Part shown: positions 1-64,000 of the stretch, piece by piece
How the letters are laid out: every line of letters starts with the position of its first letter
How positions within the stretch are numbered: position 1 is the first letter of the stretch
NCBI RefSeq assembly: GCF_029201445.1
Contig: NZ_CP102381.1
Location: 434,001-498,000 of the forward strand
Reading direction: 5' to 3'
Source of the DNA: Thiomicrorhabdus lithotrophica
GTDB lineage: Bacteria; Pseudomonadota; Gammaproteobacteria; Thiomicrospirales; Thiomicrospiraceae
Length of the DNA stretch: 64,000 nucleotides
Notes under the pieces: generated by a model
Seen by the model: the letters and a program-made list of their open reading frames with translations, nothing else
What the model was told of the DNA's origin: nothing
Databases searched by the model: none
Translations under genes and position numbers: made by a program

Positions 1-312
1 CCAAAAGAGACAGCAGATAATTTAAGAAAATCAGGTGCCTATTTACCAGGTATCAGACCAGGTGCTCAAACAGCACGTCATATTGATAGTATTATGGGCC
101 GTCTAACTTTAGCCGGTGCTATTTACATCACTGCCGTTTGTTTGATACCAGAGTTCCTAATTTTATATTGGAACGTTCCATTCTATTTTGGTGGAACTTC
201 ACTACTCATTATAGTTATCGTTGTTATGGATTTCATGACGGCTGTTCAAGCCCAAATGCAGTCTACTCAATATGACGGCATGATGAAGAAAGCAAATTTA
301 AAAGGTAAATAA
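1..312 (+). CDS. secY: SecY protein translocase subunit, C-terminal part (start lies before the window)
   Basis: This is the last 103 codons of the channel subunit of the SecYEG protein export complex in the inner membrane. The frame is open from the first base. It carries the cytosolic-loop signature [11 protein letters not shown] of SecY, then two hydrophobic segments (about codons 35-55 and 60-80) and a charged tail ending in KKANLKGK. It is followed by rpsM, the usual spc-to-alpha operon order. The 87 bases between the secY stop and rpsM are too short for rpmJ, which often sits here in gammaproteobacteria. The identification is firm; the missing 5' part prevents any statement on overall length. 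Confidence 0.95.
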
Positions 313-331
313 CTAAAACAAGTTATATATC

Positions 332-360
332 TGGTATTTAGGTTGGAAGACGTGTATAAT
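332..360 (+). promoter_or_regulatory. Possible internal promoter before rpsM
   Basis: A perfect TATAAT lies at 355-360, 40 bases before the rpsM start. The region where a -35 box would sit (332-337, TGGTAT) matches poorly. It may give extra transcription of the alpha operon, but read-through from secY is equally possible. Confidence 0.3.
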
Positions 361-399
361 CGCTCGTTTTTCAGTAGATGGAATTAAAGGGAGCGCAAA

Positions 400-756
400 A
401 TGGCTCGTATTGCCGGCGTAAACATTCCAGTTAACAAGCATATTGTTATTGGATTGACTTCGATCTACGGGATTGGTTCTACTTCAGCTAAAGCACTTTG
501 TGAAGCTGTTAAGTTAGACCCGACCACGAAGGTTCGAGAACTAACTGAAGAGCAGTTAGAAGCACTTCGTTCAGAAGTTACAAATTATAAAATTGAAGGT
601 GATCTTCGTCGTGAAGTATCTATGAACATCAAACGTTTGATGGACATGGGTTGCTACAGAGGAATTCGTCACCGTCGTAGTCTGCCATTACGCGGACAAC
701 GTACAAAAACAAATGCACGTACTCGTAAAGGTCCTATCAGACCTATTAAGAGATAA
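400..756 (+). CDS. rpsM: 30S ribosomal protein S13
   Basis: S13 sits in the head of the small ribosomal subunit and contacts the large subunit and the P-site tRNA. The 118-residue product has the usual length, starts [10 protein letters not shown] and ends with the basic tail [14 protein letters not shown] characteristic of the family. A GGGAG ribosome binding site precedes the ATG by a few bases. It heads the rpsM-rpsK-rpsD-rpoA-rplQ block, with 21 bases to rpsK, so it is almost certainly cotranscribed with it. Nothing unusual was seen. Confidence 0.98.
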
Positions 757-777
757 CGCATAATTGCGAGATTAGAT

Positions 778-1173
778 ATGGCAAAAGCTAAAGCAAATTC
801 GCGTGTTAAAAAGAAAGTAAAACAGGTCGTAACTGATGCAGTTGCACATGTTCATGCTAGTTTTAACAACACAATTGTGACTATCACAGATCGTCAAGGT
901 AATGCACTTTGCTGGGCAACTTCTGGTGGTAGTGGATTCCGTGGTTCTCGTAAGAGTACTCCATTCGCTGCACAGGTTGCTGCAGAGCGAGCTGGTCAAA
1001 TGGCTCACGACTACGGTGTTAAGAACATGGAAGTTATGGTTAAAGGTCCTGGACCTGGCCGTGATTCTGCTGTTCGTGGTCTACATAGTGCTGGATTCAA
1101 GATTACTTCTATTGCAGATGTAACTCCTATTCCTCACAACGGTTGCCGTCCACCTAAGAAACGTCGCGTTTAA
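778..1173 (+). CDS. rpsK: 30S ribosomal protein S11
   Basis: S11 is a platform protein of the 30S subunit that helps form the Shine-Dalgarno cleft. The 131 residues include a basic N-terminal arm, the central [14 protein letters not shown] motif, the [13 protein letters not shown] loop and the C-terminal [11 protein letters not shown], all typical of bacterial S11. Length is normal. It lies 21 bases after rpsM and 14 bases before rpsD, consistent with one alpha-operon transcript. An open frame on the opposite strand across its first half is only a shadow of this gene. Confidence 0.98.
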
Positions 1174-1187
1174 TATTTGAGGTTAAC

Positions 1188-1808
1188 ATGGCTAGATATA
1201 TTGGTCCAAAGTGTAAACTTGCTCGTCGTGAAGGTACTGATCTTTTCTTAAAAAGCGGTGTTCGTAGCATCGAATCTAAGTGTAAGATTGATCAGCTTCC
1301 TGGTCAGCACGGAGCAGGACGTAAAAAAGTAACTGAATATGGTTTACAGTTACGTGAAAAACAAAAAGTTCGTCGTATGTACGGTGTACTAGAGAAAAAA
1401 TTCCGTCTTTATTATAAAGAAGCGGATCGTCGTAAAGGTTCGACAGGTGTTAACTTGTTGCAAATCCTTGAAAGTCGTTTAGATAACGTTGTTTATCGTA
1501 TGGGCTTTGCTTCTACTCGTTCTGAAGCACGTCAGTTAGTTTCTCATAAGGCGATTATGGTAAATGGTCAGTCAGTAAACATTCCTTCTTATGAAGTGAA
1601 TACTGGTGACGTAGTTACTATTAGAGAGAAATCTCGTAATCAAACTCGTATCGCTACTGCATTAGAAATTAATGCACAGGCTGGTGCTGTTAGCTGGGTT
1701 GAAGTTAACAAATCTGCGTTTGAAGGTACATTTAAAAATGTTCCTGATCGTTCAGATCTATCTGCTGATATTTCAGAAAACTTAATTGTTGAGCTTTACT
1801 CTAAGTAA
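1188..1808 (+). CDS. rpsD: 30S ribosomal protein S4
   Basis: S4 is a primary 16S rRNA binding protein that nucleates assembly of the 30S body. In E. coli it also represses translation of the alpha operon, a role that may hold here given the same gene order, although I did not identify the mRNA target. The 206-residue product starts [16 protein letters not shown], has the family's [19 protein letters not shown] stretch and an S4 RNA-binding domain around residues 95-155 ([20 protein letters not shown]). It is followed by rpoA after 27 bases. Confidence 0.98.
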
Positions 1809-1835
1809 ACTTTGATACTACGGAGATAACTTCGA

Positions 1836-2816
1836 ATGCAAGAGATGTTAGAACAGTTGTTAACACCGCGTTTAGTTGATATTGATACAAAGACAGCGTT
1901 TCACAGTCGTGTAACTCTTGAGCCACTTGAACGTGGTTTCGGACACACACTAGGAAATGCTTTACGCCGTATTCTTTTATCATCTATGCCTGGTGCTGCT
2001 ATTGTAGAAGCCCAAATTGATGGTGTTTTACACGAATACTCTTCAATTGAAGGTGTAAGAGAAGACGTTTTAGAAATTCTTTTAAACCTTAAAGAAGTTG
2101 CAGTAAAACTTAATGCTACAGATAGCGCTGAGTTAACACTGAATAAAAAAGGTCCTGCTGTTGTACGTGCTTCTGATATCGTTTTAAACCACGATACTGA
2201 AATTGCGAACCCTGATCATGTAATTGCGCATGTTTCGGAAGGTGCAGAACTGAACATGACAATCAAAGTTGAGACTGGTATGGGTTACCGTGCTGCTCCA
2301 ACTGCTAAAGATTCACAAATTGGCGTTCTTCGTTTAGACGCTAGTTTCAGTCCTGTTCACACAGTAAGTTACGAAGTACAGAACGCTCGTGTTGAACAGC
2401 GTACTGACTTAGACAAGTTAATTCTTGACGTTGTAACTGATGGAACTTTAGACCCAGAAGACGCAATTAAACAAGCAGCAACGGTTCTTCATTATCAGCT
2501 TAATGCTTTTGTTGATCTTAAGCATAAAGAAGTTGTAGCACCGGAAGAAGAAGAGAACGAATTCGATCCTATCTTCTTACAGCCTGTTGACGATTTAGAG
2601 TTAACAGTCCGTTCAGCTAACTGTTTGAAAGCAGAACAAATTTATTATATTGGTGATTTAGTACAGAGAGCTGAGCCTCACTTACTTAAGACTCCAAACT
2701 TAGGTAAAAAATCTCTGCAAGAGATCAAAGATGTTCTTGCTCAAAGAGGTCTTAGCTTAGGTACTAAATTAGAAAACTGGCCGCCAGCAAGTTTGGTAAG
2801 TAAAGAGTCAGCTTAA
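1836..2816 (+). CDS. rpoA: DNA-directed RNA polymerase alpha subunit
   Basis: The alpha subunit dimerises to start RNA polymerase assembly and touches UP elements and activators. At 326 residues it is close to the usual 329. The N-terminal domain (about 1-235) has the [20 protein letters not shown] signature. An acidic linker ([11 protein letters not shown]) leads to the C-terminal helix-hairpin-helix domain (about 250-320) with [14 protein letters not shown] and [16 protein letters not shown]. It lies between rpsD and rplQ as in most gammaproteobacteria, 16 bases before rplQ. Confidence 0.98.
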
Positions 2817-2832
2817 TTATAAGGAAGCTATC

Positions 2833-3213
2833 ATGCGTCATGGTAAGACAGGTCGTAAGTTAAATCGTAACAGCTCGCACCGTAAGGCAATGTTTAAAAA
2901 CATGTCTGCTTCACTTATCGAACACGAAGTGATTCGTACTACGGTTGCAAAGGCTAAAGAACTTCGCGGAGTTGCTGAGCCTCTAATTACACTATCTAAA
3001 GATGATAGCGTACATAACCGTCGTACTGCGTTTGCACGTTTAGGCGATAAAGCAGCTGTTGGTAAATTATTTGGTGAACTTGGTCCTCGTTACCAAGGTC
3101 GTCCAGGTGGATATATCCGCATTTTAAAATGTGGTTTCCGCCCTGGTGATAATGCGCCAATGGCAATCGTTGAATTAGTTGACCGTCCGGTTGCTGATTC
3201 AGCTGCTGAGTAA
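2833..3213 (+). CDS. rplQ: 50S ribosomal protein L17
   Basis: L17 is a large-subunit protein near the exit tunnel region. The 126-residue product begins [20 protein letters not shown], the family signature, and includes the conserved [10 protein letters not shown] and [13 protein letters not shown] segments. An AAGGAAG binding site precedes the ATG. It is the last gene of the alpha operon here and is followed nine bases after its stop by a strong intrinsic terminator, which ends the ribosomal block. Confidence 0.98.
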
Positions 3214-3221
3214 TCAGATTT

Positions 3222-3247
3222 AAAAGCCGGTTTTTACCGGCTTTTTT
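3222..3247 (+). terminator. Intrinsic terminator of the alpha operon
   Basis: A 10-base arm AAAAGCCGGT pairs with ACCGGCTTTT across a four-T loop, and the T run extends past the stem. It lies directly after rplQ and separates the ribosomal operon from the TatD-family gene. Confidence 0.9.
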
Positions 3248-3273
3248 ATTACCTAATTTTCTTAAATCCTCCC

Positions 3274-4050
3274 ATGTTTGATACTCATTGTCACCTCGAC
3301 AAACTTTTTGATCATTTTCAATCTAACAATTTAAAAATCAATTTCACTTCTAGTAGTATTCCACAGATATTAAAAGATTCTAGTCATTATTATTTATCAG
3401 TTTCTACTTCGGTATCTGATTGGCAAGCTGTTTTAGATATTTCATCACGTTTTGAACAGGTATATGCTGCTTTAGGGCTACACCCTTGGTTTGTTACAAC
3501 AGATTCTTTAACGACAATAGATCAGCTTCATAATCTCCTAAGTTCAAATCAAGTTCATGCGATTGGAGAAATCGGTTTAGATTTCAGTTATGAATACAAA
3601 AATAATGCACAAAATCAACTTGAAGCGTTTAGTAAACAGCTGACCATAGCCAGAAAATCTGATTTGCCAGTTTCAATGCATTTAGTTAAATCACATAATG
3701 AAGCACTTCATGAACTGAAGAAGATCCCGGTAAACGGTGTGGTTCATGGATTAGGTACAAGTGTTGAAATGGCACAGCATTATGTAGATTTAGGGTTAAA
3801 GATTGGTGTTAATGGTGTGGTAGTACGAGAAAATGCAGCACGATATCAGCAACTTGTTAAATATTTTGGATTGGAGCATATAGTTCTTGAAACAGATTAT
3901 CCAAATGTGAAGTTACCAGGCCTGATAACTAGTCAGCTAGAAGACATTAATATTGTTGCTAATACGGTAGCTTCCTTGTTAAATACCTCTATTGAAGACG
4001 TGATAATGTCTACTGACCATAATGCTAAACAAATTTTCAATCCAGGATAA
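3274..4050 (+). CDS. TatD-family metal-dependent hydrolase
   Basis: A 258-residue TIM-barrel amidohydrolase of the TatD/YcfH/YjjV group, cytosolic metal-dependent nucleases or phosphoesterases whose exact substrate is uncertain. Metal ligands are visible: the N-terminal His-x-His in FDTHCHLD, the Glu in GEIGLD, a His in SMHLVKSH, a His in VVHGLG and the Asp in LETDYPN. The start was taken at the ATG giving MFDTHCHLD, which is standard for the family, although no clear Shine-Dalgarno sequence precedes it. Only three bases separate it from tcdA, so the two are probably cotranscribed. A near-perfect copy of the window's iterated palindrome lies in the codons for KLPGLIT. Confidence 0.9.
   Translation: MFDTHCHLDKLFDHFQSNNLKINFTSSSIPQILKDSSHYYLSVSTSVSDWQAVLDISSRFEQVYAALGLHPWFVTTDSLTTIDQLHNLLSSNQVHAIGEIGLDFSYEYKNNAQNQLEAFSKQLTIARKSDLPVSMHLVKSHNEALHELKKIPVNGVVHGLGTSVEMAQHYVDLGLKIGVNGVVVRENAARYQQLVKYFGLEHIVLETDYPNVKLPGLITSQLEDINIVANTVASLLNTSIEDVIMSTDHNAKQIFNPG
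3911..3930. repeat. Iterated palindrome copy 1, variant, in the TatD-family gene
   Basis: Core CAGGCCTG at 3917-3924. The surrounding 20 bases are palindromic with one mismatched pair. Reads Pro-Gly-Leu in the host gene. Confidence 0.85.
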
Positions 4051-4053
4051 ATA

Positions 4054-4779
4054 ATGAATATTGAAAACCCTTTATACGAGCGTAGCTTACTTGTCTTTGA
4101 AGAGCAGGGTGTTAAACAGCTTATCGAATCTCATATTTTAATAGCTGGCGTTGGAGGTGTTGGCGGTTTTGTCATTGAAGCTTTAGCTCGAGCTGGTGTT
4201 GGTGAATTAACTATAGTAGATCATGATGATGTTTCGCCATCTAATAAGAATCGTCAAATAATCGCATTAGATTCTACTCTCGGACAAAATAAGGCTGAGG
4301 TTATGGCTAACCGTATTCTGGATATTAATCCTGACTGTAAGGTTAATATTGTTACATCTTTTTTAAAACCAGAGGATATGGCTCCATTATTAGCGAATGG
4401 TTTTGATTACGTCGTTGATGCTATAGATAGCTTAAATTGTAAAGCAAATTTAGTTATTACGGCTTATGAGCTAGGAATCCCAGTTGTATCAAGTATGGGT
4501 GCTGGTCGTAGGGTGGATCCTAGTAAGATTGAATTAGCGGATATTTCTAAAACCCATGGCTGTGCTTTAGCACGTAACATGCGCCAACGGCTTAAGAAGC
4601 AACGCATAAAAAAAGGAGTTATGACGGTTTTCTCAACTGAAACTCCTAAAGAACCGGGTCCTATGGAAGAAATTGAAGGTGCTCGAGGTCGTGTAGTCAA
4701 TGGCACAGCGAGTTATATGCCTGGCATATTCGGTTTGATGCTTGCTGGTTATGTAGTAAATGCTATTGTTAATAAATAA
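4054..4779 (+). CDS. tcdA: TcdA-type tRNA threonylcarbamoyladenosine dehydratase (ThiF/E1-like)
   Basis: TcdA uses ATP to cyclise t6A at position 37 of ANN-decoding tRNAs. The 241-residue protein has the ThiF/E1-like Rossmann nucleotide site GVGGVGGFVIEALAR near residue 30, the following acidic strand VDHDDVSPSNKNRQ, the DAIDSLNCKA segment, and the block SSMGAGRRVDPSKI with DISKTHGCALAR that separates TcdA from ThiF and MoeB. It lacks the CxxC zinc pairs of ThiF/MoeB, as expected. It is slightly shorter than the E. coli protein (about 268) because the C-terminal end is trimmed. It follows the TatD-family gene by three bases and precedes the SulP gene by 21. Confidence 0.9.
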   Translation: MNIENPLYERSLLVFEEQGVKQLIESHILIAGVGGVGGFVIEALARAGVGELTIVDHDDVSPSNKNRQIIALDSTLGQNKAEVMANRILDINPDCKVNIVTSFLKPEDMAPLLANGFDYVVDAIDSLNCKANLVITAYELGIPVVSSMGAGRRVDPSKIELADISKTHGCALARNMRQRLKKQRIKKGVMTVFSTETPKEPGPMEEIEGARGRVVNGTASYMPGIFGLMLAGYVVNAIVNK

Positions 4780-4800
4780 ACTGTATAAACCAAGGAAACT

Positions 4801-6525
4801 ATGCCACATAGAAATAACTTAACAAGTCTTAAAATAGGCTATGGTTTACGGGATTATGTCGAGAAAGAAGGTGGTTATACCCGAACGTCTCTGAATAAAG
4901 ATTTAATCGCAGGCTTAACAGTTGGTATTTTAACTATTCCTATCTCAATGGCCTTGGCGACCGGTATTGGTGTGTCACCAATTTATGGCTTATATACCGC
5001 TATTGTTGCAGGTATTGTCACAGCACTAGCAGGTGGCTCAAGATTTAGTATTGCTGGACCAACCGCTTCTTTCGTTATTTTACTCATACCCGTAGCGGAA
5101 GATTACGGCATGTTTGGTGTCATGATGGTCTCAGTATTAGGTGGCTTCTTATTAATGCTCATGGCTTGGTTTCGATTTGGGCGATGGATTGAATATATTC
5201 CAGAAGCGATCACCTTAGGATTTACCACAGGTATTGCCGCGCTGATTATTCTGTTACAGATGAAAGATTTCTTTGGCTTAACCATGCTAGACCTCCCGAG
5301 TGATTTTATGCATAGGTTATGGCTTATGGTTCAAGGTATCCCAGAGCTGCACTGGGAAAGCACAGTGGTTGGATTGGGTACTTTGGTTTTTATGCTCTTG
5401 TGGACTCGGTTAAAAATTAACTTTCCAGGCCACTTACCTGGTTTAGTCATTGCGACCATTATTACTTTTTATTGGAATCAGCAAGGTGCTCAAATTCTTA
5501 CGGTTGGTGAGTTGTTTGATGCCATACCACATTATCTACCTAGCTTTCAGGGGCAGCTAATTGCCGATAATATTGTTGCGATGAGTTCAAATGAACTATG
5601 GGAAATGTTTAAAGTTTTGCTGCCCGTTGCCTTCGTATTAGCTGTACTAGGTGCGATGGAATCGCTGTTTTGTGCAGTCATTTTGGATAATGTTGCTGGA
5701 ACAAGGCATTCGCCAAATAGTGAGCTTCTCGGTCAGGGATTAGGTAATGTGTTTTCACCACTATTTGGTGGTTTTGCATCAAGTGGCGCGATTGCTCGCT
5801 CAATCACTAATTTAAAAGCAGGTGCGGTATCACCTATTTCTGGCGTTATTCATGCGTTAGTGGTTATATTTGCAATCTATTTTCTTGCGGATTGGTTGAT
5901 GCATATGCCTATGCCTGGGATGTCTGCTTTGTTGATCTTAGTTGCCTGGCGAATGAGTGAATTCCCTCGTGCAATTGCTCTAGTCAAAAGTCCGTCTAAT
6001 AACGATGCTTGGGTGTATTTAAGTTGTTTTTTAATGATACTACTGTTTGATGTGGTGATTGCAGTGACGATTGGGATGGTCTTAGCCTCGTTTCTATTTA
6101 TTAAAGAAATTGCTGAAATGACCAAGTTACAAGATATTCACACTAATGAACGATACCACAGTGAATTGATACCTGATGATTGGAACTTTTATCGAATTCA
6201 AGGGCCACTTTTCTTTGCCGCTGCGGATCGTATTTTTGGAGAGCTTTCAGCGACTTTACAAGATAAAAAGGGTATCGTTATTCAAATGGATGCGGTCACG
6301 ATACTTGATTCTGGTGGCTTGTCTGCACTGCGCCGCTTTGTGACGAATGCGGAAGCGCATGGTGTAGTCGTCTATTTAAGTGAGTTACAGTTCCAGCCGT
6401 TAAAAACTCTGGTACGTTATGGTTTAAATAACTTTGGTAATAACTTTAAACTTTATTCCAATTTGGATGATGCGCAGTTGGAAGTCGCTAAGGTTTATAG
6501 CCTTGAGGATAAAAAGCAGGATTAA
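4801..6525 (+). CDS. SulP-family anion transporter with C-terminal STAS domain
   Basis: A 574-residue inner-membrane transporter of the SulP (SLC26) family. About 11-14 hydrophobic segments fill residues 30-440, including the family stretch GLTVGILTIPISMALA and the AGPTASFVILL loop. A STAS domain with ILDSGGLSALRRF occupies about 460-560. Family members carry sulfate, bicarbonate or other anions. In Hydrogenovibrio and Thiomicrospira relatives, SulP proteins have been implicated in dissolved inorganic carbon uptake, so bicarbonate is a reasonable but unproven substrate. No carbonic anhydrase or carboxysome gene lies nearby to support it. Its stop overlaps the convergent DUF2927-like gene by four bases, and no terminator was seen between them. 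Confidence 0.88.
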   Translation: MPHRNNLTSLKIGYGLRDYVEKEGGYTRTSLNKDLIAGLTVGILTIPISMALATGIGVSPIYGLYTAIVAGIVTALAGGSRFSIAGPTASFVILLIPVAEDYGMFGVMMVSVLGGFLLMLMAWFRFGRWIEYIPEAITLGFTTGIAALIILLQMKDFFGLTMLDLPSDFMHRLWLMVQGIPELHWESTVVGLGTLVFMLLWTRLKINFPGHLPGLVIATIITFYWNQQGAQILTVGELFDAIPHYLPSFQGQLIADNIVAMSSNELWEMFKVLLPVAFVLAVLGAMESLFCAVILDNVAGTRHSPNSELLGQGLGNVFSPLFGGFASSGAIARSITNLKAGAVSPISGVIHALVVIFAIYFLADWLMHMPMPGMSALLILVAWRMSEFPRAIALVKSPSNNDAWVYLSCFLMILLFDVVIAVTIGMVLASFLFIKEIAEMTKLQDIHTNERYHSELIPDDWNFYRIQGPLFFAAADRIFGELSATLQDKKGIVIQMDAVTILDSGGLSALRRFVTNAEAHGVVVYLSELQFQPLKTLVRYGLNNFGNNFKLYSNLDDAQLEVAKVYSLEDKKQD

Positions 6526-7331
6526 TTCACAAAAGGGAAAAGTCCAGACTGGTTAACTTGAATGTGTGCTTTTTCAATAATACCAGCACGCTCAAACTTT
6601 TCAATCAGTTGCCTAATAATTGGTTGGCTTTTAGCTCTATTCATACCAGCCTTTAATTGGGGGTCATAGAGTATTTTTAATAACATATAGTCTAGGCCAG
6701 TTAAAAGCTCAACTTTGCTCGCGTCATTAGCAATACTGGGGTGAACCCAGTCAGAATCATTAGGTAATCCCAGCACTTGAGTCGATTCTTCTACAATACA
6801 AGCAACTAACAGTCCTCTACTAAAGACATGATCTACTGGTAAAACAATTTCTGCACTTATTATTTCATTTTTACTGTTCGTTTTGAATGAACCCATACAG
6901 TTACTATCACGTTGGATATTTTTAACGGAGGTATGAGTAAATTTTTTAATTACTTTGCCGTAATGTTTATCAGAGGTTAAGTGAATGGTTAAGTTATTTG
7001 CTTGTGCGCTTTTACTGATAGGTAACTGAGTAATGTCAGCTAGATGTTTTAGGTGTGCGTCAAATAACTCTTCAACTAAAGTGTTTTTTGGCATTTGATG
7101 ATAATGGAATGCATATCGAATAGGCTTTTGCCATTTGAGTATGCGTTGCGCTGTTTTTCTATATTCATTTTTTAAAGCAATTTCATTGAAGGCTTTTTGA
7201 ATATAGTTTGAATTTTGCCAATTTAAATTCTGATTTTCAGTGGCATAAGTTGGTAGTTGCCACATTAACAATGAAAACCCCAATACTATTTTTAGTGATT
7301 GGATTACTGAAATGGTATTGGGGTTTAGCAT
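6522..7331 (-). CDS. Exported DUF2927-like protein of unknown function
   Basis: A 269-residue protein with a likely signal peptide (hydrophobic residues about 12-27, ending LPTYATEN). The C-terminal half shows the pattern of the DUF2927 family: ACIVEESTQVLGLPNDSD, then a conserved SIANDASKVELLTGLDYMLL-like stretch and LYDPQLKAGMN. The EE pair and spacing are faintly metalloprotease-like, but I would not assign an activity. It lies 33 bases after uvrA on the same strand, and nearly the whole spacer is one copy of the iterated palindrome. No separate Shine-Dalgarno is visible; the AGG of the palindrome sits nine bases before the ATG and may serve. Confidence 0.75.
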   Translation of the reverse strand: MLNPNTISVIQSLKIVLGFSLLMWQLPTYATENQNLNWQNSNYIQKAFNEIALKNEYRKTAQRILKWQKPIRYAFHYHQMPKNTLVEELFDAHLKHLADITQLPISKSAQANNLTIHLTSDKHYGKVIKKFTHTSVKNIQRDSNCMGSFKTNSKNEIISAEIVLPVDHVFSRGLLVACIVEESTQVLGLPNDSDWVHPSIANDASKVELLTGLDYMLLKILYDPQLKAGMNRAKSQPIIRQLIEKFERAGIIEKAHIQVNQSGLFPFVN

Positions 7332-7334
7332 CTT

Positions 7335-7346
7335 ACCAGGCCTGGT
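7335..7346. repeat. Iterated palindrome copy 2, perfect, between uvrA and the DUF2927-like gene
   Basis: ACCAGGCCTGGT, 18 bases beyond the uvrA stop codon and three bases before the start codon of the next gene. Confidence 0.9.
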
Positions 7347-7364
7347 TACTTTTAAATTAGCTTA

Positions 7365-10172
7365 CTAAAGCAGGTTTTTTAAATAGAAACCAGTGTGTGA
7401 TTCTTTACAGGCCGCAACCGTTTCTGGTGTGCCGGTAGCAACAATCTGTCCACCGCCTGAACCGCCTTCAGGCCCTAGATCAACAATCCAGTCTGCCGTT
7501 TTAATTACATCTAAGTTGTGTTCAATAATCACAATGGTATTGCCTTGGTCACGGAGGTGGCGAATAACCGTCAGTAACAGTTCAATATCGTGAAAATGTA
7601 GTCCTGTAGTCGGTTCATCTAGAATATATAAGGTATTGCCTGTATCACGCTTAGACAATTCTTTAGCTAACTTGACGCGTTGTGCTTCACCACCAGAAAG
7701 GGTTGTGGCACTTTGACCTAGTTTTATATAGCCTAAACCTACTTCCATTAACATCTGCAATTTACGAGCGATAACAGGAATGACATCAAAGAACGCACGA
7801 GCATCCTCAACGGTCATCTCAAGAATCTCGTGGATATTTTTGCCCTTGTACTGCACTTGTAATGTTTCACGATTATAACGAGCGCCTTTACACACATCAC
7901 AAGGCACGTAAACATCAGGTAAGAAGTGCATTTCTACTTTTAAAACCCCATCACCTTGGCAGGCTTCACAGCGTCCACCTTTCACGTTGAAGCTGAATCG
8001 GCCAGGCGTATAACCACGTGCACGTGATTCAGGTGTGGCTGAAAGCAGCTCACGAATGGGTGTGAATAACCCGGTATAAGTGGCAGGGTTTGAGCGAGGT
8101 GTGCGACCGATTGCAGATTGGTCAATGTTTACCGCTTTGTCAAAGTGTTCCATGCCAGCCATACTTTTATAAGGTGCAGGTGTGTGCTGCGCACCATTTA
8201 ATAAATTGGCAGATAGCTTGGATAAGGTGCCGTTGATTAAAGTAGATTTACCTGAACCGGAAACCCCCGTTACACAAGTTAGCAGGCCTGCTGGAATATT
8301 GAGAGTAACATCTTGTAGATTATTGCCACTCGCACCGGTGATGGTTAACCACTTGTCTTCATTAGGTTCTAAACGTTCACCAGGCACTTCTATTTTTCGA
8401 GTGCCTTTTAAGAACTGTCCGGTTAAAGAATCTGGATTATTGGTCACTTCTTCTGGCGTACCTTCCGCCATAATGCGGCCGCCATGAATACCTGCACCAG
8501 GGCCAATGTCTAATACATAGTCCGCAGCACGAATCGCATCCTCATCGTGCTCTACCACAATCACGGTATTACCTAAATCTCGCAAATGAGTAAGAGTACC
8601 TAATAAACGGTCATTATCTCGTTGATGAAGCCCGATTGAAGGCTCATCTAAAACGTACATCACACCTACCAGGCCTGCTCCAATTTGGCTAGCCAATCGA
8701 ATACGTTGTGCTTCACCACCGGATAATGTGTCGGCACTGCGATTAAGCGTTAAATAGTTTAAACCGACATTCACTAAGAAAGTCAGGCGGTCATGAACCT
8801 CTTTAACAATCTTGCTGGCAATTTCACCTTTAGCGCCTTCAAGTGTTAAGGTACTGAAAATTTCATGGAGCTCACCAACAGGCAAAGCCGTTAAAGAGGG
8901 CAAAGTTCTGTTATCAACAAAAACATTGCGTGCCGCTTCGTTTAAACGCGTTCCATGACAACTTTTACAAGGCGTGGTGACACGATACTTTTCTAATTCA
9001 TCACGGACAGCCTTGCTCTCAGTTTCAGCAAAGCGGCGCTCCATGTTAGGGATTACACCCTCAAAACGGCGAGTGTCGCTGTATTTTCCATGCGGTAAAG
9101 GAATTTTTTCTTTACCTGAGCCAAAAAGAATAATTTTACGGTGCTGTTCTTGCAAAGATTCCCAAGGTTCTTCGACATCAAAACCATAATAATCTGCTAA
9201 GGCTTTAAGTAAATCGTAATAGTATTTGTGGCGTCTATCCCAACCACGAATTGCACCTCCCGCTAAACTCAACTCAGGGTGAGTAATGACACGTGCAGCA
9301 TCAAAACTGTCTTTGATTCCTAAGCCATCACACGTTGGGCAAGCGCCATGAGGATTGTTGAACGAGAAAATGCGTGGTTCTAACTCTGGAACACTGTAGC
9401 CACAATGAGGACAAGCAAACTTTTCTGAGAAAAGTAGCGCGAAGTCATCATCTTCATCCATTGGTAATACTTGAGCCAAACCTTCGGCTAACCGTAACGC
9501 CGTTTCAAACGATTCTGCCAAGCGCTGTTTAATATCATCACGCACTTTAAAACGATCAACAATGACTTCAATGTCATGCTTTTTGTTTTTATCTAACTGA
9601 ATGGTGCCGTCTAAATCGCATACTTTGCCATCGATACGGGCACGAATAAAACCTTGAGCCTGTAGTTCATCTAAAAGATGGTGATGTTCACCTTTTTTGC
9701 CACGAACAATAGGCGCAATCAGTAAGCATTTACTGCCTTCAGGCAAGGTAAGGGTATGGTCAACCATTTGACTCACTGTTTGCGCTTCTAAATCACAACC
9801 ATGCGTTGGACAGCGTGGCGTACCGGCACGCGCATACAGTAAACGTAGGTAATCGTAAATTTCAGTGACCGTTCCTACGGTTGAACGTGGGTTGTGTGAA
9901 GTTGATTTTTGTTCAATAGAAATGGCTGGCGAGAGGCCTTCAATATGGTCAAGATCAGGCTTTTCCATTACCGATAAAAACTGGCGAGCATAAGCTGAAA
10001 GAGACTCAACATAACGGCGTTGGCCTTCGGCATAAATGGTATCAAAAGCAAGTGAAGATTTACCAGAACCTGACAGGCCTGTAATTACAATTAACTTGTC
10101 TCGAGGAAGGGTAACATCAATGTTTTTTAAGTTATGGGTACGAGCACCGCGGATAACAATTTCTTCGAGCAT
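7365..10172 (-). CDS. uvrA: UvrABC system protein A (excision repair ATPase)
   Basis: UvrA recognises helix-distorting DNA lesions and loads UvrB in nucleotide excision repair. The 935-residue protein has both ABC modules: Walker [15 protein letters not shown] near the N-terminus and [13 protein letters not shown] in the second half, each with a signature [12 protein letters not shown] or [12 protein letters not shown]. Zinc-binding CxxC pairs are visible ([35 protein letters not shown]). Length is normal. An extended -10 promoter lies just upstream. I saw no LexA-type operator, so SOS control is not shown. Three relaxed palindrome copies fall in its codons for AGL, AGLV and TGLS. Confidence 0.97.
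8281..8292. repeat. Iterated palindrome copy 3, variant, in uvrA
   Basis: AGCAGGCCTGCT, a self-complementary 12-mer with C and G exchanged at the second and eleventh positions. Reads Ala-Gly-Leu-Leu. Confidence 0.75.
8668..8679. repeat. Iterated palindrome copy 4, variant, in uvrA
   Basis: ACCAGGCCTGCT, core perfect, one outer pair broken. Reads Ala-Gly-Leu-Val on the coding strand. Confidence 0.7.
10073..10082. repeat. Iterated palindrome copy 5, core only, in uvrA
   Basis: ACAGGCCTGT, a 10-base palindrome inside the first Walker A codons (Thr-Gly-Leu-Ser). Conservation of the Walker motif could explain this one without invoking the repeat. Confidence 0.5.
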
Positions 10173-10204
10173 GGGATACGACCGTTTTAAATTAACAAAC
10201 GGCC

Positions 10205-10213
10205 ATTATAACA
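10205..10213 (-). promoter_or_regulatory. Extended -10 promoter of uvrA
   Basis: On the minus strand this reads TGTTATAAT, a perfect extended -10 element, about 33 bases before the uvrA ATG. No convincing -35 box precedes it, as is common for this class. Confidence 0.55.
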
Positions 10214-10259
10214 AGAATACAAAAAGTAACACGCGCTTACTTAGTCGATTGCTTAGTAG

Positions 10260-10285
10260 ACAACTTACCAGGCCTGGTAAGTTGT
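10260..10285. repeat. Iterated palindrome copy 6, perfect, symmetry extended to 26 bases
   Basis: The 12-mer sits at 10267-10278, with unbroken dyad symmetry to 26 bases. It begins seven bases beyond the stop of the SIMPL-domain gene and upstream of the uvrA promoter. As RNA it could fold into an 11-pair stem with a GGCC loop, but no T run follows. Confidence 0.92.
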
Positions 10286-10292
10286 ATTGAAA

Positions 10293-11015
10293 TTAATTTG
10301 GCAACAGAACCGTGCCAGAAATGGTTACTTTCAATTTGCTTTGTCCTGCTTTAACCGATGGGGCGGCCATGTCTGAAGCCATCATAGCCATCTCTGAACG
10401 TGCATACATCGGGCGAGGAGAAACCGCATTTGGCATATTGATTCGAGTTTCTAAGATTTTATAGGAAGGTGCTTGAAAACCTTGTGCAATACGATTGGCT
10501 TGATTTCTGAATTTAAGAATAGCGCGATCGGTTAACTGTGCGAGGATTTTATCCTGCAAGTCATCAGAAACTCCAAACTGCATGGATTGATAAGCTAGGT
10601 AAGGTTGGATTTTGGTCAATACTTTTACCAGGCCTGGTTTATTTTCTAACGTTAAGACTAAACTCTGTTGTCCGCGCCAATGGCTCATTACCTGCTTTTT
10701 ATAAACAGGATGAATATTGTATTGTGCGGTCTGAGTAATAATTTCTGGGTAAGCTTTCAAAGCTCTAACAGCCGCTTGCATTTTTTGGTTGATTTCATTC
10801 GCCACCGCTTGTGGAGAGGCTCCCTCTGACACTCGGTTGAATGTCATAGAAATAGTATCATTAGGTACACTTTGAGATTCAGTAATAGAGAACTGAACCT
10901 CATTACCTTGGTTGAGTTCAACGGCAGTCTGAGCTTGTACGTTTGAACTCAAGAATAAAAAGCTAGATAGAAAAGCTAAAATAAATTTGTTTCTGTTTAA
11001 ACTAAAAAAATGCAT
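10293..11015 (-). CDS. Exported SIMPL-domain (DUF541) protein
   Basis: A 240-residue periplasmic protein with a clear signal peptide (hydrophobic residues about 12-27, cleavage likely after SNVQA). The body matches the SIMPL/DUF541 family: N-terminal strand VQFSITESQSVPNDTISMTF, the ANEINQKMQAAVRALKAYPEI helix split across two stretches, QTAQYNIHPVY, and a C-terminal strand KLKVTISGTVLLP. The family includes E. coli YggE, linked to oxidative stress, but its biochemical role is unknown. It stands alone on the minus strand, divergent from the YajR-like gene. A perfect palindrome copy is in frame at NKPGLVKV. Confidence 0.82.
   Translation of the reverse strand: MHFFSLNRNKFILAFLSSFLFLSSNVQAQTAVELNQGNEVQFSITESQSVPNDTISMTFNRVSEGASPQAVANEINQKMQAAVRALKAYPEIITQTAQYNIHPVYKKQVMSHWRGQQSLVLTLENKPGLVKVLTKIQPYLAYQSMQFGVSDDLQDKILAQLTDRAILKFRNQANRIAQGFQAPSYKILETRINMPNAVSPRPMYARSEMAMMASDMAAPSVKAGQSKLKVTISGTVLLPN
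10627..10638. repeat. Iterated palindrome copy 7, perfect, inside the SIMPL-domain gene
   Basis: ACCAGGCCTGGT reading Pro-Gly-Leu-Val in the host frame, 349 bases from copy 6. Confidence 0.9.
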
Positions 11016-11154
11016 TTTAAGCTCCTAAGAATGAGGTGGGGTGACTATTCTGTTTACCATTTCTGTCGAAGGTAACAACCATATCACTGCTAAGTAATAA
11101 CTCAAAAATTAAAGACTGGTTGAGTTCGATTATAGCTCTAGTTTTTATCAAGAG

Positions 11155-11163
11155 TGTTATAAT
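11155..11163 (+). promoter_or_regulatory. Extended -10 promoter of the YajR-like gene
   Basis: TGTTATAAT, identical to the element before uvrA, lies 68 bases ahead of the start codon. No good -35 box is visible. Confidence 0.5.
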
Positions 11164-11230
11164 TTGCCGCTATTAAAATTGAATATTATTGAATCTGCTA
11201 CAGTAGATTTTAAGAATTGAGACCTCCTAA

Positions 11231-12625
11231 ATGTTAGAACAACCAAATGCAATGAGCCCAGTTGAAAGACGTGCGGCGTTTTCCATTGCAGGAATCTTTT
11301 CAACCCGAATGTTAGGCCTTTTCATGATTTTCCCTGTTTTTGCATTGTTTGCAGAAGCAGAGTTCAAAGACATTACCGGCTTACAGATTGGTATTGCCAT
11401 CGGAATATATGGCTTAACTCAGGCATTTTTACAAATTCCTTACGGAATGCTGTCCGATAAGTACGGTCGTAAACCGCTTATTATTGCGGGTATGTTTATC
11501 TTTATGGTCGGGTCGATTATCTGCGCAATGGCTGACTCTATCGAAATGATGATCATTGGCCGAGCAATACAAGGTATGGGTGCAGTAGCTGCGGTATTAA
11601 TGGCCTCGGTTGCAGACTTAGTAACAGAACAATTTAGACTGCGGGCCATGTCTATTGTGGGCATCACTATTGGTTTGTCATTTACCTTGTCTCTAGTGGC
11701 AGGGCCGCTATTGGCTAGCTGGTTTGGCGTAAGAGGCATCTTTTGGGTCATTGCGTTACTGGCTGTTGTGGGAATGTTACTGGTTAAATTTGCCATGCCC
11801 GACATAAAACAACAGAGTTTTCAGCGTGAAGCCGAAGCCGACCCTAGCCAGTTTGGTGAAATTCTAAAGCACCCTCAGTTACTACGTTTAGATTTTGGTG
11901 TGTTTGTGCTTCACGCCATTTTAACAGCGATGTTTATCGTTGTGCCTTTAACACTTAGAGATTCAGCAGGTCTGGAAAGTGTAGAACACTGGATAATTTA
12001 TTTACCAGTGATGTTGCTTTCATTTGCCTTGATGGTGCCATTTATTATTCAAGCAGAAAGTAAAGGCCGTATGAAGCCTATTTTTGTAGGCGCAATAGCG
12101 ATAATTGCACTGATGCAATTAGGTTTTGCCTTTATTGAGCAAAGCTTTTGGACGCTATTCTTTTTACTGCTTATTTTCTTTACCGCATTCAATTTACTAG
12201 AAGCGTCTTTGCCTTCTTTAGTAGTGAAATTATCCCCAGCGGATAAGAAAGGAACCGCCAGTGGCGTTTACTCTACCAGTCAATTTTTAGGCGCTGCAAT
12301 TGGTGGTGCTATCGGTGGATATTTTTATCAATATTATGGGTATAATGGAGTCTTTCTATTTACCGCAGTAATTGGTAGTTTATGGTTTATTGTTGCCATG
12401 AGCATGGAAAAACCATTGCCGTTAAGTATCGCTTCTGTGCCTATCTATGACCTTAAACCAGAAGAAACAGAGAGCGTTCAAGCTCAACTGTTGGCTTATG
12501 ACGGTGTGTATGAAGTTGTCGTCTTACCAGAAGAACAACGAGTCTATTTCAAGATTGATAGAAAACTTGTAAATGAAGTCGCTTTGATTGATTATATTGA
12601 ACAAAGTCAAAAACAAGAAAGTTAA
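11231..12625 (+). CDS. YajR-like major facilitator superfamily transporter
   Basis: A 464-residue inner-membrane carrier with 12 predicted helices over residues 15-395. The loop 2-3 motif A is seen as GMLSDKYGRKPLI. After the last helix a soluble tail of about 65 residues (PIYDLKPEETESV to the end) alternates strands and helices in the ferredoxin-like order of the YAM domain of E. coli YajR, and total length also matches YajR (about 454). The substrate of YajR is not established, so none is assigned. It is divergent from the SIMPL-domain gene and 51 bases before ssb, with which it may share a transcript. Confidence 0.82.
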   Translation: MLEQPNAMSPVERRAAFSIAGIFSTRMLGLFMIFPVFALFAEAEFKDITGLQIGIAIGIYGLTQAFLQIPYGMLSDKYGRKPLIIAGMFIFMVGSIICAMADSIEMMIIGRAIQGMGAVAAVLMASVADLVTEQFRLRAMSIVGITIGLSFTLSLVAGPLLASWFGVRGIFWVIALLAVVGMLLVKFAMPDIKQQSFQREAEADPSQFGEILKHPQLLRLDFGVFVLHAILTAMFIVVPLTLRDSAGLESVEHWIIYLPVMLLSFALMVPFIIQAESKGRMKPIFVGAIAIIALMQLGFAFIEQSFWTLFFLLLIFFTAFNLLEASLPSLVVKLSPADKKGTASGVYSTSQFLGAAIGGAIGGYFYQYYGYNGVFLFTAVIGSLWFIVAMSMEKPLPLSIASVPIYDLKPEETESVQAQLLAYDGVYEVVVLPEEQRVYFKIDRKLVNEVALIDYIEQSQKQES

Positions 12626-12676
12626 ACCAAATTTAGTTAAGTATCTTAGTAAAGAATTTAAAGAGAGAACAATAGT

Positions 12677-13273
12677 ATGCGTGGTGTGAATAAAGTCATC
12701 TTAGTTGGAACACTAGGGCAAGATCCAGAAGTAAAATATGCAGCTAATGGTAATGCGATTGCTAACCTAAGTGTGGCAACCAGTGAAGAGTGGAATGACA
12801 AAAACACGGGGCAGAAACAGCAAAAAACTGAATGGCACCGCGTGTCAATGTTTGGAAAATTAGCTGAAATTGCTGGTCAGTACCTTAAGAAAGGTTCACA
12901 GGTTTATCTTGAAGGTAAATTGCAAACACGTAAGTGGCAAGATCAGAATGGACAAGACCGCTATACGACTGAAGTTGTTTTAAGTGGTTTTGACGGTACG
13001 ATGCAAATGCTTGGTGGTGGTAATCGTCAAGGTGGTGACGCTTCTTTTGATCAAGGTTTCAATCAGGCCCCTGGTGGTAACCAAGGTGGTCAAATGGGTG
13101 GTGCACCTCAGCAAGGTGGTTTTAACCAACAGCCTGCTCAGCAACCAAGACAGCAACCGAATCCAATGGGTCAGCAGAATGTACCGCCAATGGGCGGCCA
13201 ACAGCCAGCGCAACCACAACGCGCACCAGCTTATGCACCGAATGACTTTGATGATGACGATGTACCTTTTTGA
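12677..13273 (+). CDS. ssb: Single-stranded DNA-binding protein
   Basis: SSB coats single-stranded DNA during replication, recombination and repair. The 198-residue product has an N-terminal OB fold (about 1-110) starting [20 protein letters not shown], a long Gly/Gln/Pro-rich linker (about 115-185, repeats such as [10 protein letters not shown] and [13 protein letters not shown]) and the acidic tip DDDDVPF that binds partner proteins. It is longer than E. coli SSB (178) because of the linker. An intrinsic terminator follows. Overlapping frames on both strands within the linker reflect its low-complexity codons and are not genes. Confidence 0.97.
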
Positions 13274-13312
13274 CCATTACAATAATTAAATATGTTGATT
13301 AAAATTCTAAAG

Positions 13313-13338
13313 AGCCCGCTTAAGTTGCGGGTTTTTTG
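13313..13338 (+). terminator. Intrinsic terminator after ssb
   Basis: CCCGC at 13315-13319 pairs with GCGGG at 13327-13331, followed by a run of six T. Confidence 0.75.
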
Positions 13339-13381
13339 TTATTGAATGTCTTTGGATATTTCAGTCAAGGAATAGTGAGTT

Positions 13382-14131
13382 ATGAAGAAAAAGGTATGGC
13401 TTATACTGGTAGTGATGTTTGGTGCTGCTTGGTTATTACAAACACCATTACAAGCCGCTGAGACTGCTGTAGAAAATAAAAAAGAGATTGTCGTTTTATT
13501 GCACGGTCTTGGCAGAAGCAATGTAGCAATGTGGCGTTTAGCTAATCTGCTAGAAGATGCTGGCTATGACGTTAAACAGGTAGGTTACAGCTCATTTAAT
13601 ACAACAACCCCAGAAGTTGTTTCTGATATTACTAAGCAGATTGATGATTGTTGTGTCAATCAAAATCGTACGGTTCACTTTGTTGGTCACTCGTTAGGTG
13701 GTTTGTTGATTCGTGCCTATCTTCAAGATAACCGTTTACAACATTTGGGGCGTACAGTTCTTATAGGGACACCCAATAATGGAACGGATATCGCTGATCG
13801 TTTTAGAGGCAATTGTCTTGTTGAGTTTTTAATGCCAATGGCAACAGCATTAGGTACAGATGATAATAGCCTACCTAAAAAGCTTGATGCTCCATACTAT
13901 ACGATTGGTGTAATTGCTGGTGTTACTGAAAGTGACTCTAATGAAGACTATTTGCCGGGGCGAGATGATGGTCTGGTTCCAGTAGAGTCAACAAAACTTG
14001 AAGGAATGACTGACTTTATTGAGGTGAATAGTGGACATTCAATGATGCGATACAACAATGAAGTTGCAGAGCAAACAATCTATTTTCTTAAAAACGGACA
14101 GTTCAATAAAGTCAATAGCGACAAATTATGA
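13382..14131 (+). CDS. Exported alpha/beta hydrolase, lipase-like
   Basis: A 249-residue secreted or periplasmic esterase/lipase candidate. The signal peptide covers about residues 1-26 ([19 protein letters not shown] then PLQAAE). The oxyanion segment is [10 protein letters not shown], and the nucleophile elbow is [10 protein letters not shown] with Ser near residue 104. An Asp in [13 protein letters not shown] and a His in [10 protein letters not shown] complete a plausible triad. The fold and motif order resemble the triacylglycerol lipase EstA/LipA group. It follows the ssb terminator, so it should have its own promoter, but none is obvious. Its 3' end overlaps the convergent SDR gene by six bases. 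Confidence 0.85.
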
Positions 14132-14938
14132 TACTAAGAGTGCTATAAGAGAGTCTAGGCATTGAGTAAGTGTTTGGTTTTTTTTCTGATCAAGTGCATC
14201 CTTGTGAGGCTTAGCAAACTGTTCAATATCGTTATCAAAATATTGACCAGAAGCATTTTTAAACTCATCTGATAAGCTGGCACGAACTAAAATAGTTGAG
14301 CCAATGTTGATGTCTTTGCCTGGCATGCCAAAACCTTCTTTAACCATTTTTGTGGCAAGCAATGAGCCTGGATTGATGGCGACAATCATAGGGCCTTGAT
14401 TACCTAGTTTGTGTGCCATAAAAAACGACCACATAGTGAGAGCCAATTTACTTTGAGCATAGGCTTCAAACTCATCATTTAAATGCACTTTGCCAATGAG
14501 TGCATCCAGATTAACTGGAGCTTGTGCCGCAGATGATAAGTTGACCACGCGTGAAGTATTATTCAATAAAGGCAGTAGCTGTTGGGTGAGTAAATAGGGA
14601 GCGAGTGTATTTACCACAAAGCGAACATCCATTCCATCTGGGTTAATCGGGCTGTTGGTTTTAAAGATTCCTGCGTTATTAATGAGTACATCGAGTTTAC
14701 TATGTTTGTCTTTTATTGCGTTTGCCAAAGCCGCCACTTCTGAAAGTTTAGATAAATCGGCTAAATAACTTTCTACCTTTATGCCATTGGACAATGCATT
14801 AAGAATTTGCTCTACTTCTGCTAATTTATTTGGATTTCGGCCATGTATCAACACCGCATGACCTAAAGAAACTAGAGCTTTAGCGGTTGCTAAGCCGATG
14901 CCATCAGTAGCCCCCGTTATCAAAATAGTTTTTTGCAT
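14126..14938 (-). CDS. Short-chain dehydrogenase/reductase
   Basis: A 270-residue cytosolic NAD(P)-dependent oxidoreductase of the classical SDR group. The cofactor motif [12 protein letters not shown] is at the N-terminus, NNAG (INNAGIFK) near residue 88, the catalytic Ser in VNLSSAAQ and the Tyr-x-x-x-Lys as YAQSKLAL. The carbonyl substrate cannot be predicted. It is the last gene of a three-gene operon with the luciferase-like and quinone reductase-like genes (gaps of 15 and 3 bases), suggesting detoxification of reactive carbonyls or quinones under the divergent LysR regulator. Confidence 0.88.
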
Positions 14939-14953
14939 GATCGTTATCCTGTA

Positions 14954-15931
14954 TTAAGCGAAGTCGGGCAAAAGTTCATCTGCAAGACGTTTTAAAGTAG
15001 TTTCAGTATCGGCTTGGTTAAATCTTAAGTTAATTGCTACATGGTTAATGCCAATACTTTGTAAGTCTTTTAGGTGTGATTTAAGCGGATTAATACCTAA
15101 GCGATAACCCAAATGAATCGGCTCAAGTGGCGCATTAGGATCATCCATAATATCAATATACAGTGATTGCACCGCAGGTTTATTAAAGCCGCCATAGGCT
15201 TTGATGCGTGATCGCCAGCTATCGATGATCGTGGCTTGTGTGATTATATTTCGTGGGTAGGTGATCCAGCCATGTCCATTTTGTGCAATCCAGTCAGGTG
15301 TTTGTTGACTGCCACCTGTAATCAGTAAAGGTAGTTGGTCAGCTGTAGGTTTGGGTAACATGTCTACCTGACCATCTAAGCTTCCATATCTATTTTTAAA
15401 TACTGGTCGGTTATGCCCCATTTGTTGAATGTATTCAAAGCTCTCTCGAAAACGTTCGCTTCGATTTTCAAACTGTAAGTTTAATGCTGGGTATTCGTCA
15501 GGTCTATCACCTGAAGCGACGCCTAAAATAAGCCGACCACCAGATAGTGCATCGATACTGGCAGCGGCTTTGGCGACGTGAGCCGGGTGACGTAATGGAA
15601 GTACTAGGCTGGCAACGCCTAATGAAATCGTTTCTGTTTGGCCTGATAGCAGGCCAAGATATACAAAAGGATCAAAAATTTGCCCTGCATCACCGAAAGA
15701 TGGCACATTAAAGGGCACGTCTCTTATCCAAAGGGTGCTAAAGCCAAGTTGCTCGACCAATTGAGCACGCTTTAGGTGCTCGTTCATGCAGGGCACCGCA
15801 TGGGTTGAATAGTTTTCAATAGGCACCGTAATACCAAGGCTTAGACGACCAGGTTTGAAGCTATTGTTGTATCCACGATTCAGTGTCGGGAATGCATTAT
15901 GTATTCCTTGGGGTGCCATGTGACTAGTCAT
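14954..15931 (-). CDS. LLM-class (luciferase-like) flavin-dependent oxidoreductase
   Basis: A 325-residue TIM-barrel enzyme of the bacterial luciferase-like superfamily, using reduced FMN or F420-type flavin. Visible family features are LVEQLGFSTLWIRDVPF, the segment LGVASLVLPLRHPAHVAKA, and SGGRLILGVASGDRPDEYP. Substrates vary widely in this family and none is assigned. It is the middle gene of the redox operon, three bases after the dehydrogenase stop and 15 bases before the SDR gene. The long N-terminus (about 30 residues before the first barrel strand) looks genuine because no later ATG fits better. Confidence 0.85.
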   Translation of the reverse strand: MTSHMAPQGIHNAFPTLNRGYNNSFKPGRLSLGITVPIENYSTHAVPCMNEHLKRAQLVEQLGFSTLWIRDVPFNVPSFGDAGQIFDPFVYLGLLSGQTETISLGVASLVLPLRHPAHVAKAAASIDALSGGRLILGVASGDRPDEYPALNLQFENRSERFRESFEYIQQMGHNRPVFKNRYGSLDGQVDMLPKPTADQLPLLITGGSQQTPDWIAQNGHGWITYPRNIITQATIIDSWRSRIKAYGGFNKPAVQSLYIDIMDDPNAPLEPIHLGYRLGINPLKSHLKDLQSIGINHVAINLRFNQADTETTLKRLADELLPDFA

Positions 15932-15934
15932 GGT

Positions 15935-16975
15935 TTAAAAGCCTTCTAAAACCAGTTTGCCGATAGAGCTTCCTGACTCTAATTCAGCATGTGCAGTTTT
16001 TAAATTGTCTGCATTGATTTTACCAAGGTGTTTGCCGAGCGTGGTCTGAATATGACCCTGATCGACCAGCTCTGCGATACGATTGAGTAGTTGACCTTGC
16101 TCATCCATGTCGGGGGCATTAAACATAGAGCGAGCAAACATAAACTCTATATGCAGTGATTGACTTTTAAGTTTGAGTTTCATCACATCCAGCGGTATGC
16201 TTGGGTCATCTATCATGGCAATTTTGCCAAAGGTAGATAATATGTCTGGATAGTTTTCAAAGTAGCTTTCAGTGCTGTTTAAACTGGCGATGTGTGTTAC
16301 TTGCCCCATGCGATTGTTTTGCATGAGTGCCTCAATCTGCGGTTGTAGATCTTGAGTATGATCGACCACATAATCTGCACCTAGCTTTTTAACCCATTCT
16401 TGAGAGCTTGGGCGAGATGCAGTGGCGATAATGGTTGCCCTTGTAATAGCTTTGGCAATTTGGATTAAAATTGAACCAACACCACCTGCAGCGCCCACGA
16501 TCAAAAGAACTTCATTTGACTGTTGTATTGAATCAGGTGACTGCTGCTTAAGGTTAAGGTGTTCAAAAAGCATTTCCCAAGCAGTAATCGCTGTTAGAGG
16601 TAACGCAGCCGCTTCTGTATTACTTAAGTTTTTGGGTTTGTGGCCTACAATACGTTCATCTACCAGTTGATATTCAGCATTGCTGCCTTGGCGATTTAAG
16701 TCGCCCGCATAAAAGACTTTGTCTCCCGTTTTAAATTTTGTGACGCTTTCACCAATCGCAACCACTTCACCAACAGCATCCCAACCCAGTATTTTGTGTT
16801 GTCCAACTTCAGGCGCCATGTTTTGGCGAATTTTGTAATCGACCGGGTTCACAGAAATGGCATTAACTTTTACAAGTAAATCATGCCCGTTGGGCGTGAG
16901 GGTGGGTAGTTCTATATCGATTAAAGCATTTGTATCTGTAATGGGTAGTGATTGATTATAACCAATGGCTTTCAT
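15935..16975 (-). CDS. Zinc-independent medium-chain alcohol dehydrogenase / quinone oxidoreductase
   Basis: A 346-residue MDR-superfamily reductase. The N-terminal GroES-like domain has VNPVDYKIRQ and LGWDAVGEVVAIGE, and the Rossmann motif LIVGAAGGVGSILIQIAK begins near residue 160. The cysteine cluster of structural zinc and the catalytic zinc ligands of classical alcohol dehydrogenases are absent, as in the zinc-type family 1/quinone reductase group. The ATG is preceded by a GGAGAA binding site. It is the first gene of the three-gene minus-strand operon and shares its upstream region with the divergent LysR gene. Confidence 0.87.
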   Translation of the reverse strand: MKAIGYNQSLPITDTNALIDIELPTLTPNGHDLLVKVNAISVNPVDYKIRQNMAPEVGQHKILGWDAVGEVVAIGESVTKFKTGDKVFYAGDLNRQGSNAEYQLVDERIVGHKPKNLSNTEAAALPLTAITAWEMLFEHLNLKQQSPDSIQQSNEVLLIVGAAGGVGSILIQIAKAITRATIIATASRPSSQEWVKKLGADYVVDHTQDLQPQIEALMQNNRMGQVTHIASLNSTESYFENYPDILSTFGKIAMIDDPSIPLDVMKLKLKSQSLHIEFMFARSMFNAPDMDEQGQLLNRIAELVDQGHIQTTLGKHLGKINADNLKTAHAELESGSSIGKLVLEGF

Positions 16976-17019
16976 GCTTTTCTCCAGCTGAGTTTTTTAT
17001 TTGTTTTGCTTTGTCTTAT

Positions 17020-17038
17020 ATGACGTTGAGAGAATCAT
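17020..17038. promoter_or_regulatory. Candidate LysR-type operator
   Basis: ATGA-N11-TCAT, an interrupted dyad that fits the T-N11-A LysR box, lies in the 137-base gap between the dehydrogenase and the LysR gene. It would allow joint control of the regulator and the redox operon. Confidence 0.5.
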
Positions 17039-17112
17039 AACGCTTGATTAGGTTGTAATAAACAGGGTAATATTTGAATTACTATCAAAAAATATTTGAA
17101 AATAGGTTGGGT

Positions 17113-18027
17113 ATGAATATAGAAGACCTTCAAGTAGTGCTAAAAGTGGCGGAGTTTCGTAGCATTACTCAAGCGGCTGAACAGTTGGATATGCGTATTG
17201 CTACAGCAAGTGCCGCACTTAAACGAGTGGAGCAGGCACTGGATACGGAGTTGTTTACACGAACTACGCGCCAGCTTAAGTTGTCTAGCGCAGGTGAACG
17301 TTATATTCCACAGTGCGAACAAGCATTACAAGTGTTGGAGCAAGCCAGGCAAAATATGAAAGAGGATTTAGGGGTTCTCGATGGTGAAATCCGTTTAGCT
17401 GTGTCCTCTGATTTAGGGCGAAATTTAGTCACACCTTGGCTAGATGAGTTTATGGACAAGCACCCGAATGTGAGCCTAAGAATGAATTTAAGTGACAGTA
17501 ATATCGATTTCTACCGCGATTCAGTTGATATTGCTTTGCGGTATGGTACACCTGATGATGCTAGTATGTATGGCTTTAAAATTTGTGATGTGCCTGGATT
17601 ACTTTGCGCTTCACCTTCCTATTTACAAAGGCATGGTACACCTAAAACTCCAGATGACTTGTCTGAACATAATGGTCTTTTTTACCAGTTATATGATATT
17701 AAACATGATGTGTGGACGTTCTCTGATGGTGGGCAAAAGCATAAAGTTAAAATGAAAGGTAATCGAGTTTCCAATGATGGTGATCTGGTTAGGCGTTGGT
17801 GTGTCGCAGGTAAAGGATTAGCCGTTAAATCCTGTCTAGATATGTCTAATGATTTGTTATCTGGAAAAGTGGTTTCTTTGCCAGAGTTTAAGCTGGATTC
17901 TACAGAGCTGTGGCTAGTCTTTCCTAGTAGACAGTCGATTACACCTGTGGTGCGTTTATTAAGGGATGCGTTAAAAGCAAAAACGTCAGGTGTTTTTAAC
18001 AAGTTGGTTGAAAAAGGTGTTTTATGA
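17113..18027 (+). CDS. LysR-family transcriptional regulator
   Basis: A 304-residue regulator. The winged helix-turn-helix spans residues 1-60 (LQVVLKVAEFRSITQAAEQL, then AALKRVEQAL and LFTRTTRQLKL), followed by a periplasmic-binding-like effector domain. I chose the ATG at 17113 (MNIEDL), which gives the usual LysR start; the open frame extends 13 codons upstream to a TTG, with no better binding site. It diverges from the redox operon, with a T-N11-A box between them, so it likely controls that operon. The C-terminal domain resembles the CrgA/YafC subgroup only in general form. The ligand is unknown. Confidence 0.88.
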   Translation: MNIEDLQVVLKVAEFRSITQAAEQLDMRIATASAALKRVEQALDTELFTRTTRQLKLSSAGERYIPQCEQALQVLEQARQNMKEDLGVLDGEIRLAVSSDLGRNLVTPWLDEFMDKHPNVSLRMNLSDSNIDFYRDSVDIALRYGTPDDASMYGFKICDVPGLLCASPSYLQRHGTPKTPDDLSEHNGLFYQLYDIKHDVWTFSDGGQKHKVKMKGNRVSNDGDLVRRWCVAGKGLAVKSCLDMSNDLLSGKVVSLPEFKLDSTELWLVFPSRQSITPVVRLLRDALKAKTSGVFNKLVEKGVL

Positions 18028-18234
18028 ATTAGTTGTCTTCAGTAGCTAGATGTAAGATGTTAAGGTTTCAATTAGTTTATATGTGTAAAGAATTAGTTTT
18101 ATTTAGGCACAAAATTTTACATCAATATTTACATAAGTTGCTATCTGCTCAGTTTACTAGGGACTTTGTTGGTATCAGGTGTGTTTAACCATTTTGATAC
18201 CCAGTGAAATATAATTTTGTATAAAATATTAATT

Positions 18235-18259
18235 AAAGCCCGTTATTACGGGCTTTTTT
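18235..18259. terminator. Bidirectional intrinsic terminator between LysR and the MBL gene
   Basis: AAAGCCCG and CGGGCTTT pair over a six-base loop, with T runs available on both strands. It sits 208 bases after the LysR stop; the intervening 18028-18234 is AT-rich and shows nothing else. For the minus strand it closes the efflux operon right after the MBL gene. Confidence 0.8.
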
Positions 18260-18263
18260 GTTT

Positions 18264-19313
18264 TTATCTATTCAACTCGTTATAGATGTTTCTGGCGTTT
18301 CTTTCGTACAGTTCTTTGTAAGCAGGGCGGTCTTTATGCTTGGATTGGTCAATGTTTTTAACATCATCTACCGTACCGCCTTGTTTCATGAATTCTTTGA
18401 CTTGTTGGGCTAATTCTACAAAATAGTCATAGGTTTGTTTTTTAATAACTTGGGCATTCGCGGGGTTGCCGTGGCCTGGAATCATGAGAGTGTCTTGGTT
18501 GGTTAGCACCATCATTTTGTCAAACGATTCCATCCATTCAACATAACTACCATCTTCGAACAGGCCTGGTAATCTCTCATTGAACCCTAAGTCTCCACTA
18601 AAAATAATATTACGAGACGGAATGTATGCACCTGTCATGGTTGGGGTATGGCCACCGCCAAAGTTGATCAGTTGAACGTGTTCACCTTTGCCAACATCTA
18701 TTGTTATTTGATTTTCAAATGTAGTGTAGTCTTTGGCTGCATTGGTTGAGTAACTATTAATGACACTGCCAATTGAACGAGTGTATCTCCGTTTAGATTT
18801 GGCAAAATTTTTGTTCCAGTATTGGGTGGCGGCTTTTTCAGAGTAGATGTTTTTGACCCCAATATCGCGCCAGTAACTGGCACCCATATTTGCATGACCT
18901 TGATAGTTTTCAATTGCGACCCATTTAACTGGCTTGTTGGTGAATTTTTTTAAGGCTTGATGAAAACTGTAGGCGACCGCTTCATTCGGACCTGAGTTGT
19001 AAACAAAAACGCCGTCTTCAAAAATTACTGCACTCATATTGTTGTTAAAGCCAAAGTTGCCGGGCGTGCCCCATATCATGCTGCCCACGGAAGTATAAAC
19101 TCCAGGTGCAATCTTCTGTAATTTTGGAATTGGCAAGGTTTTACCAATGTATCCGAGCTTTTTTTCCAGTGCGCTGACTTCTGTAGCATAATCAGGGTAA
19201 GCTTCGCTAAAAGAGTCGGCGTAGACAGAAGATGATGCAGCTGCTGGGTTCGTCAGTAATAAAACAGAAATGGTAGCTAAGTTTATAAACGGATTTTTTA
19301 GTTTGTTTATCAT
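18264..19313 (-). CDS. Exported metallo-beta-lactamase-fold protein with altered metal site
   Basis: A 349-residue protein with a signal peptide (about 1-26, ending NPAAASS). The fold is the metallo-beta-lactamase type: GGGHTPTMTG carries the third-motif His, IIFSGDLGF the bridging Asp and MIPGHGNP the last His. The first motif, normally HxHxDH, reads ENYQGH, so only its last His remains. Loss of three ligands suggests a changed metal centre or a non-hydrolytic role. It starts four bases after the outer membrane channel gene and ends the efflux operon, an unusual place for this fold. A palindrome copy encodes RLPGLFE. Confidence 0.8.
   Translation of the reverse strand: MINKLKNPFINLATISVLLLTNPAAASSSVYADSFSEAYPDYATEVSALEKKLGYIGKTLPIPKLQKIAPGVYTSVGSMIWGTPGNFGFNNNMSAVIFEDGVFVYNSGPNEAVAYSFHQALKKFTNKPVKWVAIENYQGHANMGASYWRDIGVKNIYSEKAATQYWNKNFAKSKRRYTRSIGSVINSYSTNAAKDYTTFENQITIDVGKGEHVQLINFGGGHTPTMTGAYIPSRNIIFSGDLGFNERLPGLFEDGSYVEWMESFDKMMVLTNQDTLMIPGHGNPANAQVIKKQTYDYFVELAQQVKEFMKQGGTVDDVKNIDQSKHKDRPAYKELYERNARNIYNELNR
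18559..18570. repeat. Iterated palindrome copy 8, variant, in the MBL-fold gene
   Basis: AACAGGCCTGGT; core at 18561-18568. Reads Pro-Gly-Leu on the coding strand. Confidence 0.7.
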
Positions 19314-19316
19314 GGT

Positions 19317-20768
19317 CTATTTCCCTTGTAACGCTTTATCTTGGCTTTCTTTCCAATTACCACCCAATGCTTTGTATAAATTAACCAAAGCGGATGAGTG
19401 ATTTCGTTTCATTGTGACCTGAGCTAACTCTGAATTAAATAAATTACGTTGTGCATCCAATACTTCTAAGTAGCTTGAGTAACCTGCATCAAATCGTGTT
19501 TGCGATAACTGCAAAATTTGCTTAAGTGCAGTGACTTGGCGTTGCTGTGCTTCAAGTTGTTTAGTGCTGGCTTTAAGCTGGGTTAAGGCATCCAAAACTT
19601 CTTTAAAAGCGTTACGTAGGGTTTGTTGGTACTGTATCGTCATAGCTTGTTGTTGCGTTTCAGACAGTTGCACTTGAGATTGACGTTTTCCGTAATCAAA
19701 AATTGGCGCGTTAATCGCTGCAGACGCATTCCAACCAATTGATTGATCACTAAACAACTGATTCAACGATTCACTTTGAAAACCTAGCAGGCCTGTTAAG
19801 CTTATAGACGGAAAAAGTGATGCTTTCGCCACTCCGATATTCGCATTAGCGGCAATCAGTCGTTGTTCCATAGCAACAATGTCTGGACGACGCTCAATCA
19901 GTTTAGAAGAGAGTCCTTCAGGCACGGGTAAGCTATCAAAAGTACTAAGTTCTTTGGTTTTGAATGTGTCTGAAGTCATTTCAACCAATGATTTTGCTGA
20001 ACGACCTACTAAAACGGCTAGGGCATTCAGTTGTAAATCACGTTGTTCAAGCTGCTGTTGCAAGGCAATTTCAACCGCTGCTAATTCTGATTCTGCTTGG
20101 TGAACATTTAGCGGTGTGGTTGAACCATATTCCAACTGAGTTTGTCTAAGTTCAAGTGTCTCTTTACGAGATTTAACGGTGTTTCCCGCCAAGCGAACAG
20201 TTTGGTTTAATGCCATTAAATTGAGATAAGCATTAGCCACAGCTGCCGAAACGGTTAATTTAACGGTTTTTTGATCGGCTTGCGTAGCAGAGTAGGCGGC
20301 CTGAGCTTGTTGTTTGAGTGCATCGACTCTGCCCCAAATATCTAACTCATAGCTTAATAATGCCCCTAAAGAAAATTGTCCAAAGGTTGCGCCAGTATCT
20401 AAAGGGTACACATTATCGTTGGTTTGCGTTCTTGCTAATTCACCGCTCATATTCAGCTCTGGATATTGTGCTGACTTACTTTGCTGTAATAGCAAACGCG
20501 CTTGCTCTAAGTTGAGTCTAGCTAGCTGAATATCACTATTGTGTAAAAGTGCTTCATTCGTTAACTCAAACAAGGTTTGGTCGCCTGAAAGTTGCTCAAA
20601 CCAACTTTTCTCATCCAAGCCTAATTGCATTGGGATATTCGCTTGGTGCTGTTGCAAACTCTGTTGAGTAGGCAGCTCTGTTTTAGGTTTTTGATAAGTG
20701 GGTATTTGACTACAACCTGTCAGCAGCATGATAGGAATGAGAGTCGAAATGGTGAATATTTTTTTCAT
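19317..20768 (-). CDS. Outer membrane efflux lipoprotein (NodT/OprM family)
   Basis: A 483-residue TolC-like channel that would link the RND pump to the outside. A lipobox (IMLLTGCSQ) near residue 19 marks lipidation. Two repeats of the outer membrane efflux domain follow, rich in Gln/Ala coiled-coil helices, with the typical ELDIWGRVDALKQQAQAAY, RRPDIVAMEQRLIAANANIG and FDAGYSSYLEVLDAQR stretches. Its first base overlaps the end of the RND pump gene, so coupled translation is likely. The set adaptor-pump-channel is complete in this operon. Substrates cannot be read from sequence. Confidence 0.93.
   Translation of the reverse strand: MKKIFTISTLIPIMLLTGCSQIPTYQKPKTELPTQQSLQQHQANIPMQLGLDEKSWFEQLSGDQTLFELTNEALLHNSDIQLARLNLEQARLLLQQSKSAQYPELNMSGELARTQTNDNVYPLDTGATFGQFSLGALLSYELDIWGRVDALKQQAQAAYSATQADQKTVKLTVSAAVANAYLNLMALNQTVRLAGNTVKSRKETLELRQTQLEYGSTTPLNVHQAESELAAVEIALQQQLEQRDLQLNALAVLVGRSAKSLVEMTSDTFKTKELSTFDSLPVPEGLSSKLIERRPDIVAMEQRLIAANANIGVAKASLFPSISLTGLLGFQSESLNQLFSDQSIGWNASAAINAPIFDYGKRQSQVQLSETQQQAMTIQYQQTLRNAFKEVLDALTQLKASTKQLEAQQRQVTALKQILQLSQTRFDAGYSSYLEVLDAQRNLFNSELAQVTMKRNHSSALVNLYKALGGNWKESQDKALQGK
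19786..19797. repeat. Iterated palindrome copy 9, variant, in the efflux channel gene
   Basis: AGCAGGCCTGTT; core at 19788-19795. Reads Thr-Gly-Leu-Leu. Confidence 0.65.
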
Positions 20769-23700
20769 TACTTAGACTCCTGAATTTTCTTTGAACCAAA
20801 ACGTTCTGAAAACGCGGCTACCCAGCGGAAAAACATGGGTATAAATAGTGGCGCAAATAAGGTGGCGGCAATCATTCCACCTACCAGGCCTGTTCCAACG
20901 GCTTGACGAGCCGCTGCACCGGCACCCGTACTTAACATGAGTGGAATCGCAGCAATGGTGAAAGCTAAAGAGGTCATAACAATCGGTCTAAATCTCAGTC
21001 TAGCAGCTGTTTCAGCTGCTTCTGCGAGAGGCATACCTTGTTTGTGCTTTTGCATACCTACTTCCACAATTAAGATGGCATTCTTGGCGGATAATCCAAT
21101 GAGAGTGAGTAATCCAAGCTGGAAATAAATATCATTTTGTAACCCACTTAAACTGACTGCTAGCGTTGCGCCCAATACCGCAAACGGTACCGCTGTTAAT
21201 ACAGCAATCGGAATTGACCAGCGTTCATATTGCGCGGCAAGAATTAAGAAAACAAACAATAAACCAAATAAGAAGGCCTGATTGCCAGAGCTTGATGACT
21301 GTTTCTCTTGATAGGCTTCACCCACCCAACCAAGACTGTAACCTTCAGGCATGACTTCATTAGCCACTTCTTCAAATGCCGCAATCGCTTGTCCTGAACT
21401 ATAACCAGGAGCAGGTTCTCCCATCAATTTAGCCGCTGGGAAAAGGTTGAAACGATCAATAACATCCGCACCTGTTAATCTTTTAACACTGACTAATGAA
21501 CTTAATGGAATCATGTGGCCTGTCTGGGCGCGTACAAAGACTTGCGCTAAATCTTCAGGTTTTTCACGGTAGTTGGCTTCTGATTGTAGATTAACCTTGT
21601 AGGTTCTTCCATATAAGTTGAAGTCATTCACGTAAAGCGTTCCGAAAGTGGCTTGCATCGCTGAAAAAACATCATTCACAGGCACTTGCATTGCTTGTGC
21701 TTTTTCACGATCCAGCTTCACTTCGTATTGTGGAACCTTAGTTGAAAAAGTGGTTCTGACTGAAGCTAGCTCAGGTCGTGCTGTGGCTTTAGCAATGAGT
21801 TCATCCGTTGTTTTGGAGAGGGCTAAGGAGCCATCACCATTACGGTTTTGTAAGTAGGCTTCAAATCCGCCTGTCATACTCATACCCATAATGGTCGGCA
21901 TGCCTATTGGAATACTAAAGGCATCTGGAATCGCCATTAACTGCCCAAATAATTGGCCAACAATAGCAGGTGAGCTCTCATTGGGTTCTTGACGTTCATC
22001 CCAGTGTTTTAAACTTACAAAAGAGACCGCAGAATCGGTTTTATTGGTAAAGGTTTGTAAGTCAAAACCGGCAAAGCTAATGGCATGGTCTACGCCTGCG
22101 TGTTGGCGTAACATCTCTGATGTTTGATCACGAACCACTTCAGTTCTTGCCAGAGAAGAGGCTGGTGGCAGGTAGTTAAGAACAAACAATGTACCTTTAT
22201 CTTCTTGTGGCAATAGTCCTTTAGGTAAGCCACCTAAAGATTGATAAGTGATAAATACCAGGCCACCAAAAAGTAACACGCTTATTAAGCTATAGCGCAT
22301 AACAGTTCTTACCCCTAAGGTAAAGCCGTTAGTGGTGGCGGTAAAGAATCGATTGAACTGGTAAAAGAATCCACTGGTTTTAGTCTGTACAGGTTTGAGT
22401 AAATTGGCACACAATGCAGGAGTCAAAGTTAAAGCAACCAAACCAGAGATGGTGACTGAGATAACAATGGTAATGGCAAACTGTCTATACATTTGACCCG
22501 TCAGGCCCTCGATAAAGGCAACCGGTATAAATACTGCTCCTAAAACAAGTACGATGGCGACAATCGGACCAGTAATTTCACTCATGGCTTTAATCGTCGC
22601 TTCTCGTGCCGAAAGGTTCTCTGAGTGCATAATACGTTCAACGTTTTCGACCACAATAATCGCATCATCCACCACTATACCAATGGCGAGTATCATGCCA
22701 AACAGTGTCAGCTGGTTGATTGAGAAACCAAGTAGATACATACCCACAAAGGTACCGATAATCGACACAGGAATGGCTAAGACTGGAATCAAGGTGGCAC
22801 GCGCATTTTGCAAAAATAAGAACACCACTAACACTACTAAAATCAAGGCTTCAAACAGCGTGTAGATAACTTTTTCAATAGAGATATTAACAAATTCTGT
22901 CGTGTCATATGGCACAGCATAATCTAACCCATTTGGAAAATTATTGGATAACTCAGCCAATTTGCTATCAATTAAATCAGAAGTTTCTAGGGCATTAGCA
23001 CCTGGTTTTAAAAAGACACCGATTGGCACGGTTGGCTTGCCATCAAAGGTGGCGTTGAAGCTGTAATCTTGTGCCCCTAATTCAATACGAGCTACATCTT
23101 TTAGACGTAACGCATTACCGTCACTTTCAGCTCTAAGAATAATATTCTCAAATTGTTCGGGTTCAGATAATCGGCCTTCGGTGGTAACCGTGTAAGTAAA
23201 CGCTTGCGCGTTTTGCATTGGCTCTTGACCAAAACGCCCCGCAGCAAATTGTGAGTTTTGCGATTGTATTGCTTGGTAAACATCGTTTGGCGTAAGCTTA
23301 TATTGAGCGAGTTTATTAGGTTCTAGCCACACACGCATCGAGTAATCTTTGGCGCCAAATTGACGCGCTTCACCTACACCTGGAATACGAGCCAATTCAT
23401 CTAAAACGTTAATTAGGCCATAGTTGGCAATGAATACCGTATCAAGAGAGGAGTCATCAGAATACAAAGCGATGACTTTTAAAATACTTGAGGATTTTTT
23501 ATTGACCTGTACACCCGCACGTTGCACCTCGCTTGGTAGTTTGCTTAAAGCCCCTTGCACTTTATTGTTTACATTGATGTTGGCTTGATCAATGTCCGTA
23601 CCAATCTTAAAGGTAACAGTGAGCGTTAAGGTACCAGAAGAGGAAGTCACCGAGTTGATGTATAGCATATCATCTATGCCGTTAATCGCCTGTTCTAAGG

Positions 23701-23893
23701 GGGCAGCTACTGTATCTGAGATTGTTTCTGCGCTCGCTCCAGGGTAACTTGCGGTTACCGCTACCTGTGGTGGCACAATTTCCGGGTATTCGGCAACAGG
23801 CAAAGATTTCATTGCTAAGTAACCAGCAATAATAATAACAAACGACAAGACACTGGCTAGAACAGGGCGGTTGATAAAGTAGTTAGAAAACAT
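20768..23893 (-). CDS. RND efflux pump inner-membrane subunit (HAE1 family, AcrB/MexB-like)
   Basis: A 1041-residue proton-driven multidrug transporter with 12 membrane helices and two large periplasmic domains. Family markers include the N-terminus FINRPVLASVLSFVIIIAG, the helix 4 motif GIVVDDAIIVVENVER with the paired Asp residues for proton relay, and the late segment SAKNAILIVEVG. Length matches HAE1 pumps (about 1030-1050). It is flanked by its adaptor and channel genes and faces a TetR repressor, the standard layout for a drug or solvent efflux system. A variant palindrome is in the codons VGTGLVGG. Confidence 0.95.
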   Translation of the reverse strand: MFSNYFINRPVLASVLSFVIIIAGYLAMKSLPVAEYPEIVPPQVAVTASYPGASAETISDTVAAPLEQAINGIDDMLYINSVTSSSGTLTLTVTFKIGTDIDQANINVNNKVQGALSKLPSEVQRAGVQVNKKSSSILKVIALYSDDSSLDTVFIANYGLINVLDELARIPGVGEARQFGAKDYSMRVWLEPNKLAQYKLTPNDVYQAIQSQNSQFAAGRFGQEPMQNAQAFTYTVTTEGRLSEPEQFENIILRAESDGNALRLKDVARIELGAQDYSFNATFDGKPTVPIGVFLKPGANALETSDLIDSKLAELSNNFPNGLDYAVPYDTTEFVNISIEKVIYTLFEALILVVLVVFLFLQNARATLIPVLAIPVSIIGTFVGMYLLGFSINQLTLFGMILAIGIVVDDAIIVVENVERIMHSENLSAREATIKAMSEITGPIVAIVLVLGAVFIPVAFIEGLTGQMYRQFAITIVISVTISGLVALTLTPALCANLLKPVQTKTSGFFYQFNRFFTATTNGFTLGVRTVMRYSLISVLLFGGLVFITYQSLGGLPKGLLPQEDKGTLFVLNYLPPASSLARTEVVRDQTSEMLRQHAGVDHAISFAGFDLQTFTNKTDSAVSFVSLKHWDERQEPNESSPAIVGQLFGQLMAIPDAFSIPIGMPTIMGMSMTGGFEAYLQNRNGDGSLALSKTTDELIAKATARPELASVRTTFSTKVPQYEVKLDREKAQAMQVPVNDVFSAMQATFGTLYVNDFNLYGRTYKVNLQSEANYREKPEDLAQVFVRAQTGHMIPLSSLVSVKRLTGADVIDRFNLFPAAKLMGEPAPGYSSGQAIAAFEEVANEVMPEGYSLGWVGEAYQEKQSSSSGNQAFLFGLLFVFLILAAQYERWSIPIAVLTAVPFAVLGATLAVSLSGLQNDIYFQLGLLTLIGLSAKNAILIVEVGMQKHKQGMPLAEAAETAARLRFRPIVMTSLAFTIAAIPLMLSTGAGAAARQAVGTGLVGGMIAATLFAPLFIPMFFRWVAAFSERFGSKKIQESK
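20883..20894. repeat. Iterated palindrome copy 10, variant, in the RND pump gene
   Basis: ACCAGGCCTGTT; core at 20885-20892. Reads Thr-Gly-Leu-Val on the coding strand. Confidence 0.7.
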
Positions 23894-23969
23894 TATGATT
23901 CCTTAAATTAACGTTTTGCATATTAGGTAACGTTTAGATGGTACAAGCAAGATTAAAAAATAACGTATG

Positions 23970-25142
23970 TTATTTATTTGATTCACTGTTGTTTGTATCA
24001 TCAGTTTTTTCAGGCAGAACCTTCACAGGTGTTTTAGGTCTAAGCTTAATTAGATTGTTTAAAACAACTAAATCTCCGTTTTTTAGCCCAGAACCGATTA
24101 ACCAATTGTCGCCATCACGCCCTTCAATATTGACAGGGGCTAAGTTCGCAATACCTTCTTCAACTTTATAAACAAAAGACTGTTGTCCCATCTGTAAAAC
24201 GGCCTTTTGAGGGATGACAAAAACATTTTGTCGAATAGCATTAGTGATTCTGATGCGTACAAACTCTCCAGGAAGCAGTTCTGTTTTGTTGTTATTGAAT
24301 ACTGCTCGGGCTTGAATACTTCCTGTAGCCGAATTGATTTCACTGTCAATAAAATCGATTTTGCCTTTGGCAACCGCTTGATTATTTGGGCCAATGATTT
24401 CTGCTGTCCACGCACTTTTTGGCAGTGCTTTTAATTTTCCTGATTGAACCAACTTTTGTTGTTTAACGTAATCAGCATCAGGAATGGCAAAAATGACATG
24501 AATAGAATCCAGTTGAGTAATAGTGGTAAGTAAAGTGTTGTCACTATTACTGCCTACTAAGCTACCGATGTCTTGCTGTTTAATCCCTGTAATGCCAGAG
24601 ATTTCAGCACGTACATCGGTGTAATCTAAATCTATTTGAGTTTCGTTTAAGGCGGCTTTTTGTCCTAGTAAATTCGCTTTTGCTAGCTCTAAAGTAGAAA
24701 GTGCGCTGTCTACCTCTTGAGCACTCACGGCTTTGTTTTTGAATAGACCTTTAACACGATTATATTCACGTTGTGCTTGGTTAAGATTAGCTTCTGCTAC
24801 AGTCACTTGAGCTTTAGCCTTTAATACCATTGCACGATACTTTCGATCGTCAATTTTATACAGTGGCTGGCCCGCTTTGATTTCTTGTCCTTCAGTGAAA
24901 AACTTTTTCTCTAAGATACCACTCACACGCGCATTAACTTCAACTTGCTGTGCTGCTTGAGAGCGAGCAGAGTACTCTTCGTAAGTTGGCACGTTTTCTT
25001 GGCTGACTGTTTTTGCAACTACAGGCATGGCAGGTGGTTTTTGAGGTTGATCAGCAGCGATTACAAAAAGCGGCATAAATAAAAATGCAGCTACTACACT
25101 TAGGGCAAAGCGAGTGTTTGGACTGAAACTATTTAAAAGCAT
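23970..25142 (-). CDS. RND efflux periplasmic adaptor (membrane fusion protein)
   Basis: A 390-residue AcrA/MexA-type adaptor bridging the pump and the channel. The start was set at the ATG giving MLLNSFSPNTRF, because GAGGAAT lies six bases ahead and a signal peptide follows at once (hydrophobic to FVIAADQ). An upstream in-frame ATG would add 16 polar residues before the signal. Lipoyl-like halves flank a coiled-coil hairpin (KAQVTVAEANLNQAQREYNR), followed by a beta-barrel and membrane-proximal domain. No lipobox cysteine is seen, so it is probably not lipidated. It is first in the operon, next to the TetR-controlled promoter. Confidence 0.92.
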   Translation of the reverse strand: MLLNSFSPNTRFALSVVAAFLFMPLFVIAADQPQKPPAMPVVAKTVSQENVPTYEEYSARSQAAQQVEVNARVSGILEKKFFTEGQEIKAGQPLYKIDDRKYRAMVLKAKAQVTVAEANLNQAQREYNRVKGLFKNKAVSAQEVDSALSTLELAKANLLGQKAALNETQIDLDYTDVRAEISGITGIKQQDIGSLVGSNSDNTLLTTITQLDSIHVIFAIPDADYVKQQKLVQSGKLKALPKSAWTAEIIGPNNQAVAKGKIDFIDSEINSATGSIQARAVFNNNKTELLPGEFVRIRITNAIRQNVFVIPQKAVLQMGQQSFVYKVEEGIANLAPVNIEGRDGDNWLIGSGLKNGDLVVLNNLIKLRPKTPVKVLPEKTDDTNNSESNK

Positions 25143-25174
25143 GGTTGATTCCTCTGAATTTTTTAAACTGTAAT

Positions 25175-25206
25175 AAAGTGTAGCATACACTACACTTTGT
25201 TTTCAA
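25175..25206 (-). promoter_or_regulatory. Promoter of the efflux operon with overlapping TetR-type operator
   Basis: On the minus strand TTGAAA (25201-25206) and TACACT (25177-25182) are spaced by 18 bases. A perfect 24-base inverted repeat, AAAGTGTAG-N6-CTACACTTT (25175-25198), covers the -10 box and spacer. A repressor bound here would block the adaptor-pump-channel-MBL operon. The divergent TetR gene is the obvious candidate and its own promoter would also be affected. Confidence 0.7.
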
Positions 25207-25274
25207 TCATCAGTTTCAATAAGTTTTAAGTTATAATATTCTAAATTGTTACTTAAAAAATATATCTATATTGT

Positions 25275-25910
25275 ATGTCCCAATCCGCTATCCAAAAAAA
25301 TGCTGAACCCTCTAATAAAAGAGGATTAGCCAGACAACAAAAGTTTTTAGAAACCGCTGAAGAAATGTTTTTAACTCAAGGCTATGCCAGTACCAGTGTA
25401 AATGAAGTGGTACGTTTGGCCGGTGGTTCTTTGGTTACTTTGTACCGAATGTTTGGTAATAAATTGGGTTTGTTTGAAGCTGTTTTTCGTAAAAAAACGA
25501 TGACCTTTTTTAATGAATTAGAAGAGGGCGTGGTGTGGAGTGACGATATAGAGCGTAGCTTGCTAGGGTTTGGTGAGCACATGCAGAGTGTTATTTTAAG
25601 AGCAGACGGCATTGCTATTTATCGTTTAGTGTTAATGGAAAATAATGCTGACCAACAAGAAATTCAGCGCATTTATTATAAGTACGGTCCCCAAGTCGCT
25701 ATTAAGATGCTCGCCAACTATTTAGATAAACAAGTTGATGCTGACAAAGTTGTAATACAAGACACTTACCTGGCTGCTGCACAGTTTATGGAAATGATTA
25801 AAGGTCCTTTTGTGAACCGTTTACTGTTCGGCGAAGTTATTTCAGAAAAAGAAGTTCACTCAGCATTACTTCAAGGCGTACAGATTTTTATGAAAGGTAT
25901 TAGTAAATAG
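25275..25910 (+). CDS. TetR/AcrR-family transcriptional repressor
   Basis: A 211-residue regulator with an N-terminal TetR helix-turn-helix at about residues 20-65 (FLETAEEMFLTQGYASTSVN, LAGGSLVTLYRMFGNKLGLF) and an all-helical ligand domain. It diverges from the RND efflux operon, and the 132-base gap carries a strong palindromic operator, so it most likely represses the pump and itself until a substrate binds. No clear Shine-Dalgarno precedes the ATG. The phrase GGSLVTLYRMFGNK is closest to the AcrR-like group with a C-terminal TetR_C domain, but the ligand is unknown. Confidence 0.88.
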   Translation: MSQSAIQKNAEPSNKRGLARQQKFLETAEEMFLTQGYASTSVNEVVRLAGGSLVTLYRMFGNKLGLFEAVFRKKTMTFFNELEEGVVWSDDIERSLLGFGEHMQSVILRADGIAIYRLVLMENNADQQEIQRIYYKYGPQVAIKMLANYLDKQVDADKVVIQDTYLAAAQFMEMIKGPFVNRLLFGEVISEKEVHSALLQGVQIFMKGISK

Positions 25911-26001
25911 ATAATTGATAAAAAGCTATTTTATCTAAATAAATGGCTTTGAATTGTTGCCCTGCATTTTAAATATAGATTAACGCTTGTGCTTTTTACC
26001 T

Positions 26002-26019
26002 TCTACCAGGCCTGGTAGA
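26002..26019. repeat. Iterated palindrome copy 11, perfect, symmetry extended to 18 bases
   Basis: The 12-mer at 26005-26016 lies inside an 18-base palindrome that directly abuts the stop codon of the symporter gene. The rest of the 25911-26001 gap shows nothing else. Confidence 0.92.
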
Positions 26020-27453
26020 TTATTTAACATATATTTTACTTTTTCCTTCCTGATATTCGCTTAATACGAGCGTAGCTAAGCCAGCCAGAAATCCAAAAGT
26101 TAACGCATAAATATTGGTGAGATAACCGCCATAAGTAAACAGACTAAAGATTAGCATTCCCATAATGATAGCTGTAATAGCGCTTAAGGCAGAAGTTTGC
26201 CGACCGAGAGCTAACCATAATACCAGCGGTGCAAAAGCCGAACCTAGCATTCCCCAGGCATCTAAGACCAAATTAAAAACGGTTTGGTTATTACTCATTG
26301 CAAAACTGACGGCAACGACTAAGACAATAAACGTTGAAAACTTAGTAAGCCAAATTGATTGTGTCGGCGTTACCGTTAAATCTCGGCTCAAGGAAGCTGA
26401 ACAGGCTAGAATAAGTGAATCTACAGTCGACATGGTCGCGGCAAACAGAGCCGCTAAAATCAAGCCAACAAATATTTCAGGCATAATTTTATCGGCTAAC
26501 AAAGGCAAGGCGAGTTCAGCATCGAAATCTGCGACTTCAGGAATTAAAACTCGACTTAGCAGGCCTGCTAATATGGTTAAACCGTAAAATAAGAAAAACC
26601 AGCTGTAATAATAGAGCTGCATGTGTCCTACACTGTGTTGGGGAGAAAGGGTGACAAAACGAATGACTATATGAGGTTGCCCAATCACTCCAAAACCACC
26701 AAACAGCCAACCTATGACAAATAAGATGGCACCCAATCCATTGCTATCAGCTGGAAACCAGTTCATATAGGTTTCAGAAACAGCATGTAGCGAGTTAAAA
26801 ACACCGCCATTATCGGATATATGCATCCATCCAAATACGACCATGAGTGTCATCCCAATAATCATAACAATAGACTGGGCAACATCCGTCCAGATTGATG
26901 CTCTTAACCCTCCGGCCAAGCTGTAAATAAAGATCAATACCGCACTGACCATAATACCCATTTCAGGAGACCAGTTTAGTAAGGCTTCAGTTGCTTTTGT
27001 TCCTGCTTTTAATTGTGCAGCAGAATAGACCGTTAGGAATATTAGCGTAATGATTCCAATCAGCTGACGTAACTGATGAAGCTGCTTGGGATTGCTGTTC
27101 TGAGATTGATTGCCTACCCAGTTAGTAACTAACCCGCCAAAAGAGTGCACTTCTTCACTTTGGCCTGCTTGTTGAATTTTTGCGGTGGTTTTTCTTTGGA
27201 TAAGATAATCACCAAGCACCCAGCCAACCATTAACCAGATAGAGGTTAAGCCCATTGAGTAGGTAGCGCCAATCATACCGATAAACATAAAACCGCTATT
27301 ATTGGTTGCTACGGCAGACAATCCAACAAATAGTGGTGACATATTTTTCCCTGCAACCAAATAATCCGAAGGTGTCTGTTTGCTTACAAAATAACTGGAG
27401 ACACCAATAAGAAAAAAGAGTAATAAAAAAGCGATAAAAGCATAAAGAATCAT
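26020..27453 (-). CDS. Sodium/solute symporter (SSS, PutP-like family)
   Basis: A 477-residue inner-membrane carrier with about 13 hydrophobic helices and the SSS family stretches GLSAVATNNSGFMFIGMIGA, SLAGGLRASIWTDVAQ, WLFGGFGVIGQPHI and the late ATMSTVDSLILACSAS sodium-site helix. PutP relatives import proline and other small zwitterions with sodium. Here the gene lies at the end of the ectoine cluster, 18 bases after the TPR gene, so uptake of a compatible solute is plausible but unproven. The product ends shortly after the last helix. A palindrome copy is in frame at LAGLLS. Confidence 0.87.
   Translation of the reverse strand: MILYAFIAFLLLFFLIGVSSYFVSKQTPSDYLVAGKNMSPLFVGLSAVATNNSGFMFIGMIGATYSMGLTSIWLMVGWVLGDYLIQRKTTAKIQQAGQSEEVHSFGGLVTNWVGNQSQNSNPKQLHQLRQLIGIITLIFLTVYSAAQLKAGTKATEALLNWSPEMGIMVSAVLIFIYSLAGGLRASIWTDVAQSIVMIIGMTLMVVFGWMHISDNGGVFNSLHAVSETYMNWFPADSNGLGAILFVIGWLFGGFGVIGQPHIVIRFVTLSPQHSVGHMQLYYYSWFFLFYGLTILAGLLSRVLIPEVADFDAELALPLLADKIMPEIFVGLILAALFAATMSTVDSLILACSASLSRDLTVTPTQSIWLTKFSTFIVLVVAVSFAMSNNQTVFNLVLDAWGMLGSAFAPLVLWLALGRQTSALSAITAIIMGMLIFSLFTYGGYLTNIYALTFGFLAGLATLVLSEYQEGKSKIYVK
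26556..26571. repeat. Iterated palindrome copy 12, variant, in the symporter gene
   Basis: TTAGCAGGCCTGCTAA, a perfect 16-base palindrome in which C/G at the usual second and eleventh positions are swapped to G/C. Reads Ala-Gly-Leu-Leu. Confidence 0.8.
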
Positions 27454-27471
27454 TGAAAGAGTAGCCCTTTT

Positions 27472-28374
27472 TTAGCCATGGCTATTTGTGCTGGTTAAGT
27501 GTTGATCAAGCAAGCTTTGAAACTCAGGTAGATCAAGTAAGTTTTTAAAAACAGGGTCGTCTGTAATTTGTTCTATACTGCCTTCTGATAATTGGATGTT
27601 TTTTTCTAGGTAGCTTAATGCTTCTGGAATTTTGTTGAGCAAGGCGTGTGCTCCAGCAAGTTGATAAAATGCATGGGCATTTTCAGGATCAAGTTTTAAA
27701 GCATTTTGGCAAAGGTTGATTGCCCATATAGGTTCATTAATTTCAAGTGCAGCATCGGCCTTGTAGGTTAAGGCTTCTACATTTTCGGGATCAATTTCGA
27801 GTATTTGATCGTAAATTGAAATTTTATTGTTACTTGAGTTTTCTTGAGCGGCTTTGAGCCAAAGTGTATGAATTTCTTGATGCCTTTTAAGTTTATTTTG
27901 TGCTTGCTGAATCCCTCCCGATTTTTTATTTAAGGCTTCTTCCATCTGATCAAGGCGTTCTTCATAACTGCCTACGATGGCATTTACTTTTGAATCAGCT
28001 AAATGATGAACCTTGTCTTTGATATCTCGAATGGAGGTCCATCCCAACATCACTAATACCGAACTGACTCCTGCAATTAGGTAGAAGAAGTATGTAATGG
28101 TATCGGTTGCGTAGCTAGTCACCTTATCAACGGTTCGGATTTCTCGATCAACCACTTCTTTGGTCAGAGAGACTTCAAGTTTATGCATATCGATGCGTAG
28201 TGCTTTAACCTCATCAACCAAGTACCGTTCAATAAAAGGGTTGTATAACGGTTCTTTTAACTGGTTAATGTGTGATGCAGCTTCTTTATCTGTAACTTGA
28301 GCATCATTTGATATAGCTTGTATTGGATAAATTAAACTAACGATGATAAACAGTGTTGTACTTAATGAGCGCAT
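27472..28374 (-). CDS. Membrane-anchored TPR-repeat protein of unknown function
   Basis: A 300-residue protein with an N-terminal signal sequence (LSTTLFIIVSLIYPIQA), a periplasmic helical stretch of about 70 residues, one membrane helix (YFFYLIAGVSSVLVMLGW, about 95-112), a coiled coil, and three or so tetratricopeptide repeats toward the C-terminus (for example NVEALTYKADAALEINEP and NAHAFYQLAGAHALLNK). This topology would put the TPRs in the cytosol as a docking surface. Its first 13 bases overlap the end of the aspartate kinase gene and the symporter follows closely, so it is translated with the ectoine genes. I know no standard role for it in ectoine metabolism. Confidence 0.75.
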   Translation of the reverse strand: MRSLSTTLFIIVSLIYPIQAISNDAQVTDKEAASHINQLKEPLYNPFIERYLVDEVKALRIDMHKLEVSLTKEVVDREIRTVDKVTSYATDTITYFFYLIAGVSSVLVMLGWTSIRDIKDKVHHLADSKVNAIVGSYEERLDQMEEALNKKSGGIQQAQNKLKRHQEIHTLWLKAAQENSSNNKISIYDQILEIDPENVEALTYKADAALEINEPIWAINLCQNALKLDPENAHAFYQLAGAHALLNKIPEALSYLEKNIQLSEGSIEQITDDPVFKNLLDLPEFQSLLDQHLTSTNSHG

Positions 28375-29804
28375 ATGGCGTTCCCGTGGTTGTGAACTTC
28401 AATTAGACTTTGGTGAAGGGCTTTTATTGATTTTTCATAATCTGCCTCATTCACAAAAAACTGCATTTCTACTTGGCGTGTATTCTGGTGAATGGCCTCA
28501 ATATTGATTCCATTTTCATACAAGGTACTAACAGCGTTGTTTAAAAAGCCTTTAATGCGCATATCACTTCCCATGGCTGAAACTAAAGAAACAGTGCTGT
28601 TCTGTATCGAGGCATTGGGCAGTTTTTCTTGTAGCTGTTTGGTTAAACGATTCACTTTTTTCAAAGAGGCATCGACAAACATGGTGATAGTGTTTGCGTT
28701 AAAGTCTTTATTAATGACTTTGCACTTTAGACGACTAGAAATTTCGAGCAGTTTTTGTTCATAGAAAAATTGATTGCCCATCATATCTTGGTCAAAAATT
28801 TCTACGGCTAACAAGCGTTGCATACCAGCAATGATTTCAACCTTGGGAGCATCACTTTTATAATCTTGAGTGATTAGCGTTCCGTGATGGTTAGGTTCAA
28901 ATGTGTTTTTGATACGTAAAGGTATCTGTAATTGCCTTAACCCTTGTGCAGCACTAGGGTGAATAGCTTCCATGCCTAAATTTGCAAGTTGGTCGGCTAT
29001 GTCATAGTTAGTCTTTCCAATAGGAATGACTCGCTTCTCGCCTACTAGTCTAGGATCAGCACTACTTAGGTGATACTCTTTGTGAATAACCGCTTCTACC
29101 GCTTTTAACTTGACCGCAATTCGACTGAAAGTCATTTCACTATAGCCTCGATCATAGGTTTGCATGAGGTTTTCAGAACAGTGTGTATAGCCAGTCACAA
29201 TCGGCAGGGTTTTACTAAAATCAATTTCAGAAAAATGGCTCGTAATCATTTCATCTAATGAAAGTGGATTTTTGGTTTGCCAGCCAGTTAAATCAATAAA
29301 TTGGGTTTTGATTCCTTCATGTTGTAAAAGGTGTGTTAGATTCCAAGCACTGTGTGCTTCTCCAATACTTGCTAGGAGTTCTCTAACAGTTAGAAGGTGG
29401 CTTTCTAAAGAAAAGTGACCATGGCGACAAAGACTTTGCAAGTAGCTTAATAATTGCTCTGTCTCTGCAATTCGCTTGTTGATAAAGCGATTTGCTTCCA
29501 GTGCCATATCTGAATCTGAAAAAATATTAGCATTAATATGATTTAGTTTTTGACCAAGTTCTTCAAGTGCAATTTTCCAGTTAGCATCAGTATCATCATT
29601 TGCAAATAGTCCATATACGCCAGGCTTGCCTGTTTTTTTATGTTCTAAAAGGTCGTCTGTTACACCGCTGTAGGCTGAGACGACAAAAACACGATTATAT
29701 GGGTTCTCTGGAAAGAGCATGATATTGTCACGTACGGCTTTATATTGACTCATTGAAGTGCCACCGATTTTTTCGACACTGAGCTTGTTGTTTTTGTTGA
29801 ACAT
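28362..29804 (-). CDS. ask: Aspartate kinase of the ectoine cluster
   Basis: Aspartate kinase phosphorylates L-aspartate, the first step toward aspartate semialdehyde, the precursor of ectoine. The 480-residue protein has VEKIGGTSMSQYKAVRDN near the N-terminus, VVSAYSGVTDDLL, the GYTHCSENLMQTYDRGYSE region and paired C-terminal ACT domains (AMGSDMRIKGFLNNAVSTL). This matches the specialised Ask_Ect enzymes of ectABC-ask operons, which are thought to be less sensitive to lysine/threonine feedback. It lies 71 bases after ectC and overlaps the TPR gene by 13 bases. Confidence 0.9.
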   Translation of the reverse strand: MFNKNNKLSVEKIGGTSMSQYKAVRDNIMLFPENPYNRVFVVSAYSGVTDDLLEHKKTGKPGVYGLFANDDTDANWKIALEELGQKLNHINANIFSDSDMALEANRFINKRIAETEQLLSYLQSLCRHGHFSLESHLLTVRELLASIGEAHSAWNLTHLLQHEGIKTQFIDLTGWQTKNPLSLDEMITSHFSEIDFSKTLPIVTGYTHCSENLMQTYDRGYSEMTFSRIAVKLKAVEAVIHKEYHLSSADPRLVGEKRVIPIGKTNYDIADQLANLGMEAIHPSAAQGLRQLQIPLRIKNTFEPNHHGTLITQDYKSDAPKVEIIAGMQRLLAVEIFDQDMMGNQFFYEQKLLEISSRLKCKVINKDFNANTITMFVDASLKKVNRLTKQLQEKLPNASIQNSTVSLVSAMGSDMRIKGFLNNAVSTLYENGINIEAIHQNTRQVEMQFFVNEADYEKSIKALHQSLIEVHNHGNAICAH

Positions 29805-29875
29805 TTATATTTTTATTATTCTTTATTTATTGGAATAGCCTCATGTTATGAGGCTTATCGAATTTACAGAAATTA

Positions 29876-30268
29876 TTATTCAGGAAGATTGTAAGAGCCA
29901 TCTTTGTCATGAGTTTCACGACCAGTAACTGGCGGGTTGAAAACACAAACCATACGCATCTGAACCCCTTTGTTGGCGCTTAGAATATGCTGGTCATTCT
30001 CATTTAAAGCATAAACAGTTCCTTCCTTTATTGGATGGGTAACGCCTGTCGTTTTATCATAAATTTGACCTTCACCCTCAATACAATAAACGGCTTCTAA
30101 ATGGTTTTTATACCAAAGGTGTAAGTCTTCATTGGGTTTGATTAGCGTGTCATGTAATGAAAACCCCATGCCATCTTTGGCTAACAGTAAACGACGGCTA
30201 TTCCATTGTTGACTGTCAACATCAGCTTCAGTTCCAATAATGTCATCATATAAGTTACGAACAATCAT
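29876..30268 (-). CDS. ectC: L-ectoine synthase
   Basis: EctC cyclises N-gamma-acetyl-L-2,4-diaminobutyrate to ectoine. The 130-residue cupin starts MIVRNLYDDIIGTEADVD, the standard EctC start, and contains LHLWYKNHLEAVYCIEGEG with likely metal-ligand residues and the C-terminal CVFNPPVTGRETHDKDGSY. The start at 30268 is preferred over an in-frame ATG 20 codons upstream because an AAGGAAG site precedes it and the extra residues lie inside ectB. One base separates it from the ectB stop, implying coupled translation. Confidence 0.96.
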   Translation of the reverse strand: MIVRNLYDDIIGTEADVDSQQWNSRRLLLAKDGMGFSLHDTLIKPNEDLHLWYKNHLEAVYCIEGEGQIYDKTTGVTHPIKEGTVYALNENDQHILSANKGVQMRMVCVFNPPVTGRETHDKDGSYNLPE

Positions 30269-30269
30269 T

Positions 30270-31532
30270 TTAAGCTTCCTTTGTAATGACTTTTTTAATC
30301 GCATTCTGCAAAATATCAAAGCCTTCATTAATTAATTCTTCAGTAATGACTAATGGCCCCAGGAATTTAATCACTTCGCTGTCGGCACCAGCGGTTTCAA
30401 TTACCAATCCATCATTAAAAGCGGTTGAGCAAATAGCAGAAGTCAGTTCTGGTTTTTTAAACTCCATACCCCAAATAAAGCCATGACCACGAATTTCACG
30501 AATTAGATTTGGAAAGGCTAGAGCAATCTCTTCCATGCGTTTTTGGACAATTTTAGATTTAGCTTTAGTTTGCTTAACCAGTTCATCATCTGCCCAATAT
30601 TTTTTAAGTGCGGCGGTTTGCGCAACAAAGGCTAGGTTATTTCCACGGAAAGTTCCGGAATGCTCGCCAGGACTCCATTTGTCTAGTTCTGGTTTCATTA
30701 AAACTAAAGACATTGGATGACCAGCACCAATTGATTTAGATAAGGTGACAATATCAGGTACAACACCTGCACGTTCAAAACTAAAAAACTCACCAGAGCG
30801 ACCGTTACCCACTTGAATATCATCAACGATCATCAAAATATCAAAATCATCACAGATTTTGCGAAGAGATCTTAACCATTCTTCACCGGCTACGTTAATC
30901 CCTCCTTCAGCCTGAATCGTTTCTAAAACAATCGCAGCAGGGAGTTCTGTACCAGAAGAATCATCCCCTATAATCTTACGTAGGTAAGCCATCGTGTCGA
31001 CTTTATCACCTAGGTAATTGTGAAACGGTACTTGATAGGTGTAACCAGGTACACCGTAGTTGTCATCATGGTAATAACTATTACCAGTAATACTTAAAGA
31101 CCCCATCGACATACCATGGAAACCATTGGTAAAAGACATAACTTGTTTACGGCCTTTTACTTTACGAGCGATTTTAAGAGCGGTTTCAATTGCGTTAGTA
31201 CCTGTAGGCCCTACAAACTGTAATTTATAGTCTAATTCACGAGGTTTTAGAATATTGTTAACAAAGGTTTCCATAAAATCACGTTTGGCAACTGTAGCCA
31301 TATCTAAGGCGTGACCGATACCATTGTTTTGTAAATATTCGATAACGGCTGTGTTAATAACATCATTATTGTGGCCGTAGTTCAATGCGCCAGCACCAGC
31401 AAAAAAATCGATATATCGTTTGCCGTCTTCATCCCAGATTTCGGCCATTTTAGCGGTGCTAAATACCGTAGGGAAAGAACGTACATAACCTCTTACTTCA
31501 GACTCGTATTCATTGAAAATTGATAAAGACAT
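30270..31532 (-). CDS. ectB: Diaminobutyrate-2-oxoglutarate transaminase
   Basis: EctB is a PLP-dependent class III aminotransferase that makes L-2,4-diaminobutyrate from aspartate semialdehyde with glutamate. The 420-residue protein begins IFNEYESEVRGYVRSFP as in other EctB proteins, contains GPTGTNAIETALKIARK, the cofactor-contacting Asp in MIVDDIQVGNGRSG and the PLP lysine in VTLSKSIGAGHPMS. An AAGGAGAC binding site precedes the ATG, and it starts 19 bases after ectA. Order ectA-ectB-ectC is canonical. Confidence 0.96.
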   Translation of the reverse strand: MSLSIFNEYESEVRGYVRSFPTVFSTAKMAEIWDEDGKRYIDFFAGAGALNYGHNNDVINTAVIEYLQNNGIGHALDMATVAKRDFMETFVNNILKPRELDYKLQFVGPTGTNAIETALKIARKVKGRKQVMSFTNGFHGMSMGSLSITGNSYYHDDNYGVPGYTYQVPFHNYLGDKVDTMAYLRKIIGDDSSGTELPAAIVLETIQAEGGINVAGEEWLRSLRKICDDFDILMIVDDIQVGNGRSGEFFSFERAGVVPDIVTLSKSIGAGHPMSLVLMKPELDKWSPGEHSGTFRGNNLAFVAQTAALKKYWADDELVKQTKAKSKIVQKRMEEIALAFPNLIREIRGHGFIWGMEFKKPELTSAICSTAFNDGLVIETAGADSEVIKFLGPLVITEELINEGFDILQNAIKKVITKEA

Positions 31533-31551
31533 CTTTGTCTCCTTGTAGTTT

Positions 31552-32082
31552 TTAAAATAGGGTATTGATTAAATTTTGGTTGTAGGGCGCGCGTAAGCTA
31601 TACAGCTCTTCAGCTTCATGCCCTAAATTGCCAAAGTGCTTTTCTTCTAAAAACGTTTCAACACCCATCGTTAAACGGTATTGCTCAGCAAAACTTTTAA
31701 AAAGGCTTTGTGATGCTTTGTTGGACGGACTTATCGTGCAGCAAATCTCAGTTACAGTCGGTCTACGTTCTTGATTTTTGACTAAGCGATACAGTAGTTG
31801 TCTGCCTAAGCCTTGGCCTCTTGCCTTTTCAGCAACGGCGACTTGCCAAACAAATAGGCTGTCTTTTTCATCAGGGCGAAAATAGGCGGAAATAAAACCG
31901 ATGATTTCTTTATTTTGCACAGCAACCACACAAGTATCTGCAAATTGGGTTGCTTGTAAAAAATAGAGATAACTAGAGTTCAAATCTAGAGGTGGGGATT
32001 GTTTAATAAGTTCGTATATTTCAGCGCCATCATTAATAGTGGGTTTTCTAAATGTAATTAAGTTTTTATTGTCAGGGTCCAT
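31552..32082 (-). CDS. ectA: L-2,4-diaminobutyrate acetyltransferase
   Basis: EctA acetylates L-2,4-diaminobutyrate using acetyl-CoA in ectoine synthesis. The 176-residue GNAT protein has TFRKPTINDGAEIYELIKQS, SYLYFLQATQFADTCVVA and the acetyl-CoA loop KARGQGLGRQLLY. It is first in the operon ectA-ectB-ectC-ask-TPR-symporter. No EctR-type MarR regulator gene stands upstream, unlike in several methylotrophs and halophiles, so osmotic control must act through the promoter or the long leader region described separately. Confidence 0.95.
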   Translation of the reverse strand: MDPDNKNLITFRKPTINDGAEIYELIKQSPPLDLNSSYLYFLQATQFADTCVVAVQNKEIIGFISAYFRPDEKDSLFVWQVAVAEKARGQGLGRQLLYRLVKNQERRPTVTEICCTISPSNKASQSLFKSFAEQYRLTMGVETFLEEKHFGNLGHEAEELYSLRAPYNQNLINTLF

Positions 32083-32492
32083 AATATTTATTTATAAGTT
32101 TGTTTTTGTTGATTAAATCAACCAATCGCAAGTTCGTTATAGCGTTAAGTATTAACAAAGATGGATTGTAAGATATGGTGTTTAATAATTTTTTACGGGT
32201 ACAAAGAAGCCTGGTAAAAAATTCGTACCATACGATTGATTCCTCGGGACGTATCCTCTGGATTAGACTTGACCTAAAACGGTCTGGAGAAAGGGGGCGC
32301 CTAAACGCAAAAGAAATTGTATTTAATACAATTAAATTTAAGATTTTTAATTCATTGGGTTTGTAAATTCTTTTATAGGATAACAAATGAGAACTATATT
32401 TCAAGGCTGAGATTTTTAATTTTTGTATTGGAGTTTCTAGATAAGGCTTGTTTTATGTAAGATTTTTAGATAAATCGAGTTGCTTGTTGAAG
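32083..32492 (-). other. Long upstream region of the ectoine operon with a GC-richer block
   Basis: This 410-base gap precedes ectA. About 32240-32310 is much richer in G and C than its AT-rich flanks, with small dyads (GACC-TAAAAC-GGTC at about 32270, TCGTA-CCA-TACGA followed on the minus strand by a T run at about 32220). It looks like a folded leader RNA, possibly an attenuator, or a bound regulatory site. An open frame of about 110 codons on the minus strand (32072-32404) has no family resemblance and overlaps ectA, so I do not call it a gene. No consensus sigma-70 promoter stood out. Confidence 0.4.
32315..32333. promoter_or_regulatory. Inverted repeat upstream of ectA, candidate operator
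   Basis: AATTGTATT-T-AATACAATT, perfect nine-base arms around one base, about 235 bases before ectA and beside the GC-richer block. A dimeric regulator could bind it; its identity is unknown. Confidence 0.45.
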
Positions 32493-32508
32493 TTACCAGG
32501 CCTGGTAA
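32493..32508. repeat. Iterated palindrome copy 13, perfect, 16 bases
   Basis: TTACCAGGCCTGGTAA, three bases beyond the stop codon of the patatin-like gene. Confidence 0.92.
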
Positions 32509-32511
32509 GTG

Positions 32512-33879
32512 TTATTGAATCTTGGATGTTTGGTCATTGTTTAAAACTTGTAATAACCGTTGAAACTGTAGGTTGTTTCTAAGCAGTGAACGTCCAGCTT
32601 TGATTAATTTGGTAATTTCTGGTTCAGTAAGCGTTAAGCTTGTTGGAATGAGGTTGAATTCTGCTCGTTCTTCATCACTAGAAAGTTGGTCGAAGTTTAA
32701 TTTAATGAAATGCGGTTCGACTTTTTGAGTAGAAGTGGAAAGTTCTTCCCCCCATTTTTTTAAGCTCTTTTCAAACAGTTGCAGTGTGGCCATATTGTAG
32801 CGATGGATTTGTATATCGGTCATTGCATCGACACTTTGCTGAATGGTGGGGGCTTTATTTGATAAACGGATGGGCTTGTTGGTGAGAGTGGATGCATCAA
32901 CCGAGATAACCGCAATGTGTTTTACGTTGTGTTTACCAACTTGTGTCATAAAAGCTTGAGCACCACCAGCTAATTCTATTGCTTCATAAATCGCTCTTAA
33001 TCCAAGGTTGTCGGTAATGCCGCCATCCACTAACTGTAGGTAAGGGTAGTGGGTGTCAGTGTAATCTTTTAGTCCGTCTACGGCCTGTTTTAATTCGTAA
33101 TTGTTTGTAGCCATTTTGGCTAACTCAACTAGCTTTTGTCTGCTTTTATTTTCACAGGGATGGTAGTTTTTAACAACAACAGGATTAAATACAACGGGTA
33201 CGGCTGATGAAGCCGTAACGGCTTTTGAGACTGGAAAACTACCAATATCAGAGCAAATTAAATCGAAATATTCTTGAGTAAATGAGAAGCGTACACCATT
33301 ACTTAAATCTGTTGCATTGATTAAAATTAGGGGGCGGCCGGGTTTATTTAAGTCTGCAAAGGTAGCATCTTTAAAGATTGAGGTGTTGTAAAGTTGAATC
33401 GCCATCTCGGTTCGCCCGGTTTCTTTGAACCAACGAAAAGGGTTGAGTACACCACTAATTAATTCACCCTCAATATCTTGTTTAAGCATGGTGACTTCAA
33501 AATCTTCAAAGGTACGCTTTCCATTTAAACCGTAATAGGCCGCAATAAAACTTCCGCCAGAAACAGAGCTAATAATGTCGACTTCGTCGAGTAAGCGAAG
33601 AGATTTGTCTTGATAGCGAGTTTTAGTATCGTTAAGCTCTTTCAAAACACCATAAGCTAAAGCGGCAGCACGGGTTCCTCCGCCTGAGAAAGTGAGGACG
33701 AGGGCGATTTTGCCTTGTGGTTTGTTCTTAATAACCGATTGCAAAGAGTAGCTTGCATCAAGTGATTTGGATTGATTGTTTTGTTCTACGTTATTGATTA
33801 CACCATAAGAGGAGCAACCTGATAGAAAGCTTAATGTTAAGAGAATGAAAATGCGTTTTAAGTTGCTGCCAGTTAGCAC
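32512..33879 (-). CDS. Patatin-like phospholipase, outer-membrane or periplasmic lipoprotein
   Basis: A 455-residue lipoprotein (lipobox FLSGCSSYG near residue 22) with a patatin lipid acyl-hydrolase domain at about 55-330. The oxyanion loop FSGGGTRAAALAYGVL, the nucleophile Ser in SSVSGGSFIAAY and the catalytic Asp in LVDGGITDNLGLRA are all present, so it should be active on lipids or acyl esters. The C-terminal 100 residues are less conserved. It is monocistronic; a perfect palindrome copy lies right after its stop in place of a classical terminator. The function could be membrane lipid turnover; a secreted effector is less likely given lipidation. Confidence 0.87.
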   Translation of the reverse strand: MLTGSNLKRIFILLTLSFLSGCSSYGVINNVEQNNQSKSLDASYSLQSVIKNKPQGKIALVLTFSGGGTRAAALAYGVLKELNDTKTRYQDKSLRLLDEVDIISSVSGGSFIAAYYGLNGKRTFEDFEVTMLKQDIEGELISGVLNPFRWFKETGRTEMAIQLYNTSIFKDATFADLNKPGRPLILINATDLSNGVRFSFTQEYFDLICSDIGSFPVSKAVTASSAVPVVFNPVVVKNYHPCENKSRQKLVELAKMATNNYELKQAVDGLKDYTDTHYPYLQLVDGGITDNLGLRAIYEAIELAGGAQAFMTQVGKHNVKHIAVISVDASTLTNKPIRLSNKAPTIQQSVDAMTDIQIHRYNMATLQLFEKSLKKWGEELSTSTQKVEPHFIKLNFDQLSSDEERAEFNLIPTSLTLTEPEITKLIKAGRSLLRNNLQFQRLLQVLNNDQTSKIQ

Positions 33880-34056
33880 GATTCAAGCCCTTTAGGTTTA
33901 TGTTGGAAATATCTTATCACGACTTTTTAGGTAGTTGACTAGAGTTATGACTGCTTTACAAGTTAATTCATTTAGCCTAAAAAATGCATTAAATTTCGTT
34001 TGAAGGCTTTATTAAATTAAGTTTTGGTCGATATCTATTATTAGAGGTATCTATGG

Positions 34057-34683
34057 ATGAGAAATGATAAGCCGGTTACTCCTGCTGTTAAGTACTTTTT
34101 TCGGCGTCTAGAAAAACGCGCGGCACAAATTCAACAAGCGTTGAATGAGCAGGAAAGTGAGCATCAAGAGGTTTCTTTTGAAGAGGTCGAGGGGTTTTTT
34201 AGACAAATAATGACGCAAAATATTTTTATTCATACGGTTGGTTTAAATGGAAAGCATGAGTCAACCATATTGTCCAAAGCGATATTTAGTATGAATAGAG
34301 TTGTTCGAGTTTATTACAGTACTAGTTTTGATGAAAATCAAAGCGGGTTTATTCGTTTGCGTCCAGACGTGGGTTTGCAATCGATTGTTGTTGAGAGGAT
34401 GCATGGCTATAGGCCAACGGCAGATGTTTTATACGTGAGTCGTGACCAATGTCACGTGATACGTTTTATGATACGTTGGCTGTTACGACGTATTGATTGG
34501 GATAAAACTAAATTAAATAATTTAGATTTATATAAGCGTTTTCTCGAGGATCAGCAAGCTGAAATTGAAAGGAAGATTGCAGAGGCTGAAGCTCAGCGAG
34601 AAGCAGAAGAGATTCAGCAAGCTTTAGAAAAGCATCAAGCAGGATTCATTAGGCGAAGAATAGTTCCCACTAAAATTAAATAG
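34057..34683 (+). CDS. Unrecognised 208-residue protein
   Basis: I do not recognise this protein. It has no signal peptide or membrane helix. Residues 1-45 are basic and helical, the middle (about 55-150) mixes strands and helices with FIRLRPDVGLQSIVVERMHG and HVIRFMIRWLLRRIDWDK, and the C-terminal 60 residues form a charged coiled coil (EDQQAEIERKIAEAEAQREA) ending in a basic tail. The pattern suggests nucleic acid or ribosome association, but this is only inference. An AGAGG site lies ten bases before the ATG and is better placed for an overlapping four-codon frame ATG-GAT-GAG-AAA-TGA at 34053. A terminator follows. Confidence 0.6.
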   Translation: MRNDKPVTPAVKYFFRRLEKRAAQIQQALNEQESEHQEVSFEEVEGFFRQIMTQNIFIHTVGLNGKHESTILSKAIFSMNRVVRVYYSTSFDENQSGFIRLRPDVGLQSIVVERMHGYRPTADVLYVSRDQCHVIRFMIRWLLRRIDWDKTKLNNLDLYKRFLEDQQAEIERKIAEAEAQREAEEIQQALEKHQAGFIRRRIVPTKIK

Positions 34684-34724
34684 CTCGCTTTTAATTTCAA
34701 AGTACTTTAAAGATCTTGTTCAGA

Positions 34725-34755
34725 AATGAGCAAGGTTTTATTATTGACTTAAAGG
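34725..34755 (+). terminator. Probable intrinsic terminator after the unrecognised gene
   Basis: CTTGTTC (34725-34731) pairs with GAGCAAG (34738-34744), one pair being G-T, over a six-base loop. GTTTTATTATT follows. Confidence 0.55.
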
Positions 34756-34760
34756 GCCGC

Positions 34761-35726
34761 TTAATGAGAACGGTTAACAGCTAAATCAGCTAAAGAGCAT
34801 AATGCCGTTTTTAAATCGCTATCCTTAAGAGAGGAAAGAGCGGATTTTGCTAGATTGGCTTCTTTTTGAGCAATTTCTTGAGTATAGGCAATGGCACCAG
34901 AAGCTTTAATGATTGCTGTGACTTCGTCTAAAAGATTAATGCCTTCCGATTCAATCGCTCTGCGAATAATGTTCTTTTCACCTTCGTTACCATTTTCGAG
35001 TACATAAATTAAAGGTAAAGTTGGTTTTCCTTCAGCAAGGTCATCGCCAATATTTTTGCCTAGTTCTTCTTCATTAGCTGTGTAGTCTAATGCATCGTCA
35101 ATTAACTGAAATGCGGCACCTAGATGTCTGCCATAGGCAACAAAAGGTTCTTCTAATTCTGGTTTTTTAGCCAGTATTGGTCCCATTTGTGTAGCCGCTT
35201 CAAACAATTTGGCTGTTTTGCGATGAATAACTTCCATGTAACGTTCTTTTGTGGTGTCTGCATCGTGGCAATTTAAAAGTTGTAAAACTTCACCTTCGGC
35301 AATGACATTGGTTGCTTCAGACATTACTTGCATGATTTTAAGCTCACCTGGTTCTACCATCATTTCAAATGAGCGAGAATATAAAAAATCACCTACTAAT
35401 ACGCTTGCGGCATTGCCCCAGACTTCATTTGCAGTCTTATTACCTCGGCGAGTGTCCGATTCATCAACCACATCATCGTGTAACAGGGTAGAGGTGTGAA
35501 TAAATTCAATTACCGCAGCCATTAGTTGATGGTTACTACCCTGGTATCCACAGGCACGTGCACTTAATAAAACGAGTAGAGGGCGTAAACGTTTACCTCC
35601 GCTGTTAATAATATAGTGGCCTATTTGGTTTATAAGAACGACATCTGAAGAGAGTCTGTCCAAGATAAGTTGATCAACAGCTTGGATGTCTTCTTTTATT
35701 AAGGCACGGATTTCAGATAAAGTCAT
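34761..35726 (-). CDS. ispB: Octaprenyl diphosphate synthase (polyprenyl synthetase)
   Basis: IspB extends farnesyl diphosphate with isopentenyl diphosphate to make the ubiquinone side chain. The 321-residue protein has GGKRLRPLLVLLSARACGY, the first aspartate-rich motif LLHDDVVDESDTRRG and the second LIDDALDYTANEEELGKNIG. Small residues before the first motif fit long-chain synthases. It diverges from rplU-rpmA-obgE, the classic gammaproteobacterial neighbourhood. Chain length (C40 or near) is inferred from family and context only. Confidence 0.93.
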   Translation of the reverse strand: MTLSEIRALIKEDIQAVDQLILDRLSSDVVLINQIGHYIINSGGKRLRPLLVLLSARACGYQGSNHQLMAAVIEFIHTSTLLHDDVVDESDTRRGNKTANEVWGNAASVLVGDFLYSRSFEMMVEPGELKIMQVMSEATNVIAEGEVLQLLNCHDADTTKERYMEVIHRKTAKLFEAATQMGPILAKKPELEEPFVAYGRHLGAAFQLIDDALDYTANEEELGKNIGDDLAEGKPTLPLIYVLENGNEGEKNIIRRAIESEGINLLDEVTAIIKASGAIAYTQEIAQKEANLAKSALSSLKDSDLKTALCSLADLAVNRSH

Positions 35727-35971
35727 GATGGTGTTAGGCAGGTTGCCTTCCAGGTATTTATAAAAGCCGCTATTTTAGTATGAATAATCATTAGACGCCA
35801 GTATTTGAGAATGGTTAGCGATATTTATTGTTTAGAGTTTGTTAATTGACGTAAAAATATCGATTTAATCCATCCTTCTTCGAAATGAAAATGAGATGAA
35901 TAGTTCTAATAATTTCAAACTCTTATTCATCTTTTATGTAAAATATACACAGCAAGTTCGCTAAAAAACGT

Positions 35972-35985
35972 TACCAGGCCTGGTA
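35972..35985. repeat. Iterated palindrome copy 14, perfect, 14 bases, upstream of the rplU promoter
   Basis: TACCAGGCCTGGTA, ending 24 bases before the -35 box of rplU. It is the one intergenic copy lying between divergent genes and could touch RNA polymerase or an UP element. Confidence 0.92.
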
Positions 35986-36009
35986 GATTGAAAATAATTG
36001 TGATTTATT

Positions 36010-36038
36010 TTGACCTTGTGCATAAATACTTGTATAAT
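36010..36038 (+). promoter_or_regulatory. Sigma-70 promoter of rplU-rpmA
   Basis: TTGACC at 36010-36015 and TATAAT at 36033-36038 with 17 bases between, 58 bases before rplU. One mismatch from consensus in total. Confidence 0.85.
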
Positions 36039-36095
36039 CCCGCCTTCGCTAATTAGCGGCTTATTAAAAAGAATTTAGATATCCGGGAGAGAGAT

Positions 36096-36410
36096 ATGTA
36101 CGCAGTTATTAAAACCGGTGGTAAGCAGTATAGAGTTCGTGAAGGTCAAATCTTACGTATTGAATCACTAAACGCAGAAGCGGGTGATGCAATTGAGTTT
36201 GACGAAGTATTGATGGTAGGTGAAGGTTCTGATGTTAAAATCGGTATGCCTGTTGTTGAAGGTGCTAAAGTTGCAGCAACTGTTGAATCAAACGGTCGCG
36301 GCAAAAAAGTGACTATCATCAAGTTCCGTCGTCGTAAGAACCGCTCTAAGACTAAGCAAGGCCACCGCCAAAACTACACTGAAGTTAAAATCGGTAAGAT
36401 TTCAGCTTAA
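36096..36410 (+). CDS. rplU: 50S ribosomal protein L21
   Basis: L21 binds 23S rRNA in the large subunit. The 104-residue product starts [18 protein letters not shown] and holds the C-terminal [20 protein letters not shown] motif of the family. It is preceded by a strong promoter and a GGGAGAGAG binding site, and followed after 65 bases by rpmA. Normal length and no anomalies. Confidence 0.98.
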
Positions 36411-36475
36411 AATTTGAATCAAAACGGCTGTTATTTCTGAATAGGGGATAACACTGTTAATAAAAGGACTATACC

Positions 36476-36733
36476 ATGGCTCATAAGAAGGCAGCAGGTA
36501 GTACTAAAAACGGTCGCGATTCTAATGCCAAGCGACTAGGTGTGAAAGCATTTGGTGGTCAGCAAGTTTCTGCTGGAAGCATTATCGTTCGTCAGCGCGG
36601 AACTAAGTTCCACCCTGGTGAGAACGTTGGACGCGGTAAAGATGATACCTTATTTGCGAAAGCAGACGGCGCTGTAGCGTTCGTTTCTAAAGGTAAGCCT
36701 CTACGTACTTACGTAACAATCGTTTCTGAATAA
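36476..36733 (+). CDS. rpmA: 50S ribosomal protein L27
   Basis: L27 reaches the peptidyl transferase centre with its N-terminal arm. The 85-residue product begins [20 protein letters not shown], the mature arm without the cleavable extension of Firmicutes, and includes [21 protein letters not shown] strong terminator follows, so obgE is probably transcribed separately or by read-through. Confidence 0.98.
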
Positions 36734-36750
36734 TTTCAGACTCTTTTGTT

Positions 36751-36783
36751 AAAAACGCCCCGCTTTGACGGGGCGTTTTTGTT
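36751..36783 (+). terminator. Intrinsic terminator after rpmA
   Basis: A 12-base arm AAAAACGCCCCG pairs with CGGGGCGTTTTT over a six-base loop. The strongest hairpin terminator in the window. The following 36784-36999 is AT-rich, with repeated AAAAGCTTT motifs near 36870 and no gene. Confidence 0.93.
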
Positions 36784-36984
36784 TGTAAAAGAAATAATTA
36801 ATGATTGGATTGGTTGGATCCCTGTAATCATGATGGTTGCGGTGAATTTAGTCTGCTGATTCCAAAAGCTTTTTTATAAAAGCTTTGTTAAAATAATTCG
36901 ATTAAAAATTGATTTTCTAAACTGATTTTTAGAGTCATTTTATAAAATCAAAAAACAATCCAGTTCACTCTGGTAAACCAATAG

Positions 36985-38070
<1,086 letters not shown>

Positions 38071-38112
38071 ACTTGTCTTTTAACTTAAAACGCTAGGGTA
38101 GATTAAGAGTAG

Positions 38113-39237
38113 ATGCAACGTTCGGATTTAAAAAACACTAAACGCTGGGTTATAAAAATTGGAAGTGCTTTATTGACTGATGATGGTCAAGGTTTAAATA
38201 TTGAAGCCTTGGCTAGTTGGGTCGCTCAGATGGTTGAGTTAAAGAGCCAAGGTGTTGAGGTTGTGATAGTTTCTTCAGGTTCAGTCGCTGAAGGCATGAA
38301 AAGAATGGGTTGGAAGACTCGTCCCAAGCTATTAAATGAGTTACAAGCAGCGGCATCAGTAGGCCAAATGGGTTTGATTCAAGCCTATGAATCCCAGTTT
38401 TCTCGGTACGATATTCACTCAGCACAAATCTTAATGACGCATGATGATTTATCTAACCGTAAACGTTATCTCAATGTTAAGAGTGCTATAGAGACACTTT
38501 TGGAATATGGTGTTGTGCCGATTATTAACGAAAACGATACGGTGGTTACCGATGAGATTCGGTTTGGTGATAACGATACATTAGCGGCTTTAACAGCAAA
38601 CCTAATTTCCGCAGATGTATTGGTTATTTTGACAGATCAGTGCGGATTGTATAACGACAATCCTCGTGAAAATCCGGATGCAGAGTTAATTTCTGAAGCG
38701 CAGGTGAGTCGCAAAGATATTGAAGCGATGGCTAGCCCTGAAGGTGGTGCTTTAGGTAAAGGTGGTATGTACACGAAAGTTATGGCGGCTAAGCGAGCGG
38801 CCCGCTCTGGTACAGCAACATTAATTGCTTCTGGTAAAGCTGAAAATATTTTACCTAAATTGTTTAAAGGTGAATCTAAAGGGACACTTTTGGTTCCTGA
38901 TTTAGAGCCTTTAACTGCCCGTCAGCAGTGGCTGGCTGGTCACCTACAGGTCAAAGGAGCTTTGGTTTTAGATGATGGCGCGGTGGATGTGCTGCGCACT
39001 TCTGGTAAGAGTTTGCTACCAATTGGTGTTAAATCTATGCGTGGAAATTTCCAGCGTGGTGAGATGGTAGTGTGTTATGACCAAGCTGGGCATGAAGTTG
39101 CACGCGGCCTGGTTAATTACTCTTATACTGAAGCTAGCAAAATCATGGGGCATCCTAGCCACCAAATAGAATCTATTCTTGGTTTTATTGAAGATGAATC
39201 GATGGTTCATCGCGATAACCTTGTTATAAGTGAGTAA
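38113..39237 (+). CDS. proB: Glutamate 5-kinase
   Basis: ProB phosphorylates glutamate, the committed step of proline synthesis. The 374-residue protein has an amino acid kinase domain (1-260: [46 protein letters not shown]) and a C-terminal PUA domain (about 275-365). Length fits the PUA-containing class. It lies 42 bases after obgE, a common pairing, while proA is not in the window. Proline is also a compatible solute, which connects loosely to the ectoine genes. Confidence 0.96.
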
Positions 39238-39251
39238 GTTCCACTCATTGT

Positions 39252-39275
39252 CTGACTAAGTGTTCACTTAGTCAG
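39252..39275. repeat. Perfect 24-base inverted repeat after proB
   Basis: CTGACTAAGTG-TT-CACTTAGTCAG, 14 bases beyond the proB stop. It could fold with a four-base loop, but no T run follows, so it is either an unusual terminator or a protein site. Confidence 0.65.
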
Positions 39276-39345
39276 TCCAAATTTACTATTTTCATTATAT
39301 TTTCATCTAAACACTTGAATCCTAAAGATTCATACCCATATTTGG

Positions 39346-39373
39346 TTGACAGATGCAGATAGATGACTAAAAT
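39346..39373 (+). promoter_or_regulatory. Sigma-70 promoter of groESL
   Basis: TTGACA at 39346-39351 and TAAAAT at 39368-39373 with a 16-base spacer, immediately upstream of the CIRCE element. No sigma-32-type promoter was noticed. Confidence 0.8.
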
Positions 39374-39375
39374 TA

Positions 39376-39402
39376 TTAGCACTCTCAATGTAGGAGTGCT
39401 AA
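39376..39402. promoter_or_regulatory. CIRCE operator for the HrcA repressor
   Basis: TTAGCACTC-N9-GAGTGCTAA, a perfect match to the CIRCE consensus, starting three bases after the -10 box of groESL. It predicts HrcA repression of the chaperonin operon; hrcA itself is not in the window. Confidence 0.95.
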
Positions 39403-39502
39403 TTGATCTAAAAGCCACTTTTGTTCTCAGCTAAAAAAGTTGAGAAAAGGGTGGTTTACAGTTTTTACTACTATGAAATTTAAAAGACTTTAGGAGAAAC
39501 CT

Positions 39503-39793
39503 ATGAATATTAAGCCATTGCAGGACCGCGTTGTAGTTCGCCGTGTAGAAGAACAGAAAGAATCGGCTGGAGGAATTATTTTACCTGGTTCAGCACAAGA
39601 ACAGCAAAACATCGGTGAGGTAGTTGCTGTAGGTCCAGGTAAAGCATCGGATTCAGGTGCGGTAATCGCGATGACGGTAAAAGTTGGCGATAAAGTTATG
39701 TTCGGTCAGTACTCTGGTCAAGAAGTAAAAGATGATGAAGGCCAGCCAGTAATGATTATGCGCGAAGACGATATCGTTGCGATTGTCGACTAA
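39503..39793 (+). CDS. groES: Co-chaperonin GroES
   Basis: GroES caps the GroEL chamber during protein folding. The 96-residue product has [18 protein letters not shown], the mobile loop [13 protein letters not shown] and the C-terminal [13 protein letters not shown]. An AGGAG site precedes the ATG. It is transcribed from the CIRCE-controlled promoter with a leader of about 125 bases, and groEL follows after 72 bases. Confidence 0.98.
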
Positions 39794-39817
39794 TTGATAT
39801 TTAAAGCGAATATTTAA

Positions 39818-41497
<1,680 letters not shown>

Positions 41498-41504
41498 TTT
41501 TTGA

Positions 41505-41634
41505 TTGATTAAGCCAATTTCACGCCATTCGCGTTGTTGGTGAAACACTTCCGATGCTCATGTGCCTAATGCACACTGCGCGTCGGTTCTTTCACCGCCT
41601 AGCGACTAGCGAAAAATTGACTCACTTAATTCAA
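41505..41634. repeat. Structured intergenic element after groEL (MITE-like or RNA)
   Basis: About 130 bases with nested dyads: outer imperfect arms TTGATTAAG (41505) and TTAATTCAA (to 41634), then GGTGAAA (41539-41545) with TTTCACC (41590-41596), CCGA (41551) with TCGG (41583), and TGTGC (41561) with GCACA (41571). The order is fully nested, so a single long hairpin can form. Base composition is richer in GC than the flanks. It could be a miniature inverted-repeat element or a stable 3' UTR structure. No second copy was found in this window. Confidence 0.5.
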
Positions 41635-41662
41635 AAATAGATATTTTTGTTTGTATATTAAG

Positions 41663-41697
41663 ACCCGCATTTAATGATTTAAATGCGGGTTTTTTTG
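41663..41697 (+). terminator. Intrinsic terminator of groESL
   Basis: ACCCGCATTTAA (41663-41674) pairs with TTAAATGCGGGT (41679-41690) over TGAT, followed by a T run. Confidence 0.92.
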
Positions 41698-41724
41698 TAT
41701 TTGGGAATCTATGTTTGAGAATTG

Positions 41725-41754
41725 ATTAAAGTTACCAGGCCTGGTAACTTTAAT
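41725..41754. repeat. Iterated palindrome copy 16, perfect, symmetry extended to 30 bases
   Basis: The 12-mer at 41734-41745 is the centre of an unbroken 30-base palindrome, the longest in the window. It lies between the groESL terminator and the GST-like gene, 29 bases before that start codon. Confidence 0.95.
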
Positions 41755-41783
41755 AAGTTTTTGGATTTGATTAGAAGAGAGTT

Positions 41784-42539
41784 ATGGAAAAGTATCCTGT
41801 TTTATATTCTTACCGACGCTGTCCTTATGCGATGCGTGCACGTATGGCTATTGCGTATTCTGGAATTCAGGTTGAGCAGCGTGAGATTGTTTTTTGGGAA
41901 AAGCCTGCTGAAATGTTGGAGGCTTCGCCAAAAGGAACAGTGCCGGTGCTGATTTTGACGGATGGCAGTGTAATTGATGAAAGTCGAGACATTATGCTTT
42001 GGGCATTAAATAGTATGAGTTCAGAAAGGAAAAGTAATTCAGACCAGGCCTGGTTGTTTAGTGAAAACAGTTTATTTGATAAGAAAGTAAACGACTGGAT
42101 TGACCTTTGTGATAATGAGTTTAAACGGCATTTAGATCATTATAAATATGCAGACCGTTTTCCAGAACAGAGTAAACAAAGCTATCGGGAGCAAGGCTGC
42201 AAGTTTTTAACAAGGATTGAAAACCAACTTGCGGAGAATTCTCAAATTGGCTGTCATTCTGAGTTTGGTCTGATTGAGAATAGAGTTTCCATGGCTGATA
42301 TAGCATTGTTTCCATTTGTCCGCCAGTTCGTTAATGTTGATAAAGAATGGTTTTCAAAGGCAGACTATGTTCATGTTAAGCCCTGGCTTAAGCAAAATAT
42401 AGAATCGAAATGGTTTACAGCTATCATGAAAAATCGTCCTGTATGGAAAGCTGGTCAGCAACCATTGTGGGTTGATGAACCTGAGTTAACTAATAAGGCT
42501 GAGTTTACTGCCAAAGCAAATTCTAAATTTTTTCTTTAG
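41784..42539 (+). CDS. Glutathione S-transferase-like thioredoxin-fold protein
   Basis: A 251-residue cytosolic protein with an N-terminal thioredoxin-fold GST domain (residues 1-80: LYSYRRCPYAMRARMAIA, then GTVPVLILTDGSVIDESRDI) and an all-helical C-terminal domain. The Cys in RRCPY sits where omega-class and glutaredoxin-like GSTs keep the catalytic residue, so disulfide or dehydroascorbate-type chemistry is more likely than classic conjugation. It stands alone. A perfect palindrome copy lies in codons DQAWLF, one of only two coding copies not read as x-Gly-Leu. Confidence 0.85.
   Translation: MEKYPVLYSYRRCPYAMRARMAIAYSGIQVEQREIVFWEKPAEMLEASPKGTVPVLILTDGSVIDESRDIMLWALNSMSSERKSNSDQAWLFSENSLFDKKVNDWIDLCDNEFKRHLDHYKYADRFPEQSKQSYREQGCKFLTRIENQLAENSQIGCHSEFGLIENRVSMADIALFPFVRQFVNVDKEWFSKADYVHVKPWLKQNIESKWFTAIMKNRPVWKAGQQPLWVDEPELTNKAEFTAKANSKFFL
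42043..42054. repeat. Iterated palindrome copy 17, perfect, in the GST-like gene
   Basis: ACCAGGCCTGGT read as Gln-Ala-Trp, about 300 bases from copy 16. Confidence 0.88.
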
Positions 42540-42624
42540 TTAACCTACTAAACGAACCGAACCAAAAAATCTTACTGGTGCGACATTAAAACTTTGTGAT
42601 CGTTATATAAGGAACGGGAAAGGT

Positions 42625-42702
42625 ATGGTTCGAAAATTAAGCCGTATTCAGAGTTATAGTGAAAATAAATGCGTCTTGGTTACAGAATGTTCAAAAAAAT
42701 GA
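42625..42702 (+). CDS. Possible small ORF of 25 codons
   Basis: In the 221-base gap after the GST-like gene an ATG follows GGGAAAGG at good spacing and opens 25 codons (MVRKLSRIQSYSENKC and on to ECSKK). The product is basic with two Cys. There is no homology that I recognise and no other support; it may be chance. Nothing else was seen between 42540 and 42760. Confidence 0.2.
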   Translation: MVRKLSRIQSYSENKCVLVTECSKK

Positions 42703-42760
42703 TTAAGATGTCTAGACAGCTTAATAGCCAGGCTGAATTACGGTACAGTCATTGTATTGG

Positions 42761-43348
42761 TTAGCGCTGAATGCGAATTCTAAATAACATTAATATTCCA
42801 AACAATCCCAGATATATAAGGGGTTGAAGTAAGTCTGCTTTAACTAATAAGGCGTAATGCAATATTCCCAAGAAGGTTAAAAGGTAGATAGCTTTGTGGA
42901 GTGTTTGCCAATGCTGTTTTAAACGTCTTTGCCAGCCAGCGGTAGAGGTGACAGCAAGAGGGACCAATAATGTTAACGCAATCATACCAATCAGTATAAA
43001 CGGTCGTTCAATAATGTCCGTTATGGTGTCATCTAATGAAAGTCCCATATCAAAAACTAAATAAGTTGCTAGGTGTAATAAGGCATAAGCAAGTGCGCTC
43101 AAACCTAAAACTCTTCTAACTACGTGCATTGGAAAGAGCCATTTATTCCAGTTGGGTTTGAAAACTTTTTGAATTGGAGTGATGGTTAAAGTCATTAATA
43201 AAAAATAGATTGTCCAGTCACCTGTCGCATGTTCTAAAAATTCTACAGGGTTGGCTCCGAGTTCATCATTTAAAAGTCGCCAAACCAGCTCCCAAGCGGG
43301 TAGGCTGCAAAGCAAACTGAATAGCATTATTTTAATTATTAGTGGCAT
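42761..43348 (-). CDS. msrQ: MsrQ heme-binding subunit of the periplasmic methionine sulfoxide reductase
   Basis: MsrQ (YedZ) is a heme-containing inner-membrane protein that passes quinone electrons to MsrP. The 195-residue protein has six hydrophobic helices of the ferric reductase-like fold. Candidate heme-ligand histidines occur in ALLHLATYLV, LHKAIYLLT and GILHYALLV, and VVRRVLGLSALAYALLH is typical of the family. It starts 27 bases after msrP, the normal order. No terminator was found downstream. Confidence 0.92.
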   Translation of the reverse strand: MPLIIKIMLFSLLCSLPAWELVWRLLNDELGANPVEFLEHATGDWTIYFLLMTLTITPIQKVFKPNWNKWLFPMHVVRRVLGLSALAYALLHLATYLVFDMGLSLDDTITDIIERPFILIGMIALTLLVPLAVTSTAGWQRRLKQHWQTLHKAIYLLTFLGILHYALLVKADLLQPLIYLGLFGILMLFRIRIQR

Positions 43349-43375
43349 GTACTTTTATTAACCATAGTATATTGT

Positions 43376-44272
43376 TTAAAAGTTTTTCTTTAAGTCCATG
43401 CCTTTATAGAGGCTAGCAACTTCATTTTCATAGCCGTTAAACATCAATGTTTTTTTCTTAAAAAATGATCCAAGCGGACGTTCTTTGGCTTGTGACCACC
43501 TTGGGTGCGAAACGTTTGGGTTAACATTTGAATAAAATCCGTACTCAGAAGGGGTCGCCACCATCCAACTGCTAAGCGGTTGCTTTTCAACTAAGCGAAT
43601 TTTGACAATGGATTTACTACTTTTGAAGCCGTACTTCCAGGGAACGACTAAACGTATTGGTGCGCCATTTTGATTAGGTAGAGATTCACCATAAATTCCT
43701 GTAGCCATAAAGGTTAAAGGGTGCATCGCTTCATCCATGCGTAAGCCTTCACGGTATGGCCAGTCCAAAACTCTGAAGCGTTGGCCTGGAAGGTTAGGGT
43801 CTTCGATACTGATAAATTCAACATATTTGGCTTTGCTGTTTGGTTCTACCTTGCTAAGCAGTTTGGATAGCGGGAAGCCTATCCATGGAACTACCATTGA
43901 CCAGCCTTCAACACATCTAAAACGATAGATTCTTTCTTCTTGCTCTAGTTTTAGTAAATCATCCATGTCAAAGGTTTGGGGTTTGGCACACTCGCCTTCA
44001 ATGACAACTTGCCATCCATCGGTTTTAAGTTTATCTGCATTGCGAAATGGGTCTTCTTTAGAGGTGCCTAGTTCGTAAAAATTGTTGTAGTGCAAAGCGT
44101 GTTCTGGGTCAGTTAGCTTAAGCTTTTCTTGATAGTTTTGATTTTTACTGAAGTCTAATGCATTGGCAATAAAAGGGATTCCAATAAGACCTGTAGCAGT
44201 CATACCTTTAACAAACTGTCTACGATTAAGGTATAGGTTTTCATCAGTTACGTGGTTTTCTGTTAGTCTCAT
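43376..44272 (-). CDS. msrP: MsrP molybdopterin subunit of the periplasmic methionine sulfoxide reductase
   Basis: MsrP (YedY) reduces oxidised methionines in periplasmic proteins, repairing damage by reactive chlorine or oxygen. The 298-residue protein has a Tat signal with the twin arginines in LNRRQFVKGM, cleaved after about IANA. The molybdenum ligand Cys is in YRFRCVEGWSMVVPW, and LVVPWKYGFKSSKSIVKI is a family stretch. Length is slightly below E. coli YedY (334). It is paired with msrQ. The start follows the family pattern; a weak purine stretch precedes it. Confidence 0.94.
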   Translation of the reverse strand: MRLTENHVTDENLYLNRRQFVKGMTATGLIGIPFIANALDFSKNQNYQEKLKLTDPEHALHYNNFYELGTSKEDPFRNADKLKTDGWQVVIEGECAKPQTFDMDDLLKLEQEERIYRFRCVEGWSMVVPWIGFPLSKLLSKVEPNSKAKYVEFISIEDPNLPGQRFRVLDWPYREGLRMDEAMHPLTFMATGIYGESLPNQNGAPIRLVVPWKYGFKSSKSIVKIRLVEKQPLSSWMVATPSEYGFYSNVNPNVSHPRWSQAKERPLGSFFKKKTLMFNGYENEVASLYKGMDLKKNF

Positions 44273-44426
44273 ACTATTACTCGCAGGCTGTATATTTACT
44301 TAAAAGACCTATTTAGAGGTAAAAACTTTCAAATTAAGTCGATTATAGCCGTCAAAAGTTTTATACCAGCTATGGATGCTTGTAAAATAGTGGGATAGTT
44401 TAAAACCAAAAGATAGAGTGTAAATC

Positions 44427-45470
44427 ATGTCAAAAGTAAAAATTGGAATAGTGGGTGGTACAGGTTATACCGGAGTAGAGTTGCTACGTTTACTGGCAAA
44501 CCATCCAAATGCAGAGGTTATGGCAATTACTTCAAGAAGCGAAGCGGGTATGCCTGTAGCAGAAATGTTTCCTAACTTACGCGGTTTTTATGATTTAGCT
44601 TTTTCTGAGCCTAAAGCTGATGTATTAGCTGCTTGTGATGTGGTGTTTTTTGCTACACCCCACGGTGTAGCAATGGATATGACCCCCGAGCTAATCGAGG
44701 CGGGTGTAAGAGTGATTGATTTGGCGGCAGATTTTCGTATTAGTGATTTAGAAGTTTGGGAATCATGGTATGGGATGCCACACGGTTGTCCAAATATTAT
44801 GGATGAAGTGGTTTATGGTTTACCAGAAATGTATCGTGAGAAAATTAAAAAGGCAAAAGTTATCGCTAATCCTGGTTGTTATCCCACTGCAGTTCAACTT
44901 GGTTTTCAACCTTTGCTTAAAGCAGGCCTGGTAGATATTGATCACCTTATTGCAGATGCTAAATCTGGGGTGAGTGGAGCCGGGCGAGGAGCAAAAGTAG
45001 GTTCTTTAGCTGCTGAAACCAGTGAAGGTTTTAAAGCTTATGGCGTGAACGGTCATCGCCACTTGCCAGAGATTGTTCAAGGTTTGGATCGAATGATTGA
45101 TGGTAAAGTTAACCTAACTTTTGTGCCGCATTTAATCCCGACTATTCGTGGTATTGAAGCCACTTTGTACGGTAAGTTAACGCGTAATGTATCTCAAGAA
45201 GAGCTTCAAGAACTGTTTGAAAATACTTATGCAGAAGAGCCTTTTGTAGATGTGATGCCAGCTAATAGCTTGCCAGACACGCGTTTAGTTAAAGGTTCAA
45301 ATATGTGTCGTATGGCTGTCTATCGCCCAGTTGGAGGTGATGTGGTTGTGGTAACTTCTGTCATAGATAACTTGGTTAAAGGAGCGGCTGGTCAAGCTGT
45401 TCAGAATATGAATATCATGTTTGATTTAGAAGAAGATGCAGGTTTAAAGCATGTTGCATTACTTCCTTAA
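44427..45470 (+). CDS. argC: N-acetyl-gamma-glutamyl-phosphate reductase
   Basis: ArgC reduces N-acetylglutamyl phosphate with NADPH in arginine synthesis. The 347-residue protein has the NADP loop [17 protein letters not shown], the catalytic Cys in [13 protein letters not shown] and a conserved [10 protein letters not shown]. Length is standard. No other arg gene is in the window. A relaxed palindrome copy is in frame at KAGLVD. The next gene, erpA, has its own promoter. Confidence 0.96.
44921..44932. repeat. Iterated palindrome copy 18, variant, in argC
   Basis: AGCAGGCCTGGT; core at 44923-44930. Reads Ala-Gly-Leu-Val. Confidence 0.65.
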
Positions 45471-45520
45471 CCTGATACCAGTTTGAGACTAAAACTACCA
45501 AGAGCGATTTTGTGTTTTTT

Positions 45521-45529
45521 TGTTATAAT
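45521..45529 (+). promoter_or_regulatory. Extended -10 promoter of erpA
   Basis: TGTTATAAT, the third copy of this exact element in the window, 86 bases before the erpA ATG and after a T run. No -35 box is evident. Confidence 0.6.
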
Positions 45530-45615
45530 GCTTGTTCGGCTACATTAATTCAGATTGCGTTAGGTATGGTTTAGTTAAGAACCCCAGCCAATCAGATAGA
45601 AAAAAGGAAACAGAA

Positions 45616-45957
45616 ATGTCTGATATTCCAACACCGTTAGACTTTACGGAATCAGCAGCTCAAAAAGTTAGGGGCTTAATTGAAGATGAAGAAAATCCAA
45701 ATTTAAAGCTTAGGGTATATATTACTGGTGGTGGTTGCTCTGGTTTTTCATACGGTTTTACATTTGACGAGACCCAAGCAGATGACGATACAGTTGTTAC
45801 CAAAGATGGTGTAACTTTATTGGTAGACTCAATGAGTTTTCAGTATTTAGTGGGTGCAAAAATCGATTATCTAGAAGACTTACAAGGCGCTCGCTTTGTA
45901 ATCGAAAACCCGAATGCCACAACGACTTGTGGGTGTGGTTCTTCATTTAGCGTATAG
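45616..45957 (+). CDS. erpA: Iron-sulfur cluster insertion protein ErpA (A-type carrier)
   Basis: ErpA carries Fe-S clusters to apoproteins, including isoprenoid enzymes. The 113-residue protein has the three ligand cysteines of A-type carriers: one in [11 protein letters not shown] and two in [12 protein letters not shown] at the C-terminus. The ATG at 45616 is chosen over one 28 codons upstream because AAGGAAA precedes it and the extra residues are not family-like. No other isc or suf gene is nearby. It lies 61 bases after argC and 85 bases before citrate synthase. Confidence 0.94.
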
Positions 45958-46042
45958 TTTTATCTTTAAAGATATCTCAAATTTCATATTGTATTTAACG
46001 CCCTAAGACGTTTTTGGGGCGAAATTATATTTAGGGCAGTCT

Positions 46043-47221
46043 ATGCAGTACATTCCAGGCCTAGCTGGTGTTCCAGCTACAGAATCAAAAATATCGTTTA
46101 TTGATGGCCAAAAAGGGTTATTAACTTATCGTGGCTATGATATTCAAGAGTTAGCAGAATATTCTTCTTTTGAAGAGACAACGTTGCTGCTTTTATTTGG
46201 AGATTTGCCTACTGCAGATGAGTTAAGTCGTTTCGATTCTTTATTAAGAAACAATCGACGTATTAAATATAATATTCGTCAGATTATGCAAAACCTACCT
46301 TCTACTACTCACCCTATGCATATGCTTCAAGTGGTTGTAGCAAGTTTAGCAAGTTTTTACCCTAGTACAGAGTATATGAAAGGGGCTTCTGAAAATCAGG
46401 ACTACATTAACTCAGTTACGGTTAAGATTATTGCTCATATGGGGACTTTAGTCGCAAACTGGGAACATGTTCGTAATGGATATGACCCAATTGAGCCTCG
46501 TAAAGATCTTAATTACGCAGAAAACTTTCTTTACATGCTTAACGGTGAAGAACCAGATAAAGATTGGGCGCGTCTATTAGATGCGATTTTGATTTTACAT
46601 GCAGAGCATACCATTAATGCTTCAACCTTTACCACTATGGTAACGGGCTCTACTTTAGCTAATCCATGTTCGGTTATTGCTTCAGCCATTGCTTCGCTTT
46701 CAGGTCCTCTTCATGGTGGAGCAAACCAAAAAGTTATTGAGATGCTTGATGAGATTGGTGAACCAGAAAATGCACGTGCTTATATCGAAAAACGCTTAGC
46801 TAAAAAACAAGTTATTTGGGGAATGGGGCATCGTGAATACAAAACGAAAGATCCACGTGCTTCAATTTTGCAGAAGTTATCTACCGAAATCTTGGCAAAA
46901 AAGGATGGCGCAGGAGAGTTGAGTAAGGCGTTTGAAACAGCCAAAGAAGTTGAGAAGATTTGTGCAGAATTACTTGGGCATAAAGGTGTTTACCCAAATG
47001 TCGATTTCTATTCGGGTATTTTGTATAAAGAAATGGGCTTTGATCCAGGGTTGTTTACCCCAATTTTTGCAGTGGCGCGCTCTGCAGGCTGGATGGCTCA
47101 CTGGCGTGAACAATTACAGAATAACAAAATCTTTAGACCAACTCAGGTTTATACCGGTTCAGGCAAGTCTTGCTATATTCCAGTCGAAAAACGTGGTCAA
47201 GGAGATCATGAGTTTTTGTAA
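46043..47221 (+). CDS. Citrate synthase
   Basis: Condenses oxaloacetate with acetyl-CoA. The 392-residue protein is of the short, Bacillus/archaeal-like class (about 370-390) rather than the 427-residue E. coli GltA. It starts IPGLAGVPATESKISFIDG and has GLLTYRGYDIQELAEYSSFE. Catalytic residues appear as His in SGPLHGGANQKV, His in WGMGHREYKTKDP and Asp in YPNVDFYSG. A 2-methylcitrate synthase role is possible for this class, but no prp genes are near. It is monocistronic with a terminator directly downstream. Confidence 0.92.
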   Translation: MQYIPGLAGVPATESKISFIDGQKGLLTYRGYDIQELAEYSSFEETTLLLLFGDLPTADELSRFDSLLRNNRRIKYNIRQIMQNLPSTTHPMHMLQVVVASLASFYPSTEYMKGASENQDYINSVTVKIIAHMGTLVANWEHVRNGYDPIEPRKDLNYAENFLYMLNGEEPDKDWARLLDAILILHAEHTINASTFTTMVTGSTLANPCSVIASAIASLSGPLHGGANQKVIEMLDEIGEPENARAYIEKRLAKKQVIWGMGHREYKTKDPRASILQKLSTEILAKKDGAGELSKAFETAKEVEKICAELLGHKGVYPNVDFYSGILYKEMGFDPGLFTPIFAVARSAGWMAHWREQLQNNKIFRPTQVYTGSGKSCYIPVEKRGQGDHEFL

Positions 47222-47244
47222 TATGACTCAAGCTTATAAATGTT

Positions 47245-47282
47245 AAAAAAGCCCAGTTGGATTCCAAGCTGGGCTTTTTTTT
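47245..47282. terminator. Bidirectional terminator between citrate synthase and anmK
   Basis: AAAAAAGCCCAG pairs with CTGGGCTTTTTT around an inner TTGG/CCAA stem. A/T runs on both sides let it serve both converging genes. Confidence 0.92.
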
Positions 47283-47307
47283 AAGATATGGAAAGATAAG
47301 TTATTAT

Positions 47308-48435
47308 TTATGGATGCCAAGTACCGCCCAATACAGCATTACGTTTAGCACCCGTCACGGATGCTAACTCTACAGGTTTATTGTTTAATCTCTGTTCAGC
47401 TAGCCATGCACACATCATTGCTTCAACGGCACTAGGATTAATATCTATTAATTGACTGCTTGCAACGCTATAACTTTTTAGATGCAACTGAAGTCTTTCC
47501 AGTAAGTAGTCATTGTAGGCTCCACCACCAACAACCCATACCTTTAATGGCAGCATATCTTTTGATGAGTATTTAACGGATTTAATTTGTTGGGCAATGG
47601 ATAGCGCAGTAAGCTCGCAAAGCGTCGCAAGTAAATCGATAGCTGACATTTCAATATTCAAATTAGATAAAAGGGTTTTTACCCATTTAGCATGAAAAGT
47701 ATCCCGTCCTGTGCTCTTAGGATAGTTCGCTAAAAAATAGGGGTGTTTAAGCATCTCATTGAGCAGCTTGTTGTGTATATTTCCTTGGCGAGCATTTTTT
47801 CCTGAAGGATCATAAGGAATGTTTAATTCAGTGTGGCAAACTTCATCCATTAATGAATTACCTGGACCTGTATCCCAACCAATAATCTTTTGATTATCTT
47901 GTTTGCCAGGTAGGCAGCTAACATTAGCGATACCACCAATATTAACGACAAAACATGGATTTTCTTGTGAGAAAAGTGCTTTGTGAAATGCTGGTGCGAA
48001 GGGGGCGCCTTGTCCACCTAATGCCATATCGTCTACTCTAAAATCAGCAACGGTAGTAATCCCTGTGTTTTTTGCGATAAAAGCAGGATGACCAATTTGC
48101 AGAGTCATTGGAAGATCTGGCGCGTGGTAAATTGTCTGGCCATGACTACCAATGGCGGTGATTTTTTCAATTTTTATAGTATTTTGGCTTAACAGTGCCT
48201 GAGTCGCTGATATAAAGCTATCGGCTACTTTTTTGTGCAGTGAGCAGAACTCTTCTAAATGAATGTTTGGATTGGCGTTAAGCTTAAGAAGTGATTGCTT
48301 TAGCTGTGTAGGAAGCTCAGTTGAAATGAAATCAATTAACTGTATTTCATGGTTAGATGATTTAATTAGTGCAGCGTCAACTCCATCGGCACTCGTACCT
48401 GACATTAAGCCAATGAAGTATTTGGGTTGCTGCAT
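47308..48435 (-). CDS. anmK: Anhydro-N-acetylmuramic acid kinase
   Basis: AnmK phosphorylates and opens 1,6-anhydroMurNAc during peptidoglycan recycling. The 375-residue protein starts with the phosphate loop YFIGLMSGTSADGVDAALI, has AIGSHGQTIYHAP, VADFRVDDMALGGQGAP and the WDTGPGNSLMD motif. Its start codon abuts the stop of the M23 peptidase gene with no gap, linking recycling to wall cleavage in one operon, a common arrangement. Confidence 0.95.
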   Translation of the reverse strand: MQQPKYFIGLMSGTSADGVDAALIKSSNHEIQLIDFISTELPTQLKQSLLKLNANPNIHLEEFCSLHKKVADSFISATQALLSQNTIKIEKITAIGSHGQTIYHAPDLPMTLQIGHPAFIAKNTGITTVADFRVDDMALGGQGAPFAPAFHKALFSQENPCFVVNIGGIANVSCLPGKQDNQKIIGWDTGPGNSLMDEVCHTELNIPYDPSGKNARQGNIHNKLLNEMLKHPYFLANYPKSTGRDTFHAKWVKTLLSNLNIEMSAIDLLATLCELTALSIAQQIKSVKYSSKDMLPLKVWVVGGGAYNDYLLERLQLHLKSYSVASSQLIDINPSAVEAMMCAWLAEQRLNNKPVELASVTGAKRNAVLGGTWHP

Positions 48436-49737
48436 CTATTCAAAACTTCTGGCTATGTGTGTTCTAGTGTCTAAGCGGTCTAGTTGAGTCAACAAAAACT
48501 GACTTTTCTGTTTAAAAGCCGTTTTGTATTTTTTGGCTATAGGACCCGCAGCAGGGAATTTAACTTTTAATGGATCTACGTGTTTACCGTTAATGCGAAA
48601 CTCGTAATGAAGGTGAACACCAGTAGCTAAACCTGTTTTTCCCATGTATCCAATTACATCACCTTGTTTTACATACTGCCCTTTTTTGAACTTACCGTAT
48701 TTATTTAGGTGGCCATAAACCGTCATGTATTTACCAGCGTGTTGAATTTTAATGTAGTTACCGTAACCTGTGCCTCTACCTCGTTGGATTATTTTTCCGC
48801 TACCTGTTGCACGTATAGGCGTATTTAGTGGCCCTCCGTAATCGACACCACGATGCGAACGCCACTTTTTTAGTACTGGGTGGAAGCGTTTAGGGTTGAA
48901 TTTAGAGGTAATGCGAACATAGTCGACAGGAGCGCGTAAAAAGGCTTTCTTAAGGTTTTTACCTTTTTCATTATAAAAACCAATGACTTCTTTTTTATCT
49001 CTTAAGACAAAAGCATTATGTTGGTGTTTACCGCCGCCAGTCGTGATTTGAGCGGCTAGAATATCACCATCGCCAAGGTATTCACCATTTAAGTAACGAG
49101 TCTCATAAATAACTTTAAAGTAGTCGCCTTTACGTAATTCATGTAAAAAATCAATATCCCATGCGTACATGTCAGCAAGTTGCATAATGCTTCTAGCGCT
49201 TAAACCTGCGCGCTGAGCAGCAAGGTAAAAAGCCCCGTTTATTTCGCCGTAAGCTGTTTCTGTACGAATTTCAACAGCTGATTTTTTTTCATTTATTTGA
49301 TAGCCAGTATCGGTTTTAACTACTTCATAGGCGAGCGTTTTTGTTTTTGGGTAAAGAATTCTCTGTAAGTGGTCATTTTTATCTACCCAAACCGTTATTT
49401 CATCACCCACGCGTAGATTGGTAATCAAGTTACTATTTTTTAAACGTCCAATGTTATAGGTTGTTGATGCGGTGACGTTAACACGATCTAGTGCGGTGCT
49501 TAAAGAATCGTTTCTACCAATTTTAATCTTGTGTGCTTGCCATTTGGAATCTTCAGAAGTCTTTTTTAATTCCGTATGGTTTGTTGTTGTCTCAACTGCT
49601 TGAGGGAGTGGCAGGGCGATTTTTTTTAGTGGTAAATTAGCAATGGAAGAGGTGGGTAAAAAACTGATAGCCGTGACCAGCGCAATTGATGCGATTGCTA
49701 ATTTAGACATTTTGGATGACATAAGCCAATTTTTCAT
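48436..49737 (-). CDS. M23-family peptidoglycan DD-endopeptidase (MepM-like)
   Basis: A 433-residue envelope protease that cuts peptide crosslinks for wall growth. An N-terminal signal anchor (about 10-30) is followed by an OapA/LysM-like region (IKIGRNDSLSTALDRVNV) and the C-terminal LytM domain at about 285-385. Zinc ligands are His and Asp in SHRGVDYGG and the last His of HLHYEFRING. The start at 49737 (MKNWLMSSKM) is preferred; the open frame runs nine codons further to a TTG. It overlaps translationally with anmK. Close to E. coli MepM (YebA) in layout. Confidence 0.91.
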   Translation of the reverse strand: MKNWLMSSKMSKLAIASIALVTAISFLPTSSIANLPLKKIALPLPQAVETTTNHTELKKTSEDSKWQAHKIKIGRNDSLSTALDRVNVTASTTYNIGRLKNSNLITNLRVGDEITVWVDKNDHLQRILYPKTKTLAYEVVKTDTGYQINEKKSAVEIRTETAYGEINGAFYLAAQRAGLSARSIMQLADMYAWDIDFLHELRKGDYFKVIYETRYLNGEYLGDGDILAAQITTGGGKHQHNAFVLRDKKEVIGFYNEKGKNLKKAFLRAPVDYVRITSKFNPKRFHPVLKKWRSHRGVDYGGPLNTPIRATGSGKIIQRGRGTGYGNYIKIQHAGKYMTVYGHLNKYGKFKKGQYVKQGDVIGYMGKTGLATGVHLHYEFRINGKHVDPLKVKFPAAGPIAKKYKTAFKQKSQFLLTQLDRLDTRTHIARSFE

Positions 49738-49895
49738 GTTGGGTCTTGTATTTGTTTTTATCAATAAAATTATAATTCATTATAACCAAATAATGAGGCG
49801 CCTGAGTAGCCTGACATGGCTTTTTTCGAGTTATTTTATCTTTTTTCTTATATATGGATAAGTTTAATTTATATATTAAATGTATTCTTGAATGA

Positions 49896-50150
49896 TTAAG
49901 CTAGTTTTACTTGAATGGTAATGTCGCATCCATACTCTGTTGGCACCGTATTTATAAGTTGATGTTTATTGACTTTGGTCCAGCTTGAAATGTCTTTTTC
50001 AGCCCCAGTATCGGTACAAGCAATGCATATCAAATCACCAGGCCTGCTCTTTCTGACTTGTTGCTGTAATTTTATGACAGGCATTGGGCATTTTAGGCCT
50101 TTGGCGTCAACTAAAATGGTATTGGAGGAGTCGGTTGTTTCTAAGCTCAT
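49896..50150 (-). CDS. TusA/SirA-like sulfur carrier protein
   Basis: A small cytosolic sulfurtransferase-like protein. The 84 residues contain the defining Cys-Pro-x-Pro motif (DAKGLKCPMPVIKLQQ) and the DTGAEKDISSWTKVN segment. TusA relays sulfur for tRNA thiolation, and TusA-like proteins also feed sulfur oxidation in Thiomicrospira-type bacteria, so both roles are open. The ATG at 50150 (MSLETT) has AGGA six bases ahead; two upstream in-frame ATGs are less well placed. It is divergent from glyQ. Its codons SRPGDL hold a variant palindrome in the uncommon frame. Confidence 0.88.
   Translation of the reverse strand: MSLETTDSSNTILVDAKGLKCPMPVIKLQQQVRKSRPGDLICIACTDTGAEKDISSWTKVNKHQLINTVPTEYGCDITIQVKLA
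50037..50048. repeat. Iterated palindrome copy 19, variant, in the TusA-like gene
   Basis: ACCAGGCCTGCT; core at 50039-50046. Read as Ser-Arg-Pro-Gly, outside the usual frame. Confidence 0.65.
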
Positions 50151-50237
50151 ATTCATTCCTATGTCATTCAGGCCAATAAACTTTAAAACGAGAGTGCTTT
50201 TCATCAAAAAAAGTCACATCTATTGGATTTTTGTGCG

Positions 50238-50265
50238 TTATTGAATGGCTAAAATACGTTATAAT
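50238..50265 (+). promoter_or_regulatory. Probable promoter of the glyQ operon
   Basis: TATAAT at 50260-50265 with a weak -35 box TTATTG at 50238-50243 (16-base spacer). It gives a leader of about 145 bases before the glyQ GTG. Confidence 0.5.
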
Positions 50266-50286
50266 TGTTCGAATTTTACAAGCAAA

Positions 50287-50408
50287 ATTCCACTTCATCA
50301 GTATTTAATTCTTACATGATGTTTAGTGGAATGCAAAGACAAAAGTATTCTTTGTAACCTTTGTTATGAGAGCGTTTTCTCCTACAAAGGTCTCATTATT
50401 TAAAGAGG
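50287..50408 (+). promoter_or_regulatory. glyQ leader with successive and competing hairpins
   Basis: ATTCCACT (50287) pairs with AGTGGAAT (50325) enclosing CATCA/TGATG, and ACCTTTGT (50357-50364) pairs with ACAAAGGT (50384-50391). AACCTTT could instead pair, with one bulge, with the ribosome binding site AAAGAGGTT at 50402-50410. This is the geometry of a translational switch. No T-box signature was seen. Confidence 0.4.
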
Positions 50409-50416
50409 TTTTGACT

Positions 50417-51334
50417 GTGTCGGCACAAGCAGCAACAGATATTCGCACGTTTCAGGGGTTAATTCAGACTCTACAGGCCTATTGGGCAGAGCAAGGTTGT
50501 GTCGTAATGCAACCTTATGACAATGAAATGGGGGCGGGGACGTTTCACCCATCAACATTTTTAAGATCTATTGGTCCAGAGCCATGGCGTGCAGCTTATG
50601 TTCAGCCTTGTCGTCGCCCTACCGATGGTCGTTATGGTGAAAACCCAAACCGTTTACAACACTATTACCAGTTTCAGGTAATGTTGAAACCATCGCCAGA
50701 TAATATCCAAGAGTTGTATTTAAACTCTTTAAAAGTGATGGGTGTTGACCCTCTAGAACATGATATTCGTTTTGTTGAAGATAACTGGGAGTCTCCAACC
50801 CTAGGTGCATGGGGACTGGGTTGGGAAGTATGGATGAACGGAATGGAAGTGACTCAGTTTACCTATTTCCAACAAGTAGGTGGATTGGAATGTCGTCCGG
50901 TAACAGGTGAAATCACCTATGGTCTTGAGCGTATTGCGATGTATCTGCAAGGCGTCGATTCAGTTTACGATTTGGTTTGGGTAGACGGCCCAGAAGGTAA
51001 GGTGACTTACGGTGATGTTTTTCACCAGAACGAAGTTGAAATGTCGACTTATAACTTTGAAAAAGCCGATACCGCAATTTTATTCAGAACCTTTGATGAA
51101 TGTGAGCAAATATTTGCCAAATTAGTTGAAGATAAACTTCCTTTACCTGCTTATGAGCAAGTATTAAAAGCTTCTCATGCATTTAACATGTTAGACGCAC
51201 GTCATGCAATCAGTGTGACTGAGCGCGCACGTTTTATCGGACGTGTGCGTACTATGGCTAAGCAGATTGCTGAATCTTATTACGAAGGTCGTGAAGCTTT
51301 AGGGTTCCCATTAGTGAAAGAGGAGACTAAATAA
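50417..51334 (+). CDS. glyQ: Glycyl-tRNA synthetase alpha subunit
   Basis: Catalytic subunit of the bacterial alpha2beta2 glycyl-tRNA synthetase. The 305-residue product has [38 protein letters not shown] and the [13 protein letters not shown] segment. I chose the GTG at 50417 because AAAGAGG precedes it by eight bases and the length then matches the family; an ATG 17 codons upstream has no binding site and would absorb leader structure. Its stop overlaps the glyS start by one base. Confidence 0.95.
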
Positions 51335-53406
51335 TGAGTATTCAAACAGAAGCATTTTTAGTTGAAATCGGAACCGAAGAGTTACCACCAAAAGCGCTAA
51401 ATAAATTAGCGAACGCATTTGCATCAGGGATTGAAGCAGGTCTGCAAGAAGCAGAGTTAGCTTATGGCGATATAACCATTTATGCGGCACCTCGTCGTTT
51501 AGCGGTGATGATTGATGCGATGCAATTAGAACAAGCGGATAAAGTGGTTGAGCGTAAAGGCCCAGCAAAAAAAGCAGGCTTTGATGCGGACGGCAATCCA
51601 ACTAAGGCATTACAAGGTTTTGCTCGTGGTTGCGGCGCCGCTGTTGAAGATTTAATTGAGATTGAAACCGATAAAGGTATCTGGATGGCTTACAACCTTG
51701 AGCAAAAAGGTCAACCAGCAACAGAGCTTTTACCGGATATTGTCAATCAGTCTTTAGCTAAACTTCCGATTCCTAAGCGTATGCGATGGGGAAGTTCAGA
51801 TGTAGAATTTGTTAGACCTGTTCATTGGGCATTAATGTTACTAGGTAGTGACATAGTTCCTGCCACTATCTTAGGTCATTCAACCTCTAATACTACGCAA
51901 GGCCACCGTTTCCATGCACCAGGCCTGCTAACTATTTCTAAGCCAAGTGAATATGCTAACAAGCTTGAAACAGAAGGTTATGTTTTAGCTGACTTTGCAA
52001 AGCGTTCAGCTCGCATTGAAAAACAAGTGATTGCAGCGGCTAAGAAAGCGGGTGGTAATGCGGTTATTGATGCTGACTTATTAGAAGAAGTGACTGCGCT
52101 AAACGAATGGCCTACTGCTGTGGTTGGTGAGTTTGATCAAACTTTCTTATCAGTTCCTGCTGAAGCTTTGGTCTCTGCAATGGCTGGACATCAAAAATAT
52201 TTCCATATGCTAGATAATGATGGAAAATTGATGGCTAACTTCATCACCATCAGTAATATTGAAAGTTCAAATCCAGAGTCGGTTAAATACGGTAATGAGC
52301 GTGTTATTCGTCCACGTTTAGCGGATGCTAAATTCTTCTGGGATCAAGATCGTAAACAGCCTTTAGATGATTTTTTACCAAGATTAAAAACCGTTGTTTT
52401 CCAACAGCAGTTAGGGACTTTGTTTGACAAGGTTGAGCGTTTAGAAACATTAAGTGTCAAAATTGGTAAGCCATTAGGTGTGGATGGTGCTTTTTGTGAG
52501 AGAGCTGCGCGTTTATCGAAGTGTGATTTGATGTCTGAAATGGTTGGCGAATTTCCTGATCTTCAAGGTGTTATGGGACGTTATTACGCAACGGCTCAAA
52601 ACGAACATGATAATGTTGCCGAAGCGATTGATGCTCAGTATCAACCACGTTTTGCAGGTGATAGCCTACCAGAGTCTGCAGTTGCACAATCTTTAGCGAT
52701 TGCCGATAAACTAGATACGATTACCGGTATTTACGGTATTGGTCAATTACCAACAGGTGATAAAGACCCGTTTGCTCTGCGTCGTGCCGCTTTGGGTCTG
52801 TTGCGTATTATGATTGAAAAAAATCTAGACTTGGATTTACGTCTGTTGATTCAATTTAGTTTAGAGCTGCACCCAAATGTGAAGTCTGATGATAAGTTAG
52901 TAGATGAAATTTATGACTTTATTGTGAGTCGTTTGCGTGCGTATTATGCCGATAAAGGGATTTCAGCAGAGCAGTTTGAAGCGGTACGTGTTTGTCGTCC
53001 TGCACATCCAATTGATTTTGCTCAGCGTATTGAAGCGGTTAAGCAGTTCAGTCAAATGGACGGTTCTGAGAGCTTGAGTGCAGCCAATAAACGTATTAGC
53101 AATATTCTCAAGAAAGTTGATGGTGCAATTGCTGAAACAGTTAATCCAGATCTATTTACTGAAGATGCAGAAACCAATTTATGGAATACTTTAGATGCTT
53201 TACGTGAAACGGTAAGTCAACAAATTGCTGGTCGTGACTATATTGCTGCCATCTCTGAACTATCAACGATTAGAGAAGCAGTAGACACTTTCTTTGATGA
53301 TGTGATGGTTATGGCGGATGATGAAGCCGTTAAGCAAAACCGCTTGGCGCTATTAAATCAGATTTATCAGTTGTTCTTACAAGTTGCGGATATTTCACGC
53401 CTGTAA
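51334..53406 (+). CDS. glyS: Glycyl-tRNA synthetase beta subunit
   Basis: The beta subunit binds tRNA-Gly and is needed for activity. The 690-residue protein starts with the family motif FLVEIGTEELPPKALNKLA, includes GPAKKAGFDADGNPTKALQGF split by the usual linker and has a C-terminal anticodon-binding-like helical domain (ANKRISNILKKVDG). Length is normal. It overlaps glyQ by one base. A variant palindrome is in frame at APGLLT. Confidence 0.96.
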   Translation: MSIQTEAFLVEIGTEELPPKALNKLANAFASGIEAGLQEAELAYGDITIYAAPRRLAVMIDAMQLEQADKVVERKGPAKKAGFDADGNPTKALQGFARGCGAAVEDLIEIETDKGIWMAYNLEQKGQPATELLPDIVNQSLAKLPIPKRMRWGSSDVEFVRPVHWALMLLGSDIVPATILGHSTSNTTQGHRFHAPGLLTISKPSEYANKLETEGYVLADFAKRSARIEKQVIAAAKKAGGNAVIDADLLEEVTALNEWPTAVVGEFDQTFLSVPAEALVSAMAGHQKYFHMLDNDGKLMANFITISNIESSNPESVKYGNERVIRPRLADAKFFWDQDRKQPLDDFLPRLKTVVFQQQLGTLFDKVERLETLSVKIGKPLGVDGAFCERAARLSKCDLMSEMVGEFPDLQGVMGRYYATAQNEHDNVAEAIDAQYQPRFAGDSLPESAVAQSLAIADKLDTITGIYGIGQLPTGDKDPFALRRAALGLLRIMIEKNLDLDLRLLIQFSLELHPNVKSDDKLVDEIYDFIVSRLRAYYADKGISAEQFEAVRVCRPAHPIDFAQRIEAVKQFSQMDGSESLSAANKRISNILKKVDGAIAETVNPDLFTEDAETNLWNTLDALRETVSQQIAGRDYIAAISELSTIREAVDTFFDDVMVMADDEAVKQNRLALLNQIYQLFLQVADISRL
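51918..51929. repeat. Iterated palindrome copy 20, variant, in glyS
   Basis: ACCAGGCCTGCT; core at 51920-51927. Reads Pro-Gly-Leu-Leu. Confidence 0.7.
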
Positions 53407-53437
53407 AGGTGGTTTTAATAACGTTTTGCAATAAATT

Positions 53438-53464
53438 TCCCGCTTCGGCGGGATTTTGCGTTTT
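53438..53464 (+). terminator. Hairpin with UUCG loop after glyS
   Basis: TCCCGC-TTCG-GCGGGA at 53438-53453, followed by TTTTGCGTTTT. It should terminate part of the glyQS transcript; some read-through may feed gmhB and the genes beyond. Confidence 0.7.
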
Positions 53465-53479
53465 ATGGATAAATGAAAC

Positions 53480-54016
53480 ATGACTCAAAAAATTATTGTT
53501 CTTGATCGTGATGGTGTTATTAACGAAGATTCTGATGCGTTTATTAAATCAGCAGAAGAGTGGGTTCCTGTTGCAGGAAGTATTGAAGCCATTAAGTGTC
53601 TAAAAGAAGCAGGTTGGATTGTCGCGGTTGCCACCAACCAGTCAGGTATTAAACGCGGTTATTATTCTCATCAGACCTTAAGTGAGATGCATCAAAAGTT
53701 TGTAGATTTGTTAGATGGATATACCGTTGATTGGATTAGTTATGCGCCTTATTTAACGGAAGATAATTCACCAGCCAGAAAGCCTGGAACCGGAATGCTG
53801 CAAGCGATTGAAAATCGTTTTGGATGCAGTTTAGCCAATGCGCCAATGGTTGGTGATACTATGGCAGATATAAATGTGGCATTGGCAAAATCAATGCAAC
53901 CTTACCTCGTTAGAACCGGTAAAGGTAAACGTACCTTAGCGACTGGAGATAGTCGTTTACAAAATATACCTGTTTATGACAATTTACACGCTGTTGTGGA
54001 GGCGTTATTAGCATGA
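53480..54016 (+). CDS. gmhB: D-glycero-beta-D-manno-heptose-1,7-bisphosphate 7-phosphatase
   Basis: GmhB is a HAD phosphatase in LPS heptose synthesis. The 178-residue protein has the nucleophile motif VLDRDGVINEDSD, the second motif VATNQSGIKRGYY and the late MVGDTMADINVA. The Cys-His-Cys-Cys zinc loop of E. coli GmhB is missing: the matching stretch reads YAPYLTEDNSPARKPG. A zinc-free variant of the same enzyme is the simplest view, although a related HAD phosphatase cannot be excluded. It overlaps plsC by four bases (ATGA), the usual glyQS-gmhB-plsC order. Confidence 0.85.
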   Translation: MTQKIIVLDRDGVINEDSDAFIKSAEEWVPVAGSIEAIKCLKEAGWIVAVATNQSGIKRGYYSHQTLSEMHQKFVDLLDGYTVDWISYAPYLTEDNSPARKPGTGMLQAIENRFGCSLANAPMVGDTMADINVALAKSMQPYLVRTGKGKRTLATGDSRLQNIPVYDNLHAVVEALLA

Positions 54017-54765
54017 AAATAATTTGGTTTTTACGTTCTGTTTTATTTGCATTGGGGCAAGTAACAACATTGGTTTTTTTCTCTCTTTTGGGGCAGTTAA
54101 CACGCCCGTTTTCATTTGCTACTCGTTACCAGTTTATGCACTACTGGGCTAAGTTTTGTTTAGTTTGGGTGCGTTGGACTTGTGGAGTTAAGTATTCCGT
54201 ACATGGTGCCGATAATATTGATAGGCAAAACGCTGGCTTAATCCTTGCTAGGCATGAGTCGGCATGGGAAACATTAGCCTTTCAAGCGATATTTCCAAGA
54301 CAGGCTTATGTGCTTAAGCGTGAACTTCTTAAAATTCCATTCTTTGGGTGGGGTATGGCATTACTTAACCCGATTGCCATTGATAGAGGCGCAGGTCGAA
54401 AGGCTTTGAACCAATTGGTCAAAGAGGGTACAGCCCGACTACAGAAAGGTGATTGGGTTGTTGTATTTCCAGAAGGCACAAGAATGCCAGCAGGCGAGCT
54501 AGGAAAGATTAATATTGGTGGGGCAATGTTGGCCACCAAATCAAAAGCGCCTGTTTACTTGGTGGCACATAATGCCGGCAGTTACTGGCCTAAAAACAGT
54601 TTTATAAAAACACCCGGTACGATTGATGTTTATATCAGTCCACCTCTAGATGTGGCAGACATGTCTGCTTCTGAAGTTAATCAACAGGTAGAGAATTGGC
54701 TCAGTCAACACTTAACATCCACTGAAACAAAGGGTGCAAAAGAGGAGACTGTCCAACCCCAATAA
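54013..54765 (+). CDS. plsC: 1-acyl-sn-glycerol-3-phosphate acyltransferase
   Basis: PlsC acylates lysophosphatidate to phosphatidate in the inner membrane. The 250-residue protein has an N-terminal membrane helix, the acceptor motif as HESAWET (His-x4-Glu in place of the textbook His-x4-Asp, seen in this subgroup of PlsC proteins), NPIAIDRGAGRKAL and FPEGTRM. Its ATG overlaps the gmhB stop and the MotA-like start codon follows its stop with no gap, so translation of all three is probably coupled. Confidence 0.9.
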   Translation: MKIIWFLRSVLFALGQVTTLVFFSLLGQLTRPFSFATRYQFMHYWAKFCLVWVRWTCGVKYSVHGADNIDRQNAGLILARHESAWETLAFQAIFPRQAYVLKRELLKIPFFGWGMALLNPIAIDRGAGRKALNQLVKEGTARLQKGDWVVVFPEGTRMPAGELGKINIGGAMLATKSKAPVYLVAHNAGSYWPKNSFIKTPGTIDVYISPPLDVADMSASEVNQQVENWLSQHLTSTETKGAKEETVQPQ

Positions 54766-55590
54766 ATGAGTAAAATTGCAACGATTTTAGGCATCATCAT
54801 TGGCTCAATAATTTTAATATTGAGCATGATTGATTACCAGCAAGGTCAGTTTATCTATGCATTCCTTAATTGGCAGGGTTTGGCATTAGTGCTGGGTGGC
54901 ACTTTTGCAGCCATTCTTATTAACTATCCTCTCAGTCAGGTAGGCTGTGTCTTTAAAGGCTTTAGTAAAGTTCTTACCTCAGAACCTCCAGGATATAGCG
55001 ATATTATTGAGGAGATGGTTCATCTAAGTCATATCTCTAGACAGAAAGGTTTATTAGCTGTAGAGAATCAAATTGATATGATTGAAGACCGTTACTTACG
55101 TTTTGCGTTAACTGAAATGTTGGTCTATCAAGATACTCAGATATTGCGCCAAAGCCTTGAAAACCGTTTGTTCAATATGCGATTACGTCACCTCTCTTGC
55201 CAAGAAGTTTACGGTAATATGGCTTCTTATGCGCCAGCGTTTGGCATGATGGGAACCGTTATGGGGTTAATTATTATGATGACCACTCAGGTTGCCGATA
55301 CAAGCTCTCCTTATGGCGGAGCAGAAGCTCAAGATATGTTGGGTAGTCTATTGAGTGGCATGGGCCTAGCGCTAGTTACTACTTTTTATGGCGTGATGTT
55401 TTCTAACCTAGTGTTTCTACCTATAGCGGGTAAACTCAAAGTTTTAACGGATGCTGAAGTACTGCGCAACGAGATGATTATTCAGGGTGTGATGGCTTTG
55501 AAAAAAACAGAATCTACACTGTTGCTTAAAGAGCAATTACTAGCTTTTGTAAACGAAAAAACCAAGCAAAAACTCGAATCTTTAAGGTAG
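54766..55590 (+). CDS. MotA/PomA-like stator channel subunit
   Basis: A 274-residue inner-membrane protein of the MotA/TolQ/ExbB proton-channel superfamily, closest in form to flagellar MotA/PomA. Four helices are seen (about 5-25, 33-52, 148-172, 185-205) with the helix 3-4 stretches YAPAFGMMGTVMGLIIMMTT and TTFYGVMFSNLVFLPIAGKL that carry the conserved prolines. A charged cytosolic loop (EDRYLRFALTEMLVYQDTQI) lies where rotor contacts are made. It starts directly after plsC and is followed by two MotB-like genes. No flagellar genes are in the window, so a flagellar, gliding or envelope role cannot be decided. Confidence 0.85.
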   Translation: MSKIATILGIIIGSIILILSMIDYQQGQFIYAFLNWQGLALVLGGTFAAILINYPLSQVGCVFKGFSKVLTSEPPGYSDIIEEMVHLSHISRQKGLLAVENQIDMIEDRYLRFALTEMLVYQDTQILRQSLENRLFNMRLRHLSCQEVYGNMASYAPAFGMMGTVMGLIIMMTTQVADTSSPYGGAEAQDMLGSLLSGMGLALVTTFYGVMFSNLVFLPIAGKLKVLTDAEVLRNEMIIQGVMALKKTESTLLLKEQLLAFVNEKTKQKLESLR

Positions 55591-55599
55591 GGCATCATT

Positions 55600-56394
55600 A
55601 TGTCTTTACTTCTGTTATCACACCTGCAAAAAAACAAAAAAAACAACGTACCAGGCCTGGTAGATCCACATTCAAATGAAGCTCAGCAGGTGAAGCGAAA
55701 TCGTTTATGGTTATTAACTTATATCTCGTTGTTTACCTCTTTATTAGCCTTTTTTATATTGATGATTACCTTAGTTGAGTTAGAGGGATCAACGCCAAAG
55801 CGTAACTATCAAAAATTAGTGGGTAAAATTTATAAAGAGGTAACGTATCAATCTACGCTGCAAGGTATCGATTGGTTGCAGATTGAAAATACCTTAACAA
55901 AAGGCGTGCGATTATCTATTCCTCCAGATCTAGTGGCAAATTCTTCTTTATTTTCTTCCGCTAGTGCTCAAATAAATCCAAGGTACCTTCCTTATTTACA
56001 GAGTATTGTTGATGTTTTAACCGCCTTGAATTTTCAAGACTTTAATACAAGACATGCAAAGTTAATAGATGGCATTGAATCGGCAGGTTATAAGGTTGAT
56101 TTTATGATTCGTGTTGAAGGGCATACCGACTCGCTTGTCATGGCGCCTACAGCTCGATTTAGAGATAATGTTGAATTGAGTACCTTTAGAGCCTACGCAA
56201 TGATGGAGTGGCTAAGGATTCATACTGGTTTAGCCAAAAATAAATTTGCTATATCCGGTTATGGTAGCTTTCATCCGTTAACAGTTAATTCAGAGCAGGC
56301 TGAAAACCGCAGAATAGAGATATATTTAGTGCCTTTAGTTAGGGTTAAAACGACAGGAAAAATTGACTTAGATAATGAAGAGCTTGTGTTATGA
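55600..56394 (+). CDS. MotB-like OmpA-domain protein lacking the ion-binding aspartate
   Basis: A 264-residue protein with one membrane helix (about 36-59) and a C-terminal OmpA-like peptidoglycan-binding domain (about 165-255: VEGHTDS, VELSTFRAYAMM, ISGYGSFHPL, NRRIEIYL). In the helix WLLTYISLFTSLLAFF, aligned by its Trp-Leu-Leu to the next gene, position 43 is Ser where MotB proteins have the essential Asp. It may be a structural partner in a mixed stator. A perfect palindrome copy interrupts the N-terminal cytosolic tail (VPGLVD, residues 17-22). It overlaps the next gene by four bases. Confidence 0.82.
   Translation: MSLLLLSHLQKNKKNNVPGLVDPHSNEAQQVKRNRLWLLTYISLFTSLLAFFILMITLVELEGSTPKRNYQKLVGKIYKEVTYQSTLQGIDWLQIENTLTKGVRLSIPPDLVANSSLFSSASAQINPRYLPYLQSIVDVLTALNFQDFNTRHAKLIDGIESAGYKVDFMIRVEGHTDSLVMAPTARFRDNVELSTFRAYAMMEWLRIHTGLAKNKFAISGYGSFHPLTVNSEQAENRRIEIYLVPLVRVKTTGKIDLDNEELVL
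55649..55662. repeat. Iterated palindrome copy 21, perfect, 14 bases, in the first MotB-like gene
   Basis: TACCAGGCCTGGTA read as Pro-Gly-Leu-Val in the cytosolic tail, a position with little structural constraint. Confidence 0.9.
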
Positions 56395-57071
56395 ATATTG
56401 TCTTAGAGCGTGCGAAGTCAGCCTGGTTGTTAGCCTTTGGTGATGTCATTACATTATTGATTACCTTCTTTATTATGACGATTGTGTTGAACAAAGGTGA
56501 AATCAGTAAGATTCAGAAGTGGGTAGACCAACAAGTGAATGAAACCTATCAGGTGTTAAGGACTGAGATTGAAAACAAAAACCTACAAGTGATTAAGATT
56601 AGCCGAAATGCAAATGGTGTCTTACTGACGATTAAAAGTGATAAGGCTTTTGAGAGTGGGTCATTTACCCCTTCGGTTCAACTTCAGTCTGAGTTAGCTG
56701 TTATTGGCAATATGCTCAATAAAACGCCCTTATTAAACATTGAACAGTCACAAGAGAATAAAAAGATTATTAAACGCGCTAAAGAAGATGGCATGCAGTG
56801 GTATTCAGAAGTGGTGGTAGAGGGACATACAGATAATGACAAGATAAACCCTTTGTCTCGATTAAGAAATAACTTTTTCTTAAGTACGCTTAGAGCTCAA
56901 TCTGTTATGCAAACGTTATATACAGTCAGCGATTTGCCTGCGAATTTTTTTTCGGTAGCGGGTTATGGTGAGTGGCAAACAGTTGCATCAAATGAAACGG
57001 AACAAGGTAAACAACAAAATAGACGAGTAGAAATACTGCTTACAGCAAGTTTTCAAAAGAGTTCTTATTGA
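56391..57071 (+). CDS. MotB-like OmpA-domain protein with intact ion-binding aspartate
   Basis: A 226-residue protein with one N-terminal membrane helix (about 11-33) WLLAFGDVITLLITFF, whose Asp18 matches the ion-binding Asp of MotB/PomB, and a C-terminal OmpA-like domain (about 135-222: VEGHTDN, FFLSTLRAQSVM, VAGYGEWQ, NRRVEILL). It is short for MotB (about 300) because the linker is reduced. It overlaps the preceding paralogue by four bases, implying stoichiometric synthesis. A functional stator with the MotA-like protein is likely; whether the partner MotB is included is open. Confidence 0.85.
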   Translation: MNIVLERAKSAWLLAFGDVITLLITFFIMTIVLNKGEISKIQKWVDQQVNETYQVLRTEIENKNLQVIKISRNANGVLLTIKSDKAFESGSFTPSVQLQSELAVIGNMLNKTPLLNIEQSQENKKIIKRAKEDGMQWYSEVVVEGHTDNDKINPLSRLRNNFFLSTLRAQSVMQTLYTVSDLPANFFSVAGYGEWQTVASNETEQGKQQNRRVEILLTASFQKSSY

Positions 57072-57136
57072 TTTTTGTGTTTTGTAATTATCGATAATAG
57101 ATGTTGTTCTGTTCAGCAAGATTGTTAAATTGAAGT

Positions 57137-57150
57137 TACCAGGCCTGGTA
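57137..57150. repeat. Iterated palindrome copy 22, perfect, 14 bases, between converging genes
   Basis: TACCAGGCCTGGTA, 65 bases after the second MotB-like gene and before the chemoreceptor terminator. Confidence 0.92.
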
Positions 57151-57186
57151 GGTTATTTGAATAGAAGAAAGGTTTTAATAAAATGA

Positions 57187-57204
57187 CCAGCTGATTTCAG
57201 CTGG
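57187..57204 (-). terminator. Possible terminator of the SCO-chemoreceptor operon
   Basis: CCAGCTGA-TT-TCAGCTGG is a perfect 18-base inverted repeat, 32 bases beyond the chemoreceptor stop. Reading the minus strand, it is followed by TCATTTTATT. Confidence 0.5.
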
Positions 57205-57236
57205 CCAATAGGTTTAGCTAATAGTTTGTAAGCTGT

Positions 57237-59216
57237 TTATTTGGATGGTAATTTGGGAACTGCATCACTTATTTCAAATTGACTAATCGTGTCAGATAAT
57301 GCGTCGACCTCACCCACAACTAAGTTGGCAGAATCCATTGCTTTATTGGCAATATGTACATTGTTTTGAGTGGTTTGATCCATTTGAGATATTTGCTGGT
57401 TCAGGGTTGAAATACTGTTCGCCTGCTCCAAGCTCATTGCCGCCATTTCAGAAATTAGCTCACTAACACTGTTTATTCCTGTATTGATGTCACCTAGTGC
57501 CTCACCCGATTTTTCAACCATTTGTGTGCCTGATTCAATCGCGTTTACGGTATTGTCAATTAAGCCACGAATCTCTTTAGCGGCATCAGCTGATTTTTGT
57601 GCAAGCGTACGAACCTCACCGGCAACAACCGCAAATCCACGTCCTTGCTCGCCAGCACGAGCCGCTTCTACTGCGGCGTTAAGGGCCAATAGGTTGGTTT
57701 GGAAAGCGATACTATCAATAAGGCCAACAATCTCAGCAATTTTTTGACTAGAGTTTTGAATACTGCGCATAGAGTCAATGGTGTTATTCATAACTGACAC
57801 ACCTTCTTGAGCTTGCGTTCTCGCTCTATCAGATAACTGATTGGCTTGAACAGCACTGTCGGCAGACTGTTTAACCTCATGAGTAATACGTTCCATCGTA
57901 TCAGCGGAATTTTGTAGTTCTAATGCCTGATTAGATAGGCTATTAGAGAGTGTTACACTGTCACCAGATATGCTGGCTGATGCATTTTGTAGCTTGCCAT
58001 TCATTTGAGTTACATTGTTAATTAAGCTGTTTAAACTATGGAATGCCGTGTTCATACCATCTTTAATAGTGTTTAGCTCACCTTTGTAGGTACCTTGTAT
58101 TAATTGATTTAATTTTCCTGAGCTGAGGCGTTCAGAAGCTTGGTTAATTTCGGTAAATGCTTCTTGAACCTCATCTAAGGCTTGGTTTACATTCTTTTTA
58201 AGAAGGTCTAACTGTCCAGGAGCATCTATATCTATACGCTGTCCAAAATCACCGTTTGATAACCCTTCCATGACTTCCATCAGTTTAGAGATCATGTTTT
58301 CTGTTTGGCTCATCGCTTCATCCACTTTTAGCTTTAAGTCGCCCTGCACTTTTGGATTCATTCGAACTGAAAAATCACCGCGATTTAAACCGTCCATAAT
58401 TTCTTCTAGACTCGCCATGGTGTCAGTAACACTTTGGGCTGTATTGTTTACAGACTGTTTTAATGTGCCTAAATCACCAGAAAACTCTTGCTGAATACGC
58501 TGATTGAATCGACCTGAAGCAATAGCGTTCATCACTTCATTGATTTGCTTAAATGCTGATTCAATAGAACTTAGTAAACTGTTGGTTGCAATAACTGAAG
58601 GGTGTGTTGCGTTTTCTGCAATACGTGCCGAGAAATTTGAGTTTTCAGAAACATTGTTAATTGTGTTCATGACACTATTAGAAACATCCGCTTCTTTTTT
58701 CATCATAACCGAATAGTAGATTAATACCGCAGATTCAACTACTACAAACAAGGCGTGTAAGAAGGTTAAGCTCCAACTACAGTCATAGCTGAATAGCATA
58801 ATAGGCATGCCAGCCACTTCCACTTGGTTAAGCTGAAGATAGGTTAACAGTAGGTGATGAACTGCAATAACTGCAGCGGCTACAACCACTACTAGCCAGT
58901 CTCTATAGATTAATAAAAATGCCAGAGCAACAAAGATGTGAAAGTGCATTTCTATTCGACCCATTTGCGTTTGGATTAAAGCCGCAGAAAACAGCATCAA
59001 GAATACGCCACTTAAAATCCCAAAACCACGTGTTCCTCTTAATGCAAAATAACTTACCAATACTAAAGCACCAATTATTAAAGTCATAGGTATGGCAAAA
59101 TTAAACGTGTCATAGCCGATTGGGGCAAGAAATGCCAAAAAAGGTATGTGTGCCAATAAAATCAATAGAACTTTTTTATCAGCGGCGAGTAAGACAGGGT
59201 CTTTAACGTTACTCAT
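57237..59216 (-). CDS. Methyl-accepting chemotaxis protein with a six-helix membrane sensor and HAMP array
   Basis: A 659-residue chemoreceptor. The N-terminal 180 residues hold six membrane helices with clustered histidines (GRIEMHFHIFVALAF, then YRDW, and AVIAVHHLLLTYLQ), a sensor type seen in several signal proteins, with no large periplasmic domain. Four tandem HAMP-like units follow (for example ASGRFNQRIQQEFSGDL, NRGDFSVRM, SNGDFGQRI, SSGKLNQLI). The signalling tip IAFQTNLLALNAAVEAARAG is intact. Its start overlaps the SCO-family gene by eight bases. Histidine pairs plus a copper/redox chaperone neighbour suggest metal, oxygen or redox sensing; this is inference. Confidence 0.88.
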   Translation of the reverse strand: MSNVKDPVLLAADKKVLLILLAHIPFLAFLAPIGYDTFNFAIPMTLIIGALVLVSYFALRGTRGFGILSGVFLMLFSAALIQTQMGRIEMHFHIFVALAFLLIYRDWLVVVVAAAVIAVHHLLLTYLQLNQVEVAGMPIMLFSYDCSWSLTFLHALFVVVESAVLIYYSVMMKKEADVSNSVMNTINNVSENSNFSARIAENATHPSVIATNSLLSSIESAFKQINEVMNAIASGRFNQRIQQEFSGDLGTLKQSVNNTAQSVTDTMASLEEIMDGLNRGDFSVRMNPKVQGDLKLKVDEAMSQTENMISKLMEVMEGLSNGDFGQRIDIDAPGQLDLLKKNVNQALDEVQEAFTEINQASERLSSGKLNQLIQGTYKGELNTIKDGMNTAFHSLNSLINNVTQMNGKLQNASASISGDSVTLSNSLSNQALELQNSADTMERITHEVKQSADSAVQANQLSDRARTQAQEGVSVMNNTIDSMRSIQNSSQKIAEIVGLIDSIAFQTNLLALNAAVEAARAGEQGRGFAVVAGEVRTLAQKSADAAKEIRGLIDNTVNAIESGTQMVEKSGEALGDINTGINSVSELISEMAAMSLEQANSISTLNQQISQMDQTTQNNVHIANKAMDSANLVVGEVDALSDTISQFEISDAVPKLPSK

Positions 59217-59868
59217 AGTTTGCCTCCTTGGCTTTTAGAGAGAGTTTTGTAGTTTGGTTTTCATTAAATTTCATTCTAAGAAGGTTTAAATCTTCGATGA
59301 CTTTATCATAGCGTAAATACGTATTTTGGTAGATTACTTTGATTTTTCCATTAGGGTCAATTAAAAAAATATTTCCTGGATGAGAAATTTCGTAATCTTT
59401 TCCGATTTGAGTACCACTCTCTGGTGAGAAGTAGGCTTTGTATTTACTGGCTACTGATTGAATCTCACGCATTGACTGACCCGTTAAGGCATAAAAGTTT
59501 GAACCAAACTGATTAAAGTAATCATTTAGTAATTGTTTGGAGTCACGTTTTGGATCCATGGTGACAAAAATGAAATCTAAATCCTTGTTTGTGGTTTGGT
59601 GGTTGATATTAAACATAACGCCCACTTGGTTATGGCAAACTTCATCGCAGTTTAAATAGCCAAAATATAAAAAAGTAAATTTCCCCTTATGTTGCGACAA
59701 ACTGTGTTCTTTACCTTGAGTGTCACTTAATGTAAAGTCAGGCGCTACTTGGTCGATTTTACGGCCGTAATACTCTCCTGTTGTGACCCAATAAAACACT
59801 AGCGGCATCACTATCAATATAGCCAAAGAAATTGTAATAATAACTGTGAAGCGTGATTTTATATTCAT
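59209..59868 (-). CDS. SCO1/SenC-family thioredoxin-fold copper/redox protein
   Basis: A 219-residue membrane-anchored periplasmic protein (helix about 8-28). The thioredoxin-like fold has PDFTLSDTQGKEHSLSQ, the copper-binding Cys-x3-Cys in YLNCDEVCHNQ and the distal His in ISHPGNIFLIDP. SCO proteins deliver copper to cytochrome oxidase or act as thiol-disulfide exchangers. No oxidase gene is near; instead the gene overlaps the downstream chemoreceptor by eight bases, pointing to a shared sensory job. The C-terminal tail (about 20 residues) is polar and variable. Confidence 0.87.
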   Translation of the reverse strand: MNIKSRFTVIITISLAILIVMPLVFYWVTTGEYYGRKIDQVAPDFTLSDTQGKEHSLSQHKGKFTFLYFGYLNCDEVCHNQVGVMFNINHQTTNKDLDFIFVTMDPKRDSKQLLNDYFNQFGSNFYALTGQSMREIQSVASKYKAYFSPESGTQIGKDYEISHPGNIFLIDPNGKIKVIYQNTYLRYDKVIEDLNLLRMKFNENQTTKLSLKAKEANYE

Positions 59869-59971
59869 TTTGAATTCAGTAATCGTTTAAGTTGTAGCTT
59901 ATATATAGCAAAGAAATTGGGTCTGTTTTTATTGCTATCAAACAATGTGTAAAAGCTAAGCAAGTTTTAGG

Positions 59972-60661
59972 CTAAAGTTGCCAATTAATAATAGATTTAT
60001 TATTTTTTTTTAGATAAGCATTGGTTTTTGAAAAAGGCTGGCTACCAAAAAAACCTCTGTAGGCGGATAGTGGGGAAGGGTGTGGGCTTTCTATGACGAG
60101 GTGTTTATGACGGTCAATCATTTTGCCTTTTTTCTGGGCGTAAGCTCCCCATAAGACAAATACGCAATGTTCGTTTTGAGCATTAACAACTTCAATCACA
60201 GCATCTGTAAATTGCTCCCAGCCTTTATTTTGGTGAGAATTTGTTAGGCCTGCCTCTACCGTTAATACGGCATTAAGTAATAAAACACCTTGATTTGCCC
60301 ACGGTTGCAGGTTGCCAGTATGTTGATTATCAACACCTATGTCCGTCATGAGTTCTTTGTTTATATTCAATAGTGACTTAGGCAGAGGTTTTACATCAGG
60401 CTTAACAGAAAAGCATAGGCCGTGTGCATGACCTGGCGTTGGGTAGGGGTCTTGTCCAATAATGATGACCTTAACTTGGTCTAATGGCGTGCTATTCAAA
60501 GCATTAAACCATTCACTCGTTTTAGGGAGGATTTTTTTTCCCGAGGCTTTTTCTGAAGTTAAAAAAGCCCGTAGCTCCTGCATGTAGGGTTTAGAAAATT
60601 CATTTTCTAAATAAGGTAACCAGCTAGAGTCTAGTTTAATGTCTAAGTTGTTATCAATCAT
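59972..60661 (-). CDS. ung: Uracil-DNA glycosylase
   Basis: Ung removes uracil from DNA. The 229-residue family 1 enzyme has the catalytic water-activating Asp in IIGQDPYPTPGHAHGLCFS, LLNAVLTVEAG and the late HPSPLSAYRGFFG. The ATG at 60661 (MIDNNLD) is chosen because the open frame beyond it starts only with a TTG and overlaps pdxH. It lies 17 bases after pdxH and should be cotranscribed with it. The binding site is weak (AAAG). Confidence 0.95.
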   Translation of the reverse strand: MIDNNLDIKLDSSWLPYLENEFSKPYMQELRAFLTSEKASGKKILPKTSEWFNALNSTPLDQVKVIIIGQDPYPTPGHAHGLCFSVKPDVKPLPKSLLNINKELMTDIGVDNQHTGNLQPWANQGVLLLNAVLTVEAGLTNSHQNKGWEQFTDAVIEVVNAQNEHCVFVLWGAYAQKKGKMIDRHKHLVIESPHPSPLSAYRGFFGSQPFSKTNAYLKKNNKSIINWQL

Positions 60662-60678
60662 CTTTAAAAGGTAGTAAT

Positions 60679-61335
60679 CTAAGGTGCTAAGCGGTCGATT
60701 GACCAATCTTGATTATTTGATACAGAGCATTTTGTAAATATAAAACGGTCATGTAAACGATTCGGTCTACCTTGCCAAAACTCAAAGCGATTAGGAATTA
60801 AACGGTAGCCCCCCCAATGGTCTGGGCGTTTAACATCAACATGCTCATAAAGAGCTTCTTGAATAGCATAGTTTTGCTCCAAAGTTTTGCGGCCAGGCAC
60901 AACTGAACTTTGTGTGGAGCTGGCAGCAGCTAATTGGCTATCACGCGGGCGAGAGTGAAAATAGTTTTCAGATTGCTCCGCTGCAATTTTTTCTAGTGAA
61001 CCTTCAATGCGGACTTGTCTATCCATTTGAGGCCAAAAAAACAGTAAAGAAGCCTTAGCGTTTGCTTCAATTTGTTGACCTTTGTCGCTATCGTAATGCG
61101 TGTAAAACACAAAGCCTTGTTCATCGCTTTCTTTCAATAACACAACTCGGCTATGTGGTTGGCCATTGCTATCTACAGTGGATACAGACATTGCTGTTGG
61201 GTCAATGATTTTGTTGGCAACCGCTTCATCCATCCAACTAGAAAACTGAATAAAAGGATCACTTGAAAGTTGGTCTCGTGATAGTTCTGTAAAGTCGTAT
61301 TCACGACGTTCTTGATGGTAGTCTCGATTTGGCAT
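60679..61335 (-). CDS. pdxH: Pyridoxamine 5'-phosphate oxidase
   Basis: PdxH uses FMN to make pyridoxal 5'-phosphate. The 218-residue protein starts with the YHQERREYDFTELSRD-like tail of the family, has AMSVSTVDSNGQPHSRVVLL, the FMN segment FFWPQMDRQVRIEGSLE and WGGYRLIPNRFEFWQGR near the C-terminus. Length is normal. It is first in a pdxH-ung operon and diverges from parE across 63 bases. Confidence 0.96.
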   Translation of the reverse strand: MPNRDYHQERREYDFTELSRDQLSSDPFIQFSSWMDEAVANKIIDPTAMSVSTVDSNGQPHSRVVLLKESDEQGFVFYTHYDSDKGQQIEANAKASLLFFWPQMDRQVRIEGSLEKIAAEQSENYFHSRPRDSQLAAASSTQSSVVPGRKTLEQNYAIQEALYEHVDVKRPDHWGGYRLIPNRFEFWQGRPNRLHDRFIFTKCSVSNNQDWSIDRLAP

Positions 61336-61398
61336 AATAATGTGATATCATTTTTAATTAATTTGTCTTTTGTCCATTTTATCACTAGGAATTATTCT

Positions 61399-63291
61399 GT
61401 GAGTGAAAACTACAACGCATCTGAAATAGAAGTTTTAACTGGCCTGGATCCTGTTCGTAAACGTCCGGGTATGTATACCGATACCACTCGACCTAATCAC
61501 TTAGCGCAAGAAGTTATTGATAACAGTGTGGATGAAGCCATTGCAGGGTTTGCCAATGAAATCTCGGTGATTCATTATGCTGATGGCTCAATGAGCATTC
61601 AAGATAATGGTCGAGGTATGCCTGTTGATGTCCACCCAGAGGAAGGCGTGCCAGGTGTAGAAGTGATTATGACGCGTTTACATGCAGGTGGTAAGTTCTC
61701 TAGTAAAGCTTATCAGTTCTCGGGTGGTTTACACGGTGTAGGAATCTCGGTGGTAAATGCCTTATCTAAAAAAGTTGAGATTGAAATCAAGCGTGATGGG
61801 CAGTTGCATGCAATCAGCTTTGCTAATGGTGATTTACTTGAACCGTTAACCGTTACGGGTAAAGTGGGTAAGAAAAATACCGGAACCTTTGTACGATTTT
61901 GGCCTGATGCCTCATTTTTTGATTCACCAAAGTATGCCGTTGGGCGCTTAACCCACCTGTTACGTGCAAAGGCCGTATTAAGCCCTGGATTAAGAATTAC
62001 CTTTACGGATGAAACTACGGGTGAAAGCCAAGAATGGTTTTATGAGAACGGTTTAAAAGATTATTTAAACGATGCTTTAGATGGTCAGGATAGAGTGCCG
62101 ATTGAAGGCTTTATCGGTCAAAGCCAATCTGAAAATGAGGGCGTTGATTGGGCTATTACTTGGTTAGTTGAGCCAAATGAAAGTTTAATGGAAAGCTATG
62201 TAAACTTGATTCCAACCCCTCAAGGTGGTACGCATGTTAATGGTTTACGCTCTGGAGCAACCGATGCGATTAGAGAGTTTTGTGAATTCCGTAACTTGAT
62301 TCCGCGTGGTGTGAAAATTACGCCTGAAGACGCATGGCTTAATGTTGCGTTTGTATTATCCGCTAAATTAAGAGAGCCGCAGTTTGCTGGGCAAACCAAA
62401 GAACGTCTTTCCTCAAGAGAGTGCGTGCCATTTATTTCGGGAGTGGTAAAAGATGCGTTAAGTCTATGGCTTAATCAGCATACTGAAGTAGCTGAAAAAA
62501 TTGCCGAGATGGTTATTAATAACGCATCTAACCGCAGTAAAAAAGCGAAAAAAGTCACGCGTAAAAAGATTACTTCAGGGCCGGCATTACCAGGTAAGTT
62601 GGCCGATTGTACAGAGACGGATTTAACGAGAACAGAGCTGTTTTTAGTAGAGGGTGACTCTGCGGGTGGTTCTGCTAAACAAGCCAGAGATAAAAACTTT
62701 CAGGCGATTATGCCATTACGAGGGAAAATCTTAAATACTTGGGAAGTTGACTCAGGTCAGGTTTTAGCATCTCAAGAAATACACGATATTAGTGTTGCGA
62801 TTGGGGTTGATCCGGGTTCAGAAGACTTAAGTGGATTACGCTACGGTAAAATTTGTATTTTGGCAGATGCCGACTCTGATGGTTTACACATCGCTACACT
62901 GATTTGTGCCTTGTTTGTGCGTCATTTTGCGAGCTTGGTTGAACAAGGGCATATCTATGTTGCTATGCCTCCGTTGTACCGTGTCGATGTGGGTAAAAAA
63001 GTTTTTTACGCTTTGGATGAGCCTGAACGCCAAGGTATTCTGGATCGAATTGAAGCGGAAAAGATGCCTGGTAAGATTTCAGTCACCCGATTCAAAGGGT
63101 TGGGTGAGATGAACCCTGGACAGTTAAGAGAGACAACCATGCTACCTGAGACACGTAGATTAGTGCAATTGCAGTTGCAAGTCGATGGTGGTGAAGAAGT
63201 GAATGAAGTGATGGATAAGTTATTGGCTAAAAAACGCGCCGGTGACAGAAAAATTTGGTTAGAAGATAAAGGGGATTTAGCAGAAGTATAA
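61399..63291 (+). CDS. parE: DNA topoisomerase IV subunit B
   Basis: ParE is the ATPase subunit of topoisomerase IV, which unlinks daughter chromosomes. The 630-residue product has the GHKL ATP site (EVIDNSVDEAIAGFA, DNGRGMPVDVHPEEG), the K-loop and a TOPRIM domain with LVEGDSAGGSAKQARD and LADADSDGLHI. The GTG at 61399 is chosen because AGGA sits eight bases ahead and the length equals E. coli ParE; the frame is open 29 codons further into the pdxH region. parC is not in the window. An intrinsic terminator follows. Confidence 0.96.
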   Translation: MSENYNASEIEVLTGLDPVRKRPGMYTDTTRPNHLAQEVIDNSVDEAIAGFANEISVIHYADGSMSIQDNGRGMPVDVHPEEGVPGVEVIMTRLHAGGKFSSKAYQFSGGLHGVGISVVNALSKKVEIEIKRDGQLHAISFANGDLLEPLTVTGKVGKKNTGTFVRFWPDASFFDSPKYAVGRLTHLLRAKAVLSPGLRITFTDETTGESQEWFYENGLKDYLNDALDGQDRVPIEGFIGQSQSENEGVDWAITWLVEPNESLMESYVNLIPTPQGGTHVNGLRSGATDAIREFCEFRNLIPRGVKITPEDAWLNVAFVLSAKLREPQFAGQTKERLSSRECVPFISGVVKDALSLWLNQHTEVAEKIAEMVINNASNRSKKAKKVTRKKITSGPALPGKLADCTETDLTRTELFLVEGDSAGGSAKQARDKNFQAIMPLRGKILNTWEVDSGQVLASQEIHDISVAIGVDPGSEDLSGLRYGKICILADADSDGLHIATLICALFVRHFASLVEQGHIYVAMPPLYRVDVGKKVFYALDEPERQGILDRIEAEKMPGKISVTRFKGLGEMNPGQLRETTMLPETRRLVQLQLQVDGGEEVNEVMDKLLAKKRAGDRKIWLEDKGDLAEV

Positions 63292-63350
63292 GTCAATGCT
63301 TTTAGCTTTTTTATCAATATAATCTATTCAAAATAGTTTGATTCAACCTT

Positions 63351-63376
63351 AAAGCCCTAACGTGTTAGGGCTTTTT
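63351..63376 (+). terminator. Intrinsic terminator after parE
   Basis: AAAGCCCTAA pairs with TTAGGGCTTT over CGTG, followed by a T-rich run. Confidence 0.9.
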
Positions 63377-63395
63377 CTTTTTAGGAATATTAACA

Positions 63396-63977
63396 GTGAT
63401 AAAGTTATCTCAAGGAATCGTTAAACCCTTTTTAAGTGTTATTTTTTGTAGTTTATTCATCTTACCAGGCCTGGTAAGTTCAGCAGAAAGCCAAGTTGCT
63501 CAGGATTATCACATGAGTATCTATAAAGATGTGCAAGGCTCAACCGATGCAATTGAACTCTTTACTAAAGCGGAAGACAAACGTGTGTTTTTTGGTGTAA
63601 CGTGTTCACTACAGTCTGCTATGCCTTTGATTCAAGTTATTTTATTTGACGATGAAATAATGAGTGAAACACCGAAACTGTTGAGTATTAAAATTGAAAT
63701 AGACGGCAAAGCCCTGGCAGAAGAGCTACAAGGCATTATTAATGTCGTCGATAATACGGAAGAGCTGTCTAACAAGATAAGGCTAGAAATTGTCACCAAA
63801 CGCGGTGGGTCTTTTCAAGCATTACAAGAGGCTTATAAAGCAATGTTGATAACGATGCAGCAAGGCGAGGCTTTAAAGGTAACGCTGAGTCACCGTACAC
63901 TAGAAGCAAAAGAAATTACGTTTTCACTCAAAGGGTTAAAGCAATTGCTGCAATCTAATCAGGCTGTTTGTTATTAA
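63396..63977 (+). CDS. Exported orphan protein of 193 residues
   Basis: I do not recognise this family. It starts at a GTG with AGGA nine bases ahead. A signal peptide covers about 1-30 (VKPFLSVIFCSLFILPGLVS then SAES). The mature part has two cysteines (in FGVTCSLQ and near the end, QAVCY) that could form a disulfide, strands such as LLSIKIEIDGK and RLEIVTKRGG, and a late helix LKGLKQLL. It seems a small periplasmic domain of mixed alpha/beta type. The perfect palindrome copy forms the end of the signal peptide codons. The gene is complete, stopping 23 bases before the window end. Confidence 0.6.
   Translation: MIKLSQGIVKPFLSVIFCSLFILPGLVSSAESQVAQDYHMSIYKDVQGSTDAIELFTKAEDKRVFFGVTCSLQSAMPLIQVILFDDEIMSETPKLLSIKIEIDGKALAEELQGIINVVDNTEELSNKIRLEIVTKRGGSFQALQEAYKAMLITMQQGEALKVTLSHRTLEAKEITFSLKGLKQLLQSNQAVCY
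63461..63478. repeat. Iterated palindrome copy 23, perfect, 18 bases, in the exported orphan
   Basis: CTTACCAGGCCTGGTAAG read as Leu-Pro-Gly-Leu-Val-Ser at the end of the signal peptide. Confidence 0.92.
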
Positions 63978-64000
63978 CTAAAAGCTTAGTATGATAAGTT

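Follow-up and report, generated by a model that had tools for sequence, protein, structure and literature searches.

Hundreds of exact copies of a palindrome in Thiomicrospiraceae, spelled in dialects: a candidate DNA uptake sequence

Two families of uptake sequences, those of the Neisseriaceae (DUS) and of the Pasteurellaceae (USS), are described in the excerpted texts of PMC3630211 and PMC12616744. According to the first excerpt, the DUS of the Neisseriaceae occurs in dialects with a constant core, is missing from some family members and forms inverted pairs at terminators. For Simonsiella muelleri it gives 1294 DUS that overlap and have dyad symmetry, and in the Neisseriaceae it finds more one-off than perfect DUS (PMC3630211). 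Both known uptake systems show an enrichment of mismatched forms (PMC1939737, excerpt). The extended USS consists of a core with AT-rich flanks, likewise with dialects around a constant inner core (PMC12616744, excerpt). PpdA/ComN is its predicted receptor. A further repeat, HIP1 of cyanobacteria, is an exact, highly iterated palindrome that other palindromes replace in some relatives, and these alternate HIPs accompany matching methyltransferases (PMC4390886, excerpt).

In some sulfur-oxidising bacteria a short palindrome recurs in hundreds of exact copies along the chromosome, and its spelling varies between relatives. Judged by its sequence features, this palindrome appears to work like an uptake sequence while lying, by the features tested, outside the DUS and USS families. 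As far as the excerpts describe the DUS, the two share copy numbers of hundreds to thousands, dialects that keep one core, close kin that have no copies at all and intergenic inverted pairs, and the dyad-symmetric form of Simonsiella muelleri is a precedent for a palindromic tag. There are also differences. The constant part here is GGCC and not CTG as in GCCGTCTGAA (some dialects do contain CTG, ACCGGCCGGT does not), four of the five dialects are palindromic, one-off forms, common in the DUS, show no excess, and the ComP_DUS profile (PF16732) exceeded its cut-off in none of the 31 genomes searched. With the USS the palindrome shares AT-rich flanks and dialects with a constant inner core; however, the USS core is GCGG, non-palindromic and flanked on one side only, and a GCGG core is absent here. 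It resembles HIP1, as excerpted, in being an exact iterated palindrome that is swapped for other palindromes in some relatives. Unlike the HIPs, which pair with methyltransferases, it is found in seven genomes that lack the three methyltransferase families profiled, and one of its dialects is non-palindromic; the cyanobacterial sequence GCGATCGC is not the sequence here. An earlier note on this DNA had judged the palindrome to match neither HIP1 nor DNA uptake sequences.

The palindrome in the window and along the chromosome

The window is a stretch of 64,000 nucleotides of Thiomicrorhabdus lithotrophica, positions 434001-498000 of a chromosome held in one contig of 2,516,205 bases (own genome, G000; other G-numbers denote the genomes compared). 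The 23 cores and 11 12-mers counted in the earlier note were recovered by matching: 23 matches to the core CAGGCCTG, spanning 3917 to 63473, against a shuffle mean of 0.60 and a largest value of 3 in 100 shuffles, and 11 matches to the 12-mer ACCAGGCCTGGT against 0 in shuffles. Counting in the complete genome and against a Markov model, both proposed in the earlier note, extended the enrichment beyond the window. The chromosome holds 881 cores and 454 12-mers, compared with 2 and 0 for the reversed controls, and a detail sample of 464 kb (the window and 20 stretches of 20 kb) contains 168 cores where an order-4 model expects 5.1.

Outward from these 168 cores the flank columns read GTAAnTT and then fade, so that the full motif is AAnTTACCAGGCCTGGTAAnTT; flanks more than about 11 bases from the motif centre are unconserved, giving a symmetric footprint of about 22 bases. 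The 12-mer, previously taken as the full form, is thus enriched as claimed, but the motif extends further. Single-base variants of the core, summed over 12 classes, number 109 in the 464 kb against 98.8 expected, which is background level. Set beside the 168 cores, this means that the motif is either perfect or absent, and a population of decaying one-off copies was rejected because single-base variants show no surplus. This sharpness, exact copies with no one-off surplus, is the least explained fact about the motif.

The palindromes had been described as occurring in genes of every function and on both sides of operons. Their spread is confirmed, but location matters. With ORFs called longest-first at 80 codons or more and without a gene finder, 109 sites of the 464 kb sample fall within ORFs, at 0.264/kb, and 59 in the gaps, at 1.164/kb, a ratio of 4.4 on these crude calls. 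Of the intergenic sites, 55 are flanked by two called ORFs and enter the counts by gap type, which, on the same crude calls, give 2.45/kb between converging, 1.01 between same-direction and 0.60 between diverging ORFs. Flanking AC and GT are both present at 47 of 59 intergenic sites compared with 35 of 109 genic ones, and the genic copies are mostly read in the frame nCA GGC CTG (73 of 109, the remaining two frames having 31 and 5).

Within the window the sites, given without strand, lie both inside and between ORFs. Cores lie inside ORFs at 3917..3924 (ORF 3274-4050, +), 18561..18568 (18264-19313, -), 19788..19795 (19317-20768, -), 20885..20892 (20768-23893, -), 26560..26567 (26020-27453, -), 37673..37680 (37000-38070, +), 44923..44930 (44427-45470, +) and 51920..51927 (51334-53406, +), as well as in a uvrA-like ORF treated below; the core at 50039..50046 falls in a doubtful ORF (49896-50207, -) and is probably intergenic. 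Full 12-mers are found within ORFs at 10627..10638 (10293-11015, -) and 42043..42054 (41784-42539, +), and close to ORF starts at 55650..55661 (55600-56394, +) and 63464..63475 (63396-63977, +). Others sit between converging ORFs at 26005..26016 and 57138..57149, between diverging ORFs at 35973..35984, and in intergenic positions at 7335..7346 (flanking ORFs 6522-7331 and 7365-10172, both -) and 32495..32506. At two further intergenic 12-mers the arms pair, with 12 pairs outside GGCC at 10267..10278 and 17 at 41734..41745, where one mismatch was allowed.

Between ORFs such pairing exceeds chance. In the 464 kb together with additional stretches, flank positions 3-9 of 63 intergenic sites scored 231 against 190, a value that none of 5000 shuffles reached, whereas the 112 genic sites did not pair beyond chance (232 against 246). 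A long T run comes after some intergenic copies but not after others. We read this as intergenic copies doubling as RNA hairpins, which probably act at terminators.

The first 3.9 kb of the window had been reported free of the palindrome, and indeed positions 1-3916 contain none, the first site beginning at 3917. This sparsity continues upstream, where G000:414001-434000, occupied by rpoC, str, S10 and spc genes (names given from translations), contains a single site over 20 kb. The ribosomal and translation gene block formed by these two stretches is thereby near-empty, with 1 palindrome in 24 kb. Elsewhere the spacing of sites is near random, with a CV of 0.87 over 98 intervals in the first 288 kb, one giant-gene gap excluded. 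That gap, 27 kb free of sites at G000:150.7-177.6 kb, was considered as a possible island; this was rejected, as it is mostly one tandem-repeat giant protein gene. The gene is surface-protein-like, about 24 kb long (G000:C1 about 151.8-176.1 kb) and has zero palindromes, and its frame is broken at several points within the repeats, perhaps by assembly error.

Dialects and conservation among relatives

Counts in related genomes, also suggested in the earlier note, revealed several core-rich relatives, others that are poor, and dialects around GGCC. The 32 genomes of Thiomicrorhabdus divide into 15 with 236-1173 cores and 17 with 3-74. Elsewhere in the family five genera were counted, three of them core-rich (409, 840, 668) and two poor (7, 10), and 21 genomes from other families hold 0-222 cores, the top genome having 91 for the control. 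Across 369 genomes drawn from the whole class, the 12-mer count is 454 in the own genome and 181 in G035, and none of the 365 genomes from other families exceeds 5. The exact 16-mer TTACCAGGCCTGGTAA was found in at least 119 stretches of genome contigs; among the 80 matches listed, 66 belong to Thiomicrorhabdus, Hydrogenovibrio or Thiomicrospira and 12 to unrelated groups such as Bacteroidetes.

Dialects were determined from k-mer counts on samples of 20-400 kb per genome, and 15 sampled genomes carry one. D1, ACCAGGCCTGGT, is shared by G000, G014, G015, G018, G021, G027, G030, G033 and G036, and also by G035, where it is mixed with D5-like flanks. D2, AACAGGCCTGTT, is found in G005, G017 and G025; D5, AGCAGGCCTGCT, in G008; and D4, ACCGGCCGGT, with TAA-type flanks, in G023 (50 in 140 kb). 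D3, AACTCAACAGGCCGGGTA, is the asymmetric form, seen in G020 as 26 12-mers in 140 kb with each single-base variant at 2 or fewer. In the same genome AACAGGCCGG has 22 and 14 copies by orientation, and the asymmetric dialect forms two inverted pairs less than 30 bases apart. GGCC is constant in all five dialects. For G006, G007 and G009 the dialects rest on 1 to 3 sites. No comparable motif was detected in G003, G012, G013, G019 and G031 (140 kb each), in G010 and G024 (40 kb), or in 20 kb samples of G016, G026 and G029. As a separate observation, G017 has repeated oligomers, CGGATATATCC and ACATGGCCGCTAACCC-like, far above expectation besides its own dialect.

On a uvrA tree, which represents one gene with some low supports and leaves out G016 with its partial uvrA, D1 appears in the genus and in other genera, and D2, D3 and D5 fall into one group. 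D4 is nested among genomes that lack the motif, and the motif-free G003 stands beside motif-rich species. This pattern suggests that D1 was ancestral and that several losses followed.

The uvrA-like ORF of the window (7365-10172, -) contains cores at 8283..8290, 8670..8677 and 10074..10081, corresponding to alignment columns 1939, 1552 and 133; the first is retained in 8 and the second in 9 of 29 uvrA orthologs. All 29 full-length orthologs align through the sites gaplessly and differ there by point changes, and the gap at an orthologous empty site that is the hallmark of an insertion or mobile repeat was not seen among them. This supports the earlier note, which had surmised from the lack of flanking repeats and target duplications that the palindrome is not an insertion element.

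At orthologous positions D1 relatives retain 8 of 10 own sites in G014, 7/12 in G021, 4/7 in G015 and in G030, 4/6 in G009, 2/4 in G018 and 0/3 in G027, counts that are not independent, as the uvrA and comEC loci are common to several relatives. The baseline for all 8-mers in the same genome pairs is 8-17%, or 9-17% for the six relatives other than G027. Motif-free species retain 1/9 (G003), 0/6 (G013), 0/7 (G019) and 0/6 (G012), and genomes of other dialects 1/8 (G005), 3/4 (G017), 3/7 (G025) and 0/6 (G023).

Competence genes and the proposed uptake tag

ComEC was matched in all 18 motif-bearing and in 12 of 13 motif-poor genomes, and ComEA, at E <= 0.001, in 18/18 and 11/13. At the curated cut-off ComEA remains in 18 of 31 genomes (13/18 motif-bearing, 5/13 motif-poor); the own-genome match falls below it, with 48.6 against 53.1 bits. 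ComEC and ComEA do not separate motif-bearing from motif-poor genomes; under an uptake reading, the latter would need to have lost receptor specificity. Matches to GspH occur solely in three motif-poor genomes, and the search yielded no receptor candidate in motif-bearing ones. A four-pilin cluster was followed as a receptor lead and dropped as a type II secretion set, which we take to be gspG-J. The motif-free G003 has no match to this four-gene pseudopilin cluster, which is present in eight other genomes compared; this is probably unrelated.

The asymmetric-dialect genome G020 has a comEC frame of 594 residues, compared with 834-957 in 27 of the 29 other matched genomes and 675 and 708 in two. 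The frame breaks off in the last domain and adjoins a D12 methyltransferase gene (G020:C1 about 87-89 kb; comEC and the methyltransferase gene lie side by side on the local stretch, with frames at 745-2526 (-) and 350-1192 (+)), as if an element had entered comEC. A broken comEC counts against present uptake in this species, unless the break is recent. The dialect is exact despite the short comEC.

The palindrome is probably a DNA uptake sequence, by which cells would recognise DNA of their own kind during natural transformation. An uptake signal was among the functions that the earlier note had listed, and it is the best supported of them: a core held constant across dialects, AT-rich flanks, absence from some species, intergenic hairpins and inverted pairs, and ComEC and ComEA matches in every motif-bearing genome tested all agree with it. 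In such a system, a surface DNA receptor of a competence machinery of the type IV pilus type would prefer DNA with AAnTTACCAGGCCTGGTAAnTT, and tagged fragments would enter via ComEA and ComEC and then recombine. Biased uptake would act as a drive in which perfect copies keep replacing mutated ones. A shift in receptor specificity would shift the tag genome-wide, giving dialects around a constant GGCC, and tags would erode where specificity is lost. Copies between genes would have a second role as RNA hairpins, probably in termination.

More tentatively, with chances that we place just short of even, this would be a third, independently evolved means of self-DNA recognition for transformation, in the chemolithoautotrophic Thiomicrospiraceae. 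It would involve a palindromic tag, presumably read by a two-fold symmetric receptor unrelated to ComP, and at least five dialects, once turned asymmetric and several times lost. By title or abstract opening, no report of the motif or of uptake sequences in these bacteria appeared in the literature searched, which has most subscription journals outside it, and among the matches listed the papers with pieces of the motif do not contain the 12-mer. If this proposal is true, free-living sulfur oxidisers would join the known cases and offer independent replicates on why uptake sequences exist, on the co-change of receptor and tag and on what keeps tags exact over a whole genome, since one family would contain five dialects, an asymmetric form among them, and species lacking the tag. 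The missing surplus of one-off copies would make drive versus selection directly testable.

Alternative explanations

The strongest rival is a chromosome-wide site for a dimeric organising, segregation or repair protein whose specificity drifts between species. Symmetry in four of five dialects with a symmetric footprint, the exactness of the motif and its spread along the chromosome would suit such a protein. Sites of this kind are known in tens of copies, far exceeded by the 881 found here, and an exact asymmetric form is kept in G020, several species have no such motif detected, and the bias to intergenic positions and hairpins is strong. The asymmetric dialect and near-random spacing also do not favour the nucleoid, segregation or repair site offered in the earlier note, and we regard this explanation as unlikely.

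The HIP1 parallel led us to examine methylation, that is, a repeat that arises or persists because a DNA methyltransferase or another DNA modification recognises the palindrome. The GC-rich exact palindromic core and the alternate palindromes of relatives recall the cyanobacterial case (PMC4390886, excerpt). Profiles of PF00145, PF01555 and PF02086 matched at least once in ten motif-bearing genomes, among them the own genome (PF00145 twice, PF02086 once). However, they gave zero matches in the motif-bearing G014, G017, G021, G023, G025, G027 and G033, which are 99-100% complete, and likewise in G009 (86% complete). There is thus no general need for methyltransferases of these families, which contradicts a methylation mark as the general explanation; a methyltransferase-linked HIP was set aside after these tests as improbable.

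If the sites were a family of terminators or RNA hairpins and the copies in genes were by-products, the density between converging ORFs and the arm pairing between ORFs would be accounted for. Against this, ORFs hold 109 of the 168 sites, and arms there do not pair beyond chance, genic sites are retained across species, and a terminator has no need of one exact core, so that we give this idea very little weight. A short mobile or inserted element, suggested by one exact sequence at high copy number, has next to no likelihood, being refuted at the uvrA sites by gapless alignment with point changes only and opposed by flanks that lose conservation about 11 bases from the centre.
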